Shown: one piece after another, positions 1 through 64,000 of the stretch
How positions within the stretch are numbered: the stretch's first letter is position 1
How the letters are laid out: every line of letters begins with the position of its first letter
Assembly (NCBI RefSeq): GCF_003351865.1
Contig: NZ_CP022242.1
Span: 186,001 to 250,000 of the forward strand
Length of the DNA stretch: 64,000 nt
Reading direction: 5' to 3'
DNA from: Methanofervidicoccus sp. A16
GTDB lineage: Archaea > AGJL01 > Methanococci > Methanococcales > Methanococcaceae
Program-made: the position numbers and the translations under genes
The notes under the pieces: generated by a model
What the model was told of the DNA's origin: nothing
Seen by the model: the letters and a program-made list of their open reading frames with translations, nothing else
Databases searched by the model: none

Positions 1-54
1 TTTTCTATTTTTTTATAAGATTATCACAATTAAAACACTCAGAAAGGGATAACT

Positions 55-639
55 ATGGGTATATACAAGTATATTCAGGAGGCTTGGAAAGTTCCAAAGG
101 AATCTTATGTTAGGGACTTGCTAAGGGAAAGAATGCAAAAATGGAGAAGAGAGCCTGCAGTTGTAAGGATTGAAAGGCCTACAAGAATAGACAGGGCTAG
201 GAACTTGGGATACACTGCAAAACAGGGGATTGTTGTAGTTAGAGTTAGAGTTAGAAGAGGTGGACTGAGGAAACCAAGACCTACAGGTTCCAAAAAACCT
301 GCGACCTTGGGGGTTAAAAAGATTACCATGGGTAAATCTATTCAGAGGATAGCAGAGGAGAGGGCTGCTAGAAGATATCCAAACATGGAGGTACTGAATT
401 CCTACTGGGTTGGAGAAGATGGTAAGTACAAGTGGTACGAGGTAATTCTAGTAGATCCTCACCACCCATCTATAATGAGTGATCCTAGATACAACTGGTT
501 ATGTACAGGGAAACATAAAGGTAGAGTATTTAGAGGGCTGACCTCGGCAGGTAAGAAGGGTAGGGGATTAAGAAACAAAGGTAAAGGAGCGGAAAAGGTA
601 AGGCCAAGTATAAAGGCTAACAGAAGAAGAGGGAAATAA
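55..639 (+). CDS. rpl15e: 50S ribosomal protein L15e
   Basis: Large-subunit ribosomal protein of the archaeal/eukaryotic L15e family, which binds 23S rRNA. At 194 residues it has the usual family length. The sequence is very basic, with the family-typical [16 protein letters not shown] stretch near residue 145 and a Gly/Lys/Arg-rich C-terminal tail. The ATG is preceded by AGGGAT at a good distance. It stands alone here, followed by a T-rich stretch that could terminate transcription. Confidence is very high. Confidence 0.97.
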
Positions 640-1012
640 AAAATTTTCTTTTTTCTTTTTATAAATTATGGAATATAATTTTTTAAACTACAATAAAATA
701 ATAAAAAATTATTATAATTAAAAAATATAAATCTAAGAGGTTAATAAAGGTTAAAAAGGTAAAATCTGCCGTTATCCTCTGTTTCTATTGAACATGAGGG
801 AGAAAGAGGGATATTTTCATTAACTCTACTTTGGGTTTTTTACTTTTTCATTTTTTATATTTTTATTATAAATCCAAAATGTTATGTGCATGACTATATT
901 TATATTATATAAAATCTTATTATTTTTATAACAGCCCTATTTTTACCAAAAGTTAGTTTTTATGATATCTTTACTTATAGTATTTGTTAGATACTACTCT
1001 CGGTGAGAAATT
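640..1012. other. Intergenic region upstream of top6B
   Basis: AT-rich spacer without a convincing ORF. A T-rich run just after the L15e stop is a likely archaeal terminator. A patch near 770-835 is richer in GC than its surroundings, but I cannot assign it. The ribosome binding site CGGTGA lies 6 nt before the top6B ATG. No RNA gene was recognised. Confidence 0.5.
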
Positions 1013-2992
1013 ATGGGAGATAAGAGTCCTATATTTCAAGAGTTTAAGGAGCATTCCATCTCGGAATTTTTTAGAAAAAATAGGCATATGCTTGGATACA
1101 GTGGGAAGTTAAGAAGTATGACCACGATAATCCACGAGTTGGTAACTAATGCCTTAGATGCCTGTGAGGAGGCAGAGATACTACCTGATATCAAGGTGGA
1201 GATTAAAAAACTTGGGACAGATCACTACAGAGTTGCTGTAGAGGACAATGGACCTGGTATACCTCCAGAGTTTGTTCCTAAGGTATTTGGTAAGATGCTG
1301 GCAGGTTCTAAGATGCACCGTTTTGTCCAATCTCGAGGACAGCAGGGTATTGGAGCTGCAGGGGTACTTCTATTTGCCCAAATAACCACTGGAAAACCTC
1401 TGAAAATAACAACTTCTACTGGAGATGGGAAGATCCATGTAATGGAGGTGAAGATGAGTATTGAGAAGAACGAGGGGGATATTCTATCTCATGAGGTGAA
1501 AAAGGGACATTGGAGGGGTACAAGGGTAGAGGGGGAGTTCAAAGAGGTTACTTACAACAGAAGGGAGCAGGGGCCCTACGAGTACCTCAGAAGGATAAGT
1601 TTATCCACTCCTCATGCAAGGATAACACTTGTAGATCCAGAGGAGACTGTTGTATTTGAGAGAACAGTCGATAAGATCCCTGCACGTCCCGAGGAGATAA
1701 AACCTCATCCTTACGGTTTAACTCCCGATGAACTTCTCTACATATCACGAAAGACTAATGCGAAGAAGATCTCTAATATGTTAGTTAAGGAGCTCTCCAG
1801 GGTAACTCCACAGAGGGTTAAAGAACTTGAGGATTATATACTTAGAGATAAGATACTGGAGAGATATAGAGGGAGTGCACTTTGGGATCTAATAGTAAAG
1901 TGTTATCTCAATGTAGATATTAAGAAATACCTAAAGAAGTTCTCCCAGTATTTGGATAAAAAGGAAATAGAAGAAGTTAAAGAGATAATAAAGGCTCTAC
2001 CGGAGAGTTTGTCCCAATTAAAACTCTACTATCTAAAATATTTAATAATGGAGTACCTGATAAATAAGTTAAGTGAAGAGAAACTGAAGGAAATTAAGAG
2101 GCACTTCAAAAAGAAACCTGAAAACTTCATAGATTTTGCAGAGAGGAACTATCTAAGTGCCTCTACAATGGAGGAGTTGAAGAAAAAACTTAGAGAGATC
2201 ACTAAAAAACCTAAGGAGTTTGTAGATGCATTGAAAGATAGAGGTATGCTATCTGAGAAGGAGTTGGAGGAACTTAGAAGAGAGATAAAGAAACTCTTAG
2301 ATAAATCCCCCAAGGAGATGGGTTGGGAGGATGCAGAGTTGATCGTAAGGGCACTTCAGGATATGGAGTTTATGGCACCCTCCTCTACTGGACTGAGACC
2401 TATAGGTGCAGAGAATATTGAAAAATCTTTAAAGATGATCCTCAAACCTCAATTTGTAAAGGCAATAACGAGGAGGCCTAAAACCTATAAAGGAGGAATA
2501 CCCTTTGCAGTTGAGGTAGGTTTAGCCTACGGTGGTGGTGCAGGAAGGGAATCTGATGGTACTAGAAAAATGGAGATAATGAGATTTGCGAATCATGTAC
2601 CTCTACTCTTTGATGCATCAGGTTGTGGTATAACTAACGCTGTAAAGAGTATAAACTGGAGAAGATACGGTCTTAAAAACGAGGAGGATGTACCTTTAAC
2701 AGTATTTGTAAATCTTATCTCTACCCATATACCTTACACCTCTGCGGGAAAACAGGCTATTGCCTGCAGTCCTGAAGAGAACGAGGAGATATACAACGAG
2801 ATTAGACAGTCTCTTATGTTGTGTGCAAGGGAACTTGAGAAGTATCTATCGAAGATAAGGAGAGAGAGGGAAGAAGAGAAAAAAAGGAAGTATATACTTA
2901 AGTACGCCACCATATTTGCAGAAGGGTTGGCCAACATAACTAACAGGCCTAAAGAGGAGATAGAGAAAAAGATAATAGAGTTGCTAAGTTGA
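1013..2992 (+). CDS. top6B: DNA topoisomerase VI subunit B
   Basis: ATPase subunit of the type IIB topoisomerase of archaea; it pairs with Top6A to relax and decatenate DNA. The N-terminal GHKL ATPase fold is visible: the N box [10 protein letters not shown] near residue 43, the ATP-lid motif EDNGPGIP near residue 76, and GQQGIGAAG near residue 109. The transducer domain lies in the C-terminal half. A charged, helix-rich insertion (roughly residues 255-470) makes the protein longer (659 aa) than Sulfolobus Top6B, as is usual in methanococci. The start is set by a GGTGA ribosome binding site. Top6A is not adjacent in this window. Confidence 0.96.
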
Positions 2993-3424
2993 TGGTAGAT
3001 ATAATAAAATACTTAAAAGATTCTTTTTATTTTTTAGTGTTTCAGGATATATTCAGAGAGTAAAACCAGGTTTATATTTATTATTTTAAATAAAAATAAT
3101 TATTATAAAAATTATAATAATCAATATAATGAAGAAATCGTTTAAAATTAAAAAAACTCCTATCCCATCTTAAATATAAATTTTTTTAAAAGTAAATTAA
3201 ACAGGATATGTATTCTTCGATCAGTCCTCGACTCTTATCTTCTAGTGTTTATAAAGCATTCTCTCCAGATAGATAGATTATAATAACTGTTTTAATGGCA
3301 ACTAAGGTTTTATATCAATAACAACTTACTTTTATAATAATTTGGAGAATCTGATTATTGACAGACAATAAGTTAGCGAGATATAAAAATATAAATACCC
3401 TTACCTAAAACTCTTTGGGATAAG
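2993..3424. other. Intergenic region upstream of coaD
   Basis: Non-coding AT-rich spacer. A T-rich run at about 3018-3040 follows top6B and may terminate it. A TATA-like stretch (ATATAAAAATATAAATAC, about 3380-3398) lies 25-45 bp before the coaD ATG and is the likely promoter. A relatively GC-rich patch at about 3195-3280 has no assigned role. Confidence 0.45.
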
Positions 3425-3889
3425 ATGTCTAAAAAGGTAGTAGTAGGAGGCACCTTTGATATTCTTCATAAGGGACATAAAGAGCTTTTAAAATATGCAT
3501 CTCAACTTGGAGAACTCTACGTAGGTATAACCTCAGATAGGTTTGTAAAAACCTACAAATCCCACAGTGTAAATCCTCTAAGTGTCAGATTGAAAAATTT
3601 AAGGGATTTTTTAGACACTCTAAAGGTGCCCTACCATATAGTAGTAATAGAGGATCCCTACGGAGACGCCACAGTTAAGGACTACGACATCATAGTAGTT
3701 ACCAAGGAGACAGAAAAAAATGCCAGAAAAATAAACGAAATAAGGGTAAAAAATAACTTAAAACCTTTAGAGATAGTGGTTTTTGAGTACGTAGTAGGTG
3801 AAAATAATAAACCAATATCTACTACGAGGATAAGAAAGGGAGAGATTGACACAGAAGGAAGGCTTTTAAAAAGGCAATCTGGTGAATAG
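3425..3889 (+). CDS. coaD: Phosphopantetheine adenylyltransferase (archaeal CoaD)
   Basis: Adenylylates 4'-phosphopantetheine to dephospho-CoA in coenzyme A biosynthesis; cytoplasmic. It belongs to the archaeal nucleotidyltransferase branch. The N-terminal [11 protein letters not shown] contains the T/HxGH nucleotide-binding motif, and ISTTRIRKG near residue 129 is the C-terminal ISSTxxR-type motif. The length of 154 aa is typical. The stop codon TAG directly abuts the ATG of the downstream transporter gene, so the two are probably cotranscribed and translationally coupled. The function is well supported; the neighbour gives no further hint of role. Confidence 0.93.
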
Positions 3890-4828
3890 ATGGAGATAAT
3901 GTTTGTAATAGTTTCCCTGATCTCTATTGGTTATATCTCGAAGTATTTAGGGATACTTAGAGAGGAGGATAGATCTGTACTAAACAACGTAGTAGTATAT
4001 ATTGCCATGCCTTCAACTGTATTTCTGACTATACTAAAAAATGTGTCTCTTGAGGAGTTGCCCTTATTTATAAAATTACCTATTTTAATATTTTTTATCT
4101 TTACCTTATGTGGTATCGTTGGCTATATTCTTGGAAGGTATTTGAAATTGGAGAGGAGATCCATAGGTGGGTTAATCTTAGTCTGTGCCTTGGGGAATAC
4201 TGGGTTTTTAGGTTATCCTGTTATCTATGGGTTCTACGGCGATCCAGGTCTTGTAAGGGCTATATTCTGTGATATGGGAAGTGTTATCGCCAGTCTTTTA
4301 ATAGGGACATTTGTAGGGATAACCTTTGGAGAGGGTATAAAGGGAGAGGGTAATACTTCTATTTATATAATAAAGAAACTTCTAAGATTTCCCCCCTTTA
4401 TAGCATGTATTTTAAGTATCCTCTTTATAATTCTCGGTATTGGGGTAGAGGATATCCCAACTTTTTTAGTTGATACCTTAAATTACCTCTCTAAGGCTAC
4501 TGTACCTCTCATAATGATATCCCTAGGGTTGTCCCTATCTCCAAGTTCTACAAAGTTCGGTATTAAGTATGGGATCCTTGCACTTTTAGTTAGAATGGGT
4601 ATCGCTCCACTTTTGGCGGCAATTCTCTCCATGATGTTCCTCCTCGAAGGATTGGAGAGGAATGTGTTAATCCTCCAATCTGCAATGCCCTCTGCAATGA
4701 TGTCCCTTGTCTTTTCTCTCTTATACAGATTGGATATTAAGTTGGTAGCCTCGGCATGTTTTATAACAACGATAATCTCACTAATACTACTACCGATTTT
4801 AAAGGGAATATTAACATTGGTGATATAG
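3890..4828 (+). CDS. AEC-family (auxin efflux carrier-like) transporter
   Basis: Integral membrane protein of 312 aa with about ten hydrophobic segments in two halves, typical of the AEC/bile-acid transporter fold. The middle of each half carries a Gly/Asn/Pro-rich broken helix (CALGNTGFLGYPVIYGFYG near residue 102; SAMPSAMMSLVFS near 264). The substrate is unknown; family members export or import organic acids or auxin-like molecules. The ATG follows the coaD stop with no gap, and the ribosome binding site GGTGA sits inside the coaD end. Family assignment is firm, substrate open. Confidence 0.85.
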   Translation: MEIMFVIVSLISIGYISKYLGILREEDRSVLNNVVVYIAMPSTVFLTILKNVSLEELPLFIKLPILIFFIFTLCGIVGYILGRYLKLERRSIGGLILVCALGNTGFLGYPVIYGFYGDPGLVRAIFCDMGSVIASLLIGTFVGITFGEGIKGEGNTSIYIIKKLLRFPPFIACILSILFIILGIGVEDIPTFLVDTLNYLSKATVPLIMISLGLSLSPSSTKFGIKYGILALLVRMGIAPLLAAILSMMFLLEGLERNVLILQSAMPSAMMSLVFSLLYRLDIKLVASACFITTIISLILLPILKGILTLVI

Positions 4829-4916
4829 GGGTGTTGTTCCTGAAGTAATAAATAATCCTTATATATGAGTAATAACTAATAGTTAAAATAATAACGAACA
4901 TCCAAGAGATGGGATT

Positions 4917-5687
4917 ATGAATAATAAATATATTAGAGTATTATTGTTAATGTCAATACTCCTAATGCCGTTATATGTGTATGGAGAGGGTCTAACGATT
5001 GAAAGAGCCTGGTTGGGAGTATTTAAATATAACGGTACCTACTACGATCCTCTAGGGAATACATTTGAGGGAAATAATTCATACCAAGGTCCACACTATT
5101 ATTATGTTGTTATAAACTATGAGTTAAGTAATGGAGAGATAATAAGACAGATAATAGATATAAACGATGAAAATGGGACTACAAATCCAGCACCCACTGC
5201 ATTAGTATCTTGGACAGCACCAAATGGAACAAAGTATACAATATTTGAGAGAAATAATGGAAACACCTATAATCTAACCCAACTCCCATATATTGCAGAG
5301 ATAGAACCAGGTTCCATAGTTGAAATAATAATGAACGACAACTATAACGATAACAACTATGCAGATGGATATTGGAAAATAAATGTATCAGAAAATGGAA
5401 TAGAGATTATTAGAGCTTGGCAAGAGGGAGGTTACTTCCATAACTTATCCTTTGTCTTTGAAAACTTAAATAGAAGTAACACCTCGAGAGTATTTATGCC
5501 ATATAAATATCCTAATGAGAATATCTCCTATAATGGGTCAATACTTCCTAATGGCTCCCAGCCTATTATAAACATCATAGCTAGATACTCTTACGGAAAC
5601 ACTAATACAGTGAAAGTCCCCATCCCCATAGGTGCAGTAATAGTATCTATCGTAGTTGTGCTGTTGATGGCGTATAGAAAGGTGTAG
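4917..5687 (+). CDS. Secreted, membrane-anchored protein of unknown function
   Basis: Not recognised as a named family. It has an N-terminal signal peptide (positive start, hydrophobic stretch to about residue 22, then YGEG) and a C-terminal hydrophobic helix ending in YRKV. The bulk therefore faces outside, anchored by one membrane segment. The ectodomain of about 200 aa is rich in Asn, Tyr and Thr, with about a dozen NxS/T sequons, which suggests an N-glycosylated surface protein. GGGAT precedes the ATG. It appears to be a single-gene unit. Confidence 0.7.
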   Translation: MNNKYIRVLLLMSILLMPLYVYGEGLTIERAWLGVFKYNGTYYDPLGNTFEGNNSYQGPHYYYVVINYELSNGEIIRQIIDINDENGTTNPAPTALVSWTAPNGTKYTIFERNNGNTYNLTQLPYIAEIEPGSIVEIIMNDNYNDNNYADGYWKINVSENGIEIIRAWQEGGYFHNLSFVFENLNRSNTSRVFMPYKYPNENISYNGSILPNGSQPIINIIARYSYGNTNTVKVPIPIGAVIVSIVVVLLMAYRKV

Positions 5688-6053
5688 AGCAAGATTAAAA
5701 CATTTATAGTCTATTTCTAAATCTTTTTTTAATTTAGGAAATTTTAATATCTTAGTCTCACCAAAGTAAAAAATAACAAATAATGATCTAAATGGGATGA
5801 AACTCTGTGATCCTCTCTTTTCAGATATCTCCACTACAGCCGAGGATAGGATCTCTTAATAGGAAAATTCATCTCCCCAAGTTCTAGGAATGTTCTAAGA
5901 GAAGTTAGTAGCCTTTTTATTATTTTTTACTTCCTATGTTATTTTCATAATTACATTTTTTATGTACCTGACTATAAATTTCATCTTATTAATATAAAAA
6001 CGAATAAAGTAAAATAATAAAATTTTTAAAACCAAAAAAGTAATGATAAAAAC
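5688..6053. other. Intergenic region upstream of thiI
   Basis: Non-coding spacer with T-rich runs after the preceding gene (about 5725-5740). A moderately GC-rich patch at 5795-5885 shows no ORF or hairpin that I can defend. The 60 bp before thiI are almost pure A/T and include TATA-like ATTAATATAAAAACG near 5990. Confidence 0.4.
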
Positions 6054-7244
6054 ATGTACAATAAAGTACTCATAAGATACGGAGAGATAGGGTTAAAATC
6101 CAGAGATACCAGGAGAAGATTTGAGAATATTCTTAAAAACAACATTAAGTTAGCTCTTAAGAGGTACAACATAGAGGGCAATATAAAAACAATCCATAGG
6201 AGACTACTCTTAGAGGTAGAAGATAACAACTTAGATAGAGTTATCTCCATCTTAAAAAAAGTACCAGGTATTGTATCCTTTAGTCCCTCTGTAGAGTGTA
6301 ATCTAGATATGAAGGAGATAGAGGAGACTGCCATAGAGGTATTTTTCAGAAAGATTGAAGAGTTGGGGAATGGTACTATAACTTTTAAGGTAAAAACTCA
6401 GAGAGTTAAGAAGAACTTTTCCTTAACATCTGTAGAGATAAACAGGCGTATTGGAGAGAGTATATTGAAGAACTTCCAAAGAGTTAAACCAGGTGATATT
6501 ACTCTAAAAGTGGACCTAAAGAACCCTCAAATAACCCTTGGGATAGAGATCATAGATAAGGCCTATATATTTACAGAGGTATTTAGAGGTGTAGGAGGTC
6601 TACCTGTCAACAGTCAGGGGAAAGTTTTAGTACTACTATCTGATGGAATCGACAGTCCAGTGGCTGGTTTCCTTATGATGAAAAGGGGTTGTGGTACTGT
6701 ACTTCTTCACTTAAAGATCAGTGATGAGGGATTGGAAAAGGTTAAGAGAATATACGAGGTACTTAAAGATTACGATCCAACTTCAAAACTTGTAGTCTTT
6801 GATTATAGGGAGATCCTCAAAAGTATAAGGGAACTTCTGGAGGAGATAGGTAAGGAGAAATATACCTGTATAATATGTAAGAGGATTATGTTAAAAATAG
6901 CCCAGGAGTATGCAAGGAGGTTTAACTGTGAAGGTATAATAACAGGAGACAGTATAGGACAGGTTGCATCTCAGACTTTAAGAAATATTTACGTAATTAG
7001 TGAAGGAGTATCCTATCCTATATTCCGCCCCCTCATTGGGCTAGATAAGGTGGAGATAATGGATATTGCAAAGAGGATTGGAACTTACGATATATCCACA
7101 AGTAAAGAGATAAGATGTTTTGCAGTGCCTAGACATCCTATAACTAAGGGAGAGGTTGAGGAGGCTAGGGAGTTGGAGAAGTATATTATGGATAGAATAG
7201 AGATTAATAAAATCTTCTCAGATAATAATAAAAATTATAATTAA
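6054..7244 (+). CDS. thiI: tRNA 4-thiouridine synthase ThiI
   Basis: Adenylates U8 of tRNA and installs sulfur to give 4-thiouridine. The N-terminal ferredoxin-like and THUMP region (about residues 1-165) is followed by a PP-loop ATPase with the motif SDGIDSPVA near residue 199. A conserved CIICKR pair lies near residue 276. The protein ends at 396 aa without the C-terminal rhodanese domain of the E. coli enzyme. Methanogen ThiI is known to lack that domain and to use the CxxC cysteines instead, in keeping with sulfide as sulfur source. Confidence 0.95.
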   Translation: MYNKVLIRYGEIGLKSRDTRRRFENILKNNIKLALKRYNIEGNIKTIHRRLLLEVEDNNLDRVISILKKVPGIVSFSPSVECNLDMKEIEETAIEVFFRKIEELGNGTITFKVKTQRVKKNFSLTSVEINRRIGESILKNFQRVKPGDITLKVDLKNPQITLGIEIIDKAYIFTEVFRGVGGLPVNSQGKVLVLLSDGIDSPVAGFLMMKRGCGTVLLHLKISDEGLEKVKRIYEVLKDYDPTSKLVVFDYREILKSIRELLEEIGKEKYTCIICKRIMLKIAQEYARRFNCEGIITGDSIGQVASQTLRNIYVISEGVSYPIFRPLIGLDKVEIMDIAKRIGTYDISTSKEIRCFAVPRHPITKGEVEEARELEKYIMDRIEINKIFSDNNKNYN

Positions 7245-7267
7245 CCAAATAAAAAAGTTTTAAAAAC

Positions 7268-8053
7268 TTACCTTACAAATCTCCAGACTAACCTTTTTAT
7301 CCTACTCAAAATACTTTCCTTATGTACCTCTTCGATCTTACGTATATCCACATAGGAACCTACAATCTTGAGGGCTAAATTCATATGGGCTACTGCAGAG
7401 GGTGATTTTGGAGCGTACTCTATAACACTCATCCTCTTCAATGTAGCATTTCTTATATTCTCATCTTCAGGAATTGTGGAGATAACCTTCTCTTCTATAA
7501 TCATCTCTATTTCATCAACACCCATCTCTCCAAAATCCCTACCAATTCTATTTAAAACCACCCCTAAGATAGGAGTCCCAGCCATTTCACTACTCTGTTT
7601 TATCTTAAGACCATCGGATATAGAGAACAGTTCAGGTGTCAAGACGATAAGGACTTTATCTGCAACTGCTAAATGAACTGCCATGTCCCTGTTTAATCCA
7701 GCGGGAGCATCTATAAGCACGTAGTCGTAGTTATCTGCAATATCTGATATTACCTCTGGAAAAAGATCTAAATCTGATCTCTTATATCCCTCAATGGACA
7801 AACTTGTAGGAAGTACATAGACACCTGTTTTATGCCTATATATGGCCTCTCTAACGTCATGTTCACCTGCTAGAACTTCATGTAAAGAGGGTTTCTTCTT
7901 TTCAAGGTTGAATATTATACCTAAGTTGGCCATGGAGATATCTCCATCTACCAGGAGAACCTTTTTTCCAATCTTCGATAGTGCCACTCCTAAATTAGCA
8001 GTTACAGTGGTTTTTCCCACCCCTCCCTTTCCAGAGGCTACTGTAATAATCAT
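7268..8053 (-). CDS. minD: MinD/ParA-family P-loop ATPase
   Basis: Deviant Walker-A ATPase of the MinD branch. KGGVGKTT sits at residue 9 and the switch region VLIDAPAGLNRD near 120. The C-terminus ends in a basic stretch (SRIKRLVWRFVR) that could be an amphipathic membrane-targeting helix, as in MinD. The start chosen is the ATG that gives MIITVASGKGG, because GGTGAT lies 4 nt upstream; a TTG four codons earlier is less likely. MinC and MinE are absent nearby. In archaea such proteins position cell-surface structures or act in division; which applies here is unknown. Confidence 0.9.
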   Translation of the reverse strand: MIITVASGKGGVGKTTVTANLGVALSKIGKKVLLVDGDISMANLGIIFNLEKKKPSLHEVLAGEHDVREAIYRHKTGVYVLPTSLSIEGYKRSDLDLFPEVISDIADNYDYVLIDAPAGLNRDMAVHLAVADKVLIVLTPELFSISDGLKIKQSSEMAGTPILGVVLNRIGRDFGEMGVDEIEMIIEEKVISTIPEDENIRNATLKRMSVIEYAPKSPSAVAHMNLALKIVGSYVDIRKIEEVHKESILSRIKRLVWRFVR

Positions 8054-8408
8054 CAGGATCACCAAAAATTAAAATGCGTATACTTGTTATCTATTTATCC
8101 AGTAATTCTCCATCATCAATAACTGTCAAAATGCTTTCCAAAGGATAATAAAAGATGCAAAAGGATTAATCTCTTTATTATTTCCTCTCTTTAATGTACT
8201 CATAAATGCTGGGAACAGTATAAAATTCTACTGACTATCCTTTTTATAAATCTTATATTATATTATCTTTTTTATTATTATAAAATAGGGAAAAATATTC
8301 TAGTTATGTAGGGATTGGAGTTAAGAAATGTCAACTAAAAAGTTAAAAACTTCCCTTTTATCTTCTAATCAGAAACATTCTCAAAAAAGAGGATATTTAA
8401 ATATAAAA
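8054..8408. other. Intergenic region between minD and the GfcR-like gene
   Basis: Spacer between two minus-strand genes. A TATA-like ATTTATAAAAAGG read on the minus strand (near 8240-8252) could drive minD with a long leader. Open frames on the plus strand here are shadows of the neighbouring gene. No hairpin or RNA gene was recognised. Confidence 0.4.
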
Positions 8409-9026
8409 TTATCTGGAAACTTCAACAGTTCCCACTCTAAAGAGAGCCCTTACAGGAACCCCTCCTATCTCCTCGATACCACTTTTATCTATCACCACTA
8501 TAGCACCTTTAGGATCTCCTATACTCTTTACATAGTTTATAGTTTCCTTAATGGTGTTTCCAGAAGTTATTACATCGTCTACTACAACTATACCTTTACC
8601 TTTCATACTCTGGTAGTTATGCCCTATAAAACCTGTAGTCTTATCCCTTCCATGAAGGTGCTTTTTAGGGACGTATATGGAGAAATTCTTGTTTAACTCC
8701 TCGGAGATCAGGATACCTAAAGGTATTCCTCCTGTAGATATACCAAGCACTACGTCGAAGTCCATATCACTTAACATATCGCACATTATAGAGGTAATAC
8801 ATCTCAACCTCTTTGGGGAGATCTTAATATCGTCCCAGTTGACGAAGATATCTGTTTTTTTCTCCGCCTCCTTCTTTATCTCCTCAGACTCCTTTAAAAG
8901 TTTCTCTCCATTTAGTACTAAGTAGAGGGCAGTATCTACAGATATGTTCAACTCCTCTGCAATATCTACAGTTGTAAGACCAGCGTCTCTAAGTTCAAGT
9001 ACCTTCTTTATTAAACTCTTCTTCAT
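8409..9026 (-). CDS. gfcR: GfcR-like transcriptional regulator (HTH plus phosphoribosyltransferase fold)
   Basis: Two-part protein. The N-terminal 60 residues form a helix-turn-helix ([20 protein letters not shown]). The rest is an orotate phosphoribosyltransferase-like domain with the PRPP-binding signature [12 protein letters not shown] near residue 148. Proteins of this build are annotated as orotate phosphoribosyltransferase-like and are known in haloarchaea as GfcR, a sugar-catabolism regulator. Here the effector is unknown and a nucleotide or PRPP is plausible. The chosen ATG has GGTG 6 nt upstream. Length 205 aa, normal for the family. Confidence 0.82.
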
Positions 9027-9154
9027 AGTATACACCTTTTCATAGCGTACTAATGTTATTATTGATTAGAGTAATTTTTAAAACTGTTATTTCTTGAAAT
9101 ATCCTAAATTAGGTGGTTGGATAGAAATCTTAATTATTCTCCAGTAAATTTTTC

Positions 9155-9667
9155 TTATATCTTATTCACCACAACCTCTAGGGCCTTCATAAAGGCATCT
9201 TTTTCAGGTATTACAACTGCAACTGGTACCCTTACAACCTTTTCAATACTAGAACTTACTATAGGTGCACATATTATTGCCTTAACTCCTTCTCTCTCTG
9301 CCTGGATAGCAGCAACTATACAGTCCTCCAGGGAATTTGCAGGATACTCCTTCAGTAGATACTCCTTACCCTGGACTTTAAACACCTTAGTTTTTATATT
9401 ATTTAGAGAGGGCCTTGCTGCAATAACTGCTATCTTATCAATCTCCTCATCTTTCATTTCAAATCTCTTCACCGTATCTATTATTTTTTTAAGGGTAGAT
9501 ACTCTAAAATCTCCCCCCTGAACTATCTTATATAGGGTACTGTATGGAATATCTGATATCTCCGAGAACTCCTTCAGAGAAATGTTAAGTTCCAGTAGTA
9601 TTCTTTTAAATTCCTCGGGAAATCTATTGGAATCTATACTTAACAGGAGTCTTTCGTAGGCTCTCAT
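9155..9667 (-). CDS. HTH transcriptional regulator with a PrpR_N-like sensor domain
   Basis: A 170-aa predicted DNA-binding protein. Residues 25-70 carry an XRE-like helix-turn-helix (SLKEFSEISDIPYSTLYKIV). The C-terminal half (VIAARPSLNNI, then DCIVAAIQAEREGVKAIIC) resembles the PrpR N-terminal ligand-sensing fold by eye. Its ATG overlaps the stop of the MetE-like gene as ATGA, so the two are translationally coupled. A role in controlling methionine or methyl-group metabolism is an inference from this coupling only. Confidence 0.7.
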   Translation of the reverse strand: MRAYERLLLSIDSNRFPEEFKRILLELNISLKEFSEISDIPYSTLYKIVQGGDFRVSTLKKIIDTVKRFEMKDEEIDKIAVIAARPSLNNIKTKVFKVQGKEYLLKEYPANSLEDCIVAAIQAEREGVKAIICAPIVSSSIEKVVRVPVAVVIPEKDAFMKALEVVVNKI

Positions 9668-10638
9668 GCTCTCTCCCTTAACTCCCTCTCAAACTCCTCT
9701 GAGGCGTTAACCATAACCTTCAACTTTTTATATGCTATATCTACAGGTAGAAGTCTCATACCACAGTCTGGATCCACCATCATATACTCATTTAACCTCT
9801 TCAATATCTCTTCATTACTCTGGACACCTGAAAATAAAGGATTATTCTTCAAGATCTCTAGAGCCTCATTTAGTAGGTTCTTAACATCCTCTATAGACTC
9901 TACAGATTTTACTTTAGTGTTTATACACCCAAAACCTATTTTCTTATTAATCTCCTCCAATATATCTAAGTTTTTTCTATTGGATGCGAACTCATGATCT
10001 AAAATATCTACGTTGAAGGTATTTAACTCTTGAAATATACTTGAGACGTCTCCACATACATGTAGAGCCACAGGTACTTTGATATTTTCACATATCCTTT
10101 TAATCGCCCTCTTTGCAGTATCTAAATCGTAGAGGCCTGTAGATAGAATAGGTTCATCTATCTGTATCATAGATACATAATCCTGGATAGACTCCACCTC
10201 TCTCTTAAGTGCATTTGCTAGATCGTATATCAAAGTTTCATCCCTGTTGTCAGTGTAATAGTCTTCTACCCTTACAGATCCTGCAATAGTACAAGGGCCT
10301 GTTATTATCCCCTTGATTCCCTTATCTTTGGAGTATTTGCTTATAATCTTCTTAACGAACTTTATATCATTTAAGGTAATAGGTTCAACAAATTCAACCT
10401 TTCCCACAACTCTCTTACCATCAAAACCGTAGAGATTATTTACAAATATCTCTACCATATCTCCCCTTACTTGTCCATCACTTACTATATCAATACCTGC
10501 ATCTAACTGATCCCTAACTGCCCTCTCAATGGCATATTTGTACCTGTCATAGATACCAAAGATATCCAATACCCTCTCCCATAGACTTTCAGGCTCCTTT
10601 ATGACCACTGGATAACTACCAACTACAGTTTTTATCAT
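9664..10638 (-). CDS. metE: MetE-like archaeal methionine synthase (C-terminal catalytic type)
   Basis: Short (324 aa) relative of the catalytic domain of cobalamin-independent methionine synthase. In methanogens this form transfers a methyl group, probably from a methylcorrinoid protein, to homocysteine. Zinc-site residues are visible: LHVCGD (His and Cys) near residue 206 and DPDCGMR near 291. QIDEPIL near 158 matches the substrate-site DEP motif. The N-terminal folate-type half of bacterial MetE is absent, as expected. The start is the ATG following GTGGTT; an earlier GTG is possible. Coupled to the downstream regulator by an ATGA overlap. Confidence 0.85.
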   Translation of the reverse strand: MIKTVVGSYPVVIKEPESLWERVLDIFGIYDRYKYAIERAVRDQLDAGIDIVSDGQVRGDMVEIFVNNLYGFDGKRVVGKVEFVEPITLNDIKFVKKIISKYSKDKGIKGIITGPCTIAGSVRVEDYYTDNRDETLIYDLANALKREVESIQDYVSMIQIDEPILSTGLYDLDTAKRAIKRICENIKVPVALHVCGDVSSIFQELNTFNVDILDHEFASNRKNLDILEEINKKIGFGCINTKVKSVESIEDVKNLLNEALEILKNNPLFSGVQSNEEILKRLNEYMMVDPDCGMRLLPVDIAYKKLKVMVNASEEFERELRERA

Positions 10639-10946
10639 AATAACCACTAAAGATACGTCCCTTTTACTCCATTATAGGTTCCTGTCAATGAGAATGACTT
10701 TTATACTTGGTTATTTAATATTATTACGACGACTATATTTTTTTATTGGAAACTCTCTAGTTTATAGGTTCCGATGGTTTTTTTACCTAATAGTTCTTAT
10801 AAATTATTGAAGTTAAAAATAATCCCTAATAATTTTCTCAGAAGCCTTTAAAGACATCCCAGGAAAAAGTAATAAGGTAGATAATGAGTTTTTTACTTCA
10901 TCTATTTTATTTTTTAATTAAAATTATTATAATATTTATTATAATG

Positions 10947-12818
10947 TTAATCAATTTCAACGTAAACATCTTTATTCTTCTTCATAGCATCTAAAAGTTC
11001 CTTACCTATTTTACTATTCTTGTTTATCCTCACCACCCCATCAGATCCCACTGTTGCATGACATAGAAACTCACCATCTACGTAGATCTTAATATTGCTC
11101 CCTACCATATCCTCCCCAACATCTACTATAACATGCCTCTCAGTTTCAACCAACTTCGTAGTCTCATAATCATTTATATACTCGTAAGTTATAAACCCTC
11201 CCTTTTTATCCTCCTTCTTCTCAACGTTTATTCTAAGTCCTAAGTTATCCTCTAACTTTGCTATTTCTTTTCCTCCCTTCCCTATAACTGCAGGTACATA
11301 CTTCTCAGGTACTATGAGATCTATAGTGTGATCGTCCTTTACATTAACTTCCATACTCTTTTTAATTTTTCTAGGTAGATAAGCACCTAAAACCTTCTTT
11401 ATCTCATCCTCTGCATACTTATATACTGGAGGCTTAGTATTCTCCTCCTCAATCGGCATAACTATAACTTCCTCTCCATAGGTATATATCTCGTACTCTG
11501 TTTTTCCAGTCTCGAAGTCCTTTACCTCTATAACTGGTCTGGCTAAATCTGCCTCCTTCATACCATGAGGTACCTTAACAGTAAATTTGATCTCGTATAC
11601 CTTCTTGATCTTACCATCCTCTAAGAATATAACGGTATCCACTATCTGAGGTATAATACCGAGATCTACCCTACCTATGAGACGTTGAATGGCATCTATA
11701 GGTTTTGAGGCGTGAACTACCCCTACCATTCCTACTCCTGCCATCCTCATATCTGCAAATATCTCGAAATCCCTAGTCTTCCTAACCTCGTCGTATATGG
11801 TATAATCTGGTCTTACCAGTAGTAAGACATCACAGGTGTTCTCCATACTACCTTCAAGAGGAGCGTACTGGGTAATTAACTCATCCACCTGGAGATCCCT
11901 TGGGTTCTCCATAGTCTTTACTATCATGTTGTTATTACAGTAGAACTTTGCCAGTGCAGAGACGAATGTAGATTTTCCACTTCCTGGGCTCCCAGAGACA
12001 AATATTCCTCTAGATTTATCCTTCAACCTCTCCAACAGTTTATCTGATAGTTTGTAATCCTCAAGGGATACCTTGGCGATAGGTCTCACAGCAGTGATCT
12101 CAAGGGCCTCTGAGAAGGGAGGTCTTGCTATTGATATCCTTATATTACCTAACTGTATTACTGTGGCACCTCTCTTCTGTATCTCGATTAACCCGTTGTT
12201 CTGCTCCGTGTATTTTAATATATTATCTATAAGACGTTCCATATCCTCCTTGGACAGTTTCTCATCAGATACTGGGACTAATTTTACATTACCTGGTTTA
12301 CCCCTCTTTGCATAAGGTATACAGTTTTCCTTTAGGTGTATGGACATGGTGTTTTCATCGAAGTACTTAAGTATCTCCAACTCTACCATCTCCTCCTCGA
12401 TCTCTAAATAGTAAGCCTCTATACCTTGGGCTCTGGCAAGGCTGTACTGTATCCTATCACTGGTGAGTAGAACAGAGTTTGTTTCCTTTGCAACCTTTCT
12501 GATCATGGCGTCTATCTCTCCAGTCTTGGCAAGTTGTATTGCATCTATAGAGGGCCTCTCACCGTAGTACTCTATTTCTATGTTGTGATCCTTGGAGATC
12601 TCTACAAGTCTAGTAAGTTCCTCTATACCTAGAAATCCTATTTCTCGACCTTTGTTTGCCTGGGCTTCTAACTCTGCTACTACAGGTTCTGGAATTATAA
12701 TCTTACAGTCTTTTATTACTCCATTTTTTATAAGTTCAGATATCCTTCCATCTATTATTACACAGGTATCAACAGTGATGTTTTTTCCCTGTAAATTTAT
12801 CTTTTCCTCTTTTTCCAT
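10947..12818 (-). CDS. PIN domain - VirB11-like ATPase - KH domain protein
   Basis: Archaeal three-module protein of 623 aa. Residues 12-150 form a PIN nuclease-like domain with conserved acidic residues (TVDTCVIIDGR, PEPVVAELE, TSDR). Residues 215-430 form a secretion-type ATPase with Walker A GSPGSGKST near 277. Residues 500-550 form a KH RNA-binding domain with VIGKGGKEI. Conserved in euryarchaea; it is thought to act in RNA processing or turnover, but a defined role is lacking. AGGTGAT fixes the start. Monocistronic here. Confidence 0.88.
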   Translation of the reverse strand: MEKEEKINLQGKNITVDTCVIIDGRISELIKNGVIKDCKIIIPEPVVAELEAQANKGREIGFLGIEELTRLVEISKDHNIEIEYYGERPSIDAIQLAKTGEIDAMIRKVAKETNSVLLTSDRIQYSLARAQGIEAYYLEIEEEMVELEILKYFDENTMSIHLKENCIPYAKRGKPGNVKLVPVSDEKLSKEDMERLIDNILKYTEQNNGLIEIQKRGATVIQLGNIRISIARPPFSEALEITAVRPIAKVSLEDYKLSDKLLERLKDKSRGIFVSGSPGSGKSTFVSALAKFYCNNNMIVKTMENPRDLQVDELITQYAPLEGSMENTCDVLLLVRPDYTIYDEVRKTRDFEIFADMRMAGVGMVGVVHASKPIDAIQRLIGRVDLGIIPQIVDTVIFLEDGKIKKVYEIKFTVKVPHGMKEADLARPVIEVKDFETGKTEYEIYTYGEEVIVMPIEEENTKPPVYKYAEDEIKKVLGAYLPRKIKKSMEVNVKDDHTIDLIVPEKYVPAVIGKGGKEIAKLEDNLGLRINVEKKEDKKGGFITYEYINDYETTKLVETERHVIVDVGEDMVGSNIKIYVDGEFLCHATVGSDGVVRINKNSKIGKELLDAMKKNKDVYVEID

Positions 12819-12996
12819 AGTTATATCACCTGAAAATTTAAATTATTTAAAATATCTTTTAAATTATTTTTAATTTCTTTTTATAAAAAAGTTTTAGATA
12901 AAAAAGATGAAGTCTACTATAGTAATAATTGTTTATATTTATACTTTATTCTTTTCAGAATTTTCATAAATAAAAAAAAGAAAAAAAATATTAGAA

Positions 12997-14217
12997 TTAT
13001 GCTGCCTCTTCCTCAGGATAGGCAGGTAATTTGTGTTCTGTTAAATCGAGACCTATCTCTTCCTCCTCCTCAGATACTCTAAGACCTCCAGTTACAACTC
13101 CAACTACCTTGGCAATTATATATCCTAAGGCTACACCATACACTATACAGAAGATAGATGCTACTATTTGACTGACTATATTAACATCCCCAGTACCTCC
13201 CAGGGCTGTCATTCCAAAGATACCTGCCAATATTGCACCGATAACTCCTGCAGTTCCATGGACTGGTACTACACCACATACATCATCTAACTTCATATTC
13301 TCCAAGAGTCTATATACAAGGGGCACCTGGGCACCTGCAATAAGACCTATAATTAATCCTCCAATTGGACTGACTATATCTGTTCCAGCACAGATTGCTA
13401 CTAAACCAGCAACTAAACCGTTGGCAGTAAACAGTACATCCTTCTTTGATGCTATAAGTGCACCAATACCTCCCCCTGCCATGGCCAAAGTGGTAGTGGC
13501 ACATACCAATCCACTTATATCCTGCAAGGCTAAGGCACTACCTACGTTGAATCCATACCATCCAATTGCCAGGGCAAAGGCTCCAAAAACTGCCATAGGT
13601 ATGTTGTGTCCCAAGATAGGAACAGGTTTTCCATCTTTAAACCTACCCTTTCTTGGTCCCAACGCTGCAATAGCTCCTAAGGCTAAGAACCCTCCTAAAC
13701 CGTGAACTATTAAACTTCCAGCATAATCATGCCATCCTACTATACTTGCGCCCCATGGACCTAGATATACGAAGAAGGGATACAAAAAGGCAGTAATTAA
13801 TATAGATATTAACACATAGGCACTGAATCTTATTCTCTCGGCAACACCCCCTGAAACTATAGTAGCTGCAGTTGCTGCAAACACTAAGCCAAAGAACCAG
13901 TTTGCCAACTCAAGACCGTTATTCTCTAAAAATGGAGCCGCACTAAATATCTTTCCCCACCAGGCTATAAAATCACCTGGATTTAAAGAGGTACATAGTA
14001 TATAACCTATAAACAACCATGAAACACATCCAACTAACCAATCAACCATGTTCTTCATCATAACGTTATTTACGTTTTTACTCCTAACCTGCCCTCCTTC
14101 CAGCATCGCAAATCCTAACTGCATTAAAAATACCAACACTCCCATAACAACGAGGAAGAATATATCTCCTGCTGTCATTAATTGAGTAAGCGCCTCTGTA
14201 ATGTTCATCTCAGCCAT
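12997..14217 (-). CDS. amt: Ammonium transporter Amt
   Basis: Eleven-helix Amt/MEP/Rh ammonium channel of 406 aa. Diagnostic stretches include the periplasmic WFFGLVFAATAATIVSG, the pore region GASIVGWHDYAGSLIVHGLG with one twin histidine (near residue 170), and VPVHGTAGVIGA with the second (near residue 320). The C-terminal cytoplasmic tail (SEEEEEIGLDLTEH) is the usual GlnK-contacting segment. It follows glnK by about 20 nt on the same strand with its own GGTGAT site, forming the classical glnK-amt pair that is blocked by GlnK when nitrogen is sufficient. Confidence 0.96.
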   Translation of the reverse strand: MAEMNITEALTQLMTAGDIFFLVVMGVLVFLMQLGFAMLEGGQVRSKNVNNVMMKNMVDWLVGCVSWLFIGYILCTSLNPGDFIAWWGKIFSAAPFLENNGLELANWFFGLVFAATAATIVSGGVAERIRFSAYVLISILITAFLYPFFVYLGPWGASIVGWHDYAGSLIVHGLGGFLALGAIAALGPRKGRFKDGKPVPILGHNIPMAVFGAFALAIGWYGFNVGSALALQDISGLVCATTTLAMAGGGIGALIASKKDVLFTANGLVAGLVAICAGTDIVSPIGGLIIGLIAGAQVPLVYRLLENMKLDDVCGVVPVHGTAGVIGAILAGIFGMTALGGTGDVNIVSQIVASIFCIVYGVALGYIIAKVVGVVTGGLRVSEEEEEIGLDLTEHKLPAYPEEEAA

Positions 14218-14238
14218 ATAATCACCCCATCTAATTTA

Positions 14239-14615
<377 letters not shown>

Positions 14616-14820
14616 AATTCTTATTTTATTATATATATACTTTTCCTTAATCTGTTAATCTAAATAAAAGGATTTAAATTAAAAAAGTGTTATCAAGTAA
14701 GGAGTTGTACCTTGAACAGCTATCAAGGTTTCAATAGCAACTATTATAAAATAAAAATAACCTTAGTTCCCATCAAAGTAATGATTTGAATAATTAAATA
14801 ATAAAAAAGACTAGAAAAAA

Positions 14821-15152
14821 CCTTAGTTCCTACCAAGTGTGATTAAAAGAACGATGAAAATGATAATTGTTGTAATAAAAATCATGATTAAAATAATCAG
14901 TATAAAATCTATATAAAAAATCATTAAATATCCTAAGATCTTTCTGAACACATAGGTAAGATAAGGGACCATATTCTGGTATCCACTAATTAGAAGGTAT
15001 TCAGAGGATCGTTCTCCTTTAATATTATTTTTAAAATTTTTTGTATCTAGGATAATAGAAGTTTTTTATTTTTAATTTCTTCTAATTTTTTTAATTATTA
15101 TAATTTTATTGATCATTATTATTTTTAAACTATTTTTTTGATGAGAACTAGG
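14821..15152 (+). mobile_element. Family A inverted-repeat element nested in family B
   Basis: Begins CCTTAGTTCCTACCAAGTG and ends TTTTTGATGAGAACTAGG. Its interior (CCATATTCTGGTATCCACTA near 14971, then a GC-richer TTCAGAGGATCG near 15010) is closely matched at 49500-49550 and more distantly at 53795-53860. It lies exactly 60 bp into the left arm of a family B element, so it probably inserted later. No ORF of significance. No clear direct repeat of its own was found. Confidence 0.72.
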
Positions 15153-15355
15153 ATAATGATCATTATTATGATAAAATAATAAAAGTTTTAAGAGAAATAA
15201 AAAATGAATAAAATTCTGATAGAGGCAGAAAAATAAAATAACCTTTTTTGGACACTGAAGAAACAGAGGTAGGATTACTTTTTAATTTTTTTTAGTTTTT
15301 ATCCTTATTTTTATTTTATTAATATTTTTTATATTATCACTGGTGGGAACTAGGG
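15153..15355 (+). repeat. Partial third element with a family-type right end
   Basis: The stretch ends in TTATCACTGGTGGGAACTAGGG, the inverted form of the family A left end, but has no matching left end. It holds the sequence ACTGAAGAAACAGAGGTAGG (about 15254). Related sequence recurs near 30970 (ACTGAAGAAACAGGGCAGG) and more loosely near 54060 and 19530. It may be a decayed element brought in together with the family A copy. Confidence 0.45.
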
Positions 15356-15725
15356 TTATAATCCTTTAATAAAAATTAATAATAGCGACCTGTTAGAAAG
15401 GATATACTCCACTTCTCCATAGTGTCTTAGAGCGTCCCAGAAAGATTATCTTTATTTTAATTTTAATGCCCTCACTTATACTTTTATTTTTATAATTATT
15501 GTTATTCTTATTAGAATTTTTTTGATGGGAATTAGGGTTAAAAATAATCAAAATTAGATTAAAAATAGAAATATCTTAAAATTATTAATTAAAAGAATTA
15601 ATTATGATAATAAAGTAAAAAATTTTCATTATCTTTTGGATATCCAAGAGTACTATGGATTCCTGTATACTCTTTTTTATTTTTTATTCTTTTTTTAATT
15701 TTCTTATTAAAAAAATAATAAATAG

Positions 15726-15914
15726 TTATTTTATCCTGACTCTATTAACCTTCTTGGACTGCCAGGAGTATCTCCTTATCCTCTTGCTAGCCCCAAAACC
15801 ACAGGCTGCACAGACCTTCTTTCTAACATGGTAGGCTCTTCTACCACATCTTCTACATCTTATATGTTTAGATCCCTTGTTGTGTTTTCCCATTGAGGGA
15901 GTACCTTTACTCAT
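15726..15914 (-). CDS. rpl37e: 50S ribosomal protein L37e
   Basis: Zinc-finger ribosomal protein of 62 aa. [17 protein letters not shown] is the typical L37e start, and [20 protein letters not shown] gives the CxxC...CxxC zinc site. It is the last gene of the L7Ae-S28e-L24e-Lsm-L37e operon, 22 nt after the Lsm gene, with AGGTGA before the ATG. On the distal side lies a repeat-element locus. Confidence 0.97.
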
Positions 15915-15936
15915 AACACTTCACCTTATCCTCTAT

Positions 15937-16152
15937 TTAGAGGGATACAAACTGTATGTTGTCTCCCCTAATTACGATCATTTGGAACTCTTTATCGTCC
16001 TTGTCAAACTTGGCATTTTCAAGGGCTATGTTTATATGTAGATCGTATGCCTTCAATATACCCTTTACTACGGTACCATCTTTTAAATAAACAGTTACAT
16101 TTGTATTTATAGCCTTCCCTAGGATATCTAAGGGCCTCTGAGTATTTATCAT
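15937..16152 (-). CDS. Sm-like archaeal protein (LSm)
   Basis: Archaeal Sm/LSm protein of 71 aa that forms heptameric rings binding U-rich RNA. The Sm1 motif (VYLKDGTVVKGILKAYDLHI) and Sm2 motif (IVIRGDNIQFVSL) are both intact. It lies between L24e and L37e in the operon; pairing of LSm with L37e is common in euryarchaea. AGGTGAT lies just upstream of the ATG. Confidence 0.95.
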   Translation of the reverse strand: MINTQRPLDILGKAINTNVTVYLKDGTVVKGILKAYDLHINIALENAKFDKDDKEFQMIVIRGDNIQFVSL

Positions 16153-16182
16153 CCTATCACCTTTTAAATTATTTGATATTTA

Positions 16183-16374
16183 TTAACTTCCCTTAACTTT
16201 AAGTTCGTGGTATATATATGTCCATTTAAGTTTCCTTGGATCTCTTCCTAGTTTGTAGTTTTTCTCACACTTTGAGGAACAGAAGAGTAGTACAGAACCA
16301 TCTTTTTTTACATATCTCTTTCCAGTACCAGGTTCTATTTTTCCTCCACAAAAACTACACCTTTTCCACTCCAT
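16183..16374 (-). CDS. rpl24e: 50S ribosomal protein L24e
   Basis: Zinc-binding large-subunit protein of 63 aa. [21 protein letters not shown] followed by CSSKCEKN gives the CxxC...CxxxC site, and DPRKLKWT is the family C-terminal signature. Standard gene order with S28e upstream. AGGTGA precedes the ATG. Confidence 0.97.
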
Positions 16375-16384
16375 AAAACTTCAC

Positions 16385-16615
16385 CTATCTCCTTTTACCT
16401 AATGGTTTAGCCTCTCTCTCAGTTTCCCTGAGCATTATAATATCTCCAACTTTTACAGGCCCCTTAACATTCCTCGTTAGAATACGACCTGTATCCCTCC
16501 CCCCTAATATCTTACACCTTACCTGGATTATCTCCCCAGTAACCCCTGTCCTTCCAATTACCTGGATTACTTCTGCCGCTGTGGCTTCTTTATAGACCAT
16601 TTCATCCTCAGACAT
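16385..16615 (-). CDS. rps28e: 30S ribosomal protein S28e
   Basis: OB-fold small-subunit protein of 76 aa. The family signatures [35 protein letters not shown] and the C-terminal [11 protein letters not shown] are all present. Second gene of the L7Ae operon, with GGTGG a few bases before the ATG. Confidence 0.97.
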
Positions 16616-16636
16616 GTTACCACCTTAGATATTACC

Positions 16637-16990
16637 TTACTCTTTTAACGCCTTTATCTTCTCCACCAACTCCTTTAACTCCTCAGGATCGTCTTCTTCA
16701 ATAATTGCAACTGAGGATGCTGCTACCTCTATCCCTGCAGCTTTACCTAAATTCTCCTTTGTAGATACGTAGGTGTACGGAATATTTTTCTCCTCACAGA
16801 GGTATGGAATATGTGCTACTATCTCCTCTGGTTGAACGTCTTTAGCCAAAACTACTAATTTGGCGATACCCCTTTCAACAGCCTTTGTAACTTCATTTGC
16901 CCCTTTTCTGATCTTTTTAGCTTTAGATATTAATTCGAGAGTTTTTTCCTCTATCTCTTGAGGCACATCAAATTTTACATATATAGCCAT
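16637..16990 (-). CDS. rpl7ae: 50S ribosomal protein L7Ae
   Basis: Kink-turn-binding protein of 117 aa that serves in the ribosome, box C/D and H/ACA RNPs and RNase P. The central [20 protein letters not shown] is the conserved RNA-binding stretch, and [19 protein letters not shown] is typical. First gene of the operon, with a strong AAGGAGGGAG site 5 nt before the ATG. Probable TATA boxes on the minus strand lie at about 17063-17075 and 17101-17113. Confidence 0.97.
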
Positions 16991-17450
16991 ATATCTCCCT
17001 CCTTATCCTTTTAAAAATAATATATACGTTTTTCATCCATTTTGGCCCACTCATATCATCATGGTATAAAAAGAGTGGTTATATCCCTATTCTTTGAAGT
17101 TATATTTATAGATTATGGTTAAAAATAATTCATATTAACAATAGGCATCTATAAAATTTTGTGTTATTACCGCTTAAAAAATAAAAGATTAATAAAAAAT
17201 AATTATAATCATTATAATAAATATAAGAAGTTATTCTCCAATACTATCACTATCAACATTTATTATTTATCATTGAAATTTTCTAATAGTTTTTAAAAGT
17301 GTGAGAAATTCAAAAGAACTAATTTTTACTAACTACTTAACACATTTTCTGGGAAAACAGGGTTTAAATAACTTTGTTAATAATCCCTGTCAAAAAAATT
17401 CTAATAAAATGGGGTTATTATAATTATAAGATTAATAAATATAAAAGAGA

Positions 17451-17685
17451 GCCCTAGTTCCCATCAAAAGTAATAATATAAAAAATAATAATAAAATAAG
17501 AAATAAGAATAAAAACTAAAAGTATAAGAAGAATGTATTAAAATTAAAATAAAAGATAATCTTTCTGGGACGCTCTAAGATACTATGGAAGTGGAGCAGA
17601 TCCTTTTTTAATAGATTACTATTATTAATTTTATTATTTTTTAATATTTTTATTATTTAAATCATTACTTTGATGGGAATTAAGG
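17451..17685 (-). mobile_element. Family B inverted-repeat element, reverse orientation
   Basis: Left end CCCTAGTTCCCATCAAAAG (17452) and right end CTTTGATGGGAATTAAGG (to 17685) are near-perfect inverted repeats. The core, read on the minus strand, is GGATCTGCTCCACTTCC...GAGCGTCC (17568-17603), matching the copies at 15400, 49854 and 53548. Length about 235 bp, non-coding. No convincing direct repeat flanks it. Confidence 0.75.
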
Positions 17686-17784
17686 TTTATTTTATTATTA
17701 TTCCTCTTAAGATTTTTATTATTTTTTATTATAATATTTTTATTTTTATTATTCTTCTAATCACAGTCTTGATGGGAATTGGGG
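17686..17784 (-). repeat. Truncated family A end
   Basis: The stretch finishes with TTCTAATCACAGTCTTGATGGG then AATTGGGG, which is the reverse complement of the family A left end seen at 14821 and 49351. Only about 100 bp of AT-rich arm remain before the family B element begins, with no core. It looks like a left-arm fragment. Confidence 0.5.
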
Positions 17785-18079
17785 TTAATAAAATTAATTA
17801 AAAATCTTATATTAATTCGGATAATAATAAGATATAAAAAAATAATAAAAAATTGTTAAAAAATAAAAAACTTCTATATGTCCTTACAATATAAAAATTA
17901 TATATAAACAGGGATAGTTCTCCCTGTCTCTGAACATTGGAGGGGTGATCCCCTAAATAGAATTTTATATTTTATAGTAGGATTTTCTGTCTTATTCTCC
18001 TACCATTTTGTTTTATTGTTTTTTAATTTTTTATTATAATTACTTTAATTTTTAATTAACTACTTTGATAGGAATGGGG
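17785..18079 (-). mobile_element. Diverged family A element, reverse orientation
   Basis: Read on the minus strand, AAGACAGAAAATCCTACT matches AAGATAGAAAATCCTACT in the family A copy at 53704-54004, and AGAAGTTTTTTATTT matches the copy at 14821. The plus-strand right end is TACTTTGATAGGAATGGGG (18061-18079). The interior holds three strong hairpins: 17909-17926 (6-bp stem), 17941-17954 (5-bp stem) and 17977-18003 (6-bp stem). Non-coding. Confidence 0.55.
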
Positions 18080-18191
18080 TTTAATGGAAATAAATTAATA
18101 TTTTATTATAATATTACTTATTACTCCTGGCTGATAAGATACCAATTACTATAATCATTGTATTGTTCTACCCAATATTCCAGGTGACAAG

Positions 18192-19460
18192 TTGATTCTA
18201 AAGAATTGCAGAATAGTGACCAACAACCAAATTGTAGAGGGAGATATACTAATTGAAGATGGAGTTATAAAAGAAATTAAAAAAGATATTAAAAATGGAG
18301 ATACAAAGGTGGATCTGAAAAATAAGATAGTTATTGGAGGAATTATAGATGCCCATGTCCATTTTAGATATAACAACGTTAAAAAGGAAGGGTTTATATC
18401 AGGTAGTGAGGCCGCTATAAATGGAGGGATAACCTACGTTATAGATATGCCAAACGACAACCCTCCAATTACCACAAAGGAAAGGTTCTACAAGAAATAT
18501 AGGGAGGGGAAGGAGAAGAGTAAAGTGAATATAGAGTTTAACTACGGTGTAACAGAAAATAACTACTTAGATAAGATAGAGGAGGCAAAATCCTATAAGA
18601 TATTTATGGTTGAATCTGTTGGAGATCTCTTTATAAGTGATTATAGTAAGTTAAGGGACATTCTCAATCAGGATAAGATATTTACAATCCATGCTGAACA
18701 TAAGGATGTGATAGAGGAGAATAAAAAAAGATATCCCTTAAACTCCTGGATAGATCACTGTAGGATAAGAGATAAGAGGAGCGAGGTGGAGGGAATAAAG
18801 GAGATCTTAAGATGTTTAGAGGAAATAGAGAAGTTAGGGAATAAAAAACCCCATATCCACTTCTGCCATATCTCTACAAAGGAGGGGTTGGATCTGATAA
18901 AGAAGGCGAAGGAGAGATTTAAAAATGTTAAAATCACCTTGGAGGTTACTCCCCACCACCTATATCTAAATATGGACATGGCCGAGGAATTGAAGGGATT
19001 AGGTAAATTCAACCCTCCTTTGAGAACCAAGGAGGACAACAGGGCACTTATGAGGGGATTAATAGAGGGAAGTGTGGATATTGTAGCAACGGATCATGCT
19101 CCCCATACCTACGAGGAGAAGAGTAGGGATGTAAGGGAATGTCCATCAGGTATTCCAGGTGTTGAAACCTTTCTCCCGTTGATGTTGAACCTTGTAAATA
19201 AAGGGATGATATCTCTATTTCGTCTTGTAGATCTCATCTCCAACAAACCTGGAAGGATATTCCATATAGACAACAGATTAAAGGAGGGAAAAACTGCAAA
19301 CTTAACTGTTATAGATCTAAAGAGGGAGATTACAATAAAGGGAGAGAGGTTTAAATCTAAGTCTAAATTTACACCTTTTGAGGGCTGGAGAGTTAAAGGA
19401 GTACCTATCTATACATTGGTTAACGGTACTCTCTATGAGACGTCTTTGGTGGATTTGTGA
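18192..19460 (+). CDS. pyrC: Dihydroorotase
   Basis: Zinc amidohydrolase that interconverts carbamoyl-aspartate and dihydroorotate in pyrimidine synthesis. Metal-binding motifs are in order: DAHVHFR near residue 52, TIHAEH near 166, HFCHIST near 222 and DHAPH near 300. Length 422 aa, typical of the archaeal type. The start codon is TTG at 18192, with AGGTGA 4-10 nt upstream; no ATG fits. The repeat locus ends about 110 bp before this start, so it must lie close to the promoter. Confidence 0.94.
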
Positions 19461-19922
19461 CTAAATGATGAAATATTCAAATAAAATAAGGAAAAAGTAA
19501 ATCTCGCTGTATCCTTTACAATACTTCAGGTACTAGAAAAACAGAAGATTGAGATATTATTTTTTATTAAATCTTTAAAATTAATAATAAAAATAACTAA
19601 GTTAATTGTAAAAATAAAAATGATACAAATAATAAAAATAAAAAAGAAATTAAAACTATTCTCACCAATCTCTACATTATTTGGGAATAAAGACATCCAA
19701 GAGTTATAGTTAGGAGAGAATGGAAATTTTTCCTTTCCCCTTTAATTTTTAGTAGTTAGAGAAGGATATTATCCAAATTTATACACTTAAAAAATTTATA
19801 TTTAGAGTAGTAGAAAAAGTATTATTCTTAAAACCTTTTAAAACAATTCGTTATTTATTATTTTCTTTATTTATTTTATCATGATCTTATTAGTTAACTT
19901 TTTCTTTACCGACCCTATTATT
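19461..19922. other. Intergenic region between convergent pyrC and the radical SAM pseudogene
   Basis: Non-coding, AT-rich. At about 19503-19555 ATCTC...GAGAT and CTGT...ACAG can pair to form a loose hairpin; the loop contains GTACTAGAAAAACAGA, loosely similar to sequence at 54065. Both flanking genes point inwards, so transcription terminators are expected here, but none can be singled out. Confidence 0.4.
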
Positions 19923-21005
19923 TCACAAACCATACAATATCCCTAACCTTTCGGCATATCTATATACCTGTTCCATCTCCTCAAAGGTTGGAGTTCTTCC
20001 TATATCAGGCCATCTCTCTGGATATTTGGAGACTAAATACTCGGGCCTATACTGTCCCATTATATTTACCAAGGCCTTTGGACAATTCCTTGCTATCCAT
20101 CTAAGTACAGGTTTTGAACAACACTCTATATGGTTTGGAAGTACAAGATGCCTAATTATCATATCTCCTGAGTTATAGGCTATCTTTATATTTCGGGTGA
20201 TTACCTCCCAGTAGTTTTCCACTATACTTAACCTTTCAGCACATCTGTTGTTGCCGTATTTGAAATCTGGTAACCAGATATCTATTACCTCCCTAAGTAA
20301 AGTCATGGTTTCAATACTACAGTACATATTACTGTTCCAAAGTTGAGGCACATTTATATCTAAGTACTTGAAACTCTCAAGGATCGTGTATGTACTTGGA
20401 ATAGGATCTCCTCCCACATGGTTTATATTCTTCACCCCCTCTACCCTTAACTCTTTCTGTATCAGTGCCAACTCTTTTCCACCTAATCTCACTCCACCTT
20501 TTGGATACTCCTGGCTTATATCGTAATTCTGACAAAATACACAGTGAAAGTTGCATCCTCCATAGAATATGGTACCACTGGGAACTAATGGAGGTTCCTC
20601 TCCAAGGTGGTGAAACCAACTGTGGACGTAGGTGTAATCTACCTTACAGTCTCCCTCTGCATTTCTTCTATCTACTCTACACCTCCTTTCACAGAAGTGG
20701 CAACTTTTAAATATATTTTTCGCAATTTCAACTTTAACATCTAGGAAGTTGAACTTTGGAGTGGGAATATCATCGATCTAAATCCTCTCACTTTTGATAC
20801 CCTCGAATATTTTGTCGAAATCTTTGGAGAGTTCCCTGTGGAGATCCCAGAGGTTTTTGATATCTAACTTAGTAGGATCCTCGCTCTCTATCTTTTTACA
20901 TATTAGGAACTTTGCAGGTGCCCAGTTGTTCATTACCTTATAGTACCAACTTAACCTCTCTCTGATTATGCTATTTTTCCAGATATTTCTCTTATTCCGG
21001 ATCAT
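19923..21005 (-). pseudogene. PflX-like radical SAM protein gene interrupted by one in-frame TAG
   Basis: Starting at the ATG at 21005 (GTGAAAGG just before it), the frame runs 75 codons to TAG at 20778-20780. It then stays open to 19923 in the same frame for another 284 codons. The downstream part holds a CHFCERRC cysteine cluster and GGCNFHCVFCQNYDIS, the CxxxCxxC SAM/iron-sulfur motif of PflX (pyruvate formate-lyase-activating-like) proteins. No ATG, GTG or TTG occurs between the TAG and the SAM motif, so the second part cannot start alone with an intact active site. TAG is an ordinary stop in several neighbouring genes. Either a recent nonsense mutation or readthrough. Confidence 0.8.
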
Positions 21006-21399
21006 TCCTTTCACTTTTTGTTTTTATTATGAGGGTATTTTTGAAGGAGATGCTCTAGATGGAAAGATTTTCTTACACATTTTTTCACAATAATTTTATT
21101 AGGGAAGAGAAGCTGATGTAGAGATTAGATCTTTTGGAGGGAATTTTAAAGAATAAGTTTTTATTTATATCTCACATGGAGGGATATGGATAATATTAAA
21201 AGTCATTAAAAGCTTATAATATAATACTTATCAATATTTTTTTACTAAATCTTAAATTCTAAAGTTATTTTTTAATTATTATTACAAATAAAAATTAGTT
21301 TAAACCTATAAATTATTAAAATAAATTATTAATTATTAAATAATATTATTGGCAACAATATATTCTAACTACAAATATTCAAAATAATATTGTGATACT
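21006..21399. other. Divergent promoter region at the left edge of the glycan locus
   Basis: Spacer between the radical SAM gene (minus) and gmd (plus). Strongly AT-rich over its right two thirds, with no ORF. The gmd ribosome binding site GTGAT lies 3 nt before the ATG. Specific TATA boxes cannot be chosen among many AT runs. Confidence 0.4.
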
Positions 21400-22434
21400 A
21401 TGAAAAAAGCATTAATAACTGGAATAACTGGACAGGATGGTTACTATTTAACAAAACTACTTTTGAAGAAAGGATACGAAGTTCATGGTATTGTAAGAAG
21501 AAACAGTCAGAATTCCATAGGTAATTTAAGATATCTATCTGAGGAGGAGAGGGAGCAGATAACTCTCCATTGGGGAGATATTACAGATAACCTATTTATA
21601 GACAATGTCATGAAAACAGTGCAACCTGATGAGGTTTACCATCTAGCTGCACAGAGTTTTGTTGGATTTTCCTTTGAGAATCCTAAGTTTACATATGATG
21701 TTAACATAGGGGGAACTTTGAACATGGTAAATGCTGTAAAGGAGTACTCACCATCTTCAAGATTTTACTTTGCTGCTACCTCTGAACTCTACGGGAAGGT
21801 TCAAGAGGTTCCTCAGAGGGAAACTACTCCCTTTTATCCAAGGAGTCCATACGGTGTCTCCAAGTTGGCAGGGTTTTGGACAGTGAAAAACTACAGGGAG
21901 AGTTACGATCTATTTATGAGTAACGGGATACTCTTTAATCATGAGTCTCCTATGAGAGGTCCTGAATTTGTGACTAGGAAGATAACCCTTGCAGTTGCAA
22001 GGATATACTACAATTTACAGGATTGTTTAGAACTGGGGAATTTGAATGCTAAAAGGGACTGGGGATTTGCAGGAGATTACGTCTACGGTATGTGGAAGAT
22101 GTTGCAACACAGTAAACCAGACGACTTCGTTCTTGCAACAAATGAAACTCACACTGTTAGGGAATTTGCGGAAGAGGCTTTTAAAGTAGTTGGAATAGAT
22201 ATTGAATGGGAAGGAGAAGGGGTAAATGAAATAGGTAGAGATGCCAACAGTGGTAAGATATTGGTAAAGGTGAATCCCAAGTACTTTAGGCCTTGTGAAG
22301 TAGATCTACTTATAGGAGATTACTCAAAGGCTAAAAGGGAATTAGGTTGGGAACCGAAAACTAAATTTAAAGATTTAGTTAAAATGATGGTTGAGGCAGA
22401 TCTGGAGAGGGTGGCTAATGGATTAAAAGGGTGA
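21400..22434 (+). CDS. gmd: GDP-mannose 4,6-dehydratase
   Basis: Extended SDR enzyme that converts GDP-D-mannose to GDP-4-keto-6-deoxymannose, precursor of rhamnose, fucose or perosamine. GITGQDGYYL at the N-terminus binds NADP, TSELYG near residue 127 carries the catalytic Thr/Glu, and YGVSK near 149 holds the Tyr/Lys pair. NHESPMRGPEFVTRKI is a Gmd hallmark. It opens the glycan locus, and ManC at 39755 can supply its substrate. No dedicated reductase for the keto sugar is recognised in the window. Confidence 0.95.
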   Translation: MKKALITGITGQDGYYLTKLLLKKGYEVHGIVRRNSQNSIGNLRYLSEEEREQITLHWGDITDNLFIDNVMKTVQPDEVYHLAAQSFVGFSFENPKFTYDVNIGGTLNMVNAVKEYSPSSRFYFAATSELYGKVQEVPQRETTPFYPRSPYGVSKLAGFWTVKNYRESYDLFMSNGILFNHESPMRGPEFVTRKITLAVARIYYNLQDCLELGNLNAKRDWGFAGDYVYGMWKMLQHSKPDDFVLATNETHTVREFAEEAFKVVGIDIEWEGEGVNEIGRDANSGKILVKVNPKYFRPCEVDLLIGDYSKAKRELGWEPKTKFKDLVKMMVEADLERVANGLKG

Positions 22435-22438
22435 TACT

Positions 22439-23128
22439 ATATCTAAGAGAATCCTGGCACTGATCCCGGCATACAACGAGGAGGGATCTATCAAAATTGT
22501 AATAAAAAATATTAGGAATATTGTCGATGGTATATTGGTTGTAGATGATGGAAGTAGTGATAACACTGCCAAGTATGCCAGGGAATGTGGGGTCGAAGTA
22601 ATAAGATTCCATAAAAATAGAGGTAAAGGTGCCGCTATACGGGAGGGGTATAAATACTTTTTATCTTCTAATTATGATGTGTGTATTATATACGATGCAG
22701 ATGGACAGTATAGAAAGGAAGATATACTACCTGTTTGCAAACCTATTATAGAGGATGAGGCCGATATTGTAGTAGGATCGAGGTTTCTTGGGAAGTATAA
22801 AGAGGGTGCCAATATAAACTACAGGATAAGGATACTCTGTAATCACATGTCTACCTTCGTTACTAGGATCATGTCAGGACTTCCAACTACAGATGCCCAG
22901 AGTGGATTAGTTGCCATTAACAGGTACGCTGCAGAGGTATTGGATCTGGAAGCCGATAGGTGGGGCATTCACCAGGAGATTATTATAAGGGCTGGAAAGA
23001 AGGGATTGAGGTATAAGGAGGTGCCTATAGTTTTTGAGAAGAGATTACATGGAGTGTCTCGATTGAAGGTATTGAAGTATCCTTTTGTGGCATTCCCTGT
23101 GATGTTGAAGGCGTGGCTTAGGAAGTGA
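22439..23128 (+). CDS. Family 2 glycosyltransferase with probable ATA start
   Basis: GT-A fold glycosyltransferase of the polyprenyl-phosphate sugar synthase kind, 229 aa. It reads ILALIPAYNEEGS at the start, VVDDGSSDNT near residue 34 and YDADGQY near 80 (the metal-binding DxD). The C-terminus LKYPFVAFPVMLKAWLRK is mildly hydrophobic. The frame is open upstream only to 22427, and no ATG, GTG or TTG precedes the conserved N-terminus. ATA at 22439 sits exactly where a start belongs: GGTGATACT then ATA, the same spacing as gmd (GTGATACT then ATG). The first usable TTG, 22535, would remove the nucleotide-binding strand. Confidence 0.85.
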   Translation: MSKRILALIPAYNEEGSIKIVIKNIRNIVDGILVVDDGSSDNTAKYARECGVEVIRFHKNRGKGAAIREGYKYFLSSNYDVCIIYDADGQYRKEDILPVCKPIIEDEADIVVGSRFLGKYKEGANINYRIRILCNHMSTFVTRIMSGLPTTDAQSGLVAINRYAAEVLDLEADRWGIHQEIIIRAGKKGLRYKEVPIVFEKRLHGVSRLKVLKYPFVAFPVMLKAWLRK

Positions 23129-23138
23129 TGTGATTACT

Positions 23139-24203
23139 ATGAAGATACTATATATATGTGGGAGGGAACCTTCTTACGTAAGGAACTCGGTAATACTGAA
23201 AGGTTTAAAACTTCAGAAAGATGTGGAGTTATTGGAATATACGAGCAATGCTGAGAACTATTTCAAAAGATATATATCAGTATTTAAAAAGTATTTATTA
23301 AGATATAGTAGTGATTGTGACATCGTATATGTTGGATTTCTCGGACAACCTATTGTTCCTATAGTGAAGATCTTGTCTAAAAAACCTATAATTTTTGATG
23401 CACTTATTTCAGTATATGATACGTTGTGTTACGATAGGAAAATATTTAGGTCGAATTCCATTATGGGAAAGTTATTGTATCATTTAGATAAAGCTTCATG
23501 TGATTTAGCAGATATTGTCTTGTTGGATACGAATACCCATATAACTTATTTTGTAGATACTTTTAAACTAGATAAAAATAAGTTTAAAAGGATATTTATT
23601 GGCGCTGATGACAATATATTTTATCCACGAGATATTAATAAGGATAATGATAAATTTAAAGTTTTTTATTATGGAACATATTTACCTCTACACGGTATAG
23701 AATATATTGTGAAATCAGCGAAAATTTTAGAGAACTATGAAGATATTATATTTAAAATAGTAGGAAAAGGTTTTGTATATAAAAAAATTATTAACTTAGT
23801 TAAAAAATTAAATATTAAGAATATAGAATTTGTAGAGTGGGTACCTTATGAGGAATTACCTTTAGAAATTGCTCAGGCAGATATTTGCTTAGGTGGACAC
23901 TTTTCAGACATTGACAAAGGGAAAAGAGTAATAGCAGGAAAAACTTTCCAATTCTTAGCAATGAAAAAACCTGTTATCGTTGGAAACAATCCAGCAAATA
24001 GGGAATTACTCACAGATAGAAAAAGTGCCCTATTTGTTGAACATGCCAATCCAGAAGACTTGGCAGAGAAGATCTTAGAGTTAAAAGAAAATGAGAAATT
24101 AAGGGAAAAAATCGCTGAAGGAGGATATAAAGTATTTAAAGAAAGATGCACCCCAAAGGTTATTGGAAAAGAACTTTTAAATATAATGAAAAAGGTTATT
24201 TAA
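23139..24203 (+). CDS. Family 4-type glycosyltransferase
   Basis: GT-B fold transferase of 354 aa. The N-terminal acceptor half starts MKILYICGREPSYVR. The C-terminal donor half contains FKVFYYGTYLPLHGIEY, IKNIEFVEWVPYEELP and a terminal region AGKTFQFLAMKKPVIVGN with the conserved acidic site in a divergent form. Unlike the three genes that follow, it does not carry their shared 3' block. The start is the ATG after GTGATTACT; a GTG three codons earlier is part of the ribosome binding site. Confidence 0.82.
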   Translation: MKILYICGREPSYVRNSVILKGLKLQKDVELLEYTSNAENYFKRYISVFKKYLLRYSSDCDIVYVGFLGQPIVPIVKILSKKPIIFDALISVYDTLCYDRKIFRSNSIMGKLLYHLDKASCDLADIVLLDTNTHITYFVDTFKLDKNKFKRIFIGADDNIFYPRDINKDNDKFKVFYYGTYLPLHGIEYIVKSAKILENYEDIIFKIVGKGFVYKKIINLVKKLNIKNIEFVEWVPYEELPLEIAQADICLGGHFSDIDKGKRVIAGKTFQFLAMKKPVIVGNNPANRELLTDRKSALFVEHANPEDLAEKILELKENEKLREKIAEGGYKVFKERCTPKVIGKELLNIMKKVI

Positions 24204-24214
24204 GTGATACTGTT

Positions 24215-25342
24215 ATGAAAGTAGGAATTATATCTGATAGGTTAAATAGAACATTGGCCGGAGTAGGGAGATATATCTATAATTTAATCAGGGAGTTATC
24301 TAAAATCTCTAAAGATGATTTATTTTTAATTAATTATATTGAAAACAATACTTTTAATCTAAATAAAATAATTATAAATAATCCTTTTAATTTTTTACCA
24401 AAAAAGTATGCTTATTACTCTTGGCATATTTATTTAAACTATTATTTAAAAAGTAAAAAGTTAGATTTAGATATTATACACAGTCCTGAAAATATAACTT
24501 TATTTATTAAGTTAAGAGAAAATCAAAAGAAAGTTATTACAGTTCATGATATTATGCCTTATATTTTTAATCAATATCACCACCTTTTACTTCGCTGTTC
24601 CTACAAATTTTTTCTACTAAAAACCCTTAGAACAGCAGATAAAATAATATCAGTGTCATACAATACAAAGAAAGATATTATAAAATACTTTAAAATACCT
24701 GAGGATAAAATAAAAGTTATTTACCATGGAATTGACAGAAACTACAAACCTCTCCCTGAAGAGGAGATAGAAAGTATAAAAAAGAAATACAATATAAACT
24801 ATCCCTTTATTCTATACACTGGTGGTTTAGCACCAAACAAAAATGTCGAAAGATTGATTTATGCCTTTTATAAATTAAAGAAAAAATTACCTGAATATAA
24901 ATTAATAATTACCGGTATAAAAAGATATAAATACAAATCAATATTTGAAACCATAGACAAATTAAACCTCCAGAAAGATATTATATTCACAGGATACGTT
25001 CCAGAGGAGGACCTCCCCGCCCTATACAACGCTGCAGATCTCTTCGTTTATCCCTCTATATATGAAGGCTTCGGACTTCCACCCTTAGAGGCTATGGCCT
25101 GTGGAACACCTGTGATAACATCTAATACTTCATCTCTACCAGAGGTAGTAGGAGATGCTGGGATAATGGTTGATCCCTACGATGTTGATGGGTTGAGTAA
25201 AGCGATGTATGAGGTTTTAACTAACGATGGGTTAAGGGAAGAACTGAGAAAGAAGGGTTTAGAGAGGGCTAAGTTATTCAGTTGGAAGGAGTGTGCTGAA
25301 GAACATTTAAAGGTTTATGAAGAAGTTTATAATATGAAGTGA
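24215..25342 (+). CDS. GT4 glycosyltransferase, first copy with the shared C-terminal block
   Basis: Mannosyltransferase-like GT4 enzyme of 375 aa. The N-terminal half ([20 protein letters not shown]) binds the acceptor. The donor half includes [37 protein letters not shown] and the [17 protein letters not shown] motif that grips the nucleotide sugar. The last 385 bp of coding sequence (24953-25337) are identical to those of the next two genes. The ATG with GTGAT upstream is preferred over an upstream ATG at 24146 that overlaps the previous gene. Confidence 0.85.
24953..25337 (+). repeat. Shared 385-bp glycosyltransferase block, copy 1
   Basis: Identical at every base, by eye, to 26102-26486 and 27237-27621. 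It encodes the C-terminal donor-binding part of the GT4 enzyme, from [10 protein letters not shown] to the last residues YEEVYNM. It is visibly richer in G+C than the 5' parts of the same genes. Directly upstream, copies 1 and 2 remain similar but clearly diverged. Confidence 0.95.
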
Positions 25343-25351
25343 GGGGAGAAA

Positions 25352-26491
25352 GTGAAAATTGGGATAATATCAGAACCATTAAATCAATCTTTAACAGGAG
25401 TAGGAAATTATACTTATAATTTAATTAAAGAATTAATAAAAATAAACTCTATCAAAGAAACTACCATTTATTTAATTAATTATAATAAAATAAAAATATT
25501 TAATAACTTAGATAATGTTATAATTAATAATCCATTTAAAAATTATCCTGTTAAAACTTATAGTTGGTATATTTATTTATTTATGAAATTTAAAGTACTT
25601 CCTTCTTCAGAACTGTCTTCTTTAGAGATTATACATAATCCTAGCCAGGCGCCAACCTATTTTAAAATTAAACAACAATATGTATATACTATCCATGATT
25701 TAACACCTATACTATTCCCTAATGAACATAAAAATGGAAAATATTTAATTTACAAACTCCTCCTACCAAAAACCCTCAGAACAGCAGATAAAATAATAGC
25801 AGACTCATATAATACAAAAAAGGATATTATAAAATATTTTAAAATACCTGAAGATAAAATAAAAGTTATACACCTTGGAGTTGATGAAAAATATAAACCC
25901 CTATCTGAGGAGGAGATTAACAGTATAAAAAAGAAATACAGTATAAACTATCCTTTTATTCTATACGTTGGGACATTGGAACCGAGAAAAAACATTCCCA
26001 CCCTCATTAAAGCATACTACAAACTTAAAAAACAGGGATTGCCACATAAGCTAGTTATTACCGGTAAAAAAGGATGGAAATATAAATCAATATTTGAAAC
26101 CATAGACAAATTAAACCTCCAGAAAGATATTATATTCACAGGATACGTTCCAGAGGAGGACCTCCCCGCCCTATACAACGCTGCAGATCTCTTCGTTTAT
26201 CCCTCTATATATGAAGGCTTCGGACTTCCACCCTTAGAGGCTATGGCCTGTGGAACACCTGTGATAACATCTAATACTTCATCTCTACCAGAGGTAGTAG
26301 GAGATGCTGGGATAATGGTTGATCCCTACGATGTTGATGGGTTGAGTAAAGCGATGTATGAGGTTTTAACTAACGATGGGTTAAGGGAAGAACTGAGAAA
26401 GAAGGGTTTAGAGAGGGCTAAGTTATTCAGTTGGAAGGAGTGTGCTGAAGAACATTTAAAGGTTTATGAAGAAGTTTATAATATGAGATAA
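25352..26491 (+). CDS. GT4 glycosyltransferase, second copy with the shared C-terminal block
   Basis: GT4 enzyme of 379 aa starting at GTG with GGGGAG 5 nt upstream. The N-terminal third ([20 protein letters not shown]) resembles copy 1 only loosely. The middle ([29 protein letters not shown]) is close to copy 1, and the last 385 bp are identical to copies 1 and 3. This graded similarity is what partial gene conversion would leave. It probably adds the same type of donor sugar as its neighbours but to a different acceptor. Confidence 0.85.
26102..26486 (+). repeat. Shared 385-bp glycosyltransferase block, copy 2
   Basis: Same block as 24953-25337. Here identity ends at the last codons (GAGATAA in place of GAAGTGA), whereas copies 1 and 3 also share the stop codon and the next few bases. 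Copies 1 and 2 extend their identity leftwards by about 20 bp beyond the three-way limit. Confidence 0.95.
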
Positions 26492-26506
26492 ATAGGAGGG
26501 AAAATA

Positions 26507-27626
26507 ATGGTAACTCAAAAAAAAAATTAAAGTTGATGCAATTATTGGATTTAAGATGAATGAAATTTTTGGGAAATATAGAGTATATTATGAAACTGCA
26601 ACGAGACTGACTAACTATATTGATTTTAATGAGATATCATACTTTTTACCGAAATATAAGATTCCATGTAAAACTATTATTTGTAATTTAATATTTTATC
26701 CAAAAATAGTTAAAAATTCTCTCAGGAAAGATACAGATTTAGTTCATGTGTGGTCTCAGGAAGAGGCATTTATTATTAACAAATTTAAATTTAATACAAA
26801 AACAATAGTAACGTGTCTAGATATAATCCCGATATTATACAAAAAAAATAATGGTCTAATATACGCTTCTTTTATAAAATACTCCCTAAAAGGTATGAAA
26901 AAAAGTGACAGAATTATAACAATATCAAAACATGTTAAAAATGATCTTGTTAGACATTTTAGTATTTCAGAAGAGAAGATTAATGTGATTTATTTGGGTG
27001 TTAACGAGCACTATAAACCAATTCCTGAGAATGAAATTGAGAAAATTAAATATAAATATAATTTAAAATTCCCTTTTATTTTATATGTCGGTTCAGAGCA
27101 GCCTAGAAAGAACTTTCCAACACTTATTAAGGCATTTTATAAGCTAAAAACTAAATACGGTTTTAATAATATCAAATTGGTGAAAGCTGGAAATCCTCAA
27201 ATAAGTAAATACAAACGAAAACACATTATGAAATTAATAGACAAATTAAACCTCCAGAAAGATATTATATTCACAGGATACGTTCCAGAGGAGGACCTCC
27301 CCGCCCTATACAACGCTGCAGATCTCTTCGTTTATCCCTCTATATATGAAGGCTTCGGACTTCCACCCTTAGAGGCTATGGCCTGTGGAACACCTGTGAT
27401 AACATCTAATACTTCATCTCTACCAGAGGTAGTAGGAGATGCTGGGATAATGGTTGATCCCTACGATGTTGATGGGTTGAGTAAAGCGATGTATGAGGTT
27501 TTAACTAACGATGGGTTAAGGGAAGAACTGAGAAAGAAGGGTTTAGAGAGGGCTAAGTTATTCAGTTGGAAGGAGTGTGCTGAAGAACATTTAAAGGTTT
27601 ATGAAGAAGTTTATAATATGAAGTGA
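26507..27626 (+). CDS. GT4 glycosyltransferase, third copy, with an A10 tract that frameshifts the best start
   Basis: The donor half is again the identical 385-bp block; the N-terminal half is unrelated in detail to copies 1 and 2. The best start is ATG 26507 with GGAGGG 7 nt before it, but that frame ends after eight codons because of a run of ten A (26517-26526). Removing one A would join it to the main frame ([10 protein letters not shown], then MNEIFGKY). As sequenced, translation could begin only at ATG 26556, giving 356 aa without a ribosome binding site and lacking the first strand of the fold. Either a phase-variable tract, slippage, or a homopolymer sequencing error. Confidence 0.75.
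26517..26526 (+). repeat. A10 homopolymer at the start of a glycosyltransferase gene
   Basis: Ten consecutive A directly after ATG GTA ACT C. With nine A the gene reads from a well-placed start into the conserved N-terminus; with ten it hits TAA at 26528-26530. Such tracts are classical sites for slipped-strand mispairing or polymerase slippage. Confidence 0.85.
27237..27621 (+). repeat. Shared 385-bp glycosyltransferase block, copy 3
   Basis: Identical to 24953-25337 and 26102-26486. The sequence to its left (ACAAACGAAAACACATTATG) has no counterpart in the other two, so the left border of three-way identity is sharp. On the right, identity with copy 1 continues through the stop codon. Confidence 0.95.
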
Positions 27627-27634
27627 GGGATAAA

Positions 27635-28507
27635 ATGAAAATTGAGAAATTAAAAAATTGTATAGTTTGTAATTCTAATAAAATAATAAATATTGAGGAA
27701 GAATCTAATTTATGTATGTGTAAAAATTGTGGACACTTCTTTATAAATCCTAGACCTACAATGGAGGAAATAGCTAATTATTATTCAAGAATAGATAAAT
27801 ACGATACATGGATTGTTAATGAAAGCGCAAGAGAAGTACTATGGATTAGAAGACTAAAATTACTAAAGAAGATAAAACAGCATGGAAGATTACTAGATGT
27901 AGGCACTGGAATAGGACAATTTCTATATCTCTGCAGGCATGATTTTGAAGTATACGGGACGGAAATATCAAAATCTGCAATAAGAATTGCCAAGGAGAGG
28001 TATAACTTAGATATATTATACGGTGAACTGGAAAATATTGATTTTAAGAATTTAAAGTTTGATATAATAACACTGTTTCATGTATTGGAGCATGTACCAG
28101 ATCCAGTATCTACCATGCTTTCTGTTAAAAAATTATTATCAGAGGATGGTATTGTAGTTATTGCCATACCTAATGAAATAGAAGGTATAAGATGGAGAAT
28201 AGGAAGATTTATTAAATCGTTAGTATTTAATAAAAAATTTAGTCGATATGGGATACCAAAAATAACACTAGATGATACTCAAGGCGAGGTTCATCTATCT
28301 TATTTCACAAGAAAATCTATAAAATATTTGTTGGAAAGGACTGGATTTGAAATTATTGAAGATACCCTAGATCCATATTATGTTGTAAATGGAAGAATCA
28401 AATTTATTTTACATACTTTATATTATTATATTTGTCTGATTATTAAAAATCTACTAAATGTTAATGTATATGATACTATGTGGATTGTAGCAAAAGTTAA
28501 AAAATAA
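27635..28507 (+). CDS. SAM-dependent methyltransferase with N-terminal zinc ribbon
   Basis: Class I methyltransferase of 290 aa. An N-terminal CIVCNS...CMCKNCGHFF gives paired CxxC motifs of a small zinc site. The SAM fold follows: RLLDVGTGIGQFL near residue 90 (motif I), then LFHVLEHVPDP near 148. This build is common among methyltransferases acting on sugars or glycan intermediates in polysaccharide loci, and the position between GT4 genes and a large membrane protein fits that. The ATG after GAGGGATAAA is preferred to a GTG overlapping the previous stop. Confidence 0.82.
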   Translation: MKIEKLKNCIVCNSNKIINIEEESNLCMCKNCGHFFINPRPTMEEIANYYSRIDKYDTWIVNESAREVLWIRRLKLLKKIKQHGRLLDVGTGIGQFLYLCRHDFEVYGTEISKSAIRIAKERYNLDILYGELENIDFKNLKFDIITLFHVLEHVPDPVSTMLSVKKLLSEDGIVVIAIPNEIEGIRWRIGRFIKSLVFNKKFSRYGIPKITLDDTQGEVHLSYFTRKSIKYLLERTGFEIIEDTLDPYYVVNGRIKFILHTLYYYICLIIKNLLNVNVYDTMWIVAKVKK

Positions 28508-28524
28508 CAATTAAAGTGGGAAAT

Positions 28525-30810
28525 ATGTATATTAAAAATCCCTTTAGATTAAATGACTGGGATATTAAAAGTTTCCTAACAGTTGTACTTAGTATCCTTT
28601 TAGTATATCTTGGAGTTGTCGTATTGGATAAATTAGATATCCAAATACCGTTGTTAAGGCAGATATTCGGATTCATTTATTTAACATTTATTCCAGGATA
28701 TTTACTTCTTAGAATACTTAGAATACATGATCTAAGCTCTGGAGAAAGTTTTCTATATGCAATAGGATTAAGTTTATTTTTAGATATGTTTGTTGGGTTT
28801 TTAATGAATATGTTCTATCCTCTTTTAGGAATAACAGATAAACCAATAGCAGAAATTCCTATAATTTTAACTATGACCCTAGTTGTAGGGATCTTATCTA
28901 TTGTTGCATATATAAGAGATAAAGACTATGAAAACCCAGGTTATATTCTAGTTGAAGATATAATAAACCCACAGGTGTTATTTTTAAGTTTAATTCCCTT
29001 TATAGCTATATTTGGGACGTACTTAGTTAATTATTACAATAACAATATTTTATTAATATTAATGATTGTACTTATTGCTTTAATTAGTTTAATTATTGGA
29101 TTTACAAATTGGATCGATGAAAAATATTACCCTTATGCTATCTGGGTTATGGCTATTAGCTTAATATTACATCGACAGTTAATTAGTGAAACTATTATAA
29201 TAAATGACTGTGTAGGGGAATTCTATTTAGCAAAAAATATAATATCTCTGGGATACTGGCCATGGTATGAGTGTACTAAGGTTGTGCCCGGCACTTATAA
29301 TTCAGTTCTAAGCGTAACTATATTACCAACTATATTTTATTACATTTTAAATACTTCTTTAAATTGGATATACAAGTTAATTTTACCATCATTTTGCTCG
29401 TTACTTCCAATATCCATATATGTATTTACTAAAAACATAACAAATAACAGAAAACTTTCGTTTTTGTCTGCATTTTTATTTATATCAACAGCTGGGTATC
29501 TAATAAAAATAACGGTTATTACGAAACAGTTACTTGCTCAGTTGTATGTTTTATTAATAATAATAGCTTTTTTAAACTCTAAAATTAAATTAAATATTAA
29601 AAAATTGGTATTATCTATATTCGGGTTCTCACTGGTTGTATCACATTATGCAACCACATATATAATTATAGCATCAACGATATTTACCCTAATATTTTTA
29701 AAAATCTGGAGATGGATTTTTTCATTTAAAAACAATAAAATGGAAAAGGTGTTAATAACATTTTTAGAAATTCTTATTATTCTTACAGTAGGATGGTATA
29801 TATATATTTCACAATCGATATCGTTTAAGAGTTTTTTAGATTTCGTTCAATCCATCTGGGCTTATGAGATATTCGATACATATGATTCTAGAGTACTCTA
29901 TACCGTGACTGTAAAACTGTCCTCAGGTATCACTGATCATATAATTAAACTTCTCTATGTGGTTTTATCTTTCTTTATTTTTATAGGATATATTGATAAA
30001 CTATATATCAATATAGTAAAGAAAAAGACAATAAAAGAAAAACACATATTTTTACTTGGATTTAGTGGTTTTTGGCTGCTTTTACTTATATCAGCTGTAG
30101 TATTACCGTCAATCACTTCATCCTTTGATCCCATAAGATTGTACCAAACTTCGTTACTTGTATTATGTATTTTTTCAATAGTAGGTATTAAAAAAATCGT
30201 AAATATATTATATATTATATTAAAAAAATTAAAAAATATTAAAATACATAATATAGATTATATAAAAATATCATCTATATTTTTTATACTTTTACTGATT
30301 TTTCCTGGAACTTTCTTAGTAAATGAATTAATAAATGATAATCCAAGATCTATTTCATTAAGTAAAGAAAAAATTTTAAACAATAGCCTAATAAAACCAA
30401 AAATAGGTTATTTTCAAAAAGTTATACCAATTGAAAATATAGTATCTGGAAAGTGGATAGGGAAGTATGGGGATTATAAGGATGTGTATAGATTTGATTT
30501 AGTACAGGGTTATCCCTCTTTGTTGCTATATGGAGACGTAAAAGGCAATGTTTATACTATAGCAAAAGGAAGAATATTAGATAATGGAAATGTAAGTATA
30601 CACTATGATTTACCTAAAAATAATAGTGTATTTATTCATTTAACATATCAAAATCTTGTGTATAGTTTGTATTGGACTTGGTATAATCCTCTCCAAGTCA
30701 GTCTTTTATATAACTATAGCGATATAAAACCTATTATTATTAATGCATTGAAAGTTTATGATAATGGAAAAAGTCAAGTATATTTATACCATAGTAATAA
30801 ACAAAATTAA
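28525..30810 (+). CDS. Large polytopic membrane protein (DUF1616/DUF2206-like)
   Basis: A 761-aa membrane protein with roughly 14 hydrophobic helices followed by an outside C-terminal domain of about 150 residues. The segment FIYLTFIPGYLLLRIL with SSGESFLYAIGLSLFLDMF resembles the first membrane region of DUF1616 and DUF2206 proteins. The overall layout recalls GT-C glycosyltransferases or polymerases, but no catalytic motif was identified. It lies directly after the methyltransferase gene and is probably cotranscribed. A role in glycan polymerisation or transfer is inference from context. Confidence 0.65.
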   Translation: MYIKNPFRLNDWDIKSFLTVVLSILLVYLGVVVLDKLDIQIPLLRQIFGFIYLTFIPGYLLLRILRIHDLSSGESFLYAIGLSLFLDMFVGFLMNMFYPLLGITDKPIAEIPIILTMTLVVGILSIVAYIRDKDYENPGYILVEDIINPQVLFLSLIPFIAIFGTYLVNYYNNNILLILMIVLIALISLIIGFTNWIDEKYYPYAIWVMAISLILHRQLISETIIINDCVGEFYLAKNIISLGYWPWYECTKVVPGTYNSVLSVTILPTIFYYILNTSLNWIYKLILPSFCSLLPISIYVFTKNITNNRKLSFLSAFLFISTAGYLIKITVITKQLLAQLYVLLIIIAFLNSKIKLNIKKLVLSIFGFSLVVSHYATTYIIIASTIFTLIFLKIWRWIFSFKNNKMEKVLITFLEILIILTVGWYIYISQSISFKSFLDFVQSIWAYEIFDTYDSRVLYTVTVKLSSGITDHIIKLLYVVLSFFIFIGYIDKLYINIVKKKTIKEKHIFLLGFSGFWLLLLISAVVLPSITSSFDPIRLYQTSLLVLCIFSIVGIKKIVNILYIILKKLKNIKIHNIDYIKISSIFFILLLIFPGTFLVNELINDNPRSISLSKEKILNNSLIKPKIGYFQKVIPIENIVSGKWIGKYGDYKDVYRFDLVQGYPSLLLYGDVKGNVYTIAKGRILDNGNVSIHYDLPKNNSVFIHLTYQNLVYSLYWTWYNPLQVSLLYNYSDIKPIIINALKVYDNGKSQVYLYHSNKQN

Positions 30811-31989
30811 TTAAAATAATAACAACCATCGAGATGTCGAATAATAATAATTATAATAAAGAATAATTAAAATCAGAAAATAAAGAATATTTAAACTGTA
30901 AATCCCTAAATGAAGAATAAATACAGGTGAAAAAGTAAAATAAGCTCTTATCCTCTAAACTACACTGTGCACTGAAGAAACAGGGCAGGATTCTGTTAAT
31001 CTTTTTTCTTAGAAGTTTTTTACCTCTTTTTTTATTTACTAATCTTTTACTATCTTTAGGGGCGGTCAAAATAAAATAAATATCAAATAAGTATTTTAGG
31101 GTGTTTTCTCAACTTACAATTAATCTCTATTCAGATCACTCCATACCATAATTAAACAGTTAATTTACTCTTCCCTTCTAACGGGACAAAACTATATTAC
31201 CCTAAATAAAAAATAAATAAATTAATTACTATTAATGAATAAATATGAAATCTTCAATTGTTTTAGTAGAAAAAGATAAAAAAATTAGAATTTCTAAGAA
31301 AAACCATAAGAAAGATGAATACAAAGGAAGAAAAGAAGACTTTAGATAATAATATAACAACACCAGTAAATAAATCCATAGAAATTTTAAATATTGCACC
31401 TTAGCAATATTCTATTGAATTAGAAGTATTTTATATGATTAATAAAGCAAATAAACTCTATAAATTGAGAAAATTTTTATAGATCAATCTTCTATATTTT
31501 ATATTTAAATTTTAAGTAGGATAATTTACAATCTTATTTTTTTTAATTAATAATATTAATTAGAAAAGAGAGAGAACGAAGATATTTATGCTTATATTGA
31601 GCAATATAGACATAAAACTTAATTTAAATCATTTCAAAAAAAAATAAATTTAAGAATAAATTTCAAAATTAAGGTATTTATGAAGAGTTTTCTCCTATTA
31701 ATGGAAATGACATCTATGATGGATTTTAGGGAAAAGAAAAGTGTTTAGGGATTATTAAAAAGATAAAATGAATAATTTACTAAATAAATTAAATTATAGA
31801 AAAATTCTTTTATTTTAATGTGATTGCACTGCTATAATTTCGTATCTGTTGGAGATAAGCATTCTTCTTCTGTCCCTTTGATGAAAAAGGTATTTAAATT
31901 TAGATTTGATATAAAAGAAAGGTATTTAGAAGTTATTTGGATAGAGATATAAAGAAAACTCCAGTATTTATTTAAAAATTTATTAAGTA

Positions 31990-32181
31990 TTGGTTCAGTA
32001 TCGATACTGCAAAAAGCATGATTTAATTATCCTAAAGGATAAAGAAGAAGAATTCGCTAAAATGGTAAAGGAAAAAGTTGTTATAAGTGATAAAGAGCAT
32101 GTAAACAGGGAATTTGCCGAAGAAATGGAGAAAAGGGGTATTATATTCATCACAATAAGAGGAAAACATGATAAAGAGTGA
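31990..32181 (+). CDS. Doubtful small ORF, possible gene remnant
   Basis: 63 codons from a TTG, with no ribosome binding site of the local type. The product is charged (HDLIILKDKEEEFAKMVKEK), begins with a Tyr/Cys/His-rich stretch and ends KHDKE. Not recognised. It lies in a decayed-looking gap, so a remnant of a longer gene is more likely than a working peptide, though the amino-acid composition is protein-like. Confidence 0.25.
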   Translation: MVQYRYCKKHDLIILKDKEEEFAKMVKEKVVISDKEHVNREFAEEMEKRGIIFITIRGKHDKE

Positions 32182-32213
32182 TAAGGAACGGGAGTATTGC
32201 AGATCCCTTTCTA

Positions 32214-32245
32214 AACTGAGAAAAAAAATAACACTTTTCTCAGTT
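32214..32245. repeat. Perfect 11-bp inverted repeat (hairpin)
   Basis: AACTGAGAAAA (32214-32224) and TTTTCTCAGTT (32235-32245) are exact inverted copies separated by 10 nt. In RNA this would be a stable hairpin in an otherwise AT-rich decayed region. It could be a terminator, but no intact gene ends here. Confidence 0.7.
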
Positions 32246-32425
32246 GTAGACAACTTCGGATTGAGATATATACGGGCCGTAAGTAGAAAAGGCCTATTTG
32301 TTAAAATTATCCTTAGTCTATTGACGTTTAATACTTATCAGCTAATGGTAATGAGAACTAGGGTAAATAATAAATAATAATATGCCAATAATATTTTGTT
32401 CGTTTTTTATATTATATTTTTTATA

Positions 32426-33478
32426 TTATAAATCTCTCTTATAATACCTCCCCATAATACCATCCCATATACCCATATAAAAGTACTTCAACAGATAAAT
32501 CTTCTTTTTTAAAAAAACACAATAATAAATCCCTCCTATATGTCCGCGACTCAGAACCCATATTAAAAATAATAAATAATTAAAAAAACTATTATGTTTT
32601 TTAACAAAATAGATTCTACTTCTAATACCATAATAAACAGAAACAGGAGAATCCTTCCCCCCAGCACTTGCAGAAACTTTATGCCATAAAACGGACTTTG
32701 TAGCACATAATAATTTATACCCTAACTTTCTACATTTCACAGAGAGATCTGTATCTTCATAACAATAAAAATATCTCTCATTAAATCCTTTTAATCTATA
32801 TAATATCTCTTTTCTAATCAACATGGAGCATCCAGTGATATATTCACATTCAATTACATGATCTTCTCTATCCTCTATATAGTGCCAAGTTCTTCCCAAC
32901 TTTATATCAATCCCACCACCACCTAAAGCCCAGATAACATCATCCCTTCCATTGTAATCGTAATAGTATATCTTACTTCCAACTATTCCAATTTTTTCAT
33001 CACTTTCAGCAACTTTAACAAGTTCTACTAAATAATTCCTATCAACAACAGTATCATTGTTTAACAGACAGATGTATTTAGGTTCAAGAACGTTCGAGAC
33101 GAATCTAATACCTATGTTATTTCCCCCTGCAAAACCGTAGTTGTCTTTATTTTTTATTAATATCAATCTCCTATTTGGAGGTAATTCCTCATATTCCTCT
33201 TTATTTTTAAAGTACCCTTTTTCTACATCCTCCTCTTCAACTTCAAATACTTTAATAGGTTTATTCTCCCCTGAGTACTTAAAAAATTTAGAATTTACCT
33301 CTATCTTACCATCACAGTATTCCTTTATTTTTTCAATAGATTCATCTTGTGAGTTGTTATCTACAACTATAACATCGTAGTTGTTGTAGTTTATCCTGTA
33401 GAGGGATTCTAAGCACTCGATTGTATCCTTCCAGCCGTTCCAGTTTAGTATAATTATAGAAACCCTAGGATGATCCAT
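32426..33478 (-). CDS. Family 2 glycosyltransferase (rhamnosyltransferase-like)
   Basis: GT2 enzyme of 350 aa. VSIIILNWNGWKDTIECL at the start and VIVVDNNSQDES near residue 35 are typical of the rhamnosyl/GlcNAc transferase branch, with LLNNDTVVD near 138 (metal-binding region) and ITGCSMLIRKEIL with YEDTDLSVKCRKLGY further on. The dTDP-rhamnose-type enzymes upstream on the same strand make rhamnose a plausible donor, by context only. The ATG lies 14 nt inside the end of the flippase gene, with AAAGGAGG before it, so the two are coupled. Confidence 0.87.
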   Translation of the reverse strand: MDHPRVSIIILNWNGWKDTIECLESLYRINYNNYDVIVVDNNSQDESIEKIKEYCDGKIEVNSKFFKYSGENKPIKVFEVEEEDVEKGYFKNKEEYEELPPNRRLILIKNKDNYGFAGGNNIGIRFVSNVLEPKYICLLNNDTVVDRNYLVELVKVAESDEKIGIVGSKIYYYDYNGRDDVIWALGGGGIDIKLGRTWHYIEDREDHVIECEYITGCSMLIRKEILYRLKGFNERYFYCYEDTDLSVKCRKLGYKLLCATKSVLWHKVSASAGGKDSPVSVYYGIRSRIYFVKKHNSFFNYLLFLIWVLSRGHIGGIYYCVFLKKKIYLLKYFYMGIWDGIMGRYYKRDL

Positions 33479-34925
33479 AATTTTTCCTCCTTTTTAGAAT
33501 TTTTTTAAATAGTTTATAATCTATTTCATCAAATATTATAATAAATATTAACGTTATAATCGTAATAAAAAAAATCAGGGTTATTATTGAGTGTAGTACA
33601 ATATTTTTATTTATATAATTTAGTGTATACAAATAAAAAGTAGCTATAAGTCCTAATCCAAAGAATAGTTTAATTATCCATAGATACGATATTATATTTT
33701 CATTAAAGTAATATTTTAAATAGAGAAACATAGCCAAAAATCCTAAAAATTCTGTAAATACAGTTGTAATACTAGCACCAATGTACCCCAATTTCTGAAT
33801 TGCATATATATTTAGTAATATATTTAATACAGCGCAAAATCCAGTAATTTTAGTATATATTTGAGGTTTATTGATAGAATTCAATGTATACACAGTAGCA
33901 TGAGCCATGAAAGAAAATACTACTGCCCAAATTAATATCTTCAAAACTATCACAGATTCAAAATACTCGTATCCATAAATAAAGACTATTATCTGTTCCG
34001 CAAATAATGTTGTAATTATACCTATAAATAATCCAACTATTGAAATGTATTTTAAGGATCTATGGTACATAAAAGATATTTTATTTTTAGATTCAAGATA
34101 CATTTTTGATAGAACTGGATATATAGATGTAAAATATATCGTAGGAATAAACAGGAGAACGTATACAAGTCTATACGCCGCATTGTATATTCCAACAGCC
34201 CTATCTCCTATCATATAAGATAGCATAACAGAATCTGCCCAGAAGTATATAGCAACAAATATGCTACTTAATGCAAAGGGTAGAGCCTTTTTTAAAATTT
34301 CTCTCCAGAAATTTAAATCTATCTCTAATTTTACCTTTAAAAACTTAAACATAGTAATGGTGATGTTGTATAACAATATGATCCCTGATACAGTTAAATA
34401 TATAAAGGCTAATCCCAATACATTAAAATTAAGATATATCCCTATCAAAACACCTATAAATAGTAATAAACTGTTTATTATATTTCCTATTCCAACGTAT
34501 TCCATCTTTTCATAGGCCTGATAGATGGAATAAAATGCTAAATTAAAGGAGTTAATTATTACATACAAAGATATTATATATACTACATATTTTGTCTCAG
34601 AGGGATATCCCATTAAATTTATTGAAAGAAAAATTAGTAAAAAAGTTATTATTCCTAAGATAAACTTTATAACAACAACATTTCCTAAGTATTTAGATGC
34701 AATTTCCTTATATCTTGCAACCTCTCTAACTATTAAAAGTTGTAAACCCATATCTGTAAGTATACTGAACATTCCAGTAAATGCCAATGCAAAGGATATA
34801 ATACCGTAGCCCTCGGCTCCAAGATATCTAGCCATACACATAAAATATAAAAATCCGAAGAATTTTGAGAGAATATTTGCAACGAATAAAATACCTGTGT
34901 TTTTTAATATTCTCTTAGTAACACT
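33465..34925 (-). CDS. Polysaccharide flippase (Wzx/MATE-like)
   Basis: Membrane protein of 486 aa with about 14 helices, of the PST/MOP flippase family. The start TKRILKNTGILFVANILSKFFGFLYFMCMARYLG is typical of lipid-linked oligosaccharide flippases. It is expected to move a lipid-linked glycan across the membrane. GTGAT 4 nt before the ATG at 34925 argues for this start over one 14 codons earlier. Confidence 0.88.
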   Translation of the reverse strand, partial: SVTKRILKNTGILFVANILSKFFGFLYFMCMARYLGAEGYGIISFALAFTGMFSILTDMGLQLLIVREVARYKEIASKYLGNVVVIKFILGIITFLLIFLSINLMGYPSETKYVVYIISLYVIINSFNLAFYSIYQAYEKMEYVGIGNIINSLLLFIGVLIGIYLNFNVLGLAFIYLTVSGIILLYNITITMFKFLKVKLEIDLNFWREILKKALPFALSSIFVAIYFWADSVMLSYMIGDRAVGIYNAAYRLVYVLLFIPTIYFTSIYPVLSKMYLESKNKISFMYHRSLKYISIVGLFIGIITTLFAEQIIVFIYGYEYFESVIVLKILIWAVVFSFMAHATVYTLNSINKPQIYTKITGFCAVLNILLNIYAIQKLGYIGASITTVFTEFLGFLAMFLYLKYYFNENIISYLWIIKLFFGLGLIATFYLYTLNYINKNIVLHSIITLIFFITIITLIFIIIFDEIDYKLFKKILKRRKNYGSS

Positions 34926-35108
34926 CATAAATATCACTGGTAAAAACAGATTTAAAAATTTATACATAATTTAGATTATTATAATACCTAACAATATTAA
35001 ATTTTATTATCAGAATTTATTATTTTTTCAATTCTTAGGAGTATATCCCTTTTTAGATATTATAAATAAGTCTTAATAAAAAAAATAAAATTTAATTATT
35101 TATTGTTT

Positions 35109-36287
35109 TTAAGAGAGATATAATGTAAGTGTTTCCAAATATATATTCCTAACTAACCATTTTAAATGAGAATAGACTAAATTGGATATCTCGCTACCCT
35201 CTCTCACCCTACTAACCATACCAGCTATATCTAAACCTAAAGGACAGTTCTCTTTACACCTCCTACAACTTAAACATAACTTCAAATTGGACTTACTCCC
35301 GTATAATGCTGAAAACAGAGCCAGCCTACCACCTTTATACTCTTCACCAAAGGTGTTATGTGCTGGACAGTGAATAACACAGTTCCCACAACTTATACAG
35401 TAAAACATTTCTCTAAATCCGTTATTCATAAGATAACTCCTCTTATTATCTAGTAATATTAAAGTTATTTCCTTTGGATTATGTACTCCCTTAAACAACT
35501 TCTTCTCTATATCGACAGTCTTACTAATACCACTTACTATCTCTATAAACGACGGCACCACCTGTCCAGTTGCGAAGAACGTCTGAATCCTTATAGCATT
35601 TAGGGCATCATCTAAGGTTGGATAGAGTTTATCGATCCCAGACAGTATTATCCACTTCTTCTGTCTCCTTAAGATCTCAAAGATATTCCCTTCGTTGTGT
35701 AAGATTAAAACTGAACCTTCAGAGGATATAGCATTTGCACCTGTTATACCAACATTTGCCAACTCAATACTCTTTTTTATATCCTTCAATAAAAACCTTA
35801 CAACGTCATCGGCACTACTAAGTTCTACATTAAACCTCTCTTTAAGTTCTCTAATTATCTGTTCTAAGGAAAGATGGGCGGCTGGAGCAGTTGGATGTGA
35901 CGGCTCTTCCTTTAAAAGTTGGATAAGTCTATCACCTATATCTGTCTCTACAACATTGATACCAAGAGATTCCAACCTCTCAGTTAATTTTATCTCCTTA
36001 GAGACGTTGGATTTAGATTTCACTACTATATCCTCACCTTCAACCTCTTTTAGGATAACCTCCATAGCGTCTTCTTCCTCCTTGGCAAATACCACATTAA
36101 ATCCGCTGTCTTCTAAATTCTCAACAGTTTTTTCCATCAACTGGGAATTTCCAACACTCTCCTCCCTAACCTTTCTCAACCTCATCAACCTCTCCTGTAG
36201 ATCTGGAATTTTGTGTATGTTCTCCTTCTGCCTCTTCTTAACCAACTCAAAAGCCTTTCTCATTGCAAGTATGCTGTAGGGGTTCAT
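35109..36287 (-). CDS. LUD-domain iron-sulfur protein (LutB-like)
   Basis: 392-aa protein with an N-terminal LUD region (VVKSKSNVSKEI near 85, GITGANAISSEGS near 195) and two C-terminal 4Fe-4S motifs: CISCGNCVIHCP near 315 and CLSCRRCKENCP near 355. Related to the LutB subunit of bacterial lactate oxidation, but without LutA or LutC nearby, so an electron-transfer role is all one can say. Its ATG overlaps the rmlD stop as ATGA, which is a strange partner for a sugar-nucleotide gene. The C-terminal 35 residues lack obvious family features. Confidence 0.82.
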   Translation of the reverse strand: MNPYSILAMRKAFELVKKRQKENIHKIPDLQERLMRLRKVREESVGNSQLMEKTVENLEDSGFNVVFAKEEEDAMEVILKEVEGEDIVVKSKSNVSKEIKLTERLESLGINVVETDIGDRLIQLLKEEPSHPTAPAAHLSLEQIIRELKERFNVELSSADDVVRFLLKDIKKSIELANVGITGANAISSEGSVLILHNEGNIFEILRRQKKWIILSGIDKLYPTLDDALNAIRIQTFFATGQVVPSFIEIVSGISKTVDIEKKLFKGVHNPKEITLILLDNKRSYLMNNGFREMFYCISCGNCVIHCPAHNTFGEEYKGGRLALFSALYGSKSNLKLCLSCRRCKENCPLGLDIAGMVSRVREGSEISNLVYSHLKWLVRNIYLETLTLYLS

Positions 36288-37132
36288 AGGTATCCCTTTT
36301 CCCTCAGATAATCCCTGAGAGCATCCCTCCAATGCCTCATATCTATTCCATAGGATCTTATCTTCTCAATACTTAAGACGGAGTTTTTAGGTCTCTTAGC
36401 CTTTGTTGGATATTTATCCGATGTTGTTGGATTCAACTTTGCATCTATACCTGTGATCTCAAAAATCGCCTTTGCAAATTCATACCATGTACAACACCCC
36501 TCATTTGTAACATGGTAGATACCGTAAGGTAGTTTGTAGGAGAGGATCTTTTCAATGGCGACGGCAGCGTCCTTTGTATAGGTTGGAGACATGGTTATAT
36601 CATCCACTACATATAATTCATCGCCACTTTTACCCTTCTTGATCATGGTTTCAACAAAATTCCCACCCTTTCCACGCTCTCCTGCAACTCCAAACAAACT
36701 TGCAACTCTCACTATGAAATATCTATCACAGATAGTTCTTGTTAAAATCTCACCGGCGTACTTACTTACCCCATATACATTGACTGGATCAGGTACATCC
36801 TCCTCGGTGTAAGGTTCTTCTTTAAATCCATCAAAAACAAAATCTGTACTTATATATACATCAATTGCACCTATCTCTTTACAGATAAGTGCTATATTCC
36901 TGGCACCAACAGAATTCACAAGAAAAGATTTTTCTGGATACTCTTCACAGTTGTCTGCTTTGAGATAGGCAGCAGTGTTTATCACAACATCAGGTTTTAA
37001 CTCTTTCAAGATCTCACAACTTGAAAGATCTGTAACTTCTATATCCCTATGTGTTAAGGGAATTACATCTTCAAAAACTTTAACTAGATCTGAACCAAGT
37101 TGTCCAGTGGCTCCTATTACAGCTACTTTCAT
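36284..37132 (-). CDS. rfbD: dTDP-4-dehydrorhamnose reductase
   Basis: NADPH-dependent last enzyme of dTDP-L-rhamnose synthesis, 282 aa. GATGQLGSDL at the N-terminus is the dinucleotide motif, STDFVFDG near residue 95 replaces the usual TDYVFDG, and YGVSKYAGE near 119 holds the YxxxK pair. GGTGAC lies before the ATG. Fourth gene of the minus-strand rml operon, and its stop overlaps the LUD gene start. Confidence 0.94.
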   Translation of the reverse strand: MKVAVIGATGQLGSDLVKVFEDVIPLTHRDIEVTDLSSCEILKELKPDVVINTAAYLKADNCEEYPEKSFLVNSVGARNIALICKEIGAIDVYISTDFVFDGFKEEPYTEEDVPDPVNVYGVSKYAGEILTRTICDRYFIVRVASLFGVAGERGKGGNFVETMIKKGKSGDELYVVDDITMSPTYTKDAAVAIEKILSYKLPYGIYHVTNEGCCTWYEFAKAIFEITGIDAKLNPTTSDKYPTKAKRPKNSVLSIEKIRSYGIDMRHWRDALRDYLREKGYL

Positions 37133-37141
37133 AATGTCACC

Positions 37142-37699
37142 TTAGAATAAATCGTCCCTCTCAATCAACTCCTTAAGTGTTGGCCATTTCTGATCTTTCT
37201 CTGAGAGTACAGGATCCTCAATTGGCCAGGGAATATTTACATCTGGATCGTTCCATATCAAGCCCCCCTCGGAGTGAGGGGCGTACTCGTTATCTACTTT
37301 ATAGACTACTTCAGCCTCTTTACTAAGTGCAAGTAAACCGTGGGCAAAACCTCTTGGAATGTATAACATATATTTATTATACTCCGAAAGTATAACTCCT
37401 ACGCATTTACCAAAGGTAGGTGAATTTTTCCTTAGATCTACTGCTACGTCGTAGATAACTCCTCTGATACATCTAACTATTTTCGCCTGAGTATAAGGTT
37501 CCCTCTGGAAGTGTAAACCTCTTAAGGCTCCATATCTTGACATTAAGTGATTATCTTGAAGGAACTCTCCTTTTATCCCAGCCCTCTCAAAATCTGACTT
37601 CTTGTAGGTTTCCATGAAGAATCCTCTCTCATCTCCAAATACCTTCGGCTTTATAAGTATTACATCAGGTATTTTCATCTTCTTAAATTCAAAGGGCAT
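37142..37699 (-). CDS. rfbC: dTDP-4-dehydrorhamnose 3,5-epimerase
   Basis: Cupin-fold epimerase of 185 aa acting before RfbD. RGFFMETYKKSDFE, FLQDNHLMSRYGALRGLHFQ (with the catalytic His in LHF) and the later YIPRGFAHGLLALS are hallmark stretches. Ten nucleotides separate it from rfbD. AGGTGATAGT precedes the ATG. Confidence 0.96.
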   Translation of the reverse strand: MPFEFKKMKIPDVILIKPKVFGDERGFFMETYKKSDFERAGIKGEFLQDNHLMSRYGALRGLHFQREPYTQAKIVRCIRGVIYDVAVDLRKNSPTFGKCVGVILSEYNKYMLYIPRGFAHGLLALSKEAEVVYKVDNEYAPHSEGGLIWNDPDVNIPWPIEDPVLSEKDQKWPTLKELIERDDLF

Positions 37700-37709
37700 A
37701 CTATCACCT

Positions 37710-38729
37710 CTAAAGGATGACTCCTCTCAATTCAACTTCTTTTATTATCTTCTGAGCAGTAAGTAAGAATTTATACCATTCAACAGTCCTAGTCTTTATA
37801 TTATCCTCTACCTTCCCTTCAACTAAAGCGTCGTATATCTCTTTTGCACCCTCCTTTGGTGTATACTTAGGTTTAAAACCTAACACATCCCTAATTTTAC
37901 TGAAATCTACCCTGTAAGATCTCTTATCTGGAGAACCATACCACTCGAAGTTAAATGGAAGTCCAATAGCATCTGCAATAAGTTCAGCCAATGGTTTTAT
38001 CTGATAGTTCTGCTCGTTACTTCCCACATTGAAGATCTCTCCCTTGATCAGATCCCTTTCACTTTCTAAAACTGTTATAAACGCCCTTGCTGTATCTCTT
38101 ATATGTACAAAAGGCCTCCACTGGGTTCCATCCCTCATTATAGGTATCTTCCCATGCTTATAGAACCCTAAAACCATCCCATTTATAGCCAAATCAAATC
38201 TCATTCTTGGAGACAACCCATAAACAGTAGCCTGTCTTAGAACAGTCACAGAGAAATTATCATCAGCAAGGAGTAATGTTTCCCTTTCTGCCAATGCATT
38301 AGCCTTTGCATATGTAGTTAATGGGTTCGTTGGAGAGTTCTCATCTACCACCTCATCCTGAAAACCGTAGACACTACAGGAGGATGCCAGTATATACCTC
38401 TCAACTCCATATTTCTTTGATAACTTAGCAACCCTTACCCTACCCTTGTAGTTGATCTCCATAGTCTTTGTAGGATCCAACTCACCACTGGGATCATTTG
38501 AGAGTGCCGCTAAATCCATTACAGCATCAACATCCCTTAGTAGAGTAGGATCGAACCATCTTATATCGTCTTTTACTATCTCAAGATTTGGATCTCCAGC
38601 AACATCTGATAATGTCTCTACACCAAAGAAGAATCTATCGAGACACTTTACTTTATATCCTCTTTCAAGTAACATCTGTACTAAAACAGAGCCAATGTAT
38701 CCTCCACCACCTGTAACTAAAACTTTCAT
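37710..38729 (-). CDS. NAD-dependent sugar epimerase/dehydratase (extended SDR) with Asn for catalytic Lys
   Basis: 339-aa extended SDR. The N-terminal VTGGGGYIGSVL is the NAD-binding GxxGxxG motif. It sits where rmlB (dTDP-glucose 4,6-dehydratase) would be expected, but the RmlB active-site TDEVYG is replaced by SSCSVYG. The catalytic YxxxK reads YAKAN, with Asn at the Lys position (codon AAT). LRQATVYG and WRPFVHIRDTARAF are typical of nucleotide-sugar epimerases. Substrate unknown; it should not simply be called RmlB. The start is the ATG after GGTGAAAAAT. Confidence 0.8.
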   Translation of the reverse strand: MKVLVTGGGGYIGSVLVQMLLERGYKVKCLDRFFFGVETLSDVAGDPNLEIVKDDIRWFDPTLLRDVDAVMDLAALSNDPSGELDPTKTMEINYKGRVRVAKLSKKYGVERYILASSCSVYGFQDEVVDENSPTNPLTTYAKANALAERETLLLADDNFSVTVLRQATVYGLSPRMRFDLAINGMVLGFYKHGKIPIMRDGTQWRPFVHIRDTARAFITVLESERDLIKGEIFNVGSNEQNYQIKPLAELIADAIGLPFNFEWYGSPDKRSYRVDFSKIRDVLGFKPKYTPKEGAKEIYDALVEGKVEDNIKTRTVEWYKFLLTAQKIIKEVELRGVIL

Positions 38730-38793
38730 ATTTTTCACCTAAATAATCACACTGATAATTTTAATAATTTTTATAATATTCATTATTAATTAT

Positions 38794-39672
38794 TTAAAAC
38801 TCCTCACCTATCCTCTTCAGATATCTACCATAATCCGTCTTCATCAAAGGCTCAGCCAACTTCAACAGATCCTCCTTACTTATCCACCCATTCCTATAGG
38901 CGATCTCCTCGATACATCCTACCATCAGTCCCATCCTGTTCTCAATAGCCTCGATGAAGTTACTGGTTTCCAAGAGACTCTCATGGGTACCTGCGTCAAA
39001 CCATGCAGTACCCCTAGGTAGTAGTTTTACCTTCAATTTCCCTCTCCTTAAATACTCGTTATTTACATCTGTAATCTCCAACTCCCCCCTCCAAGATGGT
39101 TTTACATTCTTGGCGATCTCCACTACATCGTTGTCGTAGAAGTAGAGCCCTATTACAGCGTAGTTAGATGGTGGATTTTTCGGTTTTTCCACTATCCTCT
39201 TTACATTGCCATCTTTATCGAATTCAACTACACCATACCTTTCAGGATCCTTCACGTACTGTCCAAATACCATAGCCCCTCCTTCCTTAATTACCTCCTC
39301 CTTAGCCCTAAGGAGAAACTCTGTCAAACCACTACCGTAGAGTATATTATCTCCCAGTACTAAACATACACTGTCCTCACCTATGAAGTCCTCACCTATG
39401 ATAAAAGCCTCGGCAAGTCCCCTCGGTTTCTCCTGTTCCCTGTACTCTATATTAATACCTATATGACTACCGTCTCTTAGAAGTTTCTTAAACCTTGGTA
39501 GATCCTCGGGAGTAGATATCAAAAGAATATCCCTTATCTTGGCTAACATCAGTATAGAGAGGGAGTAGTATATCATAGGTTTGTTGTATATAGGTAGGAG
39601 ATGTTTATTCCCTGCGTAGGTTATAGGGTATAGTCTTGTTCCAGAACCTCCTGCAAGAACGATGCCTTTCAT
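38794..39672 (-). CDS. rfbA: Glucose-1-phosphate thymidylyltransferase
   Basis: First enzyme of dTDP-sugar synthesis, 292 aa, normal length. [13 protein letters not shown] at the start is the nucleotide-binding loop, with [23 protein letters not shown] near residue 106 and [10 protein letters not shown] near 222. It leads the minus-strand rml operon, and its promoter region is shared head-to-head with manC (82 bp between starts). Confidence 0.95.
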
Positions 39673-39754
39673 TTTATCACCGATATAAATTATAATAATA
39701 AGGATTATATATAATTGTTACTAATAATTTCCAAAAATTTTCAAAAGTGAAACT

Positions 39755-41149
39755 ATGAAGTCTATAATATTAGCAGGAGGGGTTGGGAGTAGATTATGGC
39801 CCCTAAGTAGAGAGCATTTCCCAAAGCAGTTTATAAAGTTCGACACCTTTGACAGGTCCCTCTTCCAGATGACATTTGAGAGATGTTTAAAACTCTGTAA
39901 GGATCCAGAGGATATCTACATAGTTACCAACGAATTGCACAAGTTTCATGTTATGGGACAGATCGAAGAACTTGGATATGAAGATTTCAGGGAAGAGAAT
40001 ATCCTAGTTGAACCTGAGGGTAAAAACACCCTTCCTGCTATATACTACGGGGTGAAAAGTATAAGGGAGAAAGATAAAAGTGACTATATAGTTGGGGTAT
40101 TTCCATCTGATCACCTGATAAAAAAAGAGGATGAAGGAAAATTTATAGACACTATAAAAAAAGGATTGGAGATAGCAGAGACTCACCTTATAACCTTCGG
40201 CGTAACTCCTACAAAGCCCCATACTGGATATGGTTATATAAAACCCTCGAAAGAAAAACTGGAGGATGTTGGATATCTTGTAGAGGAGTTTAAAGAGAAG
40301 CCTGATTTAGAGACTGCAAAAAAGTATATAGAGAGTGGATATTTCTGGAACAGTGGGATGTTTCTCTTCAATACGGATATATTTGAAGAGGAGTTAAAGA
40401 AACACTGTCCACAAGTCTATGAGGCATTTAGATTAGAAAATATTAGAGAGGTGTATTCCAAGGTTCCAGATATATCTATAGATTACGGTATTATGGAGAA
40501 GTCAGATAGAGTAGGAGTTATCCCTTTAAATATAAGGTGGAACGACTTGGGTAGTTTCGATGCCTTCTTCGATGAGTTTGAAGGAGATAAAAATGGAAAC
40601 ATCATACTCAGTGAGGGTATGGTATTCAACTCAAAAAACAACCTTGTGAAAACTGAAAGTGATAAATTAGTCTCTCTGATAGACGTGGACAACCTTATAG
40701 TAATGGACACCAGAGATGCTCTGATGATATGTAAGAAAGAGAGTTCTCAGAAGATAAAGGAAGTATTCAAGAAATTAAAGGAGAAAAATGACGAGAGGGT
40801 ACTATATCACAAAACAGTATATAGACCTTGGGGGTCCTATACAGTGTTAGAGGAGGGAATGTTCTACAAGATAAAGAAGATAAAGGTGCTTCCTGGGAAG
40901 AAGTTAAGTTATCAACTTCATCATCATAGAAGTGAGCACTGGATCGTAGTTAGGGGAATGGCGAAGGTTGTAGTGGAAGGTAAGGAGTACTATCTTAGAA
41001 ATGGAGAAAGTACCTTTGTTAAAAGTGGGTTAAAACATAGGTTGGAGAATCCTGGTTTGATACCTTTAGAGATTATCGAGGTTCAGATAGGTGAATACCT
41101 AGGAGAGGATGACATCGTTAGAATAGAGGACGATTGGGGAAGAAAGTAG
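39755..41149 (+). CDS. manC: Mannose-1-phosphate guanylyltransferase / mannose-6-phosphate isomerase
   Basis: Bifunctional type II enzyme of 464 aa that makes mannose-1-phosphate-derived GDP-mannose. The N-terminal pyrophosphorylase holds LAGGVGSRLWPLSREHFPKQ, GVFPSDHLI near 107 and EKPD near 176. The C-terminal cupin isomerase holds RPWGSYTVLEEG near 357, KKLSYQLHHHRSEHW and the late EVQIGEYLGEDDI. It supplies GDP-mannose for Gmd at the other end of the locus and for mannosyltransferases. Confidence 0.95.
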   Translation: MKSIILAGGVGSRLWPLSREHFPKQFIKFDTFDRSLFQMTFERCLKLCKDPEDIYIVTNELHKFHVMGQIEELGYEDFREENILVEPEGKNTLPAIYYGVKSIREKDKSDYIVGVFPSDHLIKKEDEGKFIDTIKKGLEIAETHLITFGVTPTKPHTGYGYIKPSKEKLEDVGYLVEEFKEKPDLETAKKYIESGYFWNSGMFLFNTDIFEEELKKHCPQVYEAFRLENIREVYSKVPDISIDYGIMEKSDRVGVIPLNIRWNDLGSFDAFFDEFEGDKNGNIILSEGMVFNSKNNLVKTESDKLVSLIDVDNLIVMDTRDALMICKKESSQKIKEVFKKLKEKNDERVLYHKTVYRPWGSYTVLEEGMFYKIKKIKVLPGKKLSYQLHHHRSEHWIVVRGMAKVVVEGKEYYLRNGESTFVKSGLKHRLENPGLIPLEIIEVQIGEYLGEDDIVRIEDDWGRK

Positions 41150-41157
41150 GTGAATAG

Positions 41158-41679
41158 ATGATCAATAAGAGATCCTTGGAACGTATGTTAACCATTTTTT
41201 TGGGAGTATTACTTATACTCTCTATTTTTTTGACGATTTATCTGATCTATGCACCAAAGGTTGGAGCGAGATTTACGGAGTTCTATATACTAAACAGTGA
41301 GTATAAAGCATACGACTATCCAACAGAGATCTATATAAATAAATCCTACGTTGTTATAATTGGAGTTAGGAACTACGAGTACAGACCTATGAAATATAAG
41401 ATATGGGTATTTCTCTCAAACAGAACCTACGACTATAACTATACCATAAACATAACTCCAGAGGATAGGTGGAACGGTACATTAAGTTACAATACTGCAC
41501 TTACAAGAGAGATATTTTTGAAACATAACGAGACGGTATTTATCCCTTTGAACTTCACAGTGAATATTCCTGGAAAACATAGGATTGTATTTCTTTTGAC
41601 AGTTAACAATAGTACCAAAGTGTATAGAAGTCTTCATCTATGGATAAATGTTTATGAACCTCCTGAAGATTTAATATAA
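41158..41679 (+). CDS. DUF1616-type membrane-anchored protein
   Basis: 173 aa with one N-terminal membrane helix (LTIFLGVLLILSIFLTIYLIY) and an outside domain. The pattern FTEFYILNSEYKAYDYP followed by VVIIGVRNYEY matches the extracytoplasmic half of DUF1616 proteins, here on its own without the usual multi-helix N-terminal half. Several NxS/T sites (NRT, NYT, NIT, NGT). It follows manC by 8 nt and is probably in its operon; the function is unknown. Confidence 0.75.
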   Translation: MINKRSLERMLTIFLGVLLILSIFLTIYLIYAPKVGARFTEFYILNSEYKAYDYPTEIYINKSYVVIIGVRNYEYRPMKYKIWVFLSNRTYDYNYTINITPEDRWNGTLSYNTALTREIFLKHNETVFIPLNFTVNIPGKHRIVFLLTVNNSTKVYRSLHLWINVYEPPEDLI

Positions 41680-42011
41680 AAAGATAATTCCATATCCAAC
41701 ACCCTTTATTTCAAGAATTACTTAGTACTGGAAAAGGAGAGTAAAATCTTTTATTATAAAATAATTTCTTACATAATAATATAATAAATAATTTTTAGCG
41801 TAGGTTAGCCTTTGAAAAAGTTCATTGTATATAGTAGTCCTGGTGGATAGGGTCCAACCTACTCTCCTTTCAAATGTTTATCTGTTTTACTACCATATTT
41901 ATACATAAATAAAATGGATCTGATTATCAGAAATTTTATCAATAGTCTTCTATAAAACCCGTATGGACATAAATATATCATCATATCATCAACCTCTTTT
42001 GGAGGATATCT
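41680..42011. other. Intergenic region with a possible structured RNA
   Basis: Between two same-strand genes. Mostly AT-rich, but 41798-41868 is unusually GC-rich for a spacer here. GTAGGTT (41800-41806) can pair with AACCTAC (41856-41862), with CC/GG pairs continuing inside. No box C/D or tRNA features were found. Could be a leader structure of the downstream gene. Confidence 0.35.
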
Positions 42012-42857
42012 ATGAATAAGAAGAATAACAATCACAGTGATCACATTAACATCAAAAACCTGTTGAGAGAAAAAATAAGGGTTATCTGTCCAGATATTTT
42101 CAATATAAAGAGGATAACAGGTGTTTTTTTAATAGTTTTCGGAACAATACTTCTAGTTAACGGATATTTAAAAGATATTGTACACTTTATAAACTTGGGA
42201 ATAGGGTTAATAGTTGTTGGATGGATTATACTAATCTTTACCTATGATAGGTATGTAAAATACGATATAACTTCCAATATATTCAACGACTACATAGATC
42301 TAATTAAAAGGTTAATTAAAGGATTGGATATAAAAACAAGTGGTGTGGTTATACCCCCAAGGGAAAATTTAAAGGAAGGTTGTATTTATTTACCTCTTTA
42401 TGAGAATTTTAAAGTAAATCTTAGTATATTGGATGCCAATACTCTTTTTGTAAATTCAGACAATAAAGACGAGATGGGTCTTCTCTTCTCTCCCTTAGGT
42501 AAAGGGTTAAGAAAGTTGTTGAAAGAATATAGAGAAGAATACTCCCTGGAAAATAAAGATGTAAACAATCTTTTAGATGATTTAGAATATCTTTTAACAC
42601 TTCTTCAGGTCGGTGGTGATGTTAAAATAGATATAAAGAAAGATAGTGTAGTTTTATCCTACAGAATAGAGGATAACTCCCTATGTAAAAAACTTCAGAG
42701 AGATAATCTATGTAGAAAGTGTCCATGTCCTATATGTGGTGCCATAATATTAACTGTTGCAGAGTTTTTAAATAAGATATTAGAAATAGAGAGTATAAAA
42801 GAGGAGAACAGAAAAGTATTAATCAAATTAAGGGTTGTAAAAGATGTAATAGAGTAG
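42012..42857 (+). CDS. Membrane protein with C-terminal cysteine cluster, unknown function
   Basis: 281 aa. Two adjacent membrane helices (residues 34-53 and 59-78) are followed by a cytoplasmic domain. Near residue 237 lies CRKCPCPICG, a dense cysteine motif that could bind zinc or an iron-sulfur cluster, preceded by a cysteine in NSLCKKL. GGAGG lies 6 nt before the ATG. Not recognised beyond being a methanogen-type conserved membrane protein. It faces a MoxR/DUF58 module and may belong to it. Confidence 0.65.
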   Translation: MNKKNNNHSDHINIKNLLREKIRVICPDIFNIKRITGVFLIVFGTILLVNGYLKDIVHFINLGIGLIVVGWIILIFTYDRYVKYDITSNIFNDYIDLIKRLIKGLDIKTSGVVIPPRENLKEGCIYLPLYENFKVNLSILDANTLFVNSDNKDEMGLLFSPLGKGLRKLLKEYREEYSLENKDVNNLLDDLEYLLTLLQVGGDVKIDIKKDSVVLSYRIEDNSLCKKLQRDNLCRKCPCPICGAIILTVAEFLNKILEIESIKEENRKVLIKLRVVKDVIE

Positions 42858-42871
42858 AGTTGGTGAAATCT

Positions 42872-43114
42872 ATGAAGTATAAATTAATGTTTTTGTTAAT
42901 ATTGACCTCTTCTGTAGTGTTTCTTTCTACCCTAACTAATGACGTTAAACTATTTTTAATTCTACTTCTTATTACCTTCTTACTGTTGTACTCCCTCTTA
43001 GGTCCATATTACAATAAAAAGATCCAGAACAACTTGGATATAATTCTATACTTGGGTATTGGTATATTTACTGTGATAGTATTTCAAAAGGTTTTAGAGA
43101 TACTTAGTCGTTGA
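42872..43114 (+). CDS. Small membrane protein, three predicted helices
   Basis: 80-aa hydrophobic protein with about three membrane spans (YKLMFLLILTSSVVFL, LFLILLLITFLLLYSLL, LDIILYLGIGIFTVIVF). It follows the cysteine-cluster gene by 14 nt, with GGTGA before the ATG. It overlaps the convergent membrane-protein gene on the other strand by about 10 bp. No family recognised. Confidence 0.6.
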   Translation: MKYKLMFLLILTSSVVFLSTLTNDVKLFLILLLITFLLLYSLLGPYYNKKIQNNLDIILYLGIGIFTVIVFQKVLEILSR

Positions 43115-43730
43115 TACTTCTAATTTTATAGATTAGTAAATAGAGTCCTACAAGACCTAAGAGGACGGAAATCTGGGATCTTGGATAAGAAAGAACATCT
43201 GGAAAACTCATATAGAAAAGATACAATGTAAATAATGGAATTGAAACACCTGCAAAAATTTTTATTAGGTTATTTATTTTAGGTACATCACTTTTGAAGT
43301 TCAGATAAACCCCGTAAATCAGAAGTAATACATAGGTTAAGGTTAAAGGGACATCCTTATCTATGGAAAGTATATCAAGCAGAGGATATAATAATAAAGG
43401 AATTGAAAATATTCCAAGTAGTTTAACATCGAAGTTGAAGTCTTTTTTTAACAGTGCATCTAAGTAGAGAATAGCAGGAAAGAGAAGATATATAGTTGCA
43501 TATATCATTTTTAGTGAGAACATATTTTCAACTGTTAATAAGTTGGACAGCCAGAGGAGAGTTATTAAATATACTGTAAATCCCCAAAACTTTTTAATAT
43601 AAACCATTATAAATGATATTAATAAACCTATAAGTATGTAATCTTTATATGGAACGTTGACAAATAGTATGCCCTCCAAGAGTAATAGTAGCCTGTACAT
43701 AATTAACAACCATATTAAATTATATGTCAT
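43104..43730 (-). CDS. Polytopic membrane protein, unknown function
   Basis: 208 aa with about seven hydrophobic segments and little else; short loops hold scattered Lys. It ends the DUF4350-MoxR-DUF58 series on the minus strand, 33 bp after the DUF58 gene. Membrane partners of variable sequence are usual in such modules. The ribosome binding site is weak, so the start could be ten codons later. Confidence 0.6.
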   Translation of the reverse strand: MTYNLIWLLIMYRLLLLLEGILFVNVPYKDYILIGLLISFIMVYIKKFWGFTVYLITLLWLSNLLTVENMFSLKMIYATIYLLFPAILYLDALLKKDFNFDVKLLGIFSIPLLLYPLLDILSIDKDVPLTLTYVLLLIYGVYLNFKSDVPKINNLIKIFAGVSIPLFTLYLFYMSFPDVLSYPRSQISVLLGLVGLYLLIYKIRSIND

Positions 43731-43763
43731 AAAATAATAAAAATTTTATAATATATAACTACT

Positions 43764-45083
43764 TTATTTTAATTTCTTTAGTTTGTCCATTACTCCTTTA
43801 ATTCCATCTTTATAGGATATATCTACCACAGCAACTCCTCTTCTTTTCAGATCCTTTATAATTTTCTTTCTATTTTCGTAGTGTTTGTAAAGTTTTACCA
43901 ATAGTTCCCCCTCTAATAGATCCCTTTCATCTAAGTTAAAAGAAGGTGTATAGAGTGCATAGATTACTATTTTAAATCCCTTTCTGATTAGAATATTTAC
44001 ACTTTTAAAAAGAGGCACTATATTTGATTCTAAATCTGTAATTATTATTACAGTTCCAGTTTTCATCTTCGTCAGAAGTTTTGTACATTGGATAATACCA
44101 AAACTCCCTCTACCTCTTTTTGAGAGATAAGAATGTATTATATAGTTATCCTCTCTACTGTAATTTTTTTCGTAGATACCTCTAACGTTTGGAATATACT
44201 TTTCCAGTGGAACTAGTTTAATATCCTGTAGGTATTCTAAAATCTTCTCTTGAAGTATCTTTCTTTTAAAATATCCTTCAACTTTTTTAACTGGATGTAC
44301 CTTTAAGATTCTATAATCATCGTAGATAATAATATTTAAATCCTCTTTACTACCTTCTACAATACTCAACAACAGTGATATAGCGTAGTCCAACTTATTC
44401 CTATTTCTCTTTGTAAATCTTCTCATACTACTTCCTACATCCAGCAGGAGATAGATACTTCTATCCTCTAGATGTGTAAGTTTTTTAACAATTAATCTAC
44501 TTACTTTAAAAGATCTCTTCCAATCTATCCTCTTAGGATCGTCTCCTATTTCATAAAGTTTTAACTCACAGATCTCAGGATCAAGAGCACCTTTAGATAG
44601 AAGAGTCATCTGATTCTCTTTCTCTATATAATATTTTAAACCTTCAATAGAGGGCTCTACCTGTAGTTTAAAGAATTCACTGTAGTCTGTACTAAACAAT
44701 TCCCTTAAGTCATACAATTTACCCTCTATATTTAATATAAATTCTCCCTTTTTGAATGGTATTACATTTATCAGATACTCCAAAAGGTTTCCTTTTGTTG
44801 ATACTATATAAGAGAGTACTCCATGAGGTGAGGAAAAATTGAGGGATGGTACCGTATTCTCCCCATGAACTTTAACTATTATCTTTGAGCATTGGCGCTC
44901 CTTTAAAGTAGTTCCCTCTAACTCAGTACGTATCTTTAAATTGGAGATACTCTCTATAAGGTAAAGATATAAAAAAATAGAGATACCGAGAAATGTTCCA
45001 TAGAGATTGTTCAACAGATATCCACAGGCACAGCAAATTATCCCAAACCGTAGAAGTATATGGGAGTATCTTGTTGTATCCAT
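43764..45083 (-). CDS. DUF58 protein (VWA-like, MoxR partner)
   Basis: 439 aa. Two N-terminal membrane helices precede the DUF58 motif EIGDDPKRIDWKRSFKVSRLIVK (residues about 175-200). A von Willebrand A-like domain follows, with a MIDAS-type DVGSSMRR near 218 and VIITDLES near 345. DUF58 proteins accompany MoxR ATPases in many prokaryotes and may help assemble or activate surface or metal-containing complexes. The ATG at 45083 is chosen; a TTG overlapping the moxR stop would add nine residues. Confidence 0.8.
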   Translation of the reverse strand: MDTTRYSHILLRFGIICCACGYLLNNLYGTFLGISIFLYLYLIESISNLKIRTELEGTTLKERQCSKIIVKVHGENTVPSLNFSSPHGVLSYIVSTKGNLLEYLINVIPFKKGEFILNIEGKLYDLRELFSTDYSEFFKLQVEPSIEGLKYYIEKENQMTLLSKGALDPEICELKLYEIGDDPKRIDWKRSFKVSRLIVKKLTHLEDRSIYLLLDVGSSMRRFTKRNRNKLDYAISLLLSIVEGSKEDLNIIIYDDYRILKVHPVKKVEGYFKRKILQEKILEYLQDIKLVPLEKYIPNVRGIYEKNYSREDNYIIHSYLSKRGRGSFGIIQCTKLLTKMKTGTVIIITDLESNIVPLFKSVNILIRKGFKIVIYALYTPSFNLDERDLLEGELLVKLYKHYENRKKIIKDLKRRGVAVVDISYKDGIKGVMDKLKKLK

Positions 45084-45106
45084 AGAAATCCATCTCCTCT
45101 GAAAAA

Positions 45107-46036
45107 TCAATCGTATCTAAAGTCTCCCTTTGGAACCTCTACTTTATCTAGTATGTCTCTTAGAACATCCTCTGCAGATTCTTCTATCTCATAATCTAAT
45201 ACAATCCTATGACTCAAAACTTTAAGTACGTTGTTTTTAACATCGTCAGGAATTACATATTTTCTACCTTCAAGGTAGGCACTACCCTTAGCTATTTTAA
45301 GTAGTTGTACTCCTGCCCTTGTACTTGCACCTAATACTATCCTTCTGTCTCTTCTAGTATGTACTATGATATCTCTTATATACTTTAATATAGGTCTAGA
45401 AGTATGAATATTATTCACTTCTTTAAAAATTTTCTGGAGGGTGTTTTTATCTACGATAGTATTTATATTCCCATCCTCACTATTACCAGTTTTTAAAATC
45501 AATACCTTTAGTTCGTCTTCCTCACTTAAATACTTAATATTAGATTTTATCATAAATCTATCCAATTGTGCTGTAGGTAGTGGATTTACACCTTCGAATT
45601 CAATAGGATTTTGGGTTGCAATAACCATAAAGGGTTTAGGTAGAAGATATGTTTTTCCACCAACTGATACACTGTTCTCTTCCATGGCTTCCAACAGTGC
45701 AGCCTGGGTCTTTGGAGACATCCTGTTTATTTCGTCTACTAATAGGATATTGGAAAATACAGGTCCTGGGATATATTTAAACTTTCCTAAGTTTATATCG
45801 TATATTTCACCACCTGTTATATCAGAGGGAATAAGATCTGGAGTACCCTGTATCCTTGAGAAACTCAATCCTATACACTGAGAGAATGTCTTGGCTAAAG
45901 TTGTTTTGGCGAGACCTGGAACTCCTTCTAGTAAAATATGCCCCTCACATATAAAAGATAGAAAAAGATCTCTGATTATCTCATTTAGTCCTATTATTTT
46001 TTTTCCGATTTCTTCTCTTAATTTTTCAAAAATCAT
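45107..46036 (-). CDS. MoxR-family AAA+ ATPase
   Basis: 309 aa. Walker A GVPGLAKTT near residue 38, the MoxR signature FSRIQGTPDLIPSDITG near 54, Walker B LLVDEINR near 98 and LLEAMEE near 113. Encoded between DUF4350 and DUF58 genes, the standard setting. It probably acts as a chaperone on a partner in this module. The client is unknown. Confidence 0.93.
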   Translation of the reverse strand: MIFEKLREEIGKKIIGLNEIIRDLFLSFICEGHILLEGVPGLAKTTLAKTFSQCIGLSFSRIQGTPDLIPSDITGGEIYDINLGKFKYIPGPVFSNILLVDEINRMSPKTQAALLEAMEENSVSVGGKTYLLPKPFMVIATQNPIEFEGVNPLPTAQLDRFMIKSNIKYLSEEDELKVLILKTGNSEDGNINTIVDKNTLQKIFKEVNNIHTSRPILKYIRDIIVHTRRDRRIVLGASTRAGVQLLKIAKGSAYLEGRKYVIPDDVKNNVLKVLSHRIVLDYEIEESAEDVLRDILDKVEVPKGDFRYD

Positions 46037-46045
46037 AATAAACCC

Positions 46046-47035
46046 TTACATCAATATTTTGTTTACAATCTTATAGAGGGTAGATTTATCTAAGTGATAC
46101 TTTTTACTAACATCCTCTAGAACCTTTTGGATAGATAACTCATTTTCATATTTAAAGGTATTTCCTAAAAGAGTGTCTACAAGTTTTCTCAACAAAAATC
46201 TAAGTAGTTTAAGTATCTCCCTAGATAGTACTGTAATTATCAAAACTACTGTAAATAGATAACTCAAAAATTCGTGGGAAATATTGTTACTTCTAATAAC
46301 TATCGTAACGATGTTTTGGGGATTTACATCGGAGTGGTGATATTCATCAAAGTATATAGCATTTTTTTCTGAGTAGTTGAAATAACTTTTTAAAAACTCT
46401 CTATTATAACTGAATAATTCATTTTTAAATATTGTTGGATCAGATATTAATACTATTTTGCCTTTGCCGTGATTTTTTTCTATTATAATTGGATAGGATG
46501 ACTCCTTTGCTGGCTCAGGATATTCGCCAATTCTACTCGATTTACTGGAGTACATTATAACAGTGCCTTTATCCTCGCCTAAAATTGCAGACGAATTTTC
46601 TAGTAGAATATATCCATTACTGTAGAGTCCAATAGGTTTTGTTATATCGTATAATGGATTTTTAGAAAATCTGTATGATATATTTAAGTGTTTTAAAATA
46701 TCGTTACCTCTCCTAAAGTTATCTGCAACAATTAATATATTCCCTGAAGACACGTAGTCTTTTAGATCTTCAACCTCATCCTTTGTAAATCCCACATCTG
46801 GAGATATAATAAACAGGACAGAGTTTTCCTTTAGATCTTCTCTACTATAGGGATATATTAAAGGTTTTGTATTATGATTTATACTGTACATCAACTTAAA
46901 GAATTTATAACATCCATTTTCCTCTCTATTAAATACACTGTAAGGTTGAGTAGTTTTAATAGTTGATGTTATAACGGGCATCGTTATAAATCCCACTAGT
47001 AGGAGGGTTAGTAAAATAAAGTGTTCTGTTCTCAT
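46046..47035 (-). CDS. DUF4350-type membrane protein
   Basis: 329 aa. An N-terminal membrane helix (HFILLTLLLVGFITMPVI) is followed by an outside domain with SVLFIISPDVGFTKDEVEDL and GKGKIVLISDPTIFKNEL, a pattern typical of DUF4350 (a class I glutamine-amidotransferase-like fold without catalytic residues). A second helix lies near residue 260 and a cytoplasmic tail follows. First gene of the minus-strand module; GGTG precedes the ATG. Confidence 0.75.
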   Translation of the reverse strand: MRTEHFILLTLLLVGFITMPVITSTIKTTQPYSVFNREENGCYKFFKLMYSINHNTKPLIYPYSREDLKENSVLFIISPDVGFTKDEVEDLKDYVSSGNILIVADNFRRGNDILKHLNISYRFSKNPLYDITKPIGLYSNGYILLENSSAILGEDKGTVIMYSSKSSRIGEYPEPAKESSYPIIIEKNHGKGKIVLISDPTIFKNELFSYNREFLKSYFNYSEKNAIYFDEYHHSDVNPQNIVTIVIRSNNISHEFLSYLFTVVLIITVLSREILKLLRFLLRKLVDTLLGNTFKYENELSIQKVLEDVSKKYHLDKSTLYKIVNKILM

Positions 47036-47570
47036 AAGAGACACCAAAAATATTTATAGTCATTTTTTAAGTTATATTATATTAAACAGAATTAGATTAA
47101 TATATTAAACTAAAATAGTATTAGTAAATATTGAATAAATTATAAATTTTTAATTTATAATAATTATTTATACAAAATATACAAAAATTAATTAAGAAAG
47201 ATCCGTTCTATTATTTCAGTTTAGAATTATTTCCAGATATAAATTTAAGATATTAGAGATAAATATAAAGATCTTAGAGATTATCCAATATATAAAAGAA
47301 AAAAGGGGTTTTAATGTCGTGTCGTTATTATTCTTTAGTAATATCTAGAAACCATTGGGGGAGGTGAAAAATAGAGTTTTATTAACTCTACCTTTTAGAT
47401 TTAAAATATTTAGTCTCGTAATAATGGAACCCATCGTCCTTTCCTAAAGTATTATAGATATATTAAATTATAGAAAAGTATTGTATTTTATGTAAAATAG
47501 TTATTGAAGGTAACATTTTTATACTAGTTGTTGGGAATATAGCATTAATAGAAAAAAGGAGGTAAAAGTT
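47036..47570. promoter_or_regulatory. Divergent promoter region: DUF4350 module and pilin genes
   Basis: About 530 bp, mostly A/T. The pilin promoter is probably TTTTTATACTAG (47516-47527), roughly 45 bp before the pilin ATG. A GC-richer stretch GGGGGAGGTG (about 47358-47367) resembles a ribosome binding site but is followed by no ORF. No other feature was recognised. Confidence 0.5.
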
Positions 47571-47795
47571 ATGATAATAGAAAAATTAATATCTAAAAGA
47601 GGACAAATATCCATGGAGTTAGGTATATTAGTTGCTGCCGCTGTTGCTGTTGCTGCAATTGCTGCGTATTACTATGTAAAGAGTGTTAGTGATAGTGCAG
47701 GTGCAGCAGAAGATAATGCTACTCAGACAATAAATGAGTTAGGAAGGTTAGCAGAAAATGCTACAGGTAGATTAAGACAAATTACTCTTCAATAA
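47571..47795 (+). CDS. Class III signal-peptide pilin (type IV-like)
   Basis: 74-aa prepilin. The short charged leader is followed by KRGQISMELGIL, the QxSxExxxL class III motif cleaved by the prepilin peptidase EppA in methanococci, with cleavage before Gln. Then comes an Ala/Val-rich assembly helix (about residues 21-38) and a short Asn/Thr/Leu tail with an NAT sequon. A perfect AAAGGAGGT sits 7 nt before the ATG, suggesting high expression. Likely a structural or accessory subunit of pili; the assembly genes are elsewhere. Confidence 0.92.
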   Translation: MIIEKLISKRGQISMELGILVAAAVAVAAIAAYYYVKSVSDSAGAAEDNATQTINELGRLAENATGRLRQITLQ

Positions 47796-47847
47796 ATTAC
47801 AATAAACAAAATAATTTAAATTTATTACTTATTTTTTTGGGTTATCT

Positions 47848-48066
47848 ATGTCCAAAATACTCTCCAAAAGAGGACAGATATCTATGGAGTTAGGTATTTT
47901 AATTTTTGCAACAATTATCGTCTCCGCTATTGCAGTCTATTATTATATCACTAACTATTTAAACTCCAATCCTGACGCTCCAGGAAAGGCAGCGAATAAA
48001 ACTATTGATACATTAAATAATATATCTGAAAAATATAGTAATTCTATAGGTTCCATAACTCTATAA
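47848..48066 (+). CDS. Class III signal-peptide pilin, second copy
   Basis: 72 aa, with the same SKRGQISMELGIL processing site as the gene 50 bp upstream but a different helix (IFATIIVSAIAVYYYI) and tail, which contains NKT. Probably cotranscribed as a two-gene pilin unit. Its weaker ribosome binding site suggests lower expression, as of a minor pilin. Confidence 0.9.
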   Translation: MSKILSKRGQISMELGILIFATIIVSAIAVYYYITNYLNSNPDAPGKAANKTIDTLNNISEKYSNSIGSITL

Positions 48067-48104
48067 AGGAATAGGGAACAAATATCTTTTACTTTTTTAT
48101 AAAA

Positions 48105-49121
48105 TTATCCACCTAATACCTTCTCCTTAAAAACCTCATAGCAGAGATTTAAAACCTCCTTTATAACCTCATCTTTACTCCTACTTTTATCGTACTTCGC
48201 ATTTAACCCTGCAGCCTCTCTATGCCCACCTCCTTTTCCCCCTAACCTCTTGGCCACTTCTTCCATTATTTCCCCCATATGTATTTTTTTAGATAAGGAT
48301 TTCCTACACCTCCCACTTACCCTTATCTCCCTCTCCCTCTTTCTTACCGCCACCACAAAGGACACATCTGCACCAATAGATACAATAGTCTTTGCACAGG
48401 ATGCCTCATAGGAACTTACATAGGACAGTGCCACAATATACCCACCAACCTCCCTTAACTCCATCCTACTACAGGCCTTTAAATGTGCTATCCTCTTACT
48501 CTCATCCATCTCCTGAGTTAGAAGACTGAGCACCTTCTGGAAATTAATACCCTTTATAAGCCAGGCTATTATCTGAAAAGTTTCCTCCCTTGCAAGTTTC
48601 AAATGTTTAGTGTCGTAGAGGATACCAGAGAGTAAACCTATCCTAATTTTCTTTGGAGGATATATCCCCATCTCCCTGAATATCTGAGAAACTATCTCAC
48701 AGGTGGAGGTAGCCCCCTCATCTACGATAGAGAGAGTACAAAGATCTAAGAGATCTGTCCTTTTATGATGATCCACAACTACTAAAATAGAATCTTTCAA
48801 ATCCTGAGTATTTATCTTTACCTGGTTTAAATTGGAGGTATCCACAAAAAATACTACATCTAACAACTTGGGATACTGAACAACTTCCACATCCTCCTCA
48901 ATCTCCTCAAGTACATTCTTTGACAACTTACTTATAGAATCTGCCGATATTTTAAGATTTTTATCCTCTGATCTGTTTAAAACATCTGCAAGATACTTCA
49001 AGGCAACTGCCGCCCCAATCGCATCTGGATCTGCATTGTGATGACATAGAAAGAGTATATTTTTATTTTCCTGAAGTATCTTCTTTAGATGGAGTATGTC
49101 CTCACTTTTTAACTTTACCAT
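48105..49121 (-). CDS. DHH-family phosphoesterase (RecJ/NrnA-like)
   Basis: 338 aa. N-terminal HHNADPDAIGAA near residue 27, VDHHKRTD near 116 (the DHH motif) and a C-terminal DHHA1 domain with GGKGGGHREAAG near 298. Such archaeal proteins degrade short oligonucleotides or act as RecJ-like exonucleases; which applies cannot be decided from sequence. GGTGTC lies just before the ATG. Single gene, convergent with the pilins. Confidence 0.88.
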   Translation of the reverse strand: MVKLKSEDILHLKKILQENKNILFLCHHNADPDAIGAAVALKYLADVLNRSEDKNLKISADSISKLSKNVLEEIEEDVEVVQYPKLLDVVFFVDTSNLNQVKINTQDLKDSILVVVDHHKRTDLLDLCTLSIVDEGATSTCEIVSQIFREMGIYPPKKIRIGLLSGILYDTKHLKLAREETFQIIAWLIKGINFQKVLSLLTQEMDESKRIAHLKACSRMELREVGGYIVALSYVSSYEASCAKTIVSIGADVSFVVAVRKREREIRVSGRCRKSLSKKIHMGEIMEEVAKRLGGKGGGHREAAGLNAKYDKSRSKDEVIKEVLNLCYEVFKEKVLGG

Positions 49122-49350
49122 ATTGACACCATATTTTTAAACTCGTAATCAAAAAATAACAATTGATAACAAAAAAATTAAAAAGTTAAGGAATAAAAAG
49201 AGAGTAAAAAATCTCTTAAGAAAATGAATTAGGAATTCAAGGTATTCTAAGAAATAACAACAACATCTTTATTAATACTTTTTAATGATTTTTAGGATTT
49301 TCTATTTTTTAATTTTTATAATAATAAAATTTTATTATATTATTTTATTA

Positions 49351-49691
49351 CCTTAGTTTCCCTCAGTAGTGATTAAAAGAACAGTGAAAATGATAATTGT
49401 TATAATAATAAAAATCATCATTAAAATAATCAGTATAAAATCTATATAAAAACTCTTAAATATCCTAAGATCCTTCCGAACCCTTAGATAAGATAAGGAA
49501 TCATATTCTGGTATTCACTAATTAGAAGGTATTCAGAGGACCATTCCCCTCCAATCTTCTTTTTAAAATGTTATATCTGGGATTAATAGAAGTTTTATTT
49601 TAAACATTTTTTATTTTTTTATATTTTTTTATTTTATTTTTATTATTATTCTTATTATTTTTTAAACTATCCTTTTGATGGGAAGTAGGGT
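49351..49691 (+). mobile_element. Family A inverted-repeat element
   Basis: Left end CCTTAGTTTCCCTCAGTAG, right end CCTTTTGATGGGAAGTAGGG. The interior is closely matched to 14821-15152, for example CACTAATTAGAAGGTATTCA. The flanks ATTTTATTA (49342-49350) and ATTTTAATT (49692-49700) agree at 7 of 9 positions. About 340 bp, non-coding, between the DHH gene and cdhD. A family B copy follows 28 bp later. Confidence 0.75.
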
Positions 49692-49719
49692 ATTTTAATT
49701 ATTATTAAGATCTTGTTAA

Positions 49720-50013
49720 CCTTAATTCCCATCAAAGTAATGATTTAAATAATAAAAATAAGAATAATAAATAAGGACTAGAAAAAAATATTATTGAAAT
49801 ATACATTATCTTTAATATCTTTAATAAAATTAATAATAGTAATCTATTAAAAAGGATCTACTCCACTTCCGTAGTATCTTAGAGCATCCCAGGAGAGATT
49901 ATTTATCTCTTATTTTGATCTAAATACATTCTTTTTATATTTTATTAATTTTATAATATTATTTTATAATTTATTGTTCTTATCAGGATTTTTTTATTAA
50001 TAGGGATTAGGGT
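49720..50013 (+). mobile_element. Family B inverted-repeat element
   Basis: Left end CCTTAATTCCCATCAAAGTA and right end ATTAATAGGGATTAGGG (decayed). Core GGATCTACTCCACTTCC...GAGCATCC at 49854-49889. The flanks TCTTGTTAA (49711-49719) and CTTTGTTAA (50014-50022) agree at 7 of 9, or better with one gap. It is the longest family B copy. Confidence 0.75.
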
Positions 50014-50503
50014 CTTTGTTAATTTTTGTTTTAATATAAATAGTTAAAATCCAATTATAAACATCTTAAAGAATAACAATTCTATCAATCTTATCAAAGT
50101 AGTAATTTAAATTTAAAAAATAATAAAGAAAATTTTAACATAAAATATATTTTTATAAAAAATACCCTGTTAAGAGAGTTTTATTCCTCTATATTCTTTA
50201 AGTATCTTGCAGTATTTGAAAAGATATTTACCTGTTTATGATAATTTACCATGTTTCAAAGACTTATTTAACTTCAAATTTTAATATCTTTTTTGTATTT
50301 TCCATTATGATCATCAAAGTTCTAAAATTTTTAAATAAATTTACTGTAAAACACTTTAAAATTAATTTTAATACTATAAAAGTTATTTTAATTCTTTTAA
50401 TCGGATTTTAAGGGAAAATATAACTTATTCAAAAACTTTATATATTACTAGCCTAATCTATAATGATTTATAATGATAGATTTTTGTCCTGTTGGTGGTC
50501 ATA
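50014..50503 (+). promoter_or_regulatory. Upstream region and promoter of cdhD-cdhE
   Basis: AT-rich with no ORF. TTTATATATTA at 50437-50447 with preceding AAAAAC is a good TATA box/BRE, about 57 bp before the cdhD ATG. GGTGG is the ribosome binding site. The repeat element ends about 420 bp upstream of the promoter. Confidence 0.6.
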
Positions 50504-51694
50504 ATGGATTTAGATGAAATATTTAAACTGATGAAAAAGGTTAATAGTATAAAGATAGACAGCATCGAAATAACTGCAGATGAAATTGTTATAAACATTC
50601 CTACCCTATCTCCTATCTCTATACCTCAAACTCCTCCAATAAAGAAAGGTATTAAGAAAATAGTATCACCGGAAGAACCTAAGATAGAGATACCTGAAGT
50701 AGATTGGGAGCCTCCAGTAGAAAAGTACAGAGGGTATATAAGAGAGGTGCAACTTGGTAGGCCTAAGTCTGAAGGGGGTAGAGGAAAGGTAATAAAAATA
50801 GGTGGACAGAGGGCACTTTACAGGTTCGAGGAGGTTCAACCGAATCCACCAGTGGTAACATTCGACATATTCGATATGCCGATGCCTGGACTACCTAAGC
50901 CTGTTAGGGAGTACTTCCAGGATGTGATGGAGGATCCTGTTGAATGGGCTAAAAAGTGTGTAAAGGAGTTCAACGCCGATATGGTAACTATACACCATAT
51001 ATCTACAGATCCAAAGATTAAAGATACACCTCCAAAGGAAGCTGCAAAGTTGATGGAGGATCTACTCCAGGCTGTAGATGTGCCCTTTGTTATTGGGGGT
51101 AGTGGAGATCCTAAGAAGGATCCTCTTGTTTTGGAAGCATGTGCTCAAGTTGCAGAGGGGGAGAGGTGTCTATTGGCATCTGCAAACTTAGATTTAGATT
51201 ATAAGAAAGTAGCAGATGCTGCAATGAAGTACGATCATAACGTACTGTCCTGGACTATTATGGATCCAAATATGGCAAGGGATTTAAATAGAAGGTTAAT
51301 ATCCCACGGTCTCGATGGAGATAGAATCGTTATGGACCCTACAACATGTTCCCTTGGATACGGTATAGAGTTCTCCATAAATGCCATGACAAGGTTAAGG
51401 TTAGCAGGTTTAAAGGGCGACGAACTGGTAAATATGCCCATGTCCTCTGGAACTACAAACGCCATAGGTGCCAGAGAGGCCTGGATGGTCAATCCAGAGT
51501 GGGGAGATAGAAGGTACAGATTACCACTCTGGGAAATTACAACGGGATTGACCATGCTCCTCTGTGGCGTAGATATATTTATGATGCTCCACCCCCTCTC
51601 CATAGCGGTAGTAAAGGAGTTTGGGAAGTTGTTGGTAAGTAAGCCTGGGGAGATAGAGGTAAGTACTGACAACTACCAGTGGATAAGGGCTTAG
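50504..51694 (+). CDS. cdhD: Acetyl-CoA decarbonylase/synthase subunit delta
   Basis: Small subunit of the corrinoid iron-sulfur protein in the Wood-Ljungdahl pathway; with CdhE it carries the methyl group between tetrahydromethanopterin and the acetyl-CoA synthase centre. 396 aa, TIM-barrel type: VVTFDIFDMPMPGLPKPVRE near residue 115, VPFVIGGSGDPKKDP near 190 and MPMSSGTTNAIGAREAW near 305 are typical. The start is the ATG after GGTGGTCATA; a TTG four codons earlier is the frame limit. cdhE follows after 13 nt. Confidence 0.95.
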   Translation: MDLDEIFKLMKKVNSIKIDSIEITADEIVINIPTLSPISIPQTPPIKKGIKKIVSPEEPKIEIPEVDWEPPVEKYRGYIREVQLGRPKSEGGRGKVIKIGGQRALYRFEEVQPNPPVVTFDIFDMPMPGLPKPVREYFQDVMEDPVEWAKKCVKEFNADMVTIHHISTDPKIKDTPPKEAAKLMEDLLQAVDVPFVIGGSGDPKKDPLVLEACAQVAEGERCLLASANLDLDYKKVADAAMKYDHNVLSWTIMDPNMARDLNRRLISHGLDGDRIVMDPTTCSLGYGIEFSINAMTRLRLAGLKGDELVNMPMSSGTTNAIGAREAWMVNPEWGDRRYRLPLWEITTGLTMLLCGVDIFMMLHPLSIAVVKEFGKLLVSKPGEIEVSTDNYQWIRA

Positions 51695-51707
51695 TATCGG
51701 TGATAGG

Positions 51708-53183
51708 ATGGCTAAAAAGATAAGTGCCATGGATATCTACAAACTACTTCCAAAGACAAACTGTAAGAAATGTGGGGAATCCTCCTGTATGGCATTTGCT
51801 ACGAAACTACAGGAGAGGAAGGCCACCCTCGATGAATGTCCAATATTAAAATCTCCAAAGTTTGAGAAGAATAGAAAGAAACTTGAAGAACTCCTCTCCC
51901 CACCTGTAAAGGAGGTATGGTTTGGATACGAGGATAAGAAGGTGGTTCTAGGTGGAGAGGAGGTAATGTACAGGTATGAACTCACCTTCTTTAATCCGAC
52001 GGCTATAGGGGTAGATATATCAGATAATTTACCTGAGGAGGAGATAAAAAAGAGGGCTAAATTCGTTGAGGATTTTGTTTTTGAGAGGACAGGGGAGAAG
52101 TTGAAGTTAGACTTTATAGCATTGCGAAATGCCTCAAATGATCCTGAAAAGTTTGTAAGGGCGTTGAAGATTATTCAAGAAAACACCAAGGTACCTGTCG
52201 CCCTCTGTTCCCTAAATGTAAAGAGTATAGAAAAAGCCTTAGATGTTGTAAGATCTAAACCTATGATATACGGAGTAACAGAGGAGAACTTCTCTGAAAT
52301 GATGAGGATGTTAATATCAAAGAAAAGGAAGGATAAAAAAGAGTTTGCAGTGGTGCTATCTTCAGGAAATATTAAAACACTGAAGGGCATGGTTAAGGCG
52401 TCCCTTCAACATGGTATAGAGGATCTAATTTTAGATCCTCACACTACACCAGAGAACATTATGGATACTCTCGATAGATTTGTGATGATAAGGAGAAGTG
52501 CCATTGAAAGGGGAGATAAACTTCTTGGATATCCTATCTTAGGACTTCCAATAAATACCTACTTCTACGTACTAAAGGGCAACAATCCAATTAAACAGTT
52601 TGTTGAAGAACTAGATAAGGCTGCCGGAATTATGGAGGCGAGGACAGCCTGTGCAATGTTGAACAGGTATGGAGATGGAATAATTATTCACGGTACCGAG
52701 GTTTGGGAGTTGATGCCAATACTTGCCCTTAGGCAGGCAATATATACAGATCCTAGGAAACCTCAAACTGTGGAGCCTGGATTATATCCAATTGGAAATC
52801 CAGATGAGAATAGCCCAGTGATCATGACTACAAACTTCTCCCTAACATTCTACACAGTAACTGGAGACTTTGAAAAGGATGGGGTTACCTGTTGGCTCCT
52901 AGTTATGGATACAGAGGGTAAGGCAGTGGATGTCGCAGTGGCAGGGGGACAGTACTGTGGAGATAACGCCAAAAGATTAATAGAGGAGACGAAGATAGGG
53001 GAGAAGGTAAATCATAGGATTATTATACTTCCAGGGTTAGCAGCTCCTGTAAGGGGGGATATTGAGGAAAAGACTGGCTGGACATGTGTAGTTGGAACGA
53101 GAGACTCTTCCCAAGTTGGGGAATTTTTAAGGAAGAACTGGAATAGAATACTTGAGGAGTGGAGGGCTAAGCAGGAATCATGA
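51708..53183 (+). CDS. cdhE: Acetyl-CoA decarbonylase/synthase subunit gamma
   Basis: Large corrinoid iron-sulfur subunit of 491 aa. The N-terminal LLPKTNCKKCGESSCMAFA with a later ECP forms the 4Fe-4S site. A TIM-barrel methyl-binding domain and a C-terminal cobamide-binding region follow (VAVAGGQYCGDNAKR, then ILPGLAAPVRGDIEE). CGGTGAT precedes the ATG. The alpha, beta and epsilon subunit genes are not next to this pair, so the five-subunit complex must be completed from another locus. Confidence 0.95.
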   Translation: MAKKISAMDIYKLLPKTNCKKCGESSCMAFATKLQERKATLDECPILKSPKFEKNRKKLEELLSPPVKEVWFGYEDKKVVLGGEEVMYRYELTFFNPTAIGVDISDNLPEEEIKKRAKFVEDFVFERTGEKLKLDFIALRNASNDPEKFVRALKIIQENTKVPVALCSLNVKSIEKALDVVRSKPMIYGVTEENFSEMMRMLISKKRKDKKEFAVVLSSGNIKTLKGMVKASLQHGIEDLILDPHTTPENIMDTLDRFVMIRRSAIERGDKLLGYPILGLPINTYFYVLKGNNPIKQFVEELDKAAGIMEARTACAMLNRYGDGIIIHGTEVWELMPILALRQAIYTDPRKPQTVEPGLYPIGNPDENSPVIMTTNFSLTFYTVTGDFEKDGVTCWLLVMDTEGKAVDVAVAGGQYCGDNAKRLIEETKIGEKVNHRIIILPGLAAPVRGDIEEKTGWTCVVGTRDSSQVGEFLRKNWNRILEEWRAKQES

Positions 53184-53458
53184 ATGTAATAAGATAAGAA
53201 AAAAATTAAATTTTAATAATTTTCGAACTATATATAAAAAAATATAGATTAAAAATAATTTTAATAAAAATTATAAAAATAAAAAGAGAGTAAAAACGTA
53301 AAAGCTCCTTTAAAGGGAAGAGTTATTAAAAATCTATAGTGTTAAAATATTTAAAAAATTAAAAATAAAGAACACTTCAAACTAATAGTAACCTATAAAG
53401 AATAATGAAAAAGTAATAAAAATCCAAACTATTAACACCTAAAAATAAATAATATATA

Positions 53459-53685
53459 CCTTAGTTCCCATTAAAGTAATGATTTAAATAATAAAAAATA
53501 TAATATCTAATAATCTAACAAAATTAATAATAGCAACCTGTGAGGAAGGATCTACTCCACTTTCATAGAGTATTTTAGAGTATCCCAAGAGATTATCTTT
53601 TATTTTGATTTTATACCTTCTTTTTATGTTCTTTTATTTTTTATAATTATTATTCTTATCAGAATTTTTTGATGGAAATTAGAGT
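53459..53685 (+). mobile_element. Family B inverted-repeat element
   Basis: Left end CCTTAGTTCCCATTAAAGTA, right end TTTTTTGATGGAAATTAGAG. Core GGATCTACTCCACTTTC...GAGTATCC at 53548-53585, where the pairing ACTC/GAGT differs in a compensated way from GCTC/GAGC in the copy at 17451. No clear direct repeat. A family A copy begins 18 bp after it. Confidence 0.75.
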
Positions 53686-53703
53686 TTTTTAATTATAATA
53701 TAA

Positions 53704-54004
53704 CCTTAGTTCCCATCAGTAGTGATTAAAAGAATAATAAAAAATAACCAATATAAAAATCATTAATACCCTTAGGATCCTTCTGATCATTTAGTTAAGA
53801 TAGAAAATCCTACTCTGAATCCCTGTATTAAAAAATATACAGAGGATCATTCTCCTTCAATATTATTTTTAAAATTTTTTGTATCTGGGGTGATAGAGGT
53901 TTTCTGTTTTTTTAAATATTTTCTTTAATCTTTAATTTTATTATTTTTATAATAATTTTTATTTTTATTATTCTCTAAATTATCCTTTTGATGGGAAGTA
54001 GGGT
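53704..54004 (+). mobile_element. Family A inverted-repeat element
   Basis: Left end CCTTAGTTCCCATCAGTAG, right end CCTTTTGATGGGAAGTAGGG, the right end being identical to the copy at 49351. The interior is diverged but shares ACAGAGGATCATTCTCCTTC with the other copies. The flanks ATAATATAA (53695-53703) and ATAATATAT (54005-54013) agree at 8 of 9. About 300 bp, non-coding. Confidence 0.75.
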
Positions 54005-54250
54005 ATAATATATAACTGAAAAGTAAAAATAACTGTTTCATTTTCTGGACTATACTGAGAGTACTAAAAAAGCAGAGTAGAACCTCTGTTAGTTTTTCTT
54101 TTTAAGAGTTTTTTGCATTTCTTATTATTATTTTATTAATTTTTTATTTATGATAATAATTGTTAACTTTATCAGTAGTTTAAAAAGTTATGTTTTTATA
54201 TCTATATTTTTATATTGAAACAGAATTGATTTAAATACATCAATCATAGT

Positions 54251-54263
54251 AAAGTATAAATAG
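54251..54263 (+). promoter_or_regulatory. TATA box of tRNA-Gln
   Basis: AAAGTATAAATAG lies about 41-53 bp upstream of the mature tRNA 5' end, as expected for an archaeal TATA box with a short 5' leader. No other promoter-like element lies between it and the tRNA. Confidence 0.65.
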
Positions 54264-54303
54264 AAGAATTGACTACTAAAATCTTGCTTGATTACCTGGA
54301 AGT

Positions 54304-54379
54304 AGCCCGGTGGTGTAGTGGCCTATCATCCGGGGCTTTGGACCCCGGGACCGCGGTTCGAATCCGCGCCGGGCTACCA
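54304..54379 (+). tRNA. tRNA-Gln (UUG), CCA encoded
   Basis: Cloverleaf by eye: acceptor AGCCCGG pairs with CCGGGCT; the anticodon stem CGGGG/CCCCG has loop CTTTGGA and anticodon TTG; the T arm CGCGG-TTCGAAT-CCGCG is perfect. Discriminator A, then an encoded CCA (54377-54379). High GC in a very AT-rich surround. In archaea this tRNA is first charged with Glu and then amidated by GatDE. Confidence 0.96.
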
Positions 54380-54446
54380 TTTATTTTATAAAAATAAATA
54401 TCCAAACATCTAAATATATAAAAATATAATTAATCCTGTGGTGTAG

Positions 54447-55127
54447 ATGAGGGATAAGATATCTGTAGCCATAGTTTCAGATGGGAAGTATGGACATAGA
54501 GCCTACGAGGTTATAAAAAAGAAGTTCCCCTGCGAGTATATTATATTGAAATATAGAGGTAATTTTGATGATATAGAGATAGAAGAAGAAATACTGAAAA
54601 AACTTAAAGATTACCATATTTTAATTACCTACCTAAGAGATCCAGATCTTACCTATACCCTACTTGAAGAGATCAGCAACCAAAAGTTAGATAAAAATCC
54701 TTTTATAATAGTAGGTATATGGGAAGGTGAAGGTTTCAAGAGACAGGTTGAGAAGTTTAAAAATGTAGTGTGCCCAGATCTACTGTGTAATTTAGATGAG
54801 GATTACCTTCAAGACAAATTAGAAGAGTACCCTCAACTACGAGAATTTTTAAGGTACTTTGGAAAACCTAAGGTAAACATCTACTTAAGTAATAACATCA
54901 TAGAGAAAATAGAGGTCATTAGGGACTCTCCCTGTGGAGGAGTTTCTAAAACACTTAAGGAGTTTCTTGGAGAGAGGATGGATGAGAATACACTGAAAAG
55001 GATAGGGTTGAGGGTACAGCACTTCTGTAATACAGGGCGGTTTAGACTGTTCTCTGAGAAGGAATGTAAAAAGGTTAAGGTGGGACAGATACTTTTAGAA
55101 GGTATAAATGTTAAAAAAGAGGAGTAA
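54447..55127 (+). CDS. DUF166 family protein
   Basis: 226-aa protein conserved in methanogens, once annotated as thymidylate-synthase-like without proof. VAIVSDGKYGHRAYEVIKKK at the start looks like a Rossmann-type strand and loop. CPDLLCNL and IRDSPCGGVSKTL with VQHFCNTGRFRLFSEKEC give conserved cysteines (about residues 107, 112, 162, 191 and 204) that could bind metal. GTGGTG lies before the ATG. Function unknown. Confidence 0.8.
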   Translation: MRDKISVAIVSDGKYGHRAYEVIKKKFPCEYIILKYRGNFDDIEIEEEILKKLKDYHILITYLRDPDLTYTLLEEISNQKLDKNPFIIVGIWEGEGFKRQVEKFKNVVCPDLLCNLDEDYLQDKLEEYPQLREFLRYFGKPKVNIYLSNNIIEKIEVIRDSPCGGVSKTLKEFLGERMDENTLKRIGLRVQHFCNTGRFRLFSEKECKKVKVGQILLEGINVKKEE

Positions 55128-55311
55128 GATAAAAATCTCCACCAACCTCTTTAAGTGGCTCATCAGGTTTTAGATGGGAAAGAGAAGTTAAATAATAAAA
55201 AGTATTAAAGCCATATTTAGGGATATTGAAAATATAGAGAATTATTTTTTAATGTCATCTCTTTTTTTATTTATAATTATTTTAATAAATTTTTTAAATA
55301 ATAATTAATAA

Positions 55312-55629
55312 TTAATCATACTCTCTCCAGGTATGACCGCACTTTGTACATCTATAGAATCTTGTTTCAGGTTCATCTGCACATCTTGTCTGTTGAAGCC
55401 ACCAGTATGCCTCTAAGTTTCCACACTGAGGACACTCCACCTTAGTAGTTGGTAGTGTATTTACATTCTCGATTACTGCGATTTCCTGTTTTTTGGACTC
55501 GATTCTCTCCTTGAGTATAAAGGTTTCACCTTCTTTTTCCATCTCCATCTCAAATTGACATACAGTACATACCCACTTACCATCTTTTGGAAGCATTATG
55601 TTATTACATTTTTTACAAAATTTTACCAC
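55312..55629 (-). CDS. tfs: Transcription factor S (TFS)
   Basis: 105-aa RNA polymerase cleavage-stimulating factor, related to TFIIS and Rpb9. The N-terminal zinc ribbon has FCKKCNNIM and CTVCQF, and the C-terminal ribbon has CPQCGN and CTKCGHTW. The catalytic loop QTRCADEPETRFYRC has the acidic DE pair that reaches the polymerase active site, so it should be active in cleavage. GTG start after GGTGATATC. It follows the Nudix gene closely on the same strand. Confidence 0.95.
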   Translation of the reverse strand: MVKFCKKCNNIMLPKDGKWVCTVCQFEMEMEKEGETFILKERIESKKQEIAVIENVNTLPTTKVECPQCGNLEAYWWLQQTRCADEPETRFYRCTKCGHTWREYD

Positions 55630-55633
55630 GATA

Positions 55634-56050
55634 TCACCTTTTCTCTCTAAATTTTAAATAATCCTTAAAAATAGTCTTATGATCGAAGGCCAAATCCATA
55701 TTCTTTACCTCATCGATAGTAAAAAATCTAGCCTCCTTCGCATCGTCTGATCCCTTAGGAGAGCCCTCTACATACTCTAACACATATACTACAGATACAG
55801 TATGACCCCTGGGGTCTCTATTTGGATCTGAGTATACGCCTAAAAGGTCCTTAACCTTGGTTTTTATTCCACTCTCCTCAAAAACTTCTCTTACTACAGC
55901 CTCCTCTGTCCTTTCTCCATACTTTACAAAACCTCCTGGAAATGCCCAAAAATCTTTAAAAGGAGGATTTTTTCTCTTTACCAGTAGAATCTTACCATCG
56001 ACCTCTAAAATACCGTCTACTGTTAAAGAGGGTGACCTATATCTATCCAT
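55634..56050 (-). CDS. Nudix hydrolase (ADP-ribose pyrophosphatase-like)
   Basis: About 138 aa. The Nudix box GGFVKYGERTEEAVVREVFEESG is complete (Gx5Ex7REUxEExG). VYSDPNRDPRGHTVSVVYV is typical of archaeal ADP-ribose pyrophosphatases. TFS follows 4 nt after its stop. Two ATG codons three codons apart are possible starts; the second is given here. The substrate is not proven by sequence. Confidence 0.88.
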   Translation of the reverse strand: MDRYRSPSLTVDGILEVDGKILLVKRKNPPFKDFWAFPGGFVKYGERTEEAVVREVFEESGIKTKVKDLLGVYSDPNRDPRGHTVSVVYVLEYVEGSPKGSDDAKEARFFTIDEVKNMDLAFDHKTIFKDYLKFREKR

Positions 56051-56220
56051 GTTTATCATCTAAAAAACTATATAGTACCCCTTTAAAAATCATCAACTGA
56101 TTATAAAAATATGTTTTATTCCAATAAAATCTCATACTATATATAATTTACGATAAATTTTTTTATAATAGTTTATTTTTTATTTTTTATTAATGTTTTG
56201 AAAAGTGGAGAGGTAGAAAT

Positions 56221-56901
56221 ATGAAAGTAGTTTTTGCATTAGGTGGCTCAGTTGTTATGCCCAGGGAGGGTGATGTAGAGAACATAAGAAAATACGCAGA
56301 GGTGTTCAAAAGTATAAAAGACATAGGACATGATATCTGCATAGTAGTCGGAGGGGGCTATATTGCCAGGAAATACATTTCTATAGCCAGGGAGTTTACA
56401 AACGAAGCATTCTGTGATGAGATAGGAATATTGGCAACAAGGATGAACAGTATGCTTCTAATCGCCGCCCTTGGAAACTACTCTGTAAAGAAGGTACCAG
56501 AGAATTTTAAGGAGGCTGAGATGATATTGAATTTAAACAAGATCGTTGTTATGGGAGGTACCCATCCTGCCCACACTACAGATGCTGTTGCAGCCTCTCT
56601 GGCAGAGTATATAGATGCAGATCTACTTGTTATTGCCACTAACGTAGATGGAGTTTACGACAGGGATCCAAGGAAGTATAAAGATGCAAAGAAAATAAAA
56701 CATCTAACAACAAAGGAGTTGGTAGAAATTACTAAATCCTCCTCTATAGCGGCGGGATCCTCCTCTATAGTAGATCCCTTAGCCTCCAAGATAATAGACA
56801 GGGCAAAATTGAGAACTGTAGTTATCAGGGGTACTCCAGAGGAGATAATGAATGTTATAGAGAACAGACACAACGGTACCTTAATTGTACCTGGTGAATA
56901 A
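56221..56901 (+). CDS. pyrH: Uridylate kinase
   Basis: Amino-acid-kinase fold UMP kinase of the archaeal type, 226 aa. VFALGGSVVMPREG at the start, VVGGGYIARKYI near residue 42, GGTHPAHTTDAVAA near 111 and VIATNVDGVYDRDP near 138 form the UMP and ATP sites. It makes UDP in pyrimidine nucleotide synthesis; pyrC lies elsewhere in the window. A zinc-ribbon membrane peptide gene follows after 14 nt. Confidence 0.95.
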   Translation: MKVVFALGGSVVMPREGDVENIRKYAEVFKSIKDIGHDICIVVGGGYIARKYISIAREFTNEAFCDEIGILATRMNSMLLIAALGNYSVKKVPENFKEAEMILNLNKIVVMGGTHPAHTTDAVAASLAEYIDADLLVIATNVDGVYDRDPRKYKDAKKIKHLTTKELVEITKSSSIAAGSSSIVDPLASKIIDRAKLRTVVIRGTPEEIMNVIENRHNGTLIVPGE

Positions 56902-56915
56902 TACAGGGGATCTTT

Positions 56916-57095
56916 ATGGAGAAACATAGGCACTGTTTAAACTGTGGAATATCGATCCCACCAGATGAAACCTTCTGCTCTGAAAAGTGTAAGGATGAAT
57001 ATATAAAAAAGAGAAAGAGAATTATGAGAGCACAGTTAATAGTTCTCTTTGTTATCTTTGTAGTACTGGTGATCTTTGTATGGTTGAGAGGGTAG
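56916..57095 (+). CDS. Small zinc-ribbon membrane protein (DUF2116-like)
   Basis: 59-aa protein. HCLNCGISIPPDETFCSEKC gives a CxxC...CxxxC zinc site near the N-terminus. A basic stretch (YIKKRKRIMR) leads into one membrane helix (LIVLFVIFVVLVIFVWL). This layout matches the archaeal DUF2116 family. It is probably cotranscribed with pyrH. The start is ATG 56916 with GGGGAT just before it. Confidence 0.8.
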   Translation: MEKHRHCLNCGISIPPDETFCSEKCKDEYIKKRKRIMRAQLIVLFVIFVVLVIFVWLRG

Positions 57096-57098
57096 ATA

Positions 57099-58472
57099 TT
57101 ATTTAAAGAGGTTCTGCAGGTAGTTCAGTAATAAGGTTGTTATTATCCTGAAAAGATCTATGATGGAGTAGAATTTATCTATTATACTCTTATCTTCTAT
57201 CTCTATATATTCCTCCTTTACTGTATAGTATCCAGATTTTGATATTTTAACAGTTATTGTATTGTTATCACAAGTGTAGGGTATATTGATCCATCTTCCC
57301 AATTGTCTGTCGTAATAAAGAACTGTGATCCTTTTATCCTGGGATAAATTATAAGGTATCTCTAAGATAAGGGGTTTGCTAAATTTAGCATTCCTTGGAG
57401 ATATATAGTATGCCAATGTAGTGTTTGGAATATTTACCTCCTTTATAGATATTTCCCCATCTGTACTTACCCTGGTACCGTTAGGTATTATCAGTATTGC
57501 ATTTCCAATATTTTTTATCACTGTACCGTATACTATATTTTCCTTTTTAGATTTTCGAGGTGTATTTTTAGCATTGTTGATATTGTAGTTGTTTATTGGT
57601 GTGTTTTGGTTATCCTTTTTAGAATCTTTCTTGTTTATAGGTGTATTGTAGTTGTTCTCTTTGTTAGAGGTGTTTCTATTGCTACTGTAGGTAGTGTCTA
57701 ACTTATCCTCTTCAGGAGATGTAGAGCTACTGTCTTCAATATTCTTTTTATTAGTACTACCACTGTGAGAAGTGTCTGAGTAATCCTTTTCTATAGATAC
57801 AGAAGTAATATCTTCCTCCTTTTTATCTGTACTTCTCTTTTCAGTAGTAGTGTTGTCCTTATCTGTCTCATCCTCTGTATCTACAGGTGGAGGTACAGGT
57901 ATGGAACTTTTTATTACTATGTCCCTCTTTATACCTCCAATGTCTAGATGGACTATTGTCCCCTCAGGTATGTTGTTCACCTTATAGGAGTACTTGAAAT
58001 TACCATTTTCATCTGCCTTTATCTTAGTTGATGCAAATATTTTTAATTTTACAGGTTTTTCTGGGTCTTTTATAGTTCCTCTTATTCTAATATCGTAAAT
58101 ACCCGGAGGGATGTTGGATTTAGAGATTACTGCTATTCCTTCCTTATTCGCCTTTGCACCCTGAGTGACCCACATACCAATTTTCAAACTTACGTATAAT
58201 CTCTCTGCATTTTTAGCAATAATTTTAAAACTGTTAGAGGCATTAGGTATTTCTACGTTGTTCATAAAGTATTTATATTTAGGGGGATTAATGGAAGGGT
58301 TGATCTCAAACCAAATTTTACAGTTAATTTCTTCATTGGGATTTGCCTTTCCAGTTATTGTTATTGTATCTCCAACCTTTGGATCTGAGGGAGTGATTGT
58401 TAGATTCGATACTCCATATGCTGGAGATACTATTAGTATTAATCCTAAGATTATAAAGAACAGTTTTTTCAT
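57099..58472 (-). CDS. Secreted Ser/Thr/Asn-rich surface protein
   Basis: 457 aa with a clear signal peptide (KKLFFIILGLILIVSPAYG). Residues 20-200 look like Ig-like beta domains (TITPSDPKVGDTITITGKA). A low-complexity linker of about 130 residues rich in Ser, Thr, Asn, Lys and Asp follows, with many NxS/T sites. A second beta domain (residues about 330-425) and a C-terminal mildly hydrophobic segment that could attach to the membrane complete the protein. No named family. It lies beside another surface protein gene. Confidence 0.72.
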   Translation of the reverse strand: MKKLFFIILGLILIVSPAYGVSNLTITPSDPKVGDTITITGKANPNEEINCKIWFEINPSINPPKYKYFMNNVEIPNASNSFKIIAKNAERLYVSLKIGMWVTQGAKANKEGIAVISKSNIPPGIYDIRIRGTIKDPEKPVKLKIFASTKIKADENGNFKYSYKVNNIPEGTIVHLDIGGIKRDIVIKSSIPVPPPVDTEDETDKDNTTTEKRSTDKKEEDITSVSIEKDYSDTSHSGSTNKKNIEDSSSTSPEEDKLDTTYSSNRNTSNKENNYNTPINKKDSKKDNQNTPINNYNINNAKNTPRKSKKENIVYGTVIKNIGNAILIIPNGTRVSTDGEISIKEVNIPNTTLAYYISPRNAKFSKPLILEIPYNLSQDKRITVLYYDRQLGRWINIPYTCDNNTITVKISKSGYYTVKEEYIEIEDKSIIDKFYSIIDLFRIITTLLLNYLQNLFK

Positions 58473-58736
58473 TTAAATCACCTTTTTAAATTAAATTTGA
58501 TATATTGTTCTTCACATTATACTTATTATAATTCTAATATTTTTATTATTATTTTTATGGAATCACGGAAACTAGGTAAATTTAAACTTAATCCTATCCT
58601 TTTGATAAAACTAAAATAAATTTTTAAAATAATTATTTATTAAATATATTCAAATATTAAATATATTCAAATTTTTAAATATAGAACATTAAAAAATAAA
58701 AATTATTTAAAAAATATAAATTAGATTTTCCATTTG
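58473..58736. other. Spacer between two surface-protein genes
   Basis: AT-rich region carrying the promoter of the Ser/Thr-rich gene on the minus strand. No ORF, hairpin or inverted-repeat element was recognised. Confidence 0.4.
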
Positions 58737-60728
58737 TTAGTCTATTGATCTTTGAGCAACGGCAACGATCTTCTTTTCTTCTGTGTCGTAGGCTATTGCT
58801 ATTAAATAACTGTCTGGTATATATTCTAACAACATAGGTAATTCTGGATAATTATTTGACGTAACTTTAGTGTAGTACGATGAAGCAGTGCTATCATTGT
58901 ACACTGTCCCAATTATGTTATGCACTTTTGACGCATCCAATTCTATACGCTTGTTGTTGATTACAATCTCATGTTCTCCGTTGTCACCAACGATAGATAC
59001 ATTGAACAGGTTGTTGTTTGGATTAGTTCCTATTATTTTTAATGTTAAATCAATATCTTTTTTGATCAATACTACCCCGTATCTCACTGGATTTTCTGGT
59101 GTTTCGTTTAGGGCTATATTTACCTCTACTGTATCACTATCTATCTCATATTCTATACTCATATTATATCTTACTACCTCGAATCCACCCACTGCCAATA
59201 CTTTTACATTATCAGCATCACTTGGAACTCCATTTCCTTCAGTGATTACTACTATGTGCTCTCCATAGTCAGATGGTGTGTAGATAAATCCTGTTCCACC
59301 ATGAGTAGGGCATAGTGTTCCTGTTCCTACATAACTTATATTTAATATTTTTATCAACCCTGTAGCATTTCCATCTAATAACTTGTTTATATTATCCCTT
59401 AAGGATCTCCTATTAGTTATTACATGGAGTGAAACGTTCTCACTTTCCATCTCTGGATTATAGTAGGTTATAATTACATTACTTCCCCTATATGCTATCA
59501 CATTGAAGTTATTCATTGCCTCTATTATTGTCTTTACAGATTTATTATCTTTAAAGTCTATCGTTATGTTCTTACTAGTATCTTTCTTATCTACTACATT
59601 CACAACCGCTTTTACCTCAGGTAGATCTATGTTATAATCTCCACTGATCTTTAAAGTTTTATCATTCTGCCCCATAAATACTATTTCCTTCCCACTTGCA
59701 ACAATCTTCACTGCTGGACCTGTTGGTGTTTGTTGTGGAGGTGCACTTCCGCCTTTTCCACCACCTCCGCCTACTCCTCCACTTCCACCACCTCCTGCAC
59801 CAGGTGCTGGTGAAACTGATACAGGTCCTAACTTTTGTGCAATATCACTTACCTTCTCAACTACCTTTGGATCCTCACTATTCACTGTAATTGAAGAAGT
59901 AATCTCTACAACCTTTAGAAGTATTCTCTTTACTATTCCTGTATCTTTGGATGGAAGGGGTACTATCATACCGGTATAACCTTTAACAAAGTTTAATATT
60001 CCATTTATAACTGGGTCTTTCGTTCTCTCTGCATAAATTATTACTGCCCCTTTATTCTTAATCTCTGGGTTTATCTTCTCAATGTAAGATATTGCAGTCC
60101 TTATAACATCTCTCTCGGAACCACTTGCAATGAAGGTATTCTTAGATATCTTTGATACTACATTAACAATATCTTTCGGAGTCTTTTTACCTAAGACCAC
60201 TGCATTTTTTACCCTTATGTCTTTCAGTACCTCTATAACTTCATTTTCCCTATTTAGTCCATAGTACAATACTGGAGCATCGAAGCTAACTGCCACTGGT
60301 GATATCTTCTCGTTGAACCCCTCAACAATTACTACATCCCTTGCCAATTCAGGTTTCTCCCTCTTTATTGCTTTATATACTTCTATGGAGGTTTCCACCC
60401 TTGTATCTCCCCAAATTCTCTCAGTTTTTATTTTTAAATTCTTTATACTGTTTTCAACAGTTTTACTTACTGCCACTGGACCCCCAACTATTATAACTTT
60501 ACTGTATCTCCCTCTTATAAGTTCCCTTTCAGCATCTCTTGATAACTTATTTGTAGGTGTATATATTAGAGTGTACCCCATGGCCTTAGCATAGGGGGCT
60601 GCAACAATTGCATCTGCTGGAGTAGATACAACAACTGCTATCTTCTCAGAAGTATCTACAGCTAAGCTGGTAGGTAGTATGCTAAGTACTATCAATAAAG
60701 ATAGTACTATAGCATAGTAGGTTTTCAT
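58737..60728 (-). CDS. Cell-surface protein with CWB2-like repeats
   Basis: 663 aa with a signal peptide (residues 1-24). Residues 28-300 hold about three degenerate copies of the cell-wall-binding repeat 2 fold (PF04122 type). The first is clearest: ADAIVAAPYAKAMGYTLIY, then KVIIVGGPVAVSKTVEN and RIWGDTRVETSIEVYKA. A Gly/Ser-rich hinge (residues about 310-330) precedes a C-terminal beta-rich domain. No membrane helix or sorting motif follows, so it may be held by other S-layer proteins. AGGGTGA lies before the ATG. Confidence 0.8.
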   Translation of the reverse strand: MKTYYAIVLSLLIVLSILPTSLAVDTSEKIAVVVSTPADAIVAAPYAKAMGYTLIYTPTNKLSRDAERELIRGRYSKVIIVGGPVAVSKTVENSIKNLKIKTERIWGDTRVETSIEVYKAIKREKPELARDVVIVEGFNEKISPVAVSFDAPVLYYGLNRENEVIEVLKDIRVKNAVVLGKKTPKDIVNVVSKISKNTFIASGSERDVIRTAISYIEKINPEIKNKGAVIIYAERTKDPVINGILNFVKGYTGMIVPLPSKDTGIVKRILLKVVEITSSITVNSEDPKVVEKVSDIAQKLGPVSVSPAPGAGGGGSGGVGGGGGKGGSAPPQQTPTGPAVKIVASGKEIVFMGQNDKTLKISGDYNIDLPEVKAVVNVVDKKDTSKNITIDFKDNKSVKTIIEAMNNFNVIAYRGSNVIITYYNPEMESENVSLHVITNRRSLRDNINKLLDGNATGLIKILNISYVGTGTLCPTHGGTGFIYTPSDYGEHIVVITEGNGVPSDADNVKVLAVGGFEVVRYNMSIEYEIDSDTVEVNIALNETPENPVRYGVVLIKKDIDLTLKIIGTNPNNNLFNVSIVGDNGEHEIVINNKRIELDASKVHNIIGTVYNDSTASSYYTKVTSNNYPELPMLLEYIPDSYLIAIAYDTEEKKIVAVAQRSID

Positions 60729-60831
60729 ATTCTTTCACCCTTGTAGTATTGATAATAATCTATTTGTTTGTTATTATTTTTCTATTTAATATATTTTTCC
60801 CTTTATATCTTATATATGTCATTTTTATATC

Positions 60832-61536
60832 CTACTCATCCTCAACAACCTCTACTCCATATCTTATAACGTTATCCCTCCTCAAATACACTCTGTACTC
60901 TGCAATCTTATAGGGAAACTCCATAATAGTCTTTGAATATACAGGATCCCCTGTTAACGTATTAAGAAAACTCCTTAAGTCGTAGGGAGATTTTATATCG
61001 TATATACTTTCAGCGCCACTTGAGAGTACCACAGGAGTATCAAACTTTTTCGCCAGGTGCATATTTCTCCTAAATGCCCATAACAACCTGGCCCTCTCAT
61101 ATGGATTTCTCTTTATCAACAACTGTTTAAAATTCAACTCGATAGCTACTCTATGAACACTCCCTAGTCTAGCAAGCACATGATCTAAACCACTATCCCT
61201 TCTGTTCAACTCAGGTGTAGAAAGTATATCCACGTCGTGAAGTTCTAAAGCCTGTCTGTTGATCTTTAATAGGCCCCCTTCCACAAGTATCACATCTACC
61301 TTATTCCTAAACTTTTTTACGTACCTTACCAACACCTTAGGAGATTCAGATCTTATCTTTACACCTGTGTATATCCTCAAACCCTCCCTCTCTCCGTACT
61401 TTTTAACCTCCTCAAAAATTTTTTTATCGTAATTATCATGGTATTGTACTACAATGGAACCGTACCACCCTAACTCCTTAAGTAGTTTAATACCTTCCTC
61501 TTCAAATATATGATTTATATCAACTGGATTTTCCAC
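60832..61536 (-). CDS. rnp3: RNase P protein component 3 (Rpp30)
   Basis: 234-aa TIM-barrel-like protein of the archaeal RNase P holoenzyme, which trims the 5' ends of pre-tRNA. ILVEGGLLKINRQALE, DILSTPELNRRDSGLDHVLA and VAIELNFKQLL are family hallmarks. Starts with GTG after GGGGTGT. It follows the M50 protease gene by about 20 nt. Confidence 0.93.
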   Translation of the reverse strand: MENPVDINHIFEEEGIKLLKELGWYGSIVVQYHDNYDKKIFEEVKKYGEREGLRIYTGVKIRSESPKVLVRYVKKFRNKVDVILVEGGLLKINRQALELHDVDILSTPELNRRDSGLDHVLARLGSVHRVAIELNFKQLLIKRNPYERARLLWAFRRNMHLAKKFDTPVVLSSGAESIYDIKSPYDLRSFLNTLTGDPVYSKTIMEFPYKIAEYRVYLRRDNVIRYGVEVVEDE

Positions 61537-61556
61537 TTCTACACACCCCTAATTTT

Positions 61557-62672
61557 CTACATAAGGGAATAGAATATAGAAGCCAGTATTACAAACCATA
61601 TAGTTATACTCATCGTGGTTAGATTTCTTTCGTTTATCAGATACTCCATATACTTTGAGATAGTCTCTGTTATCCTACTGTTAGCCCTTAGATCTCTAAC
61701 GATTTCAGGAAGGGCGTTCCAGATATGAAATCCATCGAGAGGTAGAGCAGGTAAGAGGTTAAAAAACCCTAATAGTAAATTCAACATCCCTGTCCAGAAT
61801 AGTGTCTCCATTATAAATACCAAGGACTTAGGAGGTTCAACGAGGATTCCTATCTTACCCTCTGGAGATGTAGTTAATTTGAAAGTCTTCATCTGATTCT
61901 CTCTGATAACTGTAATGGTTATACTCTCCTCTGGCCCTATCTCCTTTACTATCTCACGGAAATCTGATAGAGAGGTAATTCTCTTCCCATTTATGGAGTA
62001 TATTATATCTCCCTCTTTAAGAATTCCACTGGCTGGAAAGTCTTCAAACACCTTCGTAATAGTTATGGATGTTGTTATATTAGATATATAGGGAGTTATT
62101 AGAAGTACAAGGAGGAATATCATTATATTTACCATAGGTCCTGCAGATGCTATAGCACCCCTTATCTTCTTACTAACATTTTTAAATTCCTCTCCTATTT
62201 CCACAAAGGCTCCAAGAGGGATACCTAGAAACAGTATCAATCCTGTACTTTTTATCTTTAAGTTAAAGGATCTGGCTACAATACCGTGAGCTAATTCATG
62301 AAGTGTTATACCCAATATAAGTGCTATAATTCCTGGAATCCATGGGATAACGTCCCCAAATAGTAGTATGATCGGTTTTGAACTCTCCTTAGGTATTGAA
62401 CCAGTGAACAATCCCACTGTAGAATTTATAAATGTGTAAAATGTGAGGATACTAACTATTACGCTAATAGGGATCAGTAAGAATCCTATCCTCTGCCAAA
62501 ATCTGTACTTACCTATTTTATCTATAATCTTTAGACCCCAGGATGTCCTCAATATCCCAAAGATCCCATAATATGTCTTCAAACCTTTCTCATCTTCCCT
62601 TCTGTAGTAGTAAAAATTTAAAATTATCCAGAGTGTTAGAAATATTAAAATTAAAGTTGTAGACGATATCAT
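61557..62672 (-). CDS. Site-2-type membrane metalloprotease (M50) with PDZ domain
   Basis: 371-aa intramembrane zinc protease. HELAHG near residue 126 gives the zinc ligands and catalytic Glu; LLPALPLDGFH near 315 provides the third ligand. A PDZ domain lies between (GILKEGDIIYSINGKRI, about residues 215-285). About six membrane helices. Such proteases cut membrane-bound regulators or signal remnants. GGTGA before the ATG at 62672 decides the start. Confidence 0.9.
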   Translation of the reverse strand: MISSTTLILIFLTLWIILNFYYYRREDEKGLKTYYGIFGILRTSWGLKIIDKIGKYRFWQRIGFLLIPISVIVSILTFYTFINSTVGLFTGSIPKESSKPIILLFGDVIPWIPGIIALILGITLHELAHGIVARSFNLKIKSTGLILFLGIPLGAFVEIGEEFKNVSKKIRGAIASAGPMVNIMIFLLVLLITPYISNITTSITITKVFEDFPASGILKEGDIIYSINGKRITSLSDFREIVKEIGPEESITITVIRENQMKTFKLTTSPEGKIGILVEPPKSLVFIMETLFWTGMLNLLLGFFNLLPALPLDGFHIWNALPEIVRDLRANSRITETISKYMEYLINERNLTTMSITIWFVILASIFYSLM

Positions 62673-62983
62673 AGTTTTCACCATTTATTACAGAAAATAA
62701 TACTTCTTTTTAATTTTTTAAATAATTTAAATAATAGTTGTTATAATATAAATCACTTCTTAATTAACTTATAATTTTTATAATAATGTTTTTGTATCTT
62801 ATCATATCATTTTACTAAACTCTAAATAGTGAAAAGAAGAGAATTTATAGGTTATAATAATATATTCCTCTACTTCGAAGACGCAGAATAAATATTAACT
62901 ATTTTGTTATTAAAATCCTTATCTCAATTTTTAATAAATTAAAGAGATTGTATAAAATAACCATTCTCTTTTTGGTGGTTTAG

Positions 62984-64000
62984 ATGGATAACTCGCTGGA
63001 AGATTTTAGAACCTTCTATAGGTTGAAATTCCCCTATGAGAAAATACGGCCTCAGCAGATAAAGATGATGGAAAAGATATTTCACTCTATAAAAAATAAA
63101 AATCATCTCATAGTGGAGGCTCCAACAGGTGTTGGAAAAACCCTCTCTTATCTCATTCCTGCCATATACTTTGCAGAGAGAGGTAAGAGGATCATTATAC
63201 TTACAGAAACTATAGATCAACAGGAGAGGATACTAGAGGAGTTAAACGCCCTAAAACCTAACTTAAAAATATCCTTTATAATGGGAAAGAACAACTTCAT
63301 CTGTAAGGTCAAAGGTAGTAAGGCAGATGGGCTTTTCTGTAAGTTAAATAGGAGATGTTTTCATCGGCCAAATAGAAGAACCCAGTGTATATGTGGTACA
63401 AAGAAAAAGCCTGTAAAGATAGGTGAAGAGATAAGATACTACTGTCCCTTCTGCATCTGTGATTACCAAAAATCTAAGATAGAGTGCTTAGAAGGAGATA
63501 TCTTAGTTATGAACAACAGTATATTCTATCATATAAAGGAGGAGATCGATGCAAACAGAAAAACTGAGGTTATCATCTGTGATGAGGCTCATAAACTTGA
63601 GAAAAGTATTAGAAACTCTGCCACAATAGAGGTAGATCCAGAGGTGGCACTTCGTAGATTAAGGGCCATGGCCTATTATTTTGCTCCTAAGATGCTGGAA
63701 AAGTACCTTACCAGACTTAAAGAGAAGTATCCAATGTTAGATGGAGATAATATAGAAAATTACGAGAGGGATTTTTGGAATATAGTCCATAACTATGTAT
63801 CGAGATATGTAGATATTGAAGAGTGTAAAGATGCTCTCCTTTATTACGGGGAGGAGATAATAGGTACTTCTAAGGGAAATATAGTGGCACTGGGAACTCT
63901 ACTAGATGGCTACTATCAGATCCGTAGTATAAAGGATAAGATCCTTTCCTTTGAGGAAAATAAGGAATTAGAGAGAGAAGAGTTAAGATTTAAGATTGAT
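62984..64000 (+). CDS. XPD/Rad3-type (DinG-like) iron-sulfur helicase, truncated by the window edge
   Basis: 339 codons, still open at the window end. Superfamily 2 helicase: the Q-motif region YEKIRPQQIKMM, Walker A APTGVGKT near residue 42 and the DEAH box IICDEAHKLEKS near 190. Between them are many cysteines (NNFICK, GLFCKL, RRCFH, QCICG, YYCPFCICDY, IECLEGD). This is the place of the iron-sulfur domain of XPD, though richer in Cys than the usual four. Start at ATG with GGTGG upstream. Role in DNA repair or replication restart is known for the family. Confidence 0.88.
   Translation, partial: MDNSLEDFRTFYRLKFPYEKIRPQQIKMMEKIFHSIKNKNHLIVEAPTGVGKTLSYLIPAIYFAERGKRIIILTETIDQQERILEELNALKPNLKISFIMGKNNFICKVKGSKADGLFCKLNRRCFHRPNRRTQCICGTKKKPVKIGEEIRYYCPFCICDYQKSKIECLEGDILVMNNSIFYHIKEEIDANRKTEVIICDEAHKLEKSIRNSATIEVDPEVALRRLRAMAYYFAPKMLEKYLTRLKEKYPMLDGDNIENYERDFWNIVHNYVSRYVDIEECKDALLYYGEEIIGTSKGNIVALGTLLDGYYQIRSIKDKILSFEENKELEREELRFKID

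Follow-up and report, generated by a model that had tools for sequence, protein, structure and literature searches.

The closest precedent for the elements described here is MITECca01 of Cardinium cOegib, an IS982-derived MITE with 169 copies that occupy 3.5% of the chromosome (PMC9769881). The IS982 family itself has inverted repeats that start with AC and mostly measure 15-20 bp, an autonomous length of ~1 kb and target duplications of 0-10 bp, and members are known from Methanotorris formicicus and Methanocaldococcus bathoardescens; MITEs go unmentioned in the paper that describes it (PMC7335449). Among thermophilic archaea, Sulfolobus has MITEs (SM1-SM4, SMN1 and SM3A) bounded by terminal inverted repeats and by direct repeats; in S. 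solfataricus P2 a family numbers 25-44 copies, and SMN1 and SM3A are mobilized by ISC1733 and ISC1058 (PMC10969869, PMC3718332). IS982 is absent from a review of prokaryotic MITEs, in which the sole methanogen mentioned is an organism without MITEs (PMC10969869).

The elements analyzed here were found in a window of 64,000 bp (G000:C1:186001-250000) from Methanofervidicoccus sp. A16, the genome of which (G000) is a single contig of 1,504,113 bp and is 99.94% complete. MITECca01 resembles them in being ~240 bp long and non-coding, in its IS982-family ends and very many copies, and in lying mostly in intergenic DNA and also inside other mobile elements (PMC9769881). However, it is a single family from a bacterial endosymbiont and its interior matches an intact parental IS (PMC9769881), whereas the present host is a heat-loving methanogen, an archaeon with three interior families, composites and chimeras, an estimated load of ~5% and no intact parent. 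The Sulfolobus MITEs share the terminal inverted and direct repeats and the thermophilic archaeal host, but have fewer copies per family, and two of them, SMN1 and SM3A, depend on other insertion sequences (PMC10969869, PMC3718332). Unlike members of the IS982 family, the elements of the window have no transposase gene. As IS982-type MITEs they form a new set, which is of an ordinary kind and stands out by its load, its composites and chimeras and the loss of its parent. In our judgment, they very probably derive from a burst of such MITEs, composites included, the parent of which was lost in this lineage.

After correction for orientation, the interiors form three families, A, B and C/D, with consensus lengths of 335 bp for A, 244 bp for B (the end of which was not fully reached) and 190-270 bp for C/D; individual B copies measure ~230-295 bp. 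All are shorter than 600 bp and without a transposase gene, and both ends of the elements carry terminal inverted repeats (ACCYTARTTCCCATCA). The first position is A in 96% of the ends and is followed by CC, and the AC-starting ends with ~15-20 bp of inverted repeat are as in IS982. The predicted folding energies of the oriented consensus sequences are -77 kcal/mol for A and -34 kcal/mol for B. A version of A as a near-perfect palindrome of 344 bp (-156 kcal/mol) was rejected as an artefact of mixing both orientations in the consensus.

An earlier note on this DNA had reported at least eight elements, and the eight that it listed were recovered in place with their ends (Table 1). Its division into two families is right in that A and B have distinct interiors, but it missed the third family, C/D. 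What had been read as a reverse A at 17785 is the right end of a C/D element, beside the reverse B at 17451-17686, and A and B occur together in three of the four loci rather than in all of them, the fourth holding C/D and B. The B copy at 14761 is present but is split by A and C and resumes at about 15357; copies or relics of C at about 15155-15356, at 30830-31054 and, weakly, at 17807-18079 had been overlooked.

Table 1. Mobile elements and fragments mapped in the window (position 1 is the first base of the 64,000-bp stretch)
Feature	Position	Strand	Evidence
B, left part (B 1-65) of a copy split by A and C	14760-14819	+	nhmmer B profile; end ACCTTAGTTCCCATCA at 14760
A, 335 bp, within B after ...GACTAGAAAAA	14820-15154	+	A-in-B junction found at 7 dispersed sites
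C, limits approximate	15155-15356	-	profile match, 109 bits; end GGTGGGAACTAGGGT on right
B, right part of interrupted copy (B 77-243)	about 15357-15538	+	profile match
B, 236 bp	17451-17686	-	profile match
C/D right end, adjoins reverse B	about 17687-17785	+	D-B junction AATAATAAAATAA / ACCTTAATT, 6 dispersed sites
Possible decayed C	17807-18079	-	weak, 24 bits
Decayed C	30830-31054	-	35 bits
Dead IS982-family 3' fragment	32005-32364	+	right end ...AATGAGAACTAGGGT
A, 342 bp, intergenic, upstream of CdhD-like gene (50492)	49350-49691	+	site empty in L061, L062, L063
B, 295 bp	49719-50013	+	profile match
B, 228 bp	53458-53685	+	site empty in L061, L062, L063
A, 302 bp	53703-54004	+	exact 9-bp repeat TATAATATA on both sides

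The A and B copies within 49136-50431 lie in a divergent promoter region, flanked by a DHH-family gene on one side and the CdhD-like gene on the other, and may have an effect on expression. CdhD is the delta subunit of CO dehydrogenase/acetyl-CoA synthase. Elsewhere in the window, three tandem paralogous group-1 glycosyltransferase genes (24146-27626) share ~300-bp stretches that are 90-97% identical and are the product of a recent tandem triplication. Between 47583 and 47946, two adjacent copies of a sequence (47583-47675 and 47854-47946) read, as judged by eye, as short pilin-like proteins (KRGQISMELGILVAAAV...), which are probably class III signal peptide pilins.

The ends are abundant throughout the genome. 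A search with the degenerate end CCYYARTTCCCATYA, allowing at most one mismatch, gave 402 matches in G000, versus 2 for the same motif reversed. Within the genus, 91 matches were found in G001 and 57 in G007; in another genus, G014 had 39 and G016 had 21, and the remaining genomes were mostly at or near background. When one A copy and one B copy were used as whole-genome queries, each returned at least 40 candidates. A census sample of 464 kb was assembled from the window and 20 stretches of 20 kb, mostly at even spacing, and profile searches of it identified 115 pieces (41 A, 35 B and 39 C/D) that add up to 23.6 kb, or 5.1% of the sample. In the 20 spaced stretches without the window, coverage was 5.2% and 78 pieces in the 400 kb exceeded 120 bp; extrapolated from these stretches alone, the genome would contain ~293 pieces longer than 120 bp and 387 of any length. 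We estimate the element load at ~5% of the genome, in roughly 290-300 substantial copies. Beyond stray end fragments, A and B were found within the genus only in G000 and G001. The congener G007, alongside its end-motif matches, has eight decayed IS982 fragments without a full-length A or B, and probably has MITE families of its own with such ends.

The elements were inserted by transposition. In the 464-kb sample, 55 elements have both ends, and direct repeats of 8-12 bp (most often 9 bp) that are exact and flush flank 18 of them, against a chance expectation of 0.66 on average and 4 at most in 2000 shuffles of the same flanks. The target-site duplications are statistically unmistakable and stronger than the earlier note had proposed from a few 9-bp repeats, of which the 9/9 case is the one at 53703-54004. 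Approximately two thirds of the end-to-end copies have no exact duplication, which we attribute to the age of the copies. Like MITEs generally, the elements are dispersed and multicopy, and have empty sites in relatives. For example, a 266-bp element at G000:C1:986305, judged by eye against the consensus to be a chimera of a B core and an A right end, is flanked by TAATCTTTT twice and is absent from the congeners G004, G005 and G010, where the sequence reads through with one copy of the target at 88-90% identity. In L061, L062 and L063, the parts of the window at 49136-50431 and 53179-54246 are shrunk to ~14-30 bp between aligned blocks. For the sites 396788 and 24190, the global alignments to G001 and G008 were of poor quality. 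A lack of empty sites or of further copies had been named beforehand as evidence against transposition; empty sites and 402 ends were found instead.

Partners with a transposase gene and matching ends were identified in G006, G014, G020 and G025, although most of the genes are broken. G020 has two 985-bp copies with the ends CCTTAGTTCCCATCA and CCATAGTTCCCATCA, one of them with TTAATTATC on both sides; the gene that they enclose is broken and matches NF033520, an IS982 profile. G014 gave 29 protein-level IS982 matches, and the ends CCGTAATTCCCATCA/CGGTAGTTCCCATCA are present on several copies. Within the genus, G006 has a 942-bp element with a frameshifted gene and the ends ACCTTACTTCCCATCA...TGATGGGAACTAGGGT. 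The end-motif matches of G025 belong to an IS982 fragment, and near those of G028 no transposase could be recognized. In G000, an N-terminal 160-aa IS982 query had no match, and the family profile had one weak match, located in the window, which is the only IS982 trace found in that genome. This relic is a C-terminal remnant of a transposase coding sequence, with a stop and a frameshift. It aligns to the G006 element from position 576 to the end at 942, the right ends coinciding exactly (75% nucleotide identity over 367 columns, blastn E 1e-66; 68% identity over 73 aa, tblastn E 1e-25). The earlier statement that no transposase lies in the window was wrong in substance, given this 3' fragment with a matching right end. 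As for the transposase with matching ends that had been predicted elsewhere in the genome, such ends do occur on IS982 genes in relatives, but G000 has only the dead fragment. The reading of the elements as non-autonomous, MITE-like and moved in trans by a transposase with matching ends is supported by the copy number, the target duplications, the empty sites and the matching IS982 ends in the Methanococcales.

Searches of the genus yielded no intact IS982 element, so the link to the enzyme rests on matches in the ends (15-16 bp) and in the length of the duplications. Apart from the 16-bp end, the A consensus and the IS982 loci had only A+T-rich stretches in common, and shuffled versions of the consensus gave hits of the same kind. 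The MITEs could in principle have been moved by a transposase of another family with similar ends, as G000 has no intact IS982 gene and duplications of 8-9 bp are known from several families. However, it is around IS982-family genes that the same ends occur in G020, G014, G025 and, within the genus, G006; the relic in the window terminates in this sequence as well, and the AC ends, the ~1 kb length and the variable duplications are IS982 features (PMC7335449). We consider an enzyme of another family quite improbable and infer that an IS982 transposase moved the elements; this movement appears to have stopped. In G011, four IS982 matches (L176, L179, L182 and L184) agree in score, in span and in the number of stops (3 TAA each), and represent a broken transposase that was copied several times, perhaps by being moved in trans.

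The elements are intergenic, and no ORF of 90 aa or more contains most of any element. By crude ORF calls, elements are present in 19 of the 47 convergent, 30 of the 234 tandem and 4 of the 57 divergent intergenic regions (convergent versus divergent, Fisher P = 8e-5). This enrichment in convergent regions, together with interiors that are well conserved between copies, could indicate domestication, with selection maintaining the copies as, for instance, terminators of transcription or non-coding RNAs, in contrast to neutral debris. However, the bias can be explained without any function by avoidance of divergent promoter regions, the simplest reading being that insertions were removed from them, and the gene calls behind it are crude. 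A terminator function was rejected on the grounds that runs of six or more T have much the same density inside the elements (4.8 per kb) as in the rest of the intergenic DNA (4.9 per kb). The elements also match no Rfam family, the search of the window having returned tRNA only and no known RNA within them. Selection for such a role strikes us as improbable.

Individual copies differ by ~10% from their consensus and by ~15-16% from each other, and even the most similar pair among the 30 A copies compared is 8.6% apart. With copies ~10% diverged from the consensus, the burst is old and roughly star-like. Ancient, vertically inherited repeats or structural DNA that never transposed would likewise not be young, but this account is refuted by the flush target duplications and the exact empty sites, and we give it practically no credence.

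Within the IS982-type burst, the elements are not scattered independently. Multi-element loci number 28, against 16 under random placement; 15 loci hold both A and B (8.7 expected, P = 0.004), while multi-element loci of a single family are depleted (1 vs 7.2 expected, P = 0.002). The earlier observation that A goes with B is therefore statistically real, although it holds for three loci of the window and not for four. The pairing is largely due to nesting, which was seen as B in A, A in B and either of them in C/D, and in which a given inner junction recurs unchanged at 4-7 dispersed sites. For example, copies of the form A(1-88)-B-A(89-335) have the inner duplication CAATATAAA in common but differ in their outer flanks; the insertion point of B in A is at position 88-90, and one of the five aligned copies is without the left A part. 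A follows GACTRGAAAAA of B in seven places, B adjoins a C/D fragment through one junction six times, and ...TTGTTAAT in B is followed by a C/D- or A-type end five times. Shared inner junctions at dispersed sites with differing outer flanks indicate that the composites multiplied as units. A also entered B at different points (441400, 716560), so not all nested cases are copies of one composite. One possible reason for the rarity of same-family loci is loss by recombination between direct repeats.

The history that we favor is as follows. A DDE transposase of the IS982 family would have recognized the ends, and most insertions would have gone into A+T-rich intergenic DNA, each with a duplication of ~9 bp of target. 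As the ends are all that is required, nested insertions and B/A chimeras with two good ends would have been mobilized and multiplied as single units, which would account for a large part of the association of A with B. In this lineage, the parental element would then have died out, its last recognizable fragment being the relic at 32005-32364, leaving the present copies as an old and probably immobile burst. It is possible, though on balance doubtful, that the MITEs form a modular system: three interior families with one type of end would repeatedly nest and recombine, composites and chimeras would become new transposable units that outlive the parental IS, and mixed-family loci would be favored and same-family loci depleted.

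By estimate, this genome ranks among the heavier prokaryotic MITE loads, with ~5% of 1.5 Mb compared to 3.5% in Cardinium (PMC9769881), and the Methanococcales gain a described set of IS982-type MITEs. The traceable junctions of the composites and chimeras show that, where nothing but the ends counts, short elements can build larger mobile units. With a burst and the fossil of its probable parent side by side, and no live copy found in a complete genome, the set provides a clean case for how a MITE burst starts and ends.

Follow-up and report, generated by a model that had tools for sequence, protein, structure and literature searches.

The nested mobile element that stands between the rpl37e and glnK-amt genes of Methanofervidicoccus sp. 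A16 probably descends from a single nest, an A-family MITE inside a B-family MITE, that was multiplied in the genome by gene conversion and by transposition of chimeric units, and the copy described here most likely arrived at its locus ready-nested. It lies in a stretch of 64,000 nucleotides, hereafter the window (positions 186,001 to 250,000 of contig NZ_CP022242.1), within a genome of 1.50 Mb on a single contig whose closest relatives are Methanococcales. Positions are those of the window unless given as genome positions, and loci elsewhere on the chromosome are named in thousands of bases (e.g., 903k).

The outer element of the nest (14752-15547 with its flanks) is a B-type MITE of 779 bp (14760-15538) with the ends ACC...GGT. 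It is bordered by an exact 8-bp target-site duplication, TAAAAATA, at 14752-14759 and 15539-15546, and a score as good as or better than that of this duplication was reached by 0.16% of flank pairings across different stretches. The next base (A) matches too, and the perfect 9-bp direct repeat of the original prediction, TAAAAATAA (14752-14760 and 15539-15547), is real; with the ends placed at ACC...GGT, the duplication proper is 8 bp. On the plus strand, the B left arm (60 bp, 14760-14819) opens with the terminal inverted repeat ACCTTAGTTCCCATCA and closes with the inner target GAC-TAGAAAAA, of which TAGAAAAA at 14812-14819 is the left copy; the right copy is absent from this nest, in which B resumes at TATAATCC. 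Following the arm are an A-family MITE with both terminal repeats (14820-15154; two mismatches to ACCYTARTTCCCATCA at the left and two at the right), a C-family MITE minus its first ~45 bp (15155-15356; right terminal repeat present, left end judged lost by eye), and the remainder of B, core and right end, as delimited by alignment to other B copies (15357-15538), all on the plus strand. The minus strand carries the only three open reading frames of at least 30 aa within 14752-15547 (30, 49, and 52 aa). The predicted layout, in which B is cut after a 60-bp left arm and A plus a second partial element sit between the arm and the core, is present with shifts of ~1 base, and the partial element is a copy of a third family, C, intact members of which occur elsewhere; its own left end is gone. 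Joining the two B parts, as had been proposed as a check, gave an alignment to the uninterrupted copy at 49719-50013 (235k; 191/239) and to four further uninterrupted copies at 239k (174/215), 865k (197/227), 764k (169/224), and 203k (186/218). Identity to these five copies was 75-87%, with scores of 208-291.5 against a maximum of 53 in 200 shuffles each (two-base blocks), and the left arm by itself matched 14 other B arms at 52/60 to 57/60.

The A, B, and C families are short and non-coding and carry terminal inverted repeats, i.e., they are MITEs. End-like sequences (ACCYTARTTCCCATCA, at most 3 mismatches) occur 19 times in the window against 2.7 expected, and the terminal pattern AACCTTAGTTCCCATCA (at most 3 mismatches) has 423 matches in the whole genome (216 forward, 207 reverse) against 4 for the same pattern read backwards (1 and 3), a number of ends that would suit some 200 elements. 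At no more than 2 mismatches, forward and reverse matches were 132 and 148 in this genome, 26 and 33 in G001, 21 and 18 in G014, 18 and 18 in G007, 9 and 5 in G006, and 8 and 6 in G004; the other 20 of the 26 genomes had 0 to 5 in total. A script recovered 43 A copies with both ends, of 262-382 bp, from the stretches fetched by their match to the window or to the junction described below, a selection whose proportions are not those of the genome at large. Five uninterrupted B copies measured 228-295 bp and another, at 869k, 407 bp; C copies measured 237-248 bp, with intact examples at genome positions 396788-397024 (11-bp duplication) and 117728-117975 (12-bp duplication). Duplications of ~8-12 bp flank the elements: 37 of 642 end pairs lying within 1 kb scored at least 9, where about one would be expected at the null rate of 0.0016, and 13 of the 37, the window nest included, span more than one element by our own sorting. 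A fold z of -0.96 gave no support to A as a structured RNA, and Rfam run on the window at gathering thresholds matched a tRNA and nothing else.

Thirteen loci of this chromosome carry the junction between B arm and A, always in one orientation. A junction pattern matched the genome 14 times: 11 matches at no more than 2 mismatches were junctions (genome positions 200807, i.e., the window nest, 1131052, 1289415, 1433296, 732406, 826472, 1408088, 515470, 903685, 1238586, and 1496085), one at 539970 was a B without A at that point, and two at 3 mismatches were left uninspected. Loci at 450k (a degenerate form) and 1137k were missed by the pattern and added to the count. Across the genomes of 12 relatives there was no match to the junction at 2 mismatches or fewer, and five of these genomes had one match each at 3; in 15 stretches of the same-genus genome G001 (64% complete) we found pieces of A, B, and C and no A-in-B junction. 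B core follows the insert at seven of the 13 loci (the window, 1130k, 1289k, 826k, 903k, 1238k, and 1496k). At 1433k, the fusion of B arm, A, and C recurs, and the right end of A is degenerate in the same way as in the window; there no B core was matched after the insert, and the flanks GACTAGAAAAA and GACTATAAAAA agree at 10/11. With one junction in one orientation at so many loci, A was most likely not inserted into B at the window locus.

The founding event can be read at four of the 13 loci, where a B duplication stands on both sides of A. The inner duplication of TAGAAAAA is 8/8 at 1289k and 1238k and 7/8 at 903k and 1496k, where A is flanked by TGGAAAAA and TAGAAAAA, and at all four loci the right copy is followed by the B sequence (A)ATATTG... 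The empty target is present in B copies without A, as GACTAGGAAAAATATTG at 118k and GACTAGAAAAAAATATTATTG at 235k, and also at 540k. Considering the duplicated TAGAAAAA together with these empty targets, we conclude that A entered B by transposition and duplicated 8 bp of it. Besides the window nest, eight other nests have no recognisable right copy; at 1130k nine extra bases stand in its place (match 5/9, by eye). The relative age given in the original prediction, B before A, therefore holds for the founding event, as the inner duplications at 1289k and 1238k and the empty targets indicate, but gives no date for what happened at the window locus. The extra A in the B core was considered as a marker of the nested lineage and set aside, as the uninterrupted copy at 118k has it too.

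One way in which the nest has spread can be read at 903k and 1496k. Genome positions 903141-903730 are 100% identical to the 1496k locus over a 590-bp tract that crosses both junctions. Besides the 527-bp insert, made up of A and a partial second A, the tract takes in 39 bp of the B arm on one side and 24 bp of B on the other. Outside the tract, identity per 50-bp window is 72-84% in the B core and 38-56% in the outer flanks. An identical tract that ends inside diverged repeats marks ectopic gene conversion, and since the identity stops short of the B ends, it does not reflect recent transposition. This pair was the only one with a long identical tract between elements among the 39 stretches compared.

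Results from the A copies themselves were less favorable to copying. A tree was made from 44 copies, with 515k added by hand and four A-core matches lacking one terminal repeat dropped, including the truncated nest at 732k; it was without 1289k, 903k, 1496k, 1238k, and 732k, the first four of which also lay outside the duplication scan. The A copies of eight nested loci did not form a clade (AU p 0.0005), and the one-clade test on trees of alignment thirds gave p-AU of 0.08, 0.0004, and 4e-6. Nested copies were no closer to one another (0.880) than to free copies (0.875) over the first 60 columns, and less close in most later alignment windows. Incompatibility between sites no more than 5 apart in the 44 copies was 0.42 vs. 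0.565 (sd 0.019; p ~0.001), with 0 of 1000 permutations as low, and the longest run shared by A copies covered 116 of 216 polymorphic columns vs. a maximum of 66 in 200 permutations. By these measures the A copies are strongly mosaic, a clear sign of recombination. Given that signal, the tree is hard to use and is undermined as an arbiter between one nesting and many; the objection to copying raised by the absence of a clade remains.

That objection speaks for independent, site-specific insertion of A into many B copies at one 8-bp target in one orientation, and the exact inner duplications at 1289k and 1238k also suit such insertion. Nonetheless, we consider it improbable, since the base and the orientation are identical in 13 of 13 cases, only four of them show a right inner duplication that can be recognised, and the 590-bp identical tract reaches into B on both sides of the insert. 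Moreover, the site is not obligatory: at 397k, A in plus orientation enters a minus-oriented B at another target, opposite in orientation to the common junction, with an inner duplication of 12/12 and an outer one of 11/12. A similar arrangement occurs at 972k (outer 9/9, inner 8/9), and at 965k a minus-oriented A lies in C with an 11-bp duplication. Nestings with duplications at 397k and 965k bear out, in its plain meaning, the claim that the elements serve one another as targets.

Transposition has probably also carried parts of the nest to new places. Units of B arm plus A that have no B core show duplications of their own at 1408k (10/10, TCAATATCTA), 1137k (11/11), and 515k (9-10, by eye), from which we infer that the left end of B and the right end of A moved together. 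Other chimeras with duplications are A/B-tail at 393k (12 bp), C-tail/A at 176k (9 bp), A/C-tail at 1211k (9 bp), and A/B-core at 1295k (9 bp). The different perfect duplications at 1408k and 1137k argue against the proposal that nests were copied solely within larger chromosome segments, with no later transposition or conversion. Such copying is possible for 826k and 1130k, where ~235 bp upstream of the B arm resemble 540k at ~96%, a locus that has no A at the usual site; however, no other nested locus shared an outer flank when 39 stretches were compared with one another (matches of at least 60 bp and at least 93%), and as a general explanation we regard segmental duplication as quite unlikely. 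Hardly credible is fresh nesting at the window locus, by which B landed at TAAAAATA and A then inserted, with or after C: the intact outer duplication and the alignment of arm plus remainder to intact B copies agree with it, but it would make coincidences of the junction shared with 12 other loci and of the B-arm/A/C fusion common to 1433k, and it leaves the missing right inner duplication to be explained.

Descent of the window copy from a single multiplied nest would involve three steps. A would have transposed into a B at TAGAAAAA with its 8-bp duplication; the nest would then have multiplied, in part by ectopic gene conversion among B copies and in part by transposition of new chimeras with an A end at one side and an outer B or C end at the other, as interchangeable terminal repeats would permit; and the window copy would have been altered further as a C fragment joined the right end of A and the right inner duplication was lost. 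The window copy may have arrived by transposition as a complete 779-bp unit or through conversion of a B that was already there. The window nest alone among the seven with B core has an outer duplication (score of at least 6): 1130k and 826k fell below 6 in the scan, and none was seen by eye at 1289k, 1238k, 903k, and 1496k. The B remainder in the window is nearest to the uninterrupted B at 865k (141/153) and not to another nested B, which may hint at conversion of a resident B in preference to whole-unit transposition. We also entertain, as a tentative idea, that nested A spreads from B to B mainly by homologous recombination, the only detected transposase being dead, and that the chimeric units stem from earlier end-swapping. 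Nothing in this departs from the usual biology of mobile elements, but the history can be read unusually well. A nested pair need not date events at its own locus, and single nests should be used with caution as local clocks; with outer and inner duplications legible at several loci, the chromosome allows the founding insertion, the formation of chimeras, and spread by recombination to be told apart in an archaeon.

Several further arrangements were seen among the fetched stretches. L144 (genome positions 539922-540569) is an apparent multi-level nest, with no A at the usual site, a left end resembling that of C, and another B inside B. At L033 (genome positions 792208-792879), a B with a 12-bp duplication lies beside C pieces, one of them joined to A, and a C/A junction in contig 161 of G001 (GTAGGATTRCTA followed by CC) closely resembles that of L033. 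B followed by A with a spacer of ~18-19 bp was observed at 53458-54004 (genome positions 239458-240004) and at genome positions 869481-870250; the former pair has a 10-bp outer duplication of low complexity, and the tandem B and A may move as a unit.

To place the insert among relatives, we compared the 10 loci nearest by ammonium transporter (L082-L091; 75-90% identity). The intergenic gap between rpl37e and glnK-amt is 1148 bp in the window; rpl37e adjoins glnK at three of the 10 related loci, L082, L084, and L086, with gaps of 126, 120, and 457 bp, and the two most similar of these with both flanking genes, L082 and L084, have no insert. A search at no more than 3 mismatches found no terminal repeat in the three gaps, that of L086 giving only weak AT-rich matches. 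The un-nested form, which the original prediction had proposed to seek in related strains, was not found at these three loci, and divergence of the window flanks prevented alignment of the precise empty site in relatives. Just upstream of glnK, at 14595-14614, is a perfect palindrome, GGAATAGGAATTCCTATTCC, without a second match in the window even when 3 mismatches are allowed; it is identical in L082 and L084 and 19/20 in L086, and it resembles the NrpR operator motif, GGAA-N6-TTCC. The insert lies ~145 bp further upstream of glnK and leaves the palindrome intact. The segment 15600-15725, between the insert and rpl37e, is missing in L082 and L084 and, as DNA, gives a better fold than its shuffled versions (z -2.7); as a candidate for another element it was rejected, its 26 partial matches to other places (best E 6e-7) falling mostly in the AT-rich half.

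Three tandem glycosyltransferase genes (Glycos_transf_1, Glyco_transf_4) occupy 24146-27626, and 385 bp of the second (26102-26486) are 100% identical to the third (27237-27621), which suggests that gene conversion occurs in coding genes too; gene conversion is reported in mtr genes of Methanococcales (PMC4632066). Adjacent copies at 47583-47675 and 47854-47946 (73% identical) are candidate class III signal peptide or pilin-like starts, as read from the DNA.

The terminal repeats of A, B, and C are common to IS982 elements of related genomes. IS982 copies of the Methanococcales genomes G017, G022, G014, and G006 (model NF033520) have ends like ACCTTAGTTCCCATCA...TGATGGGAACTA-GGT, as the MITEs do, and the left end of the two G017 copies matches the MITE terminal repeat at 16/16. 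The G017 insertion sequences are 987 bp long, with direct duplications of 8 bp (TAATTATC) in one and, by eye, 7 bp in the other. In G014, the IS982 model is matched by open frames of 240-241 aa (E 1.8e-35 and 3.7e-37), slightly under the NCBI cut-off of 130 bits; the copy of the same-genus G006 is 942 bp and contains stops. A, B, and C, mostly ~230-380 bp and non-coding, differ from these relatives' elements, which measure ~935-1045 bp and include a transposase gene that is either open, as in G014, or broken. Pfam models PF01609 and PF13612, searched for a live transposase, had no match in this genome. The only trace of such a transposase found in it is a decayed IS982-type element on the plus strand at ~31398-32365 (left end by eye; right terminal repeat at 32349-32364), in which 32126-32335 corresponds to residues 160-231 of a G014 IS982 transposase (44% identity, E 4e-7, one stop) and the DNA is 75% identical to the G006 insertion sequence (L070) over 369 bp. 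These likenesses make IS982-derived MITEs the best reading of the three families, with a local parent that is decayed or missing, and an IS982 transposase would be their probable mover.

Short dispersed repeats are reportedly present in a related methanogen, Methanocaldococcus jannaschii, as the ~100-bp palindromic MJRE1-3, to which the present families may be likened by that description. Titles and the opening lines of abstracts in the open-licence literature held no treatment of the A, B, and C families, and the words "transpos" and "insertion sequence" are absent from the accessible text of PMC8417812. A close parallel is an IS982-derived MITE of a Cardinium endosymbiont (PMC9769881), which is described as a ~240-bp repeat with ends closely resembling those of an IS982 element and no transposase gene, like A, B, and C. 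In Cardinium, however, intact copies of the parent are reported, whereas in Methanofervidicoccus sp. A16 only a decayed parent was found, alongside three families, nests, and chimeras.
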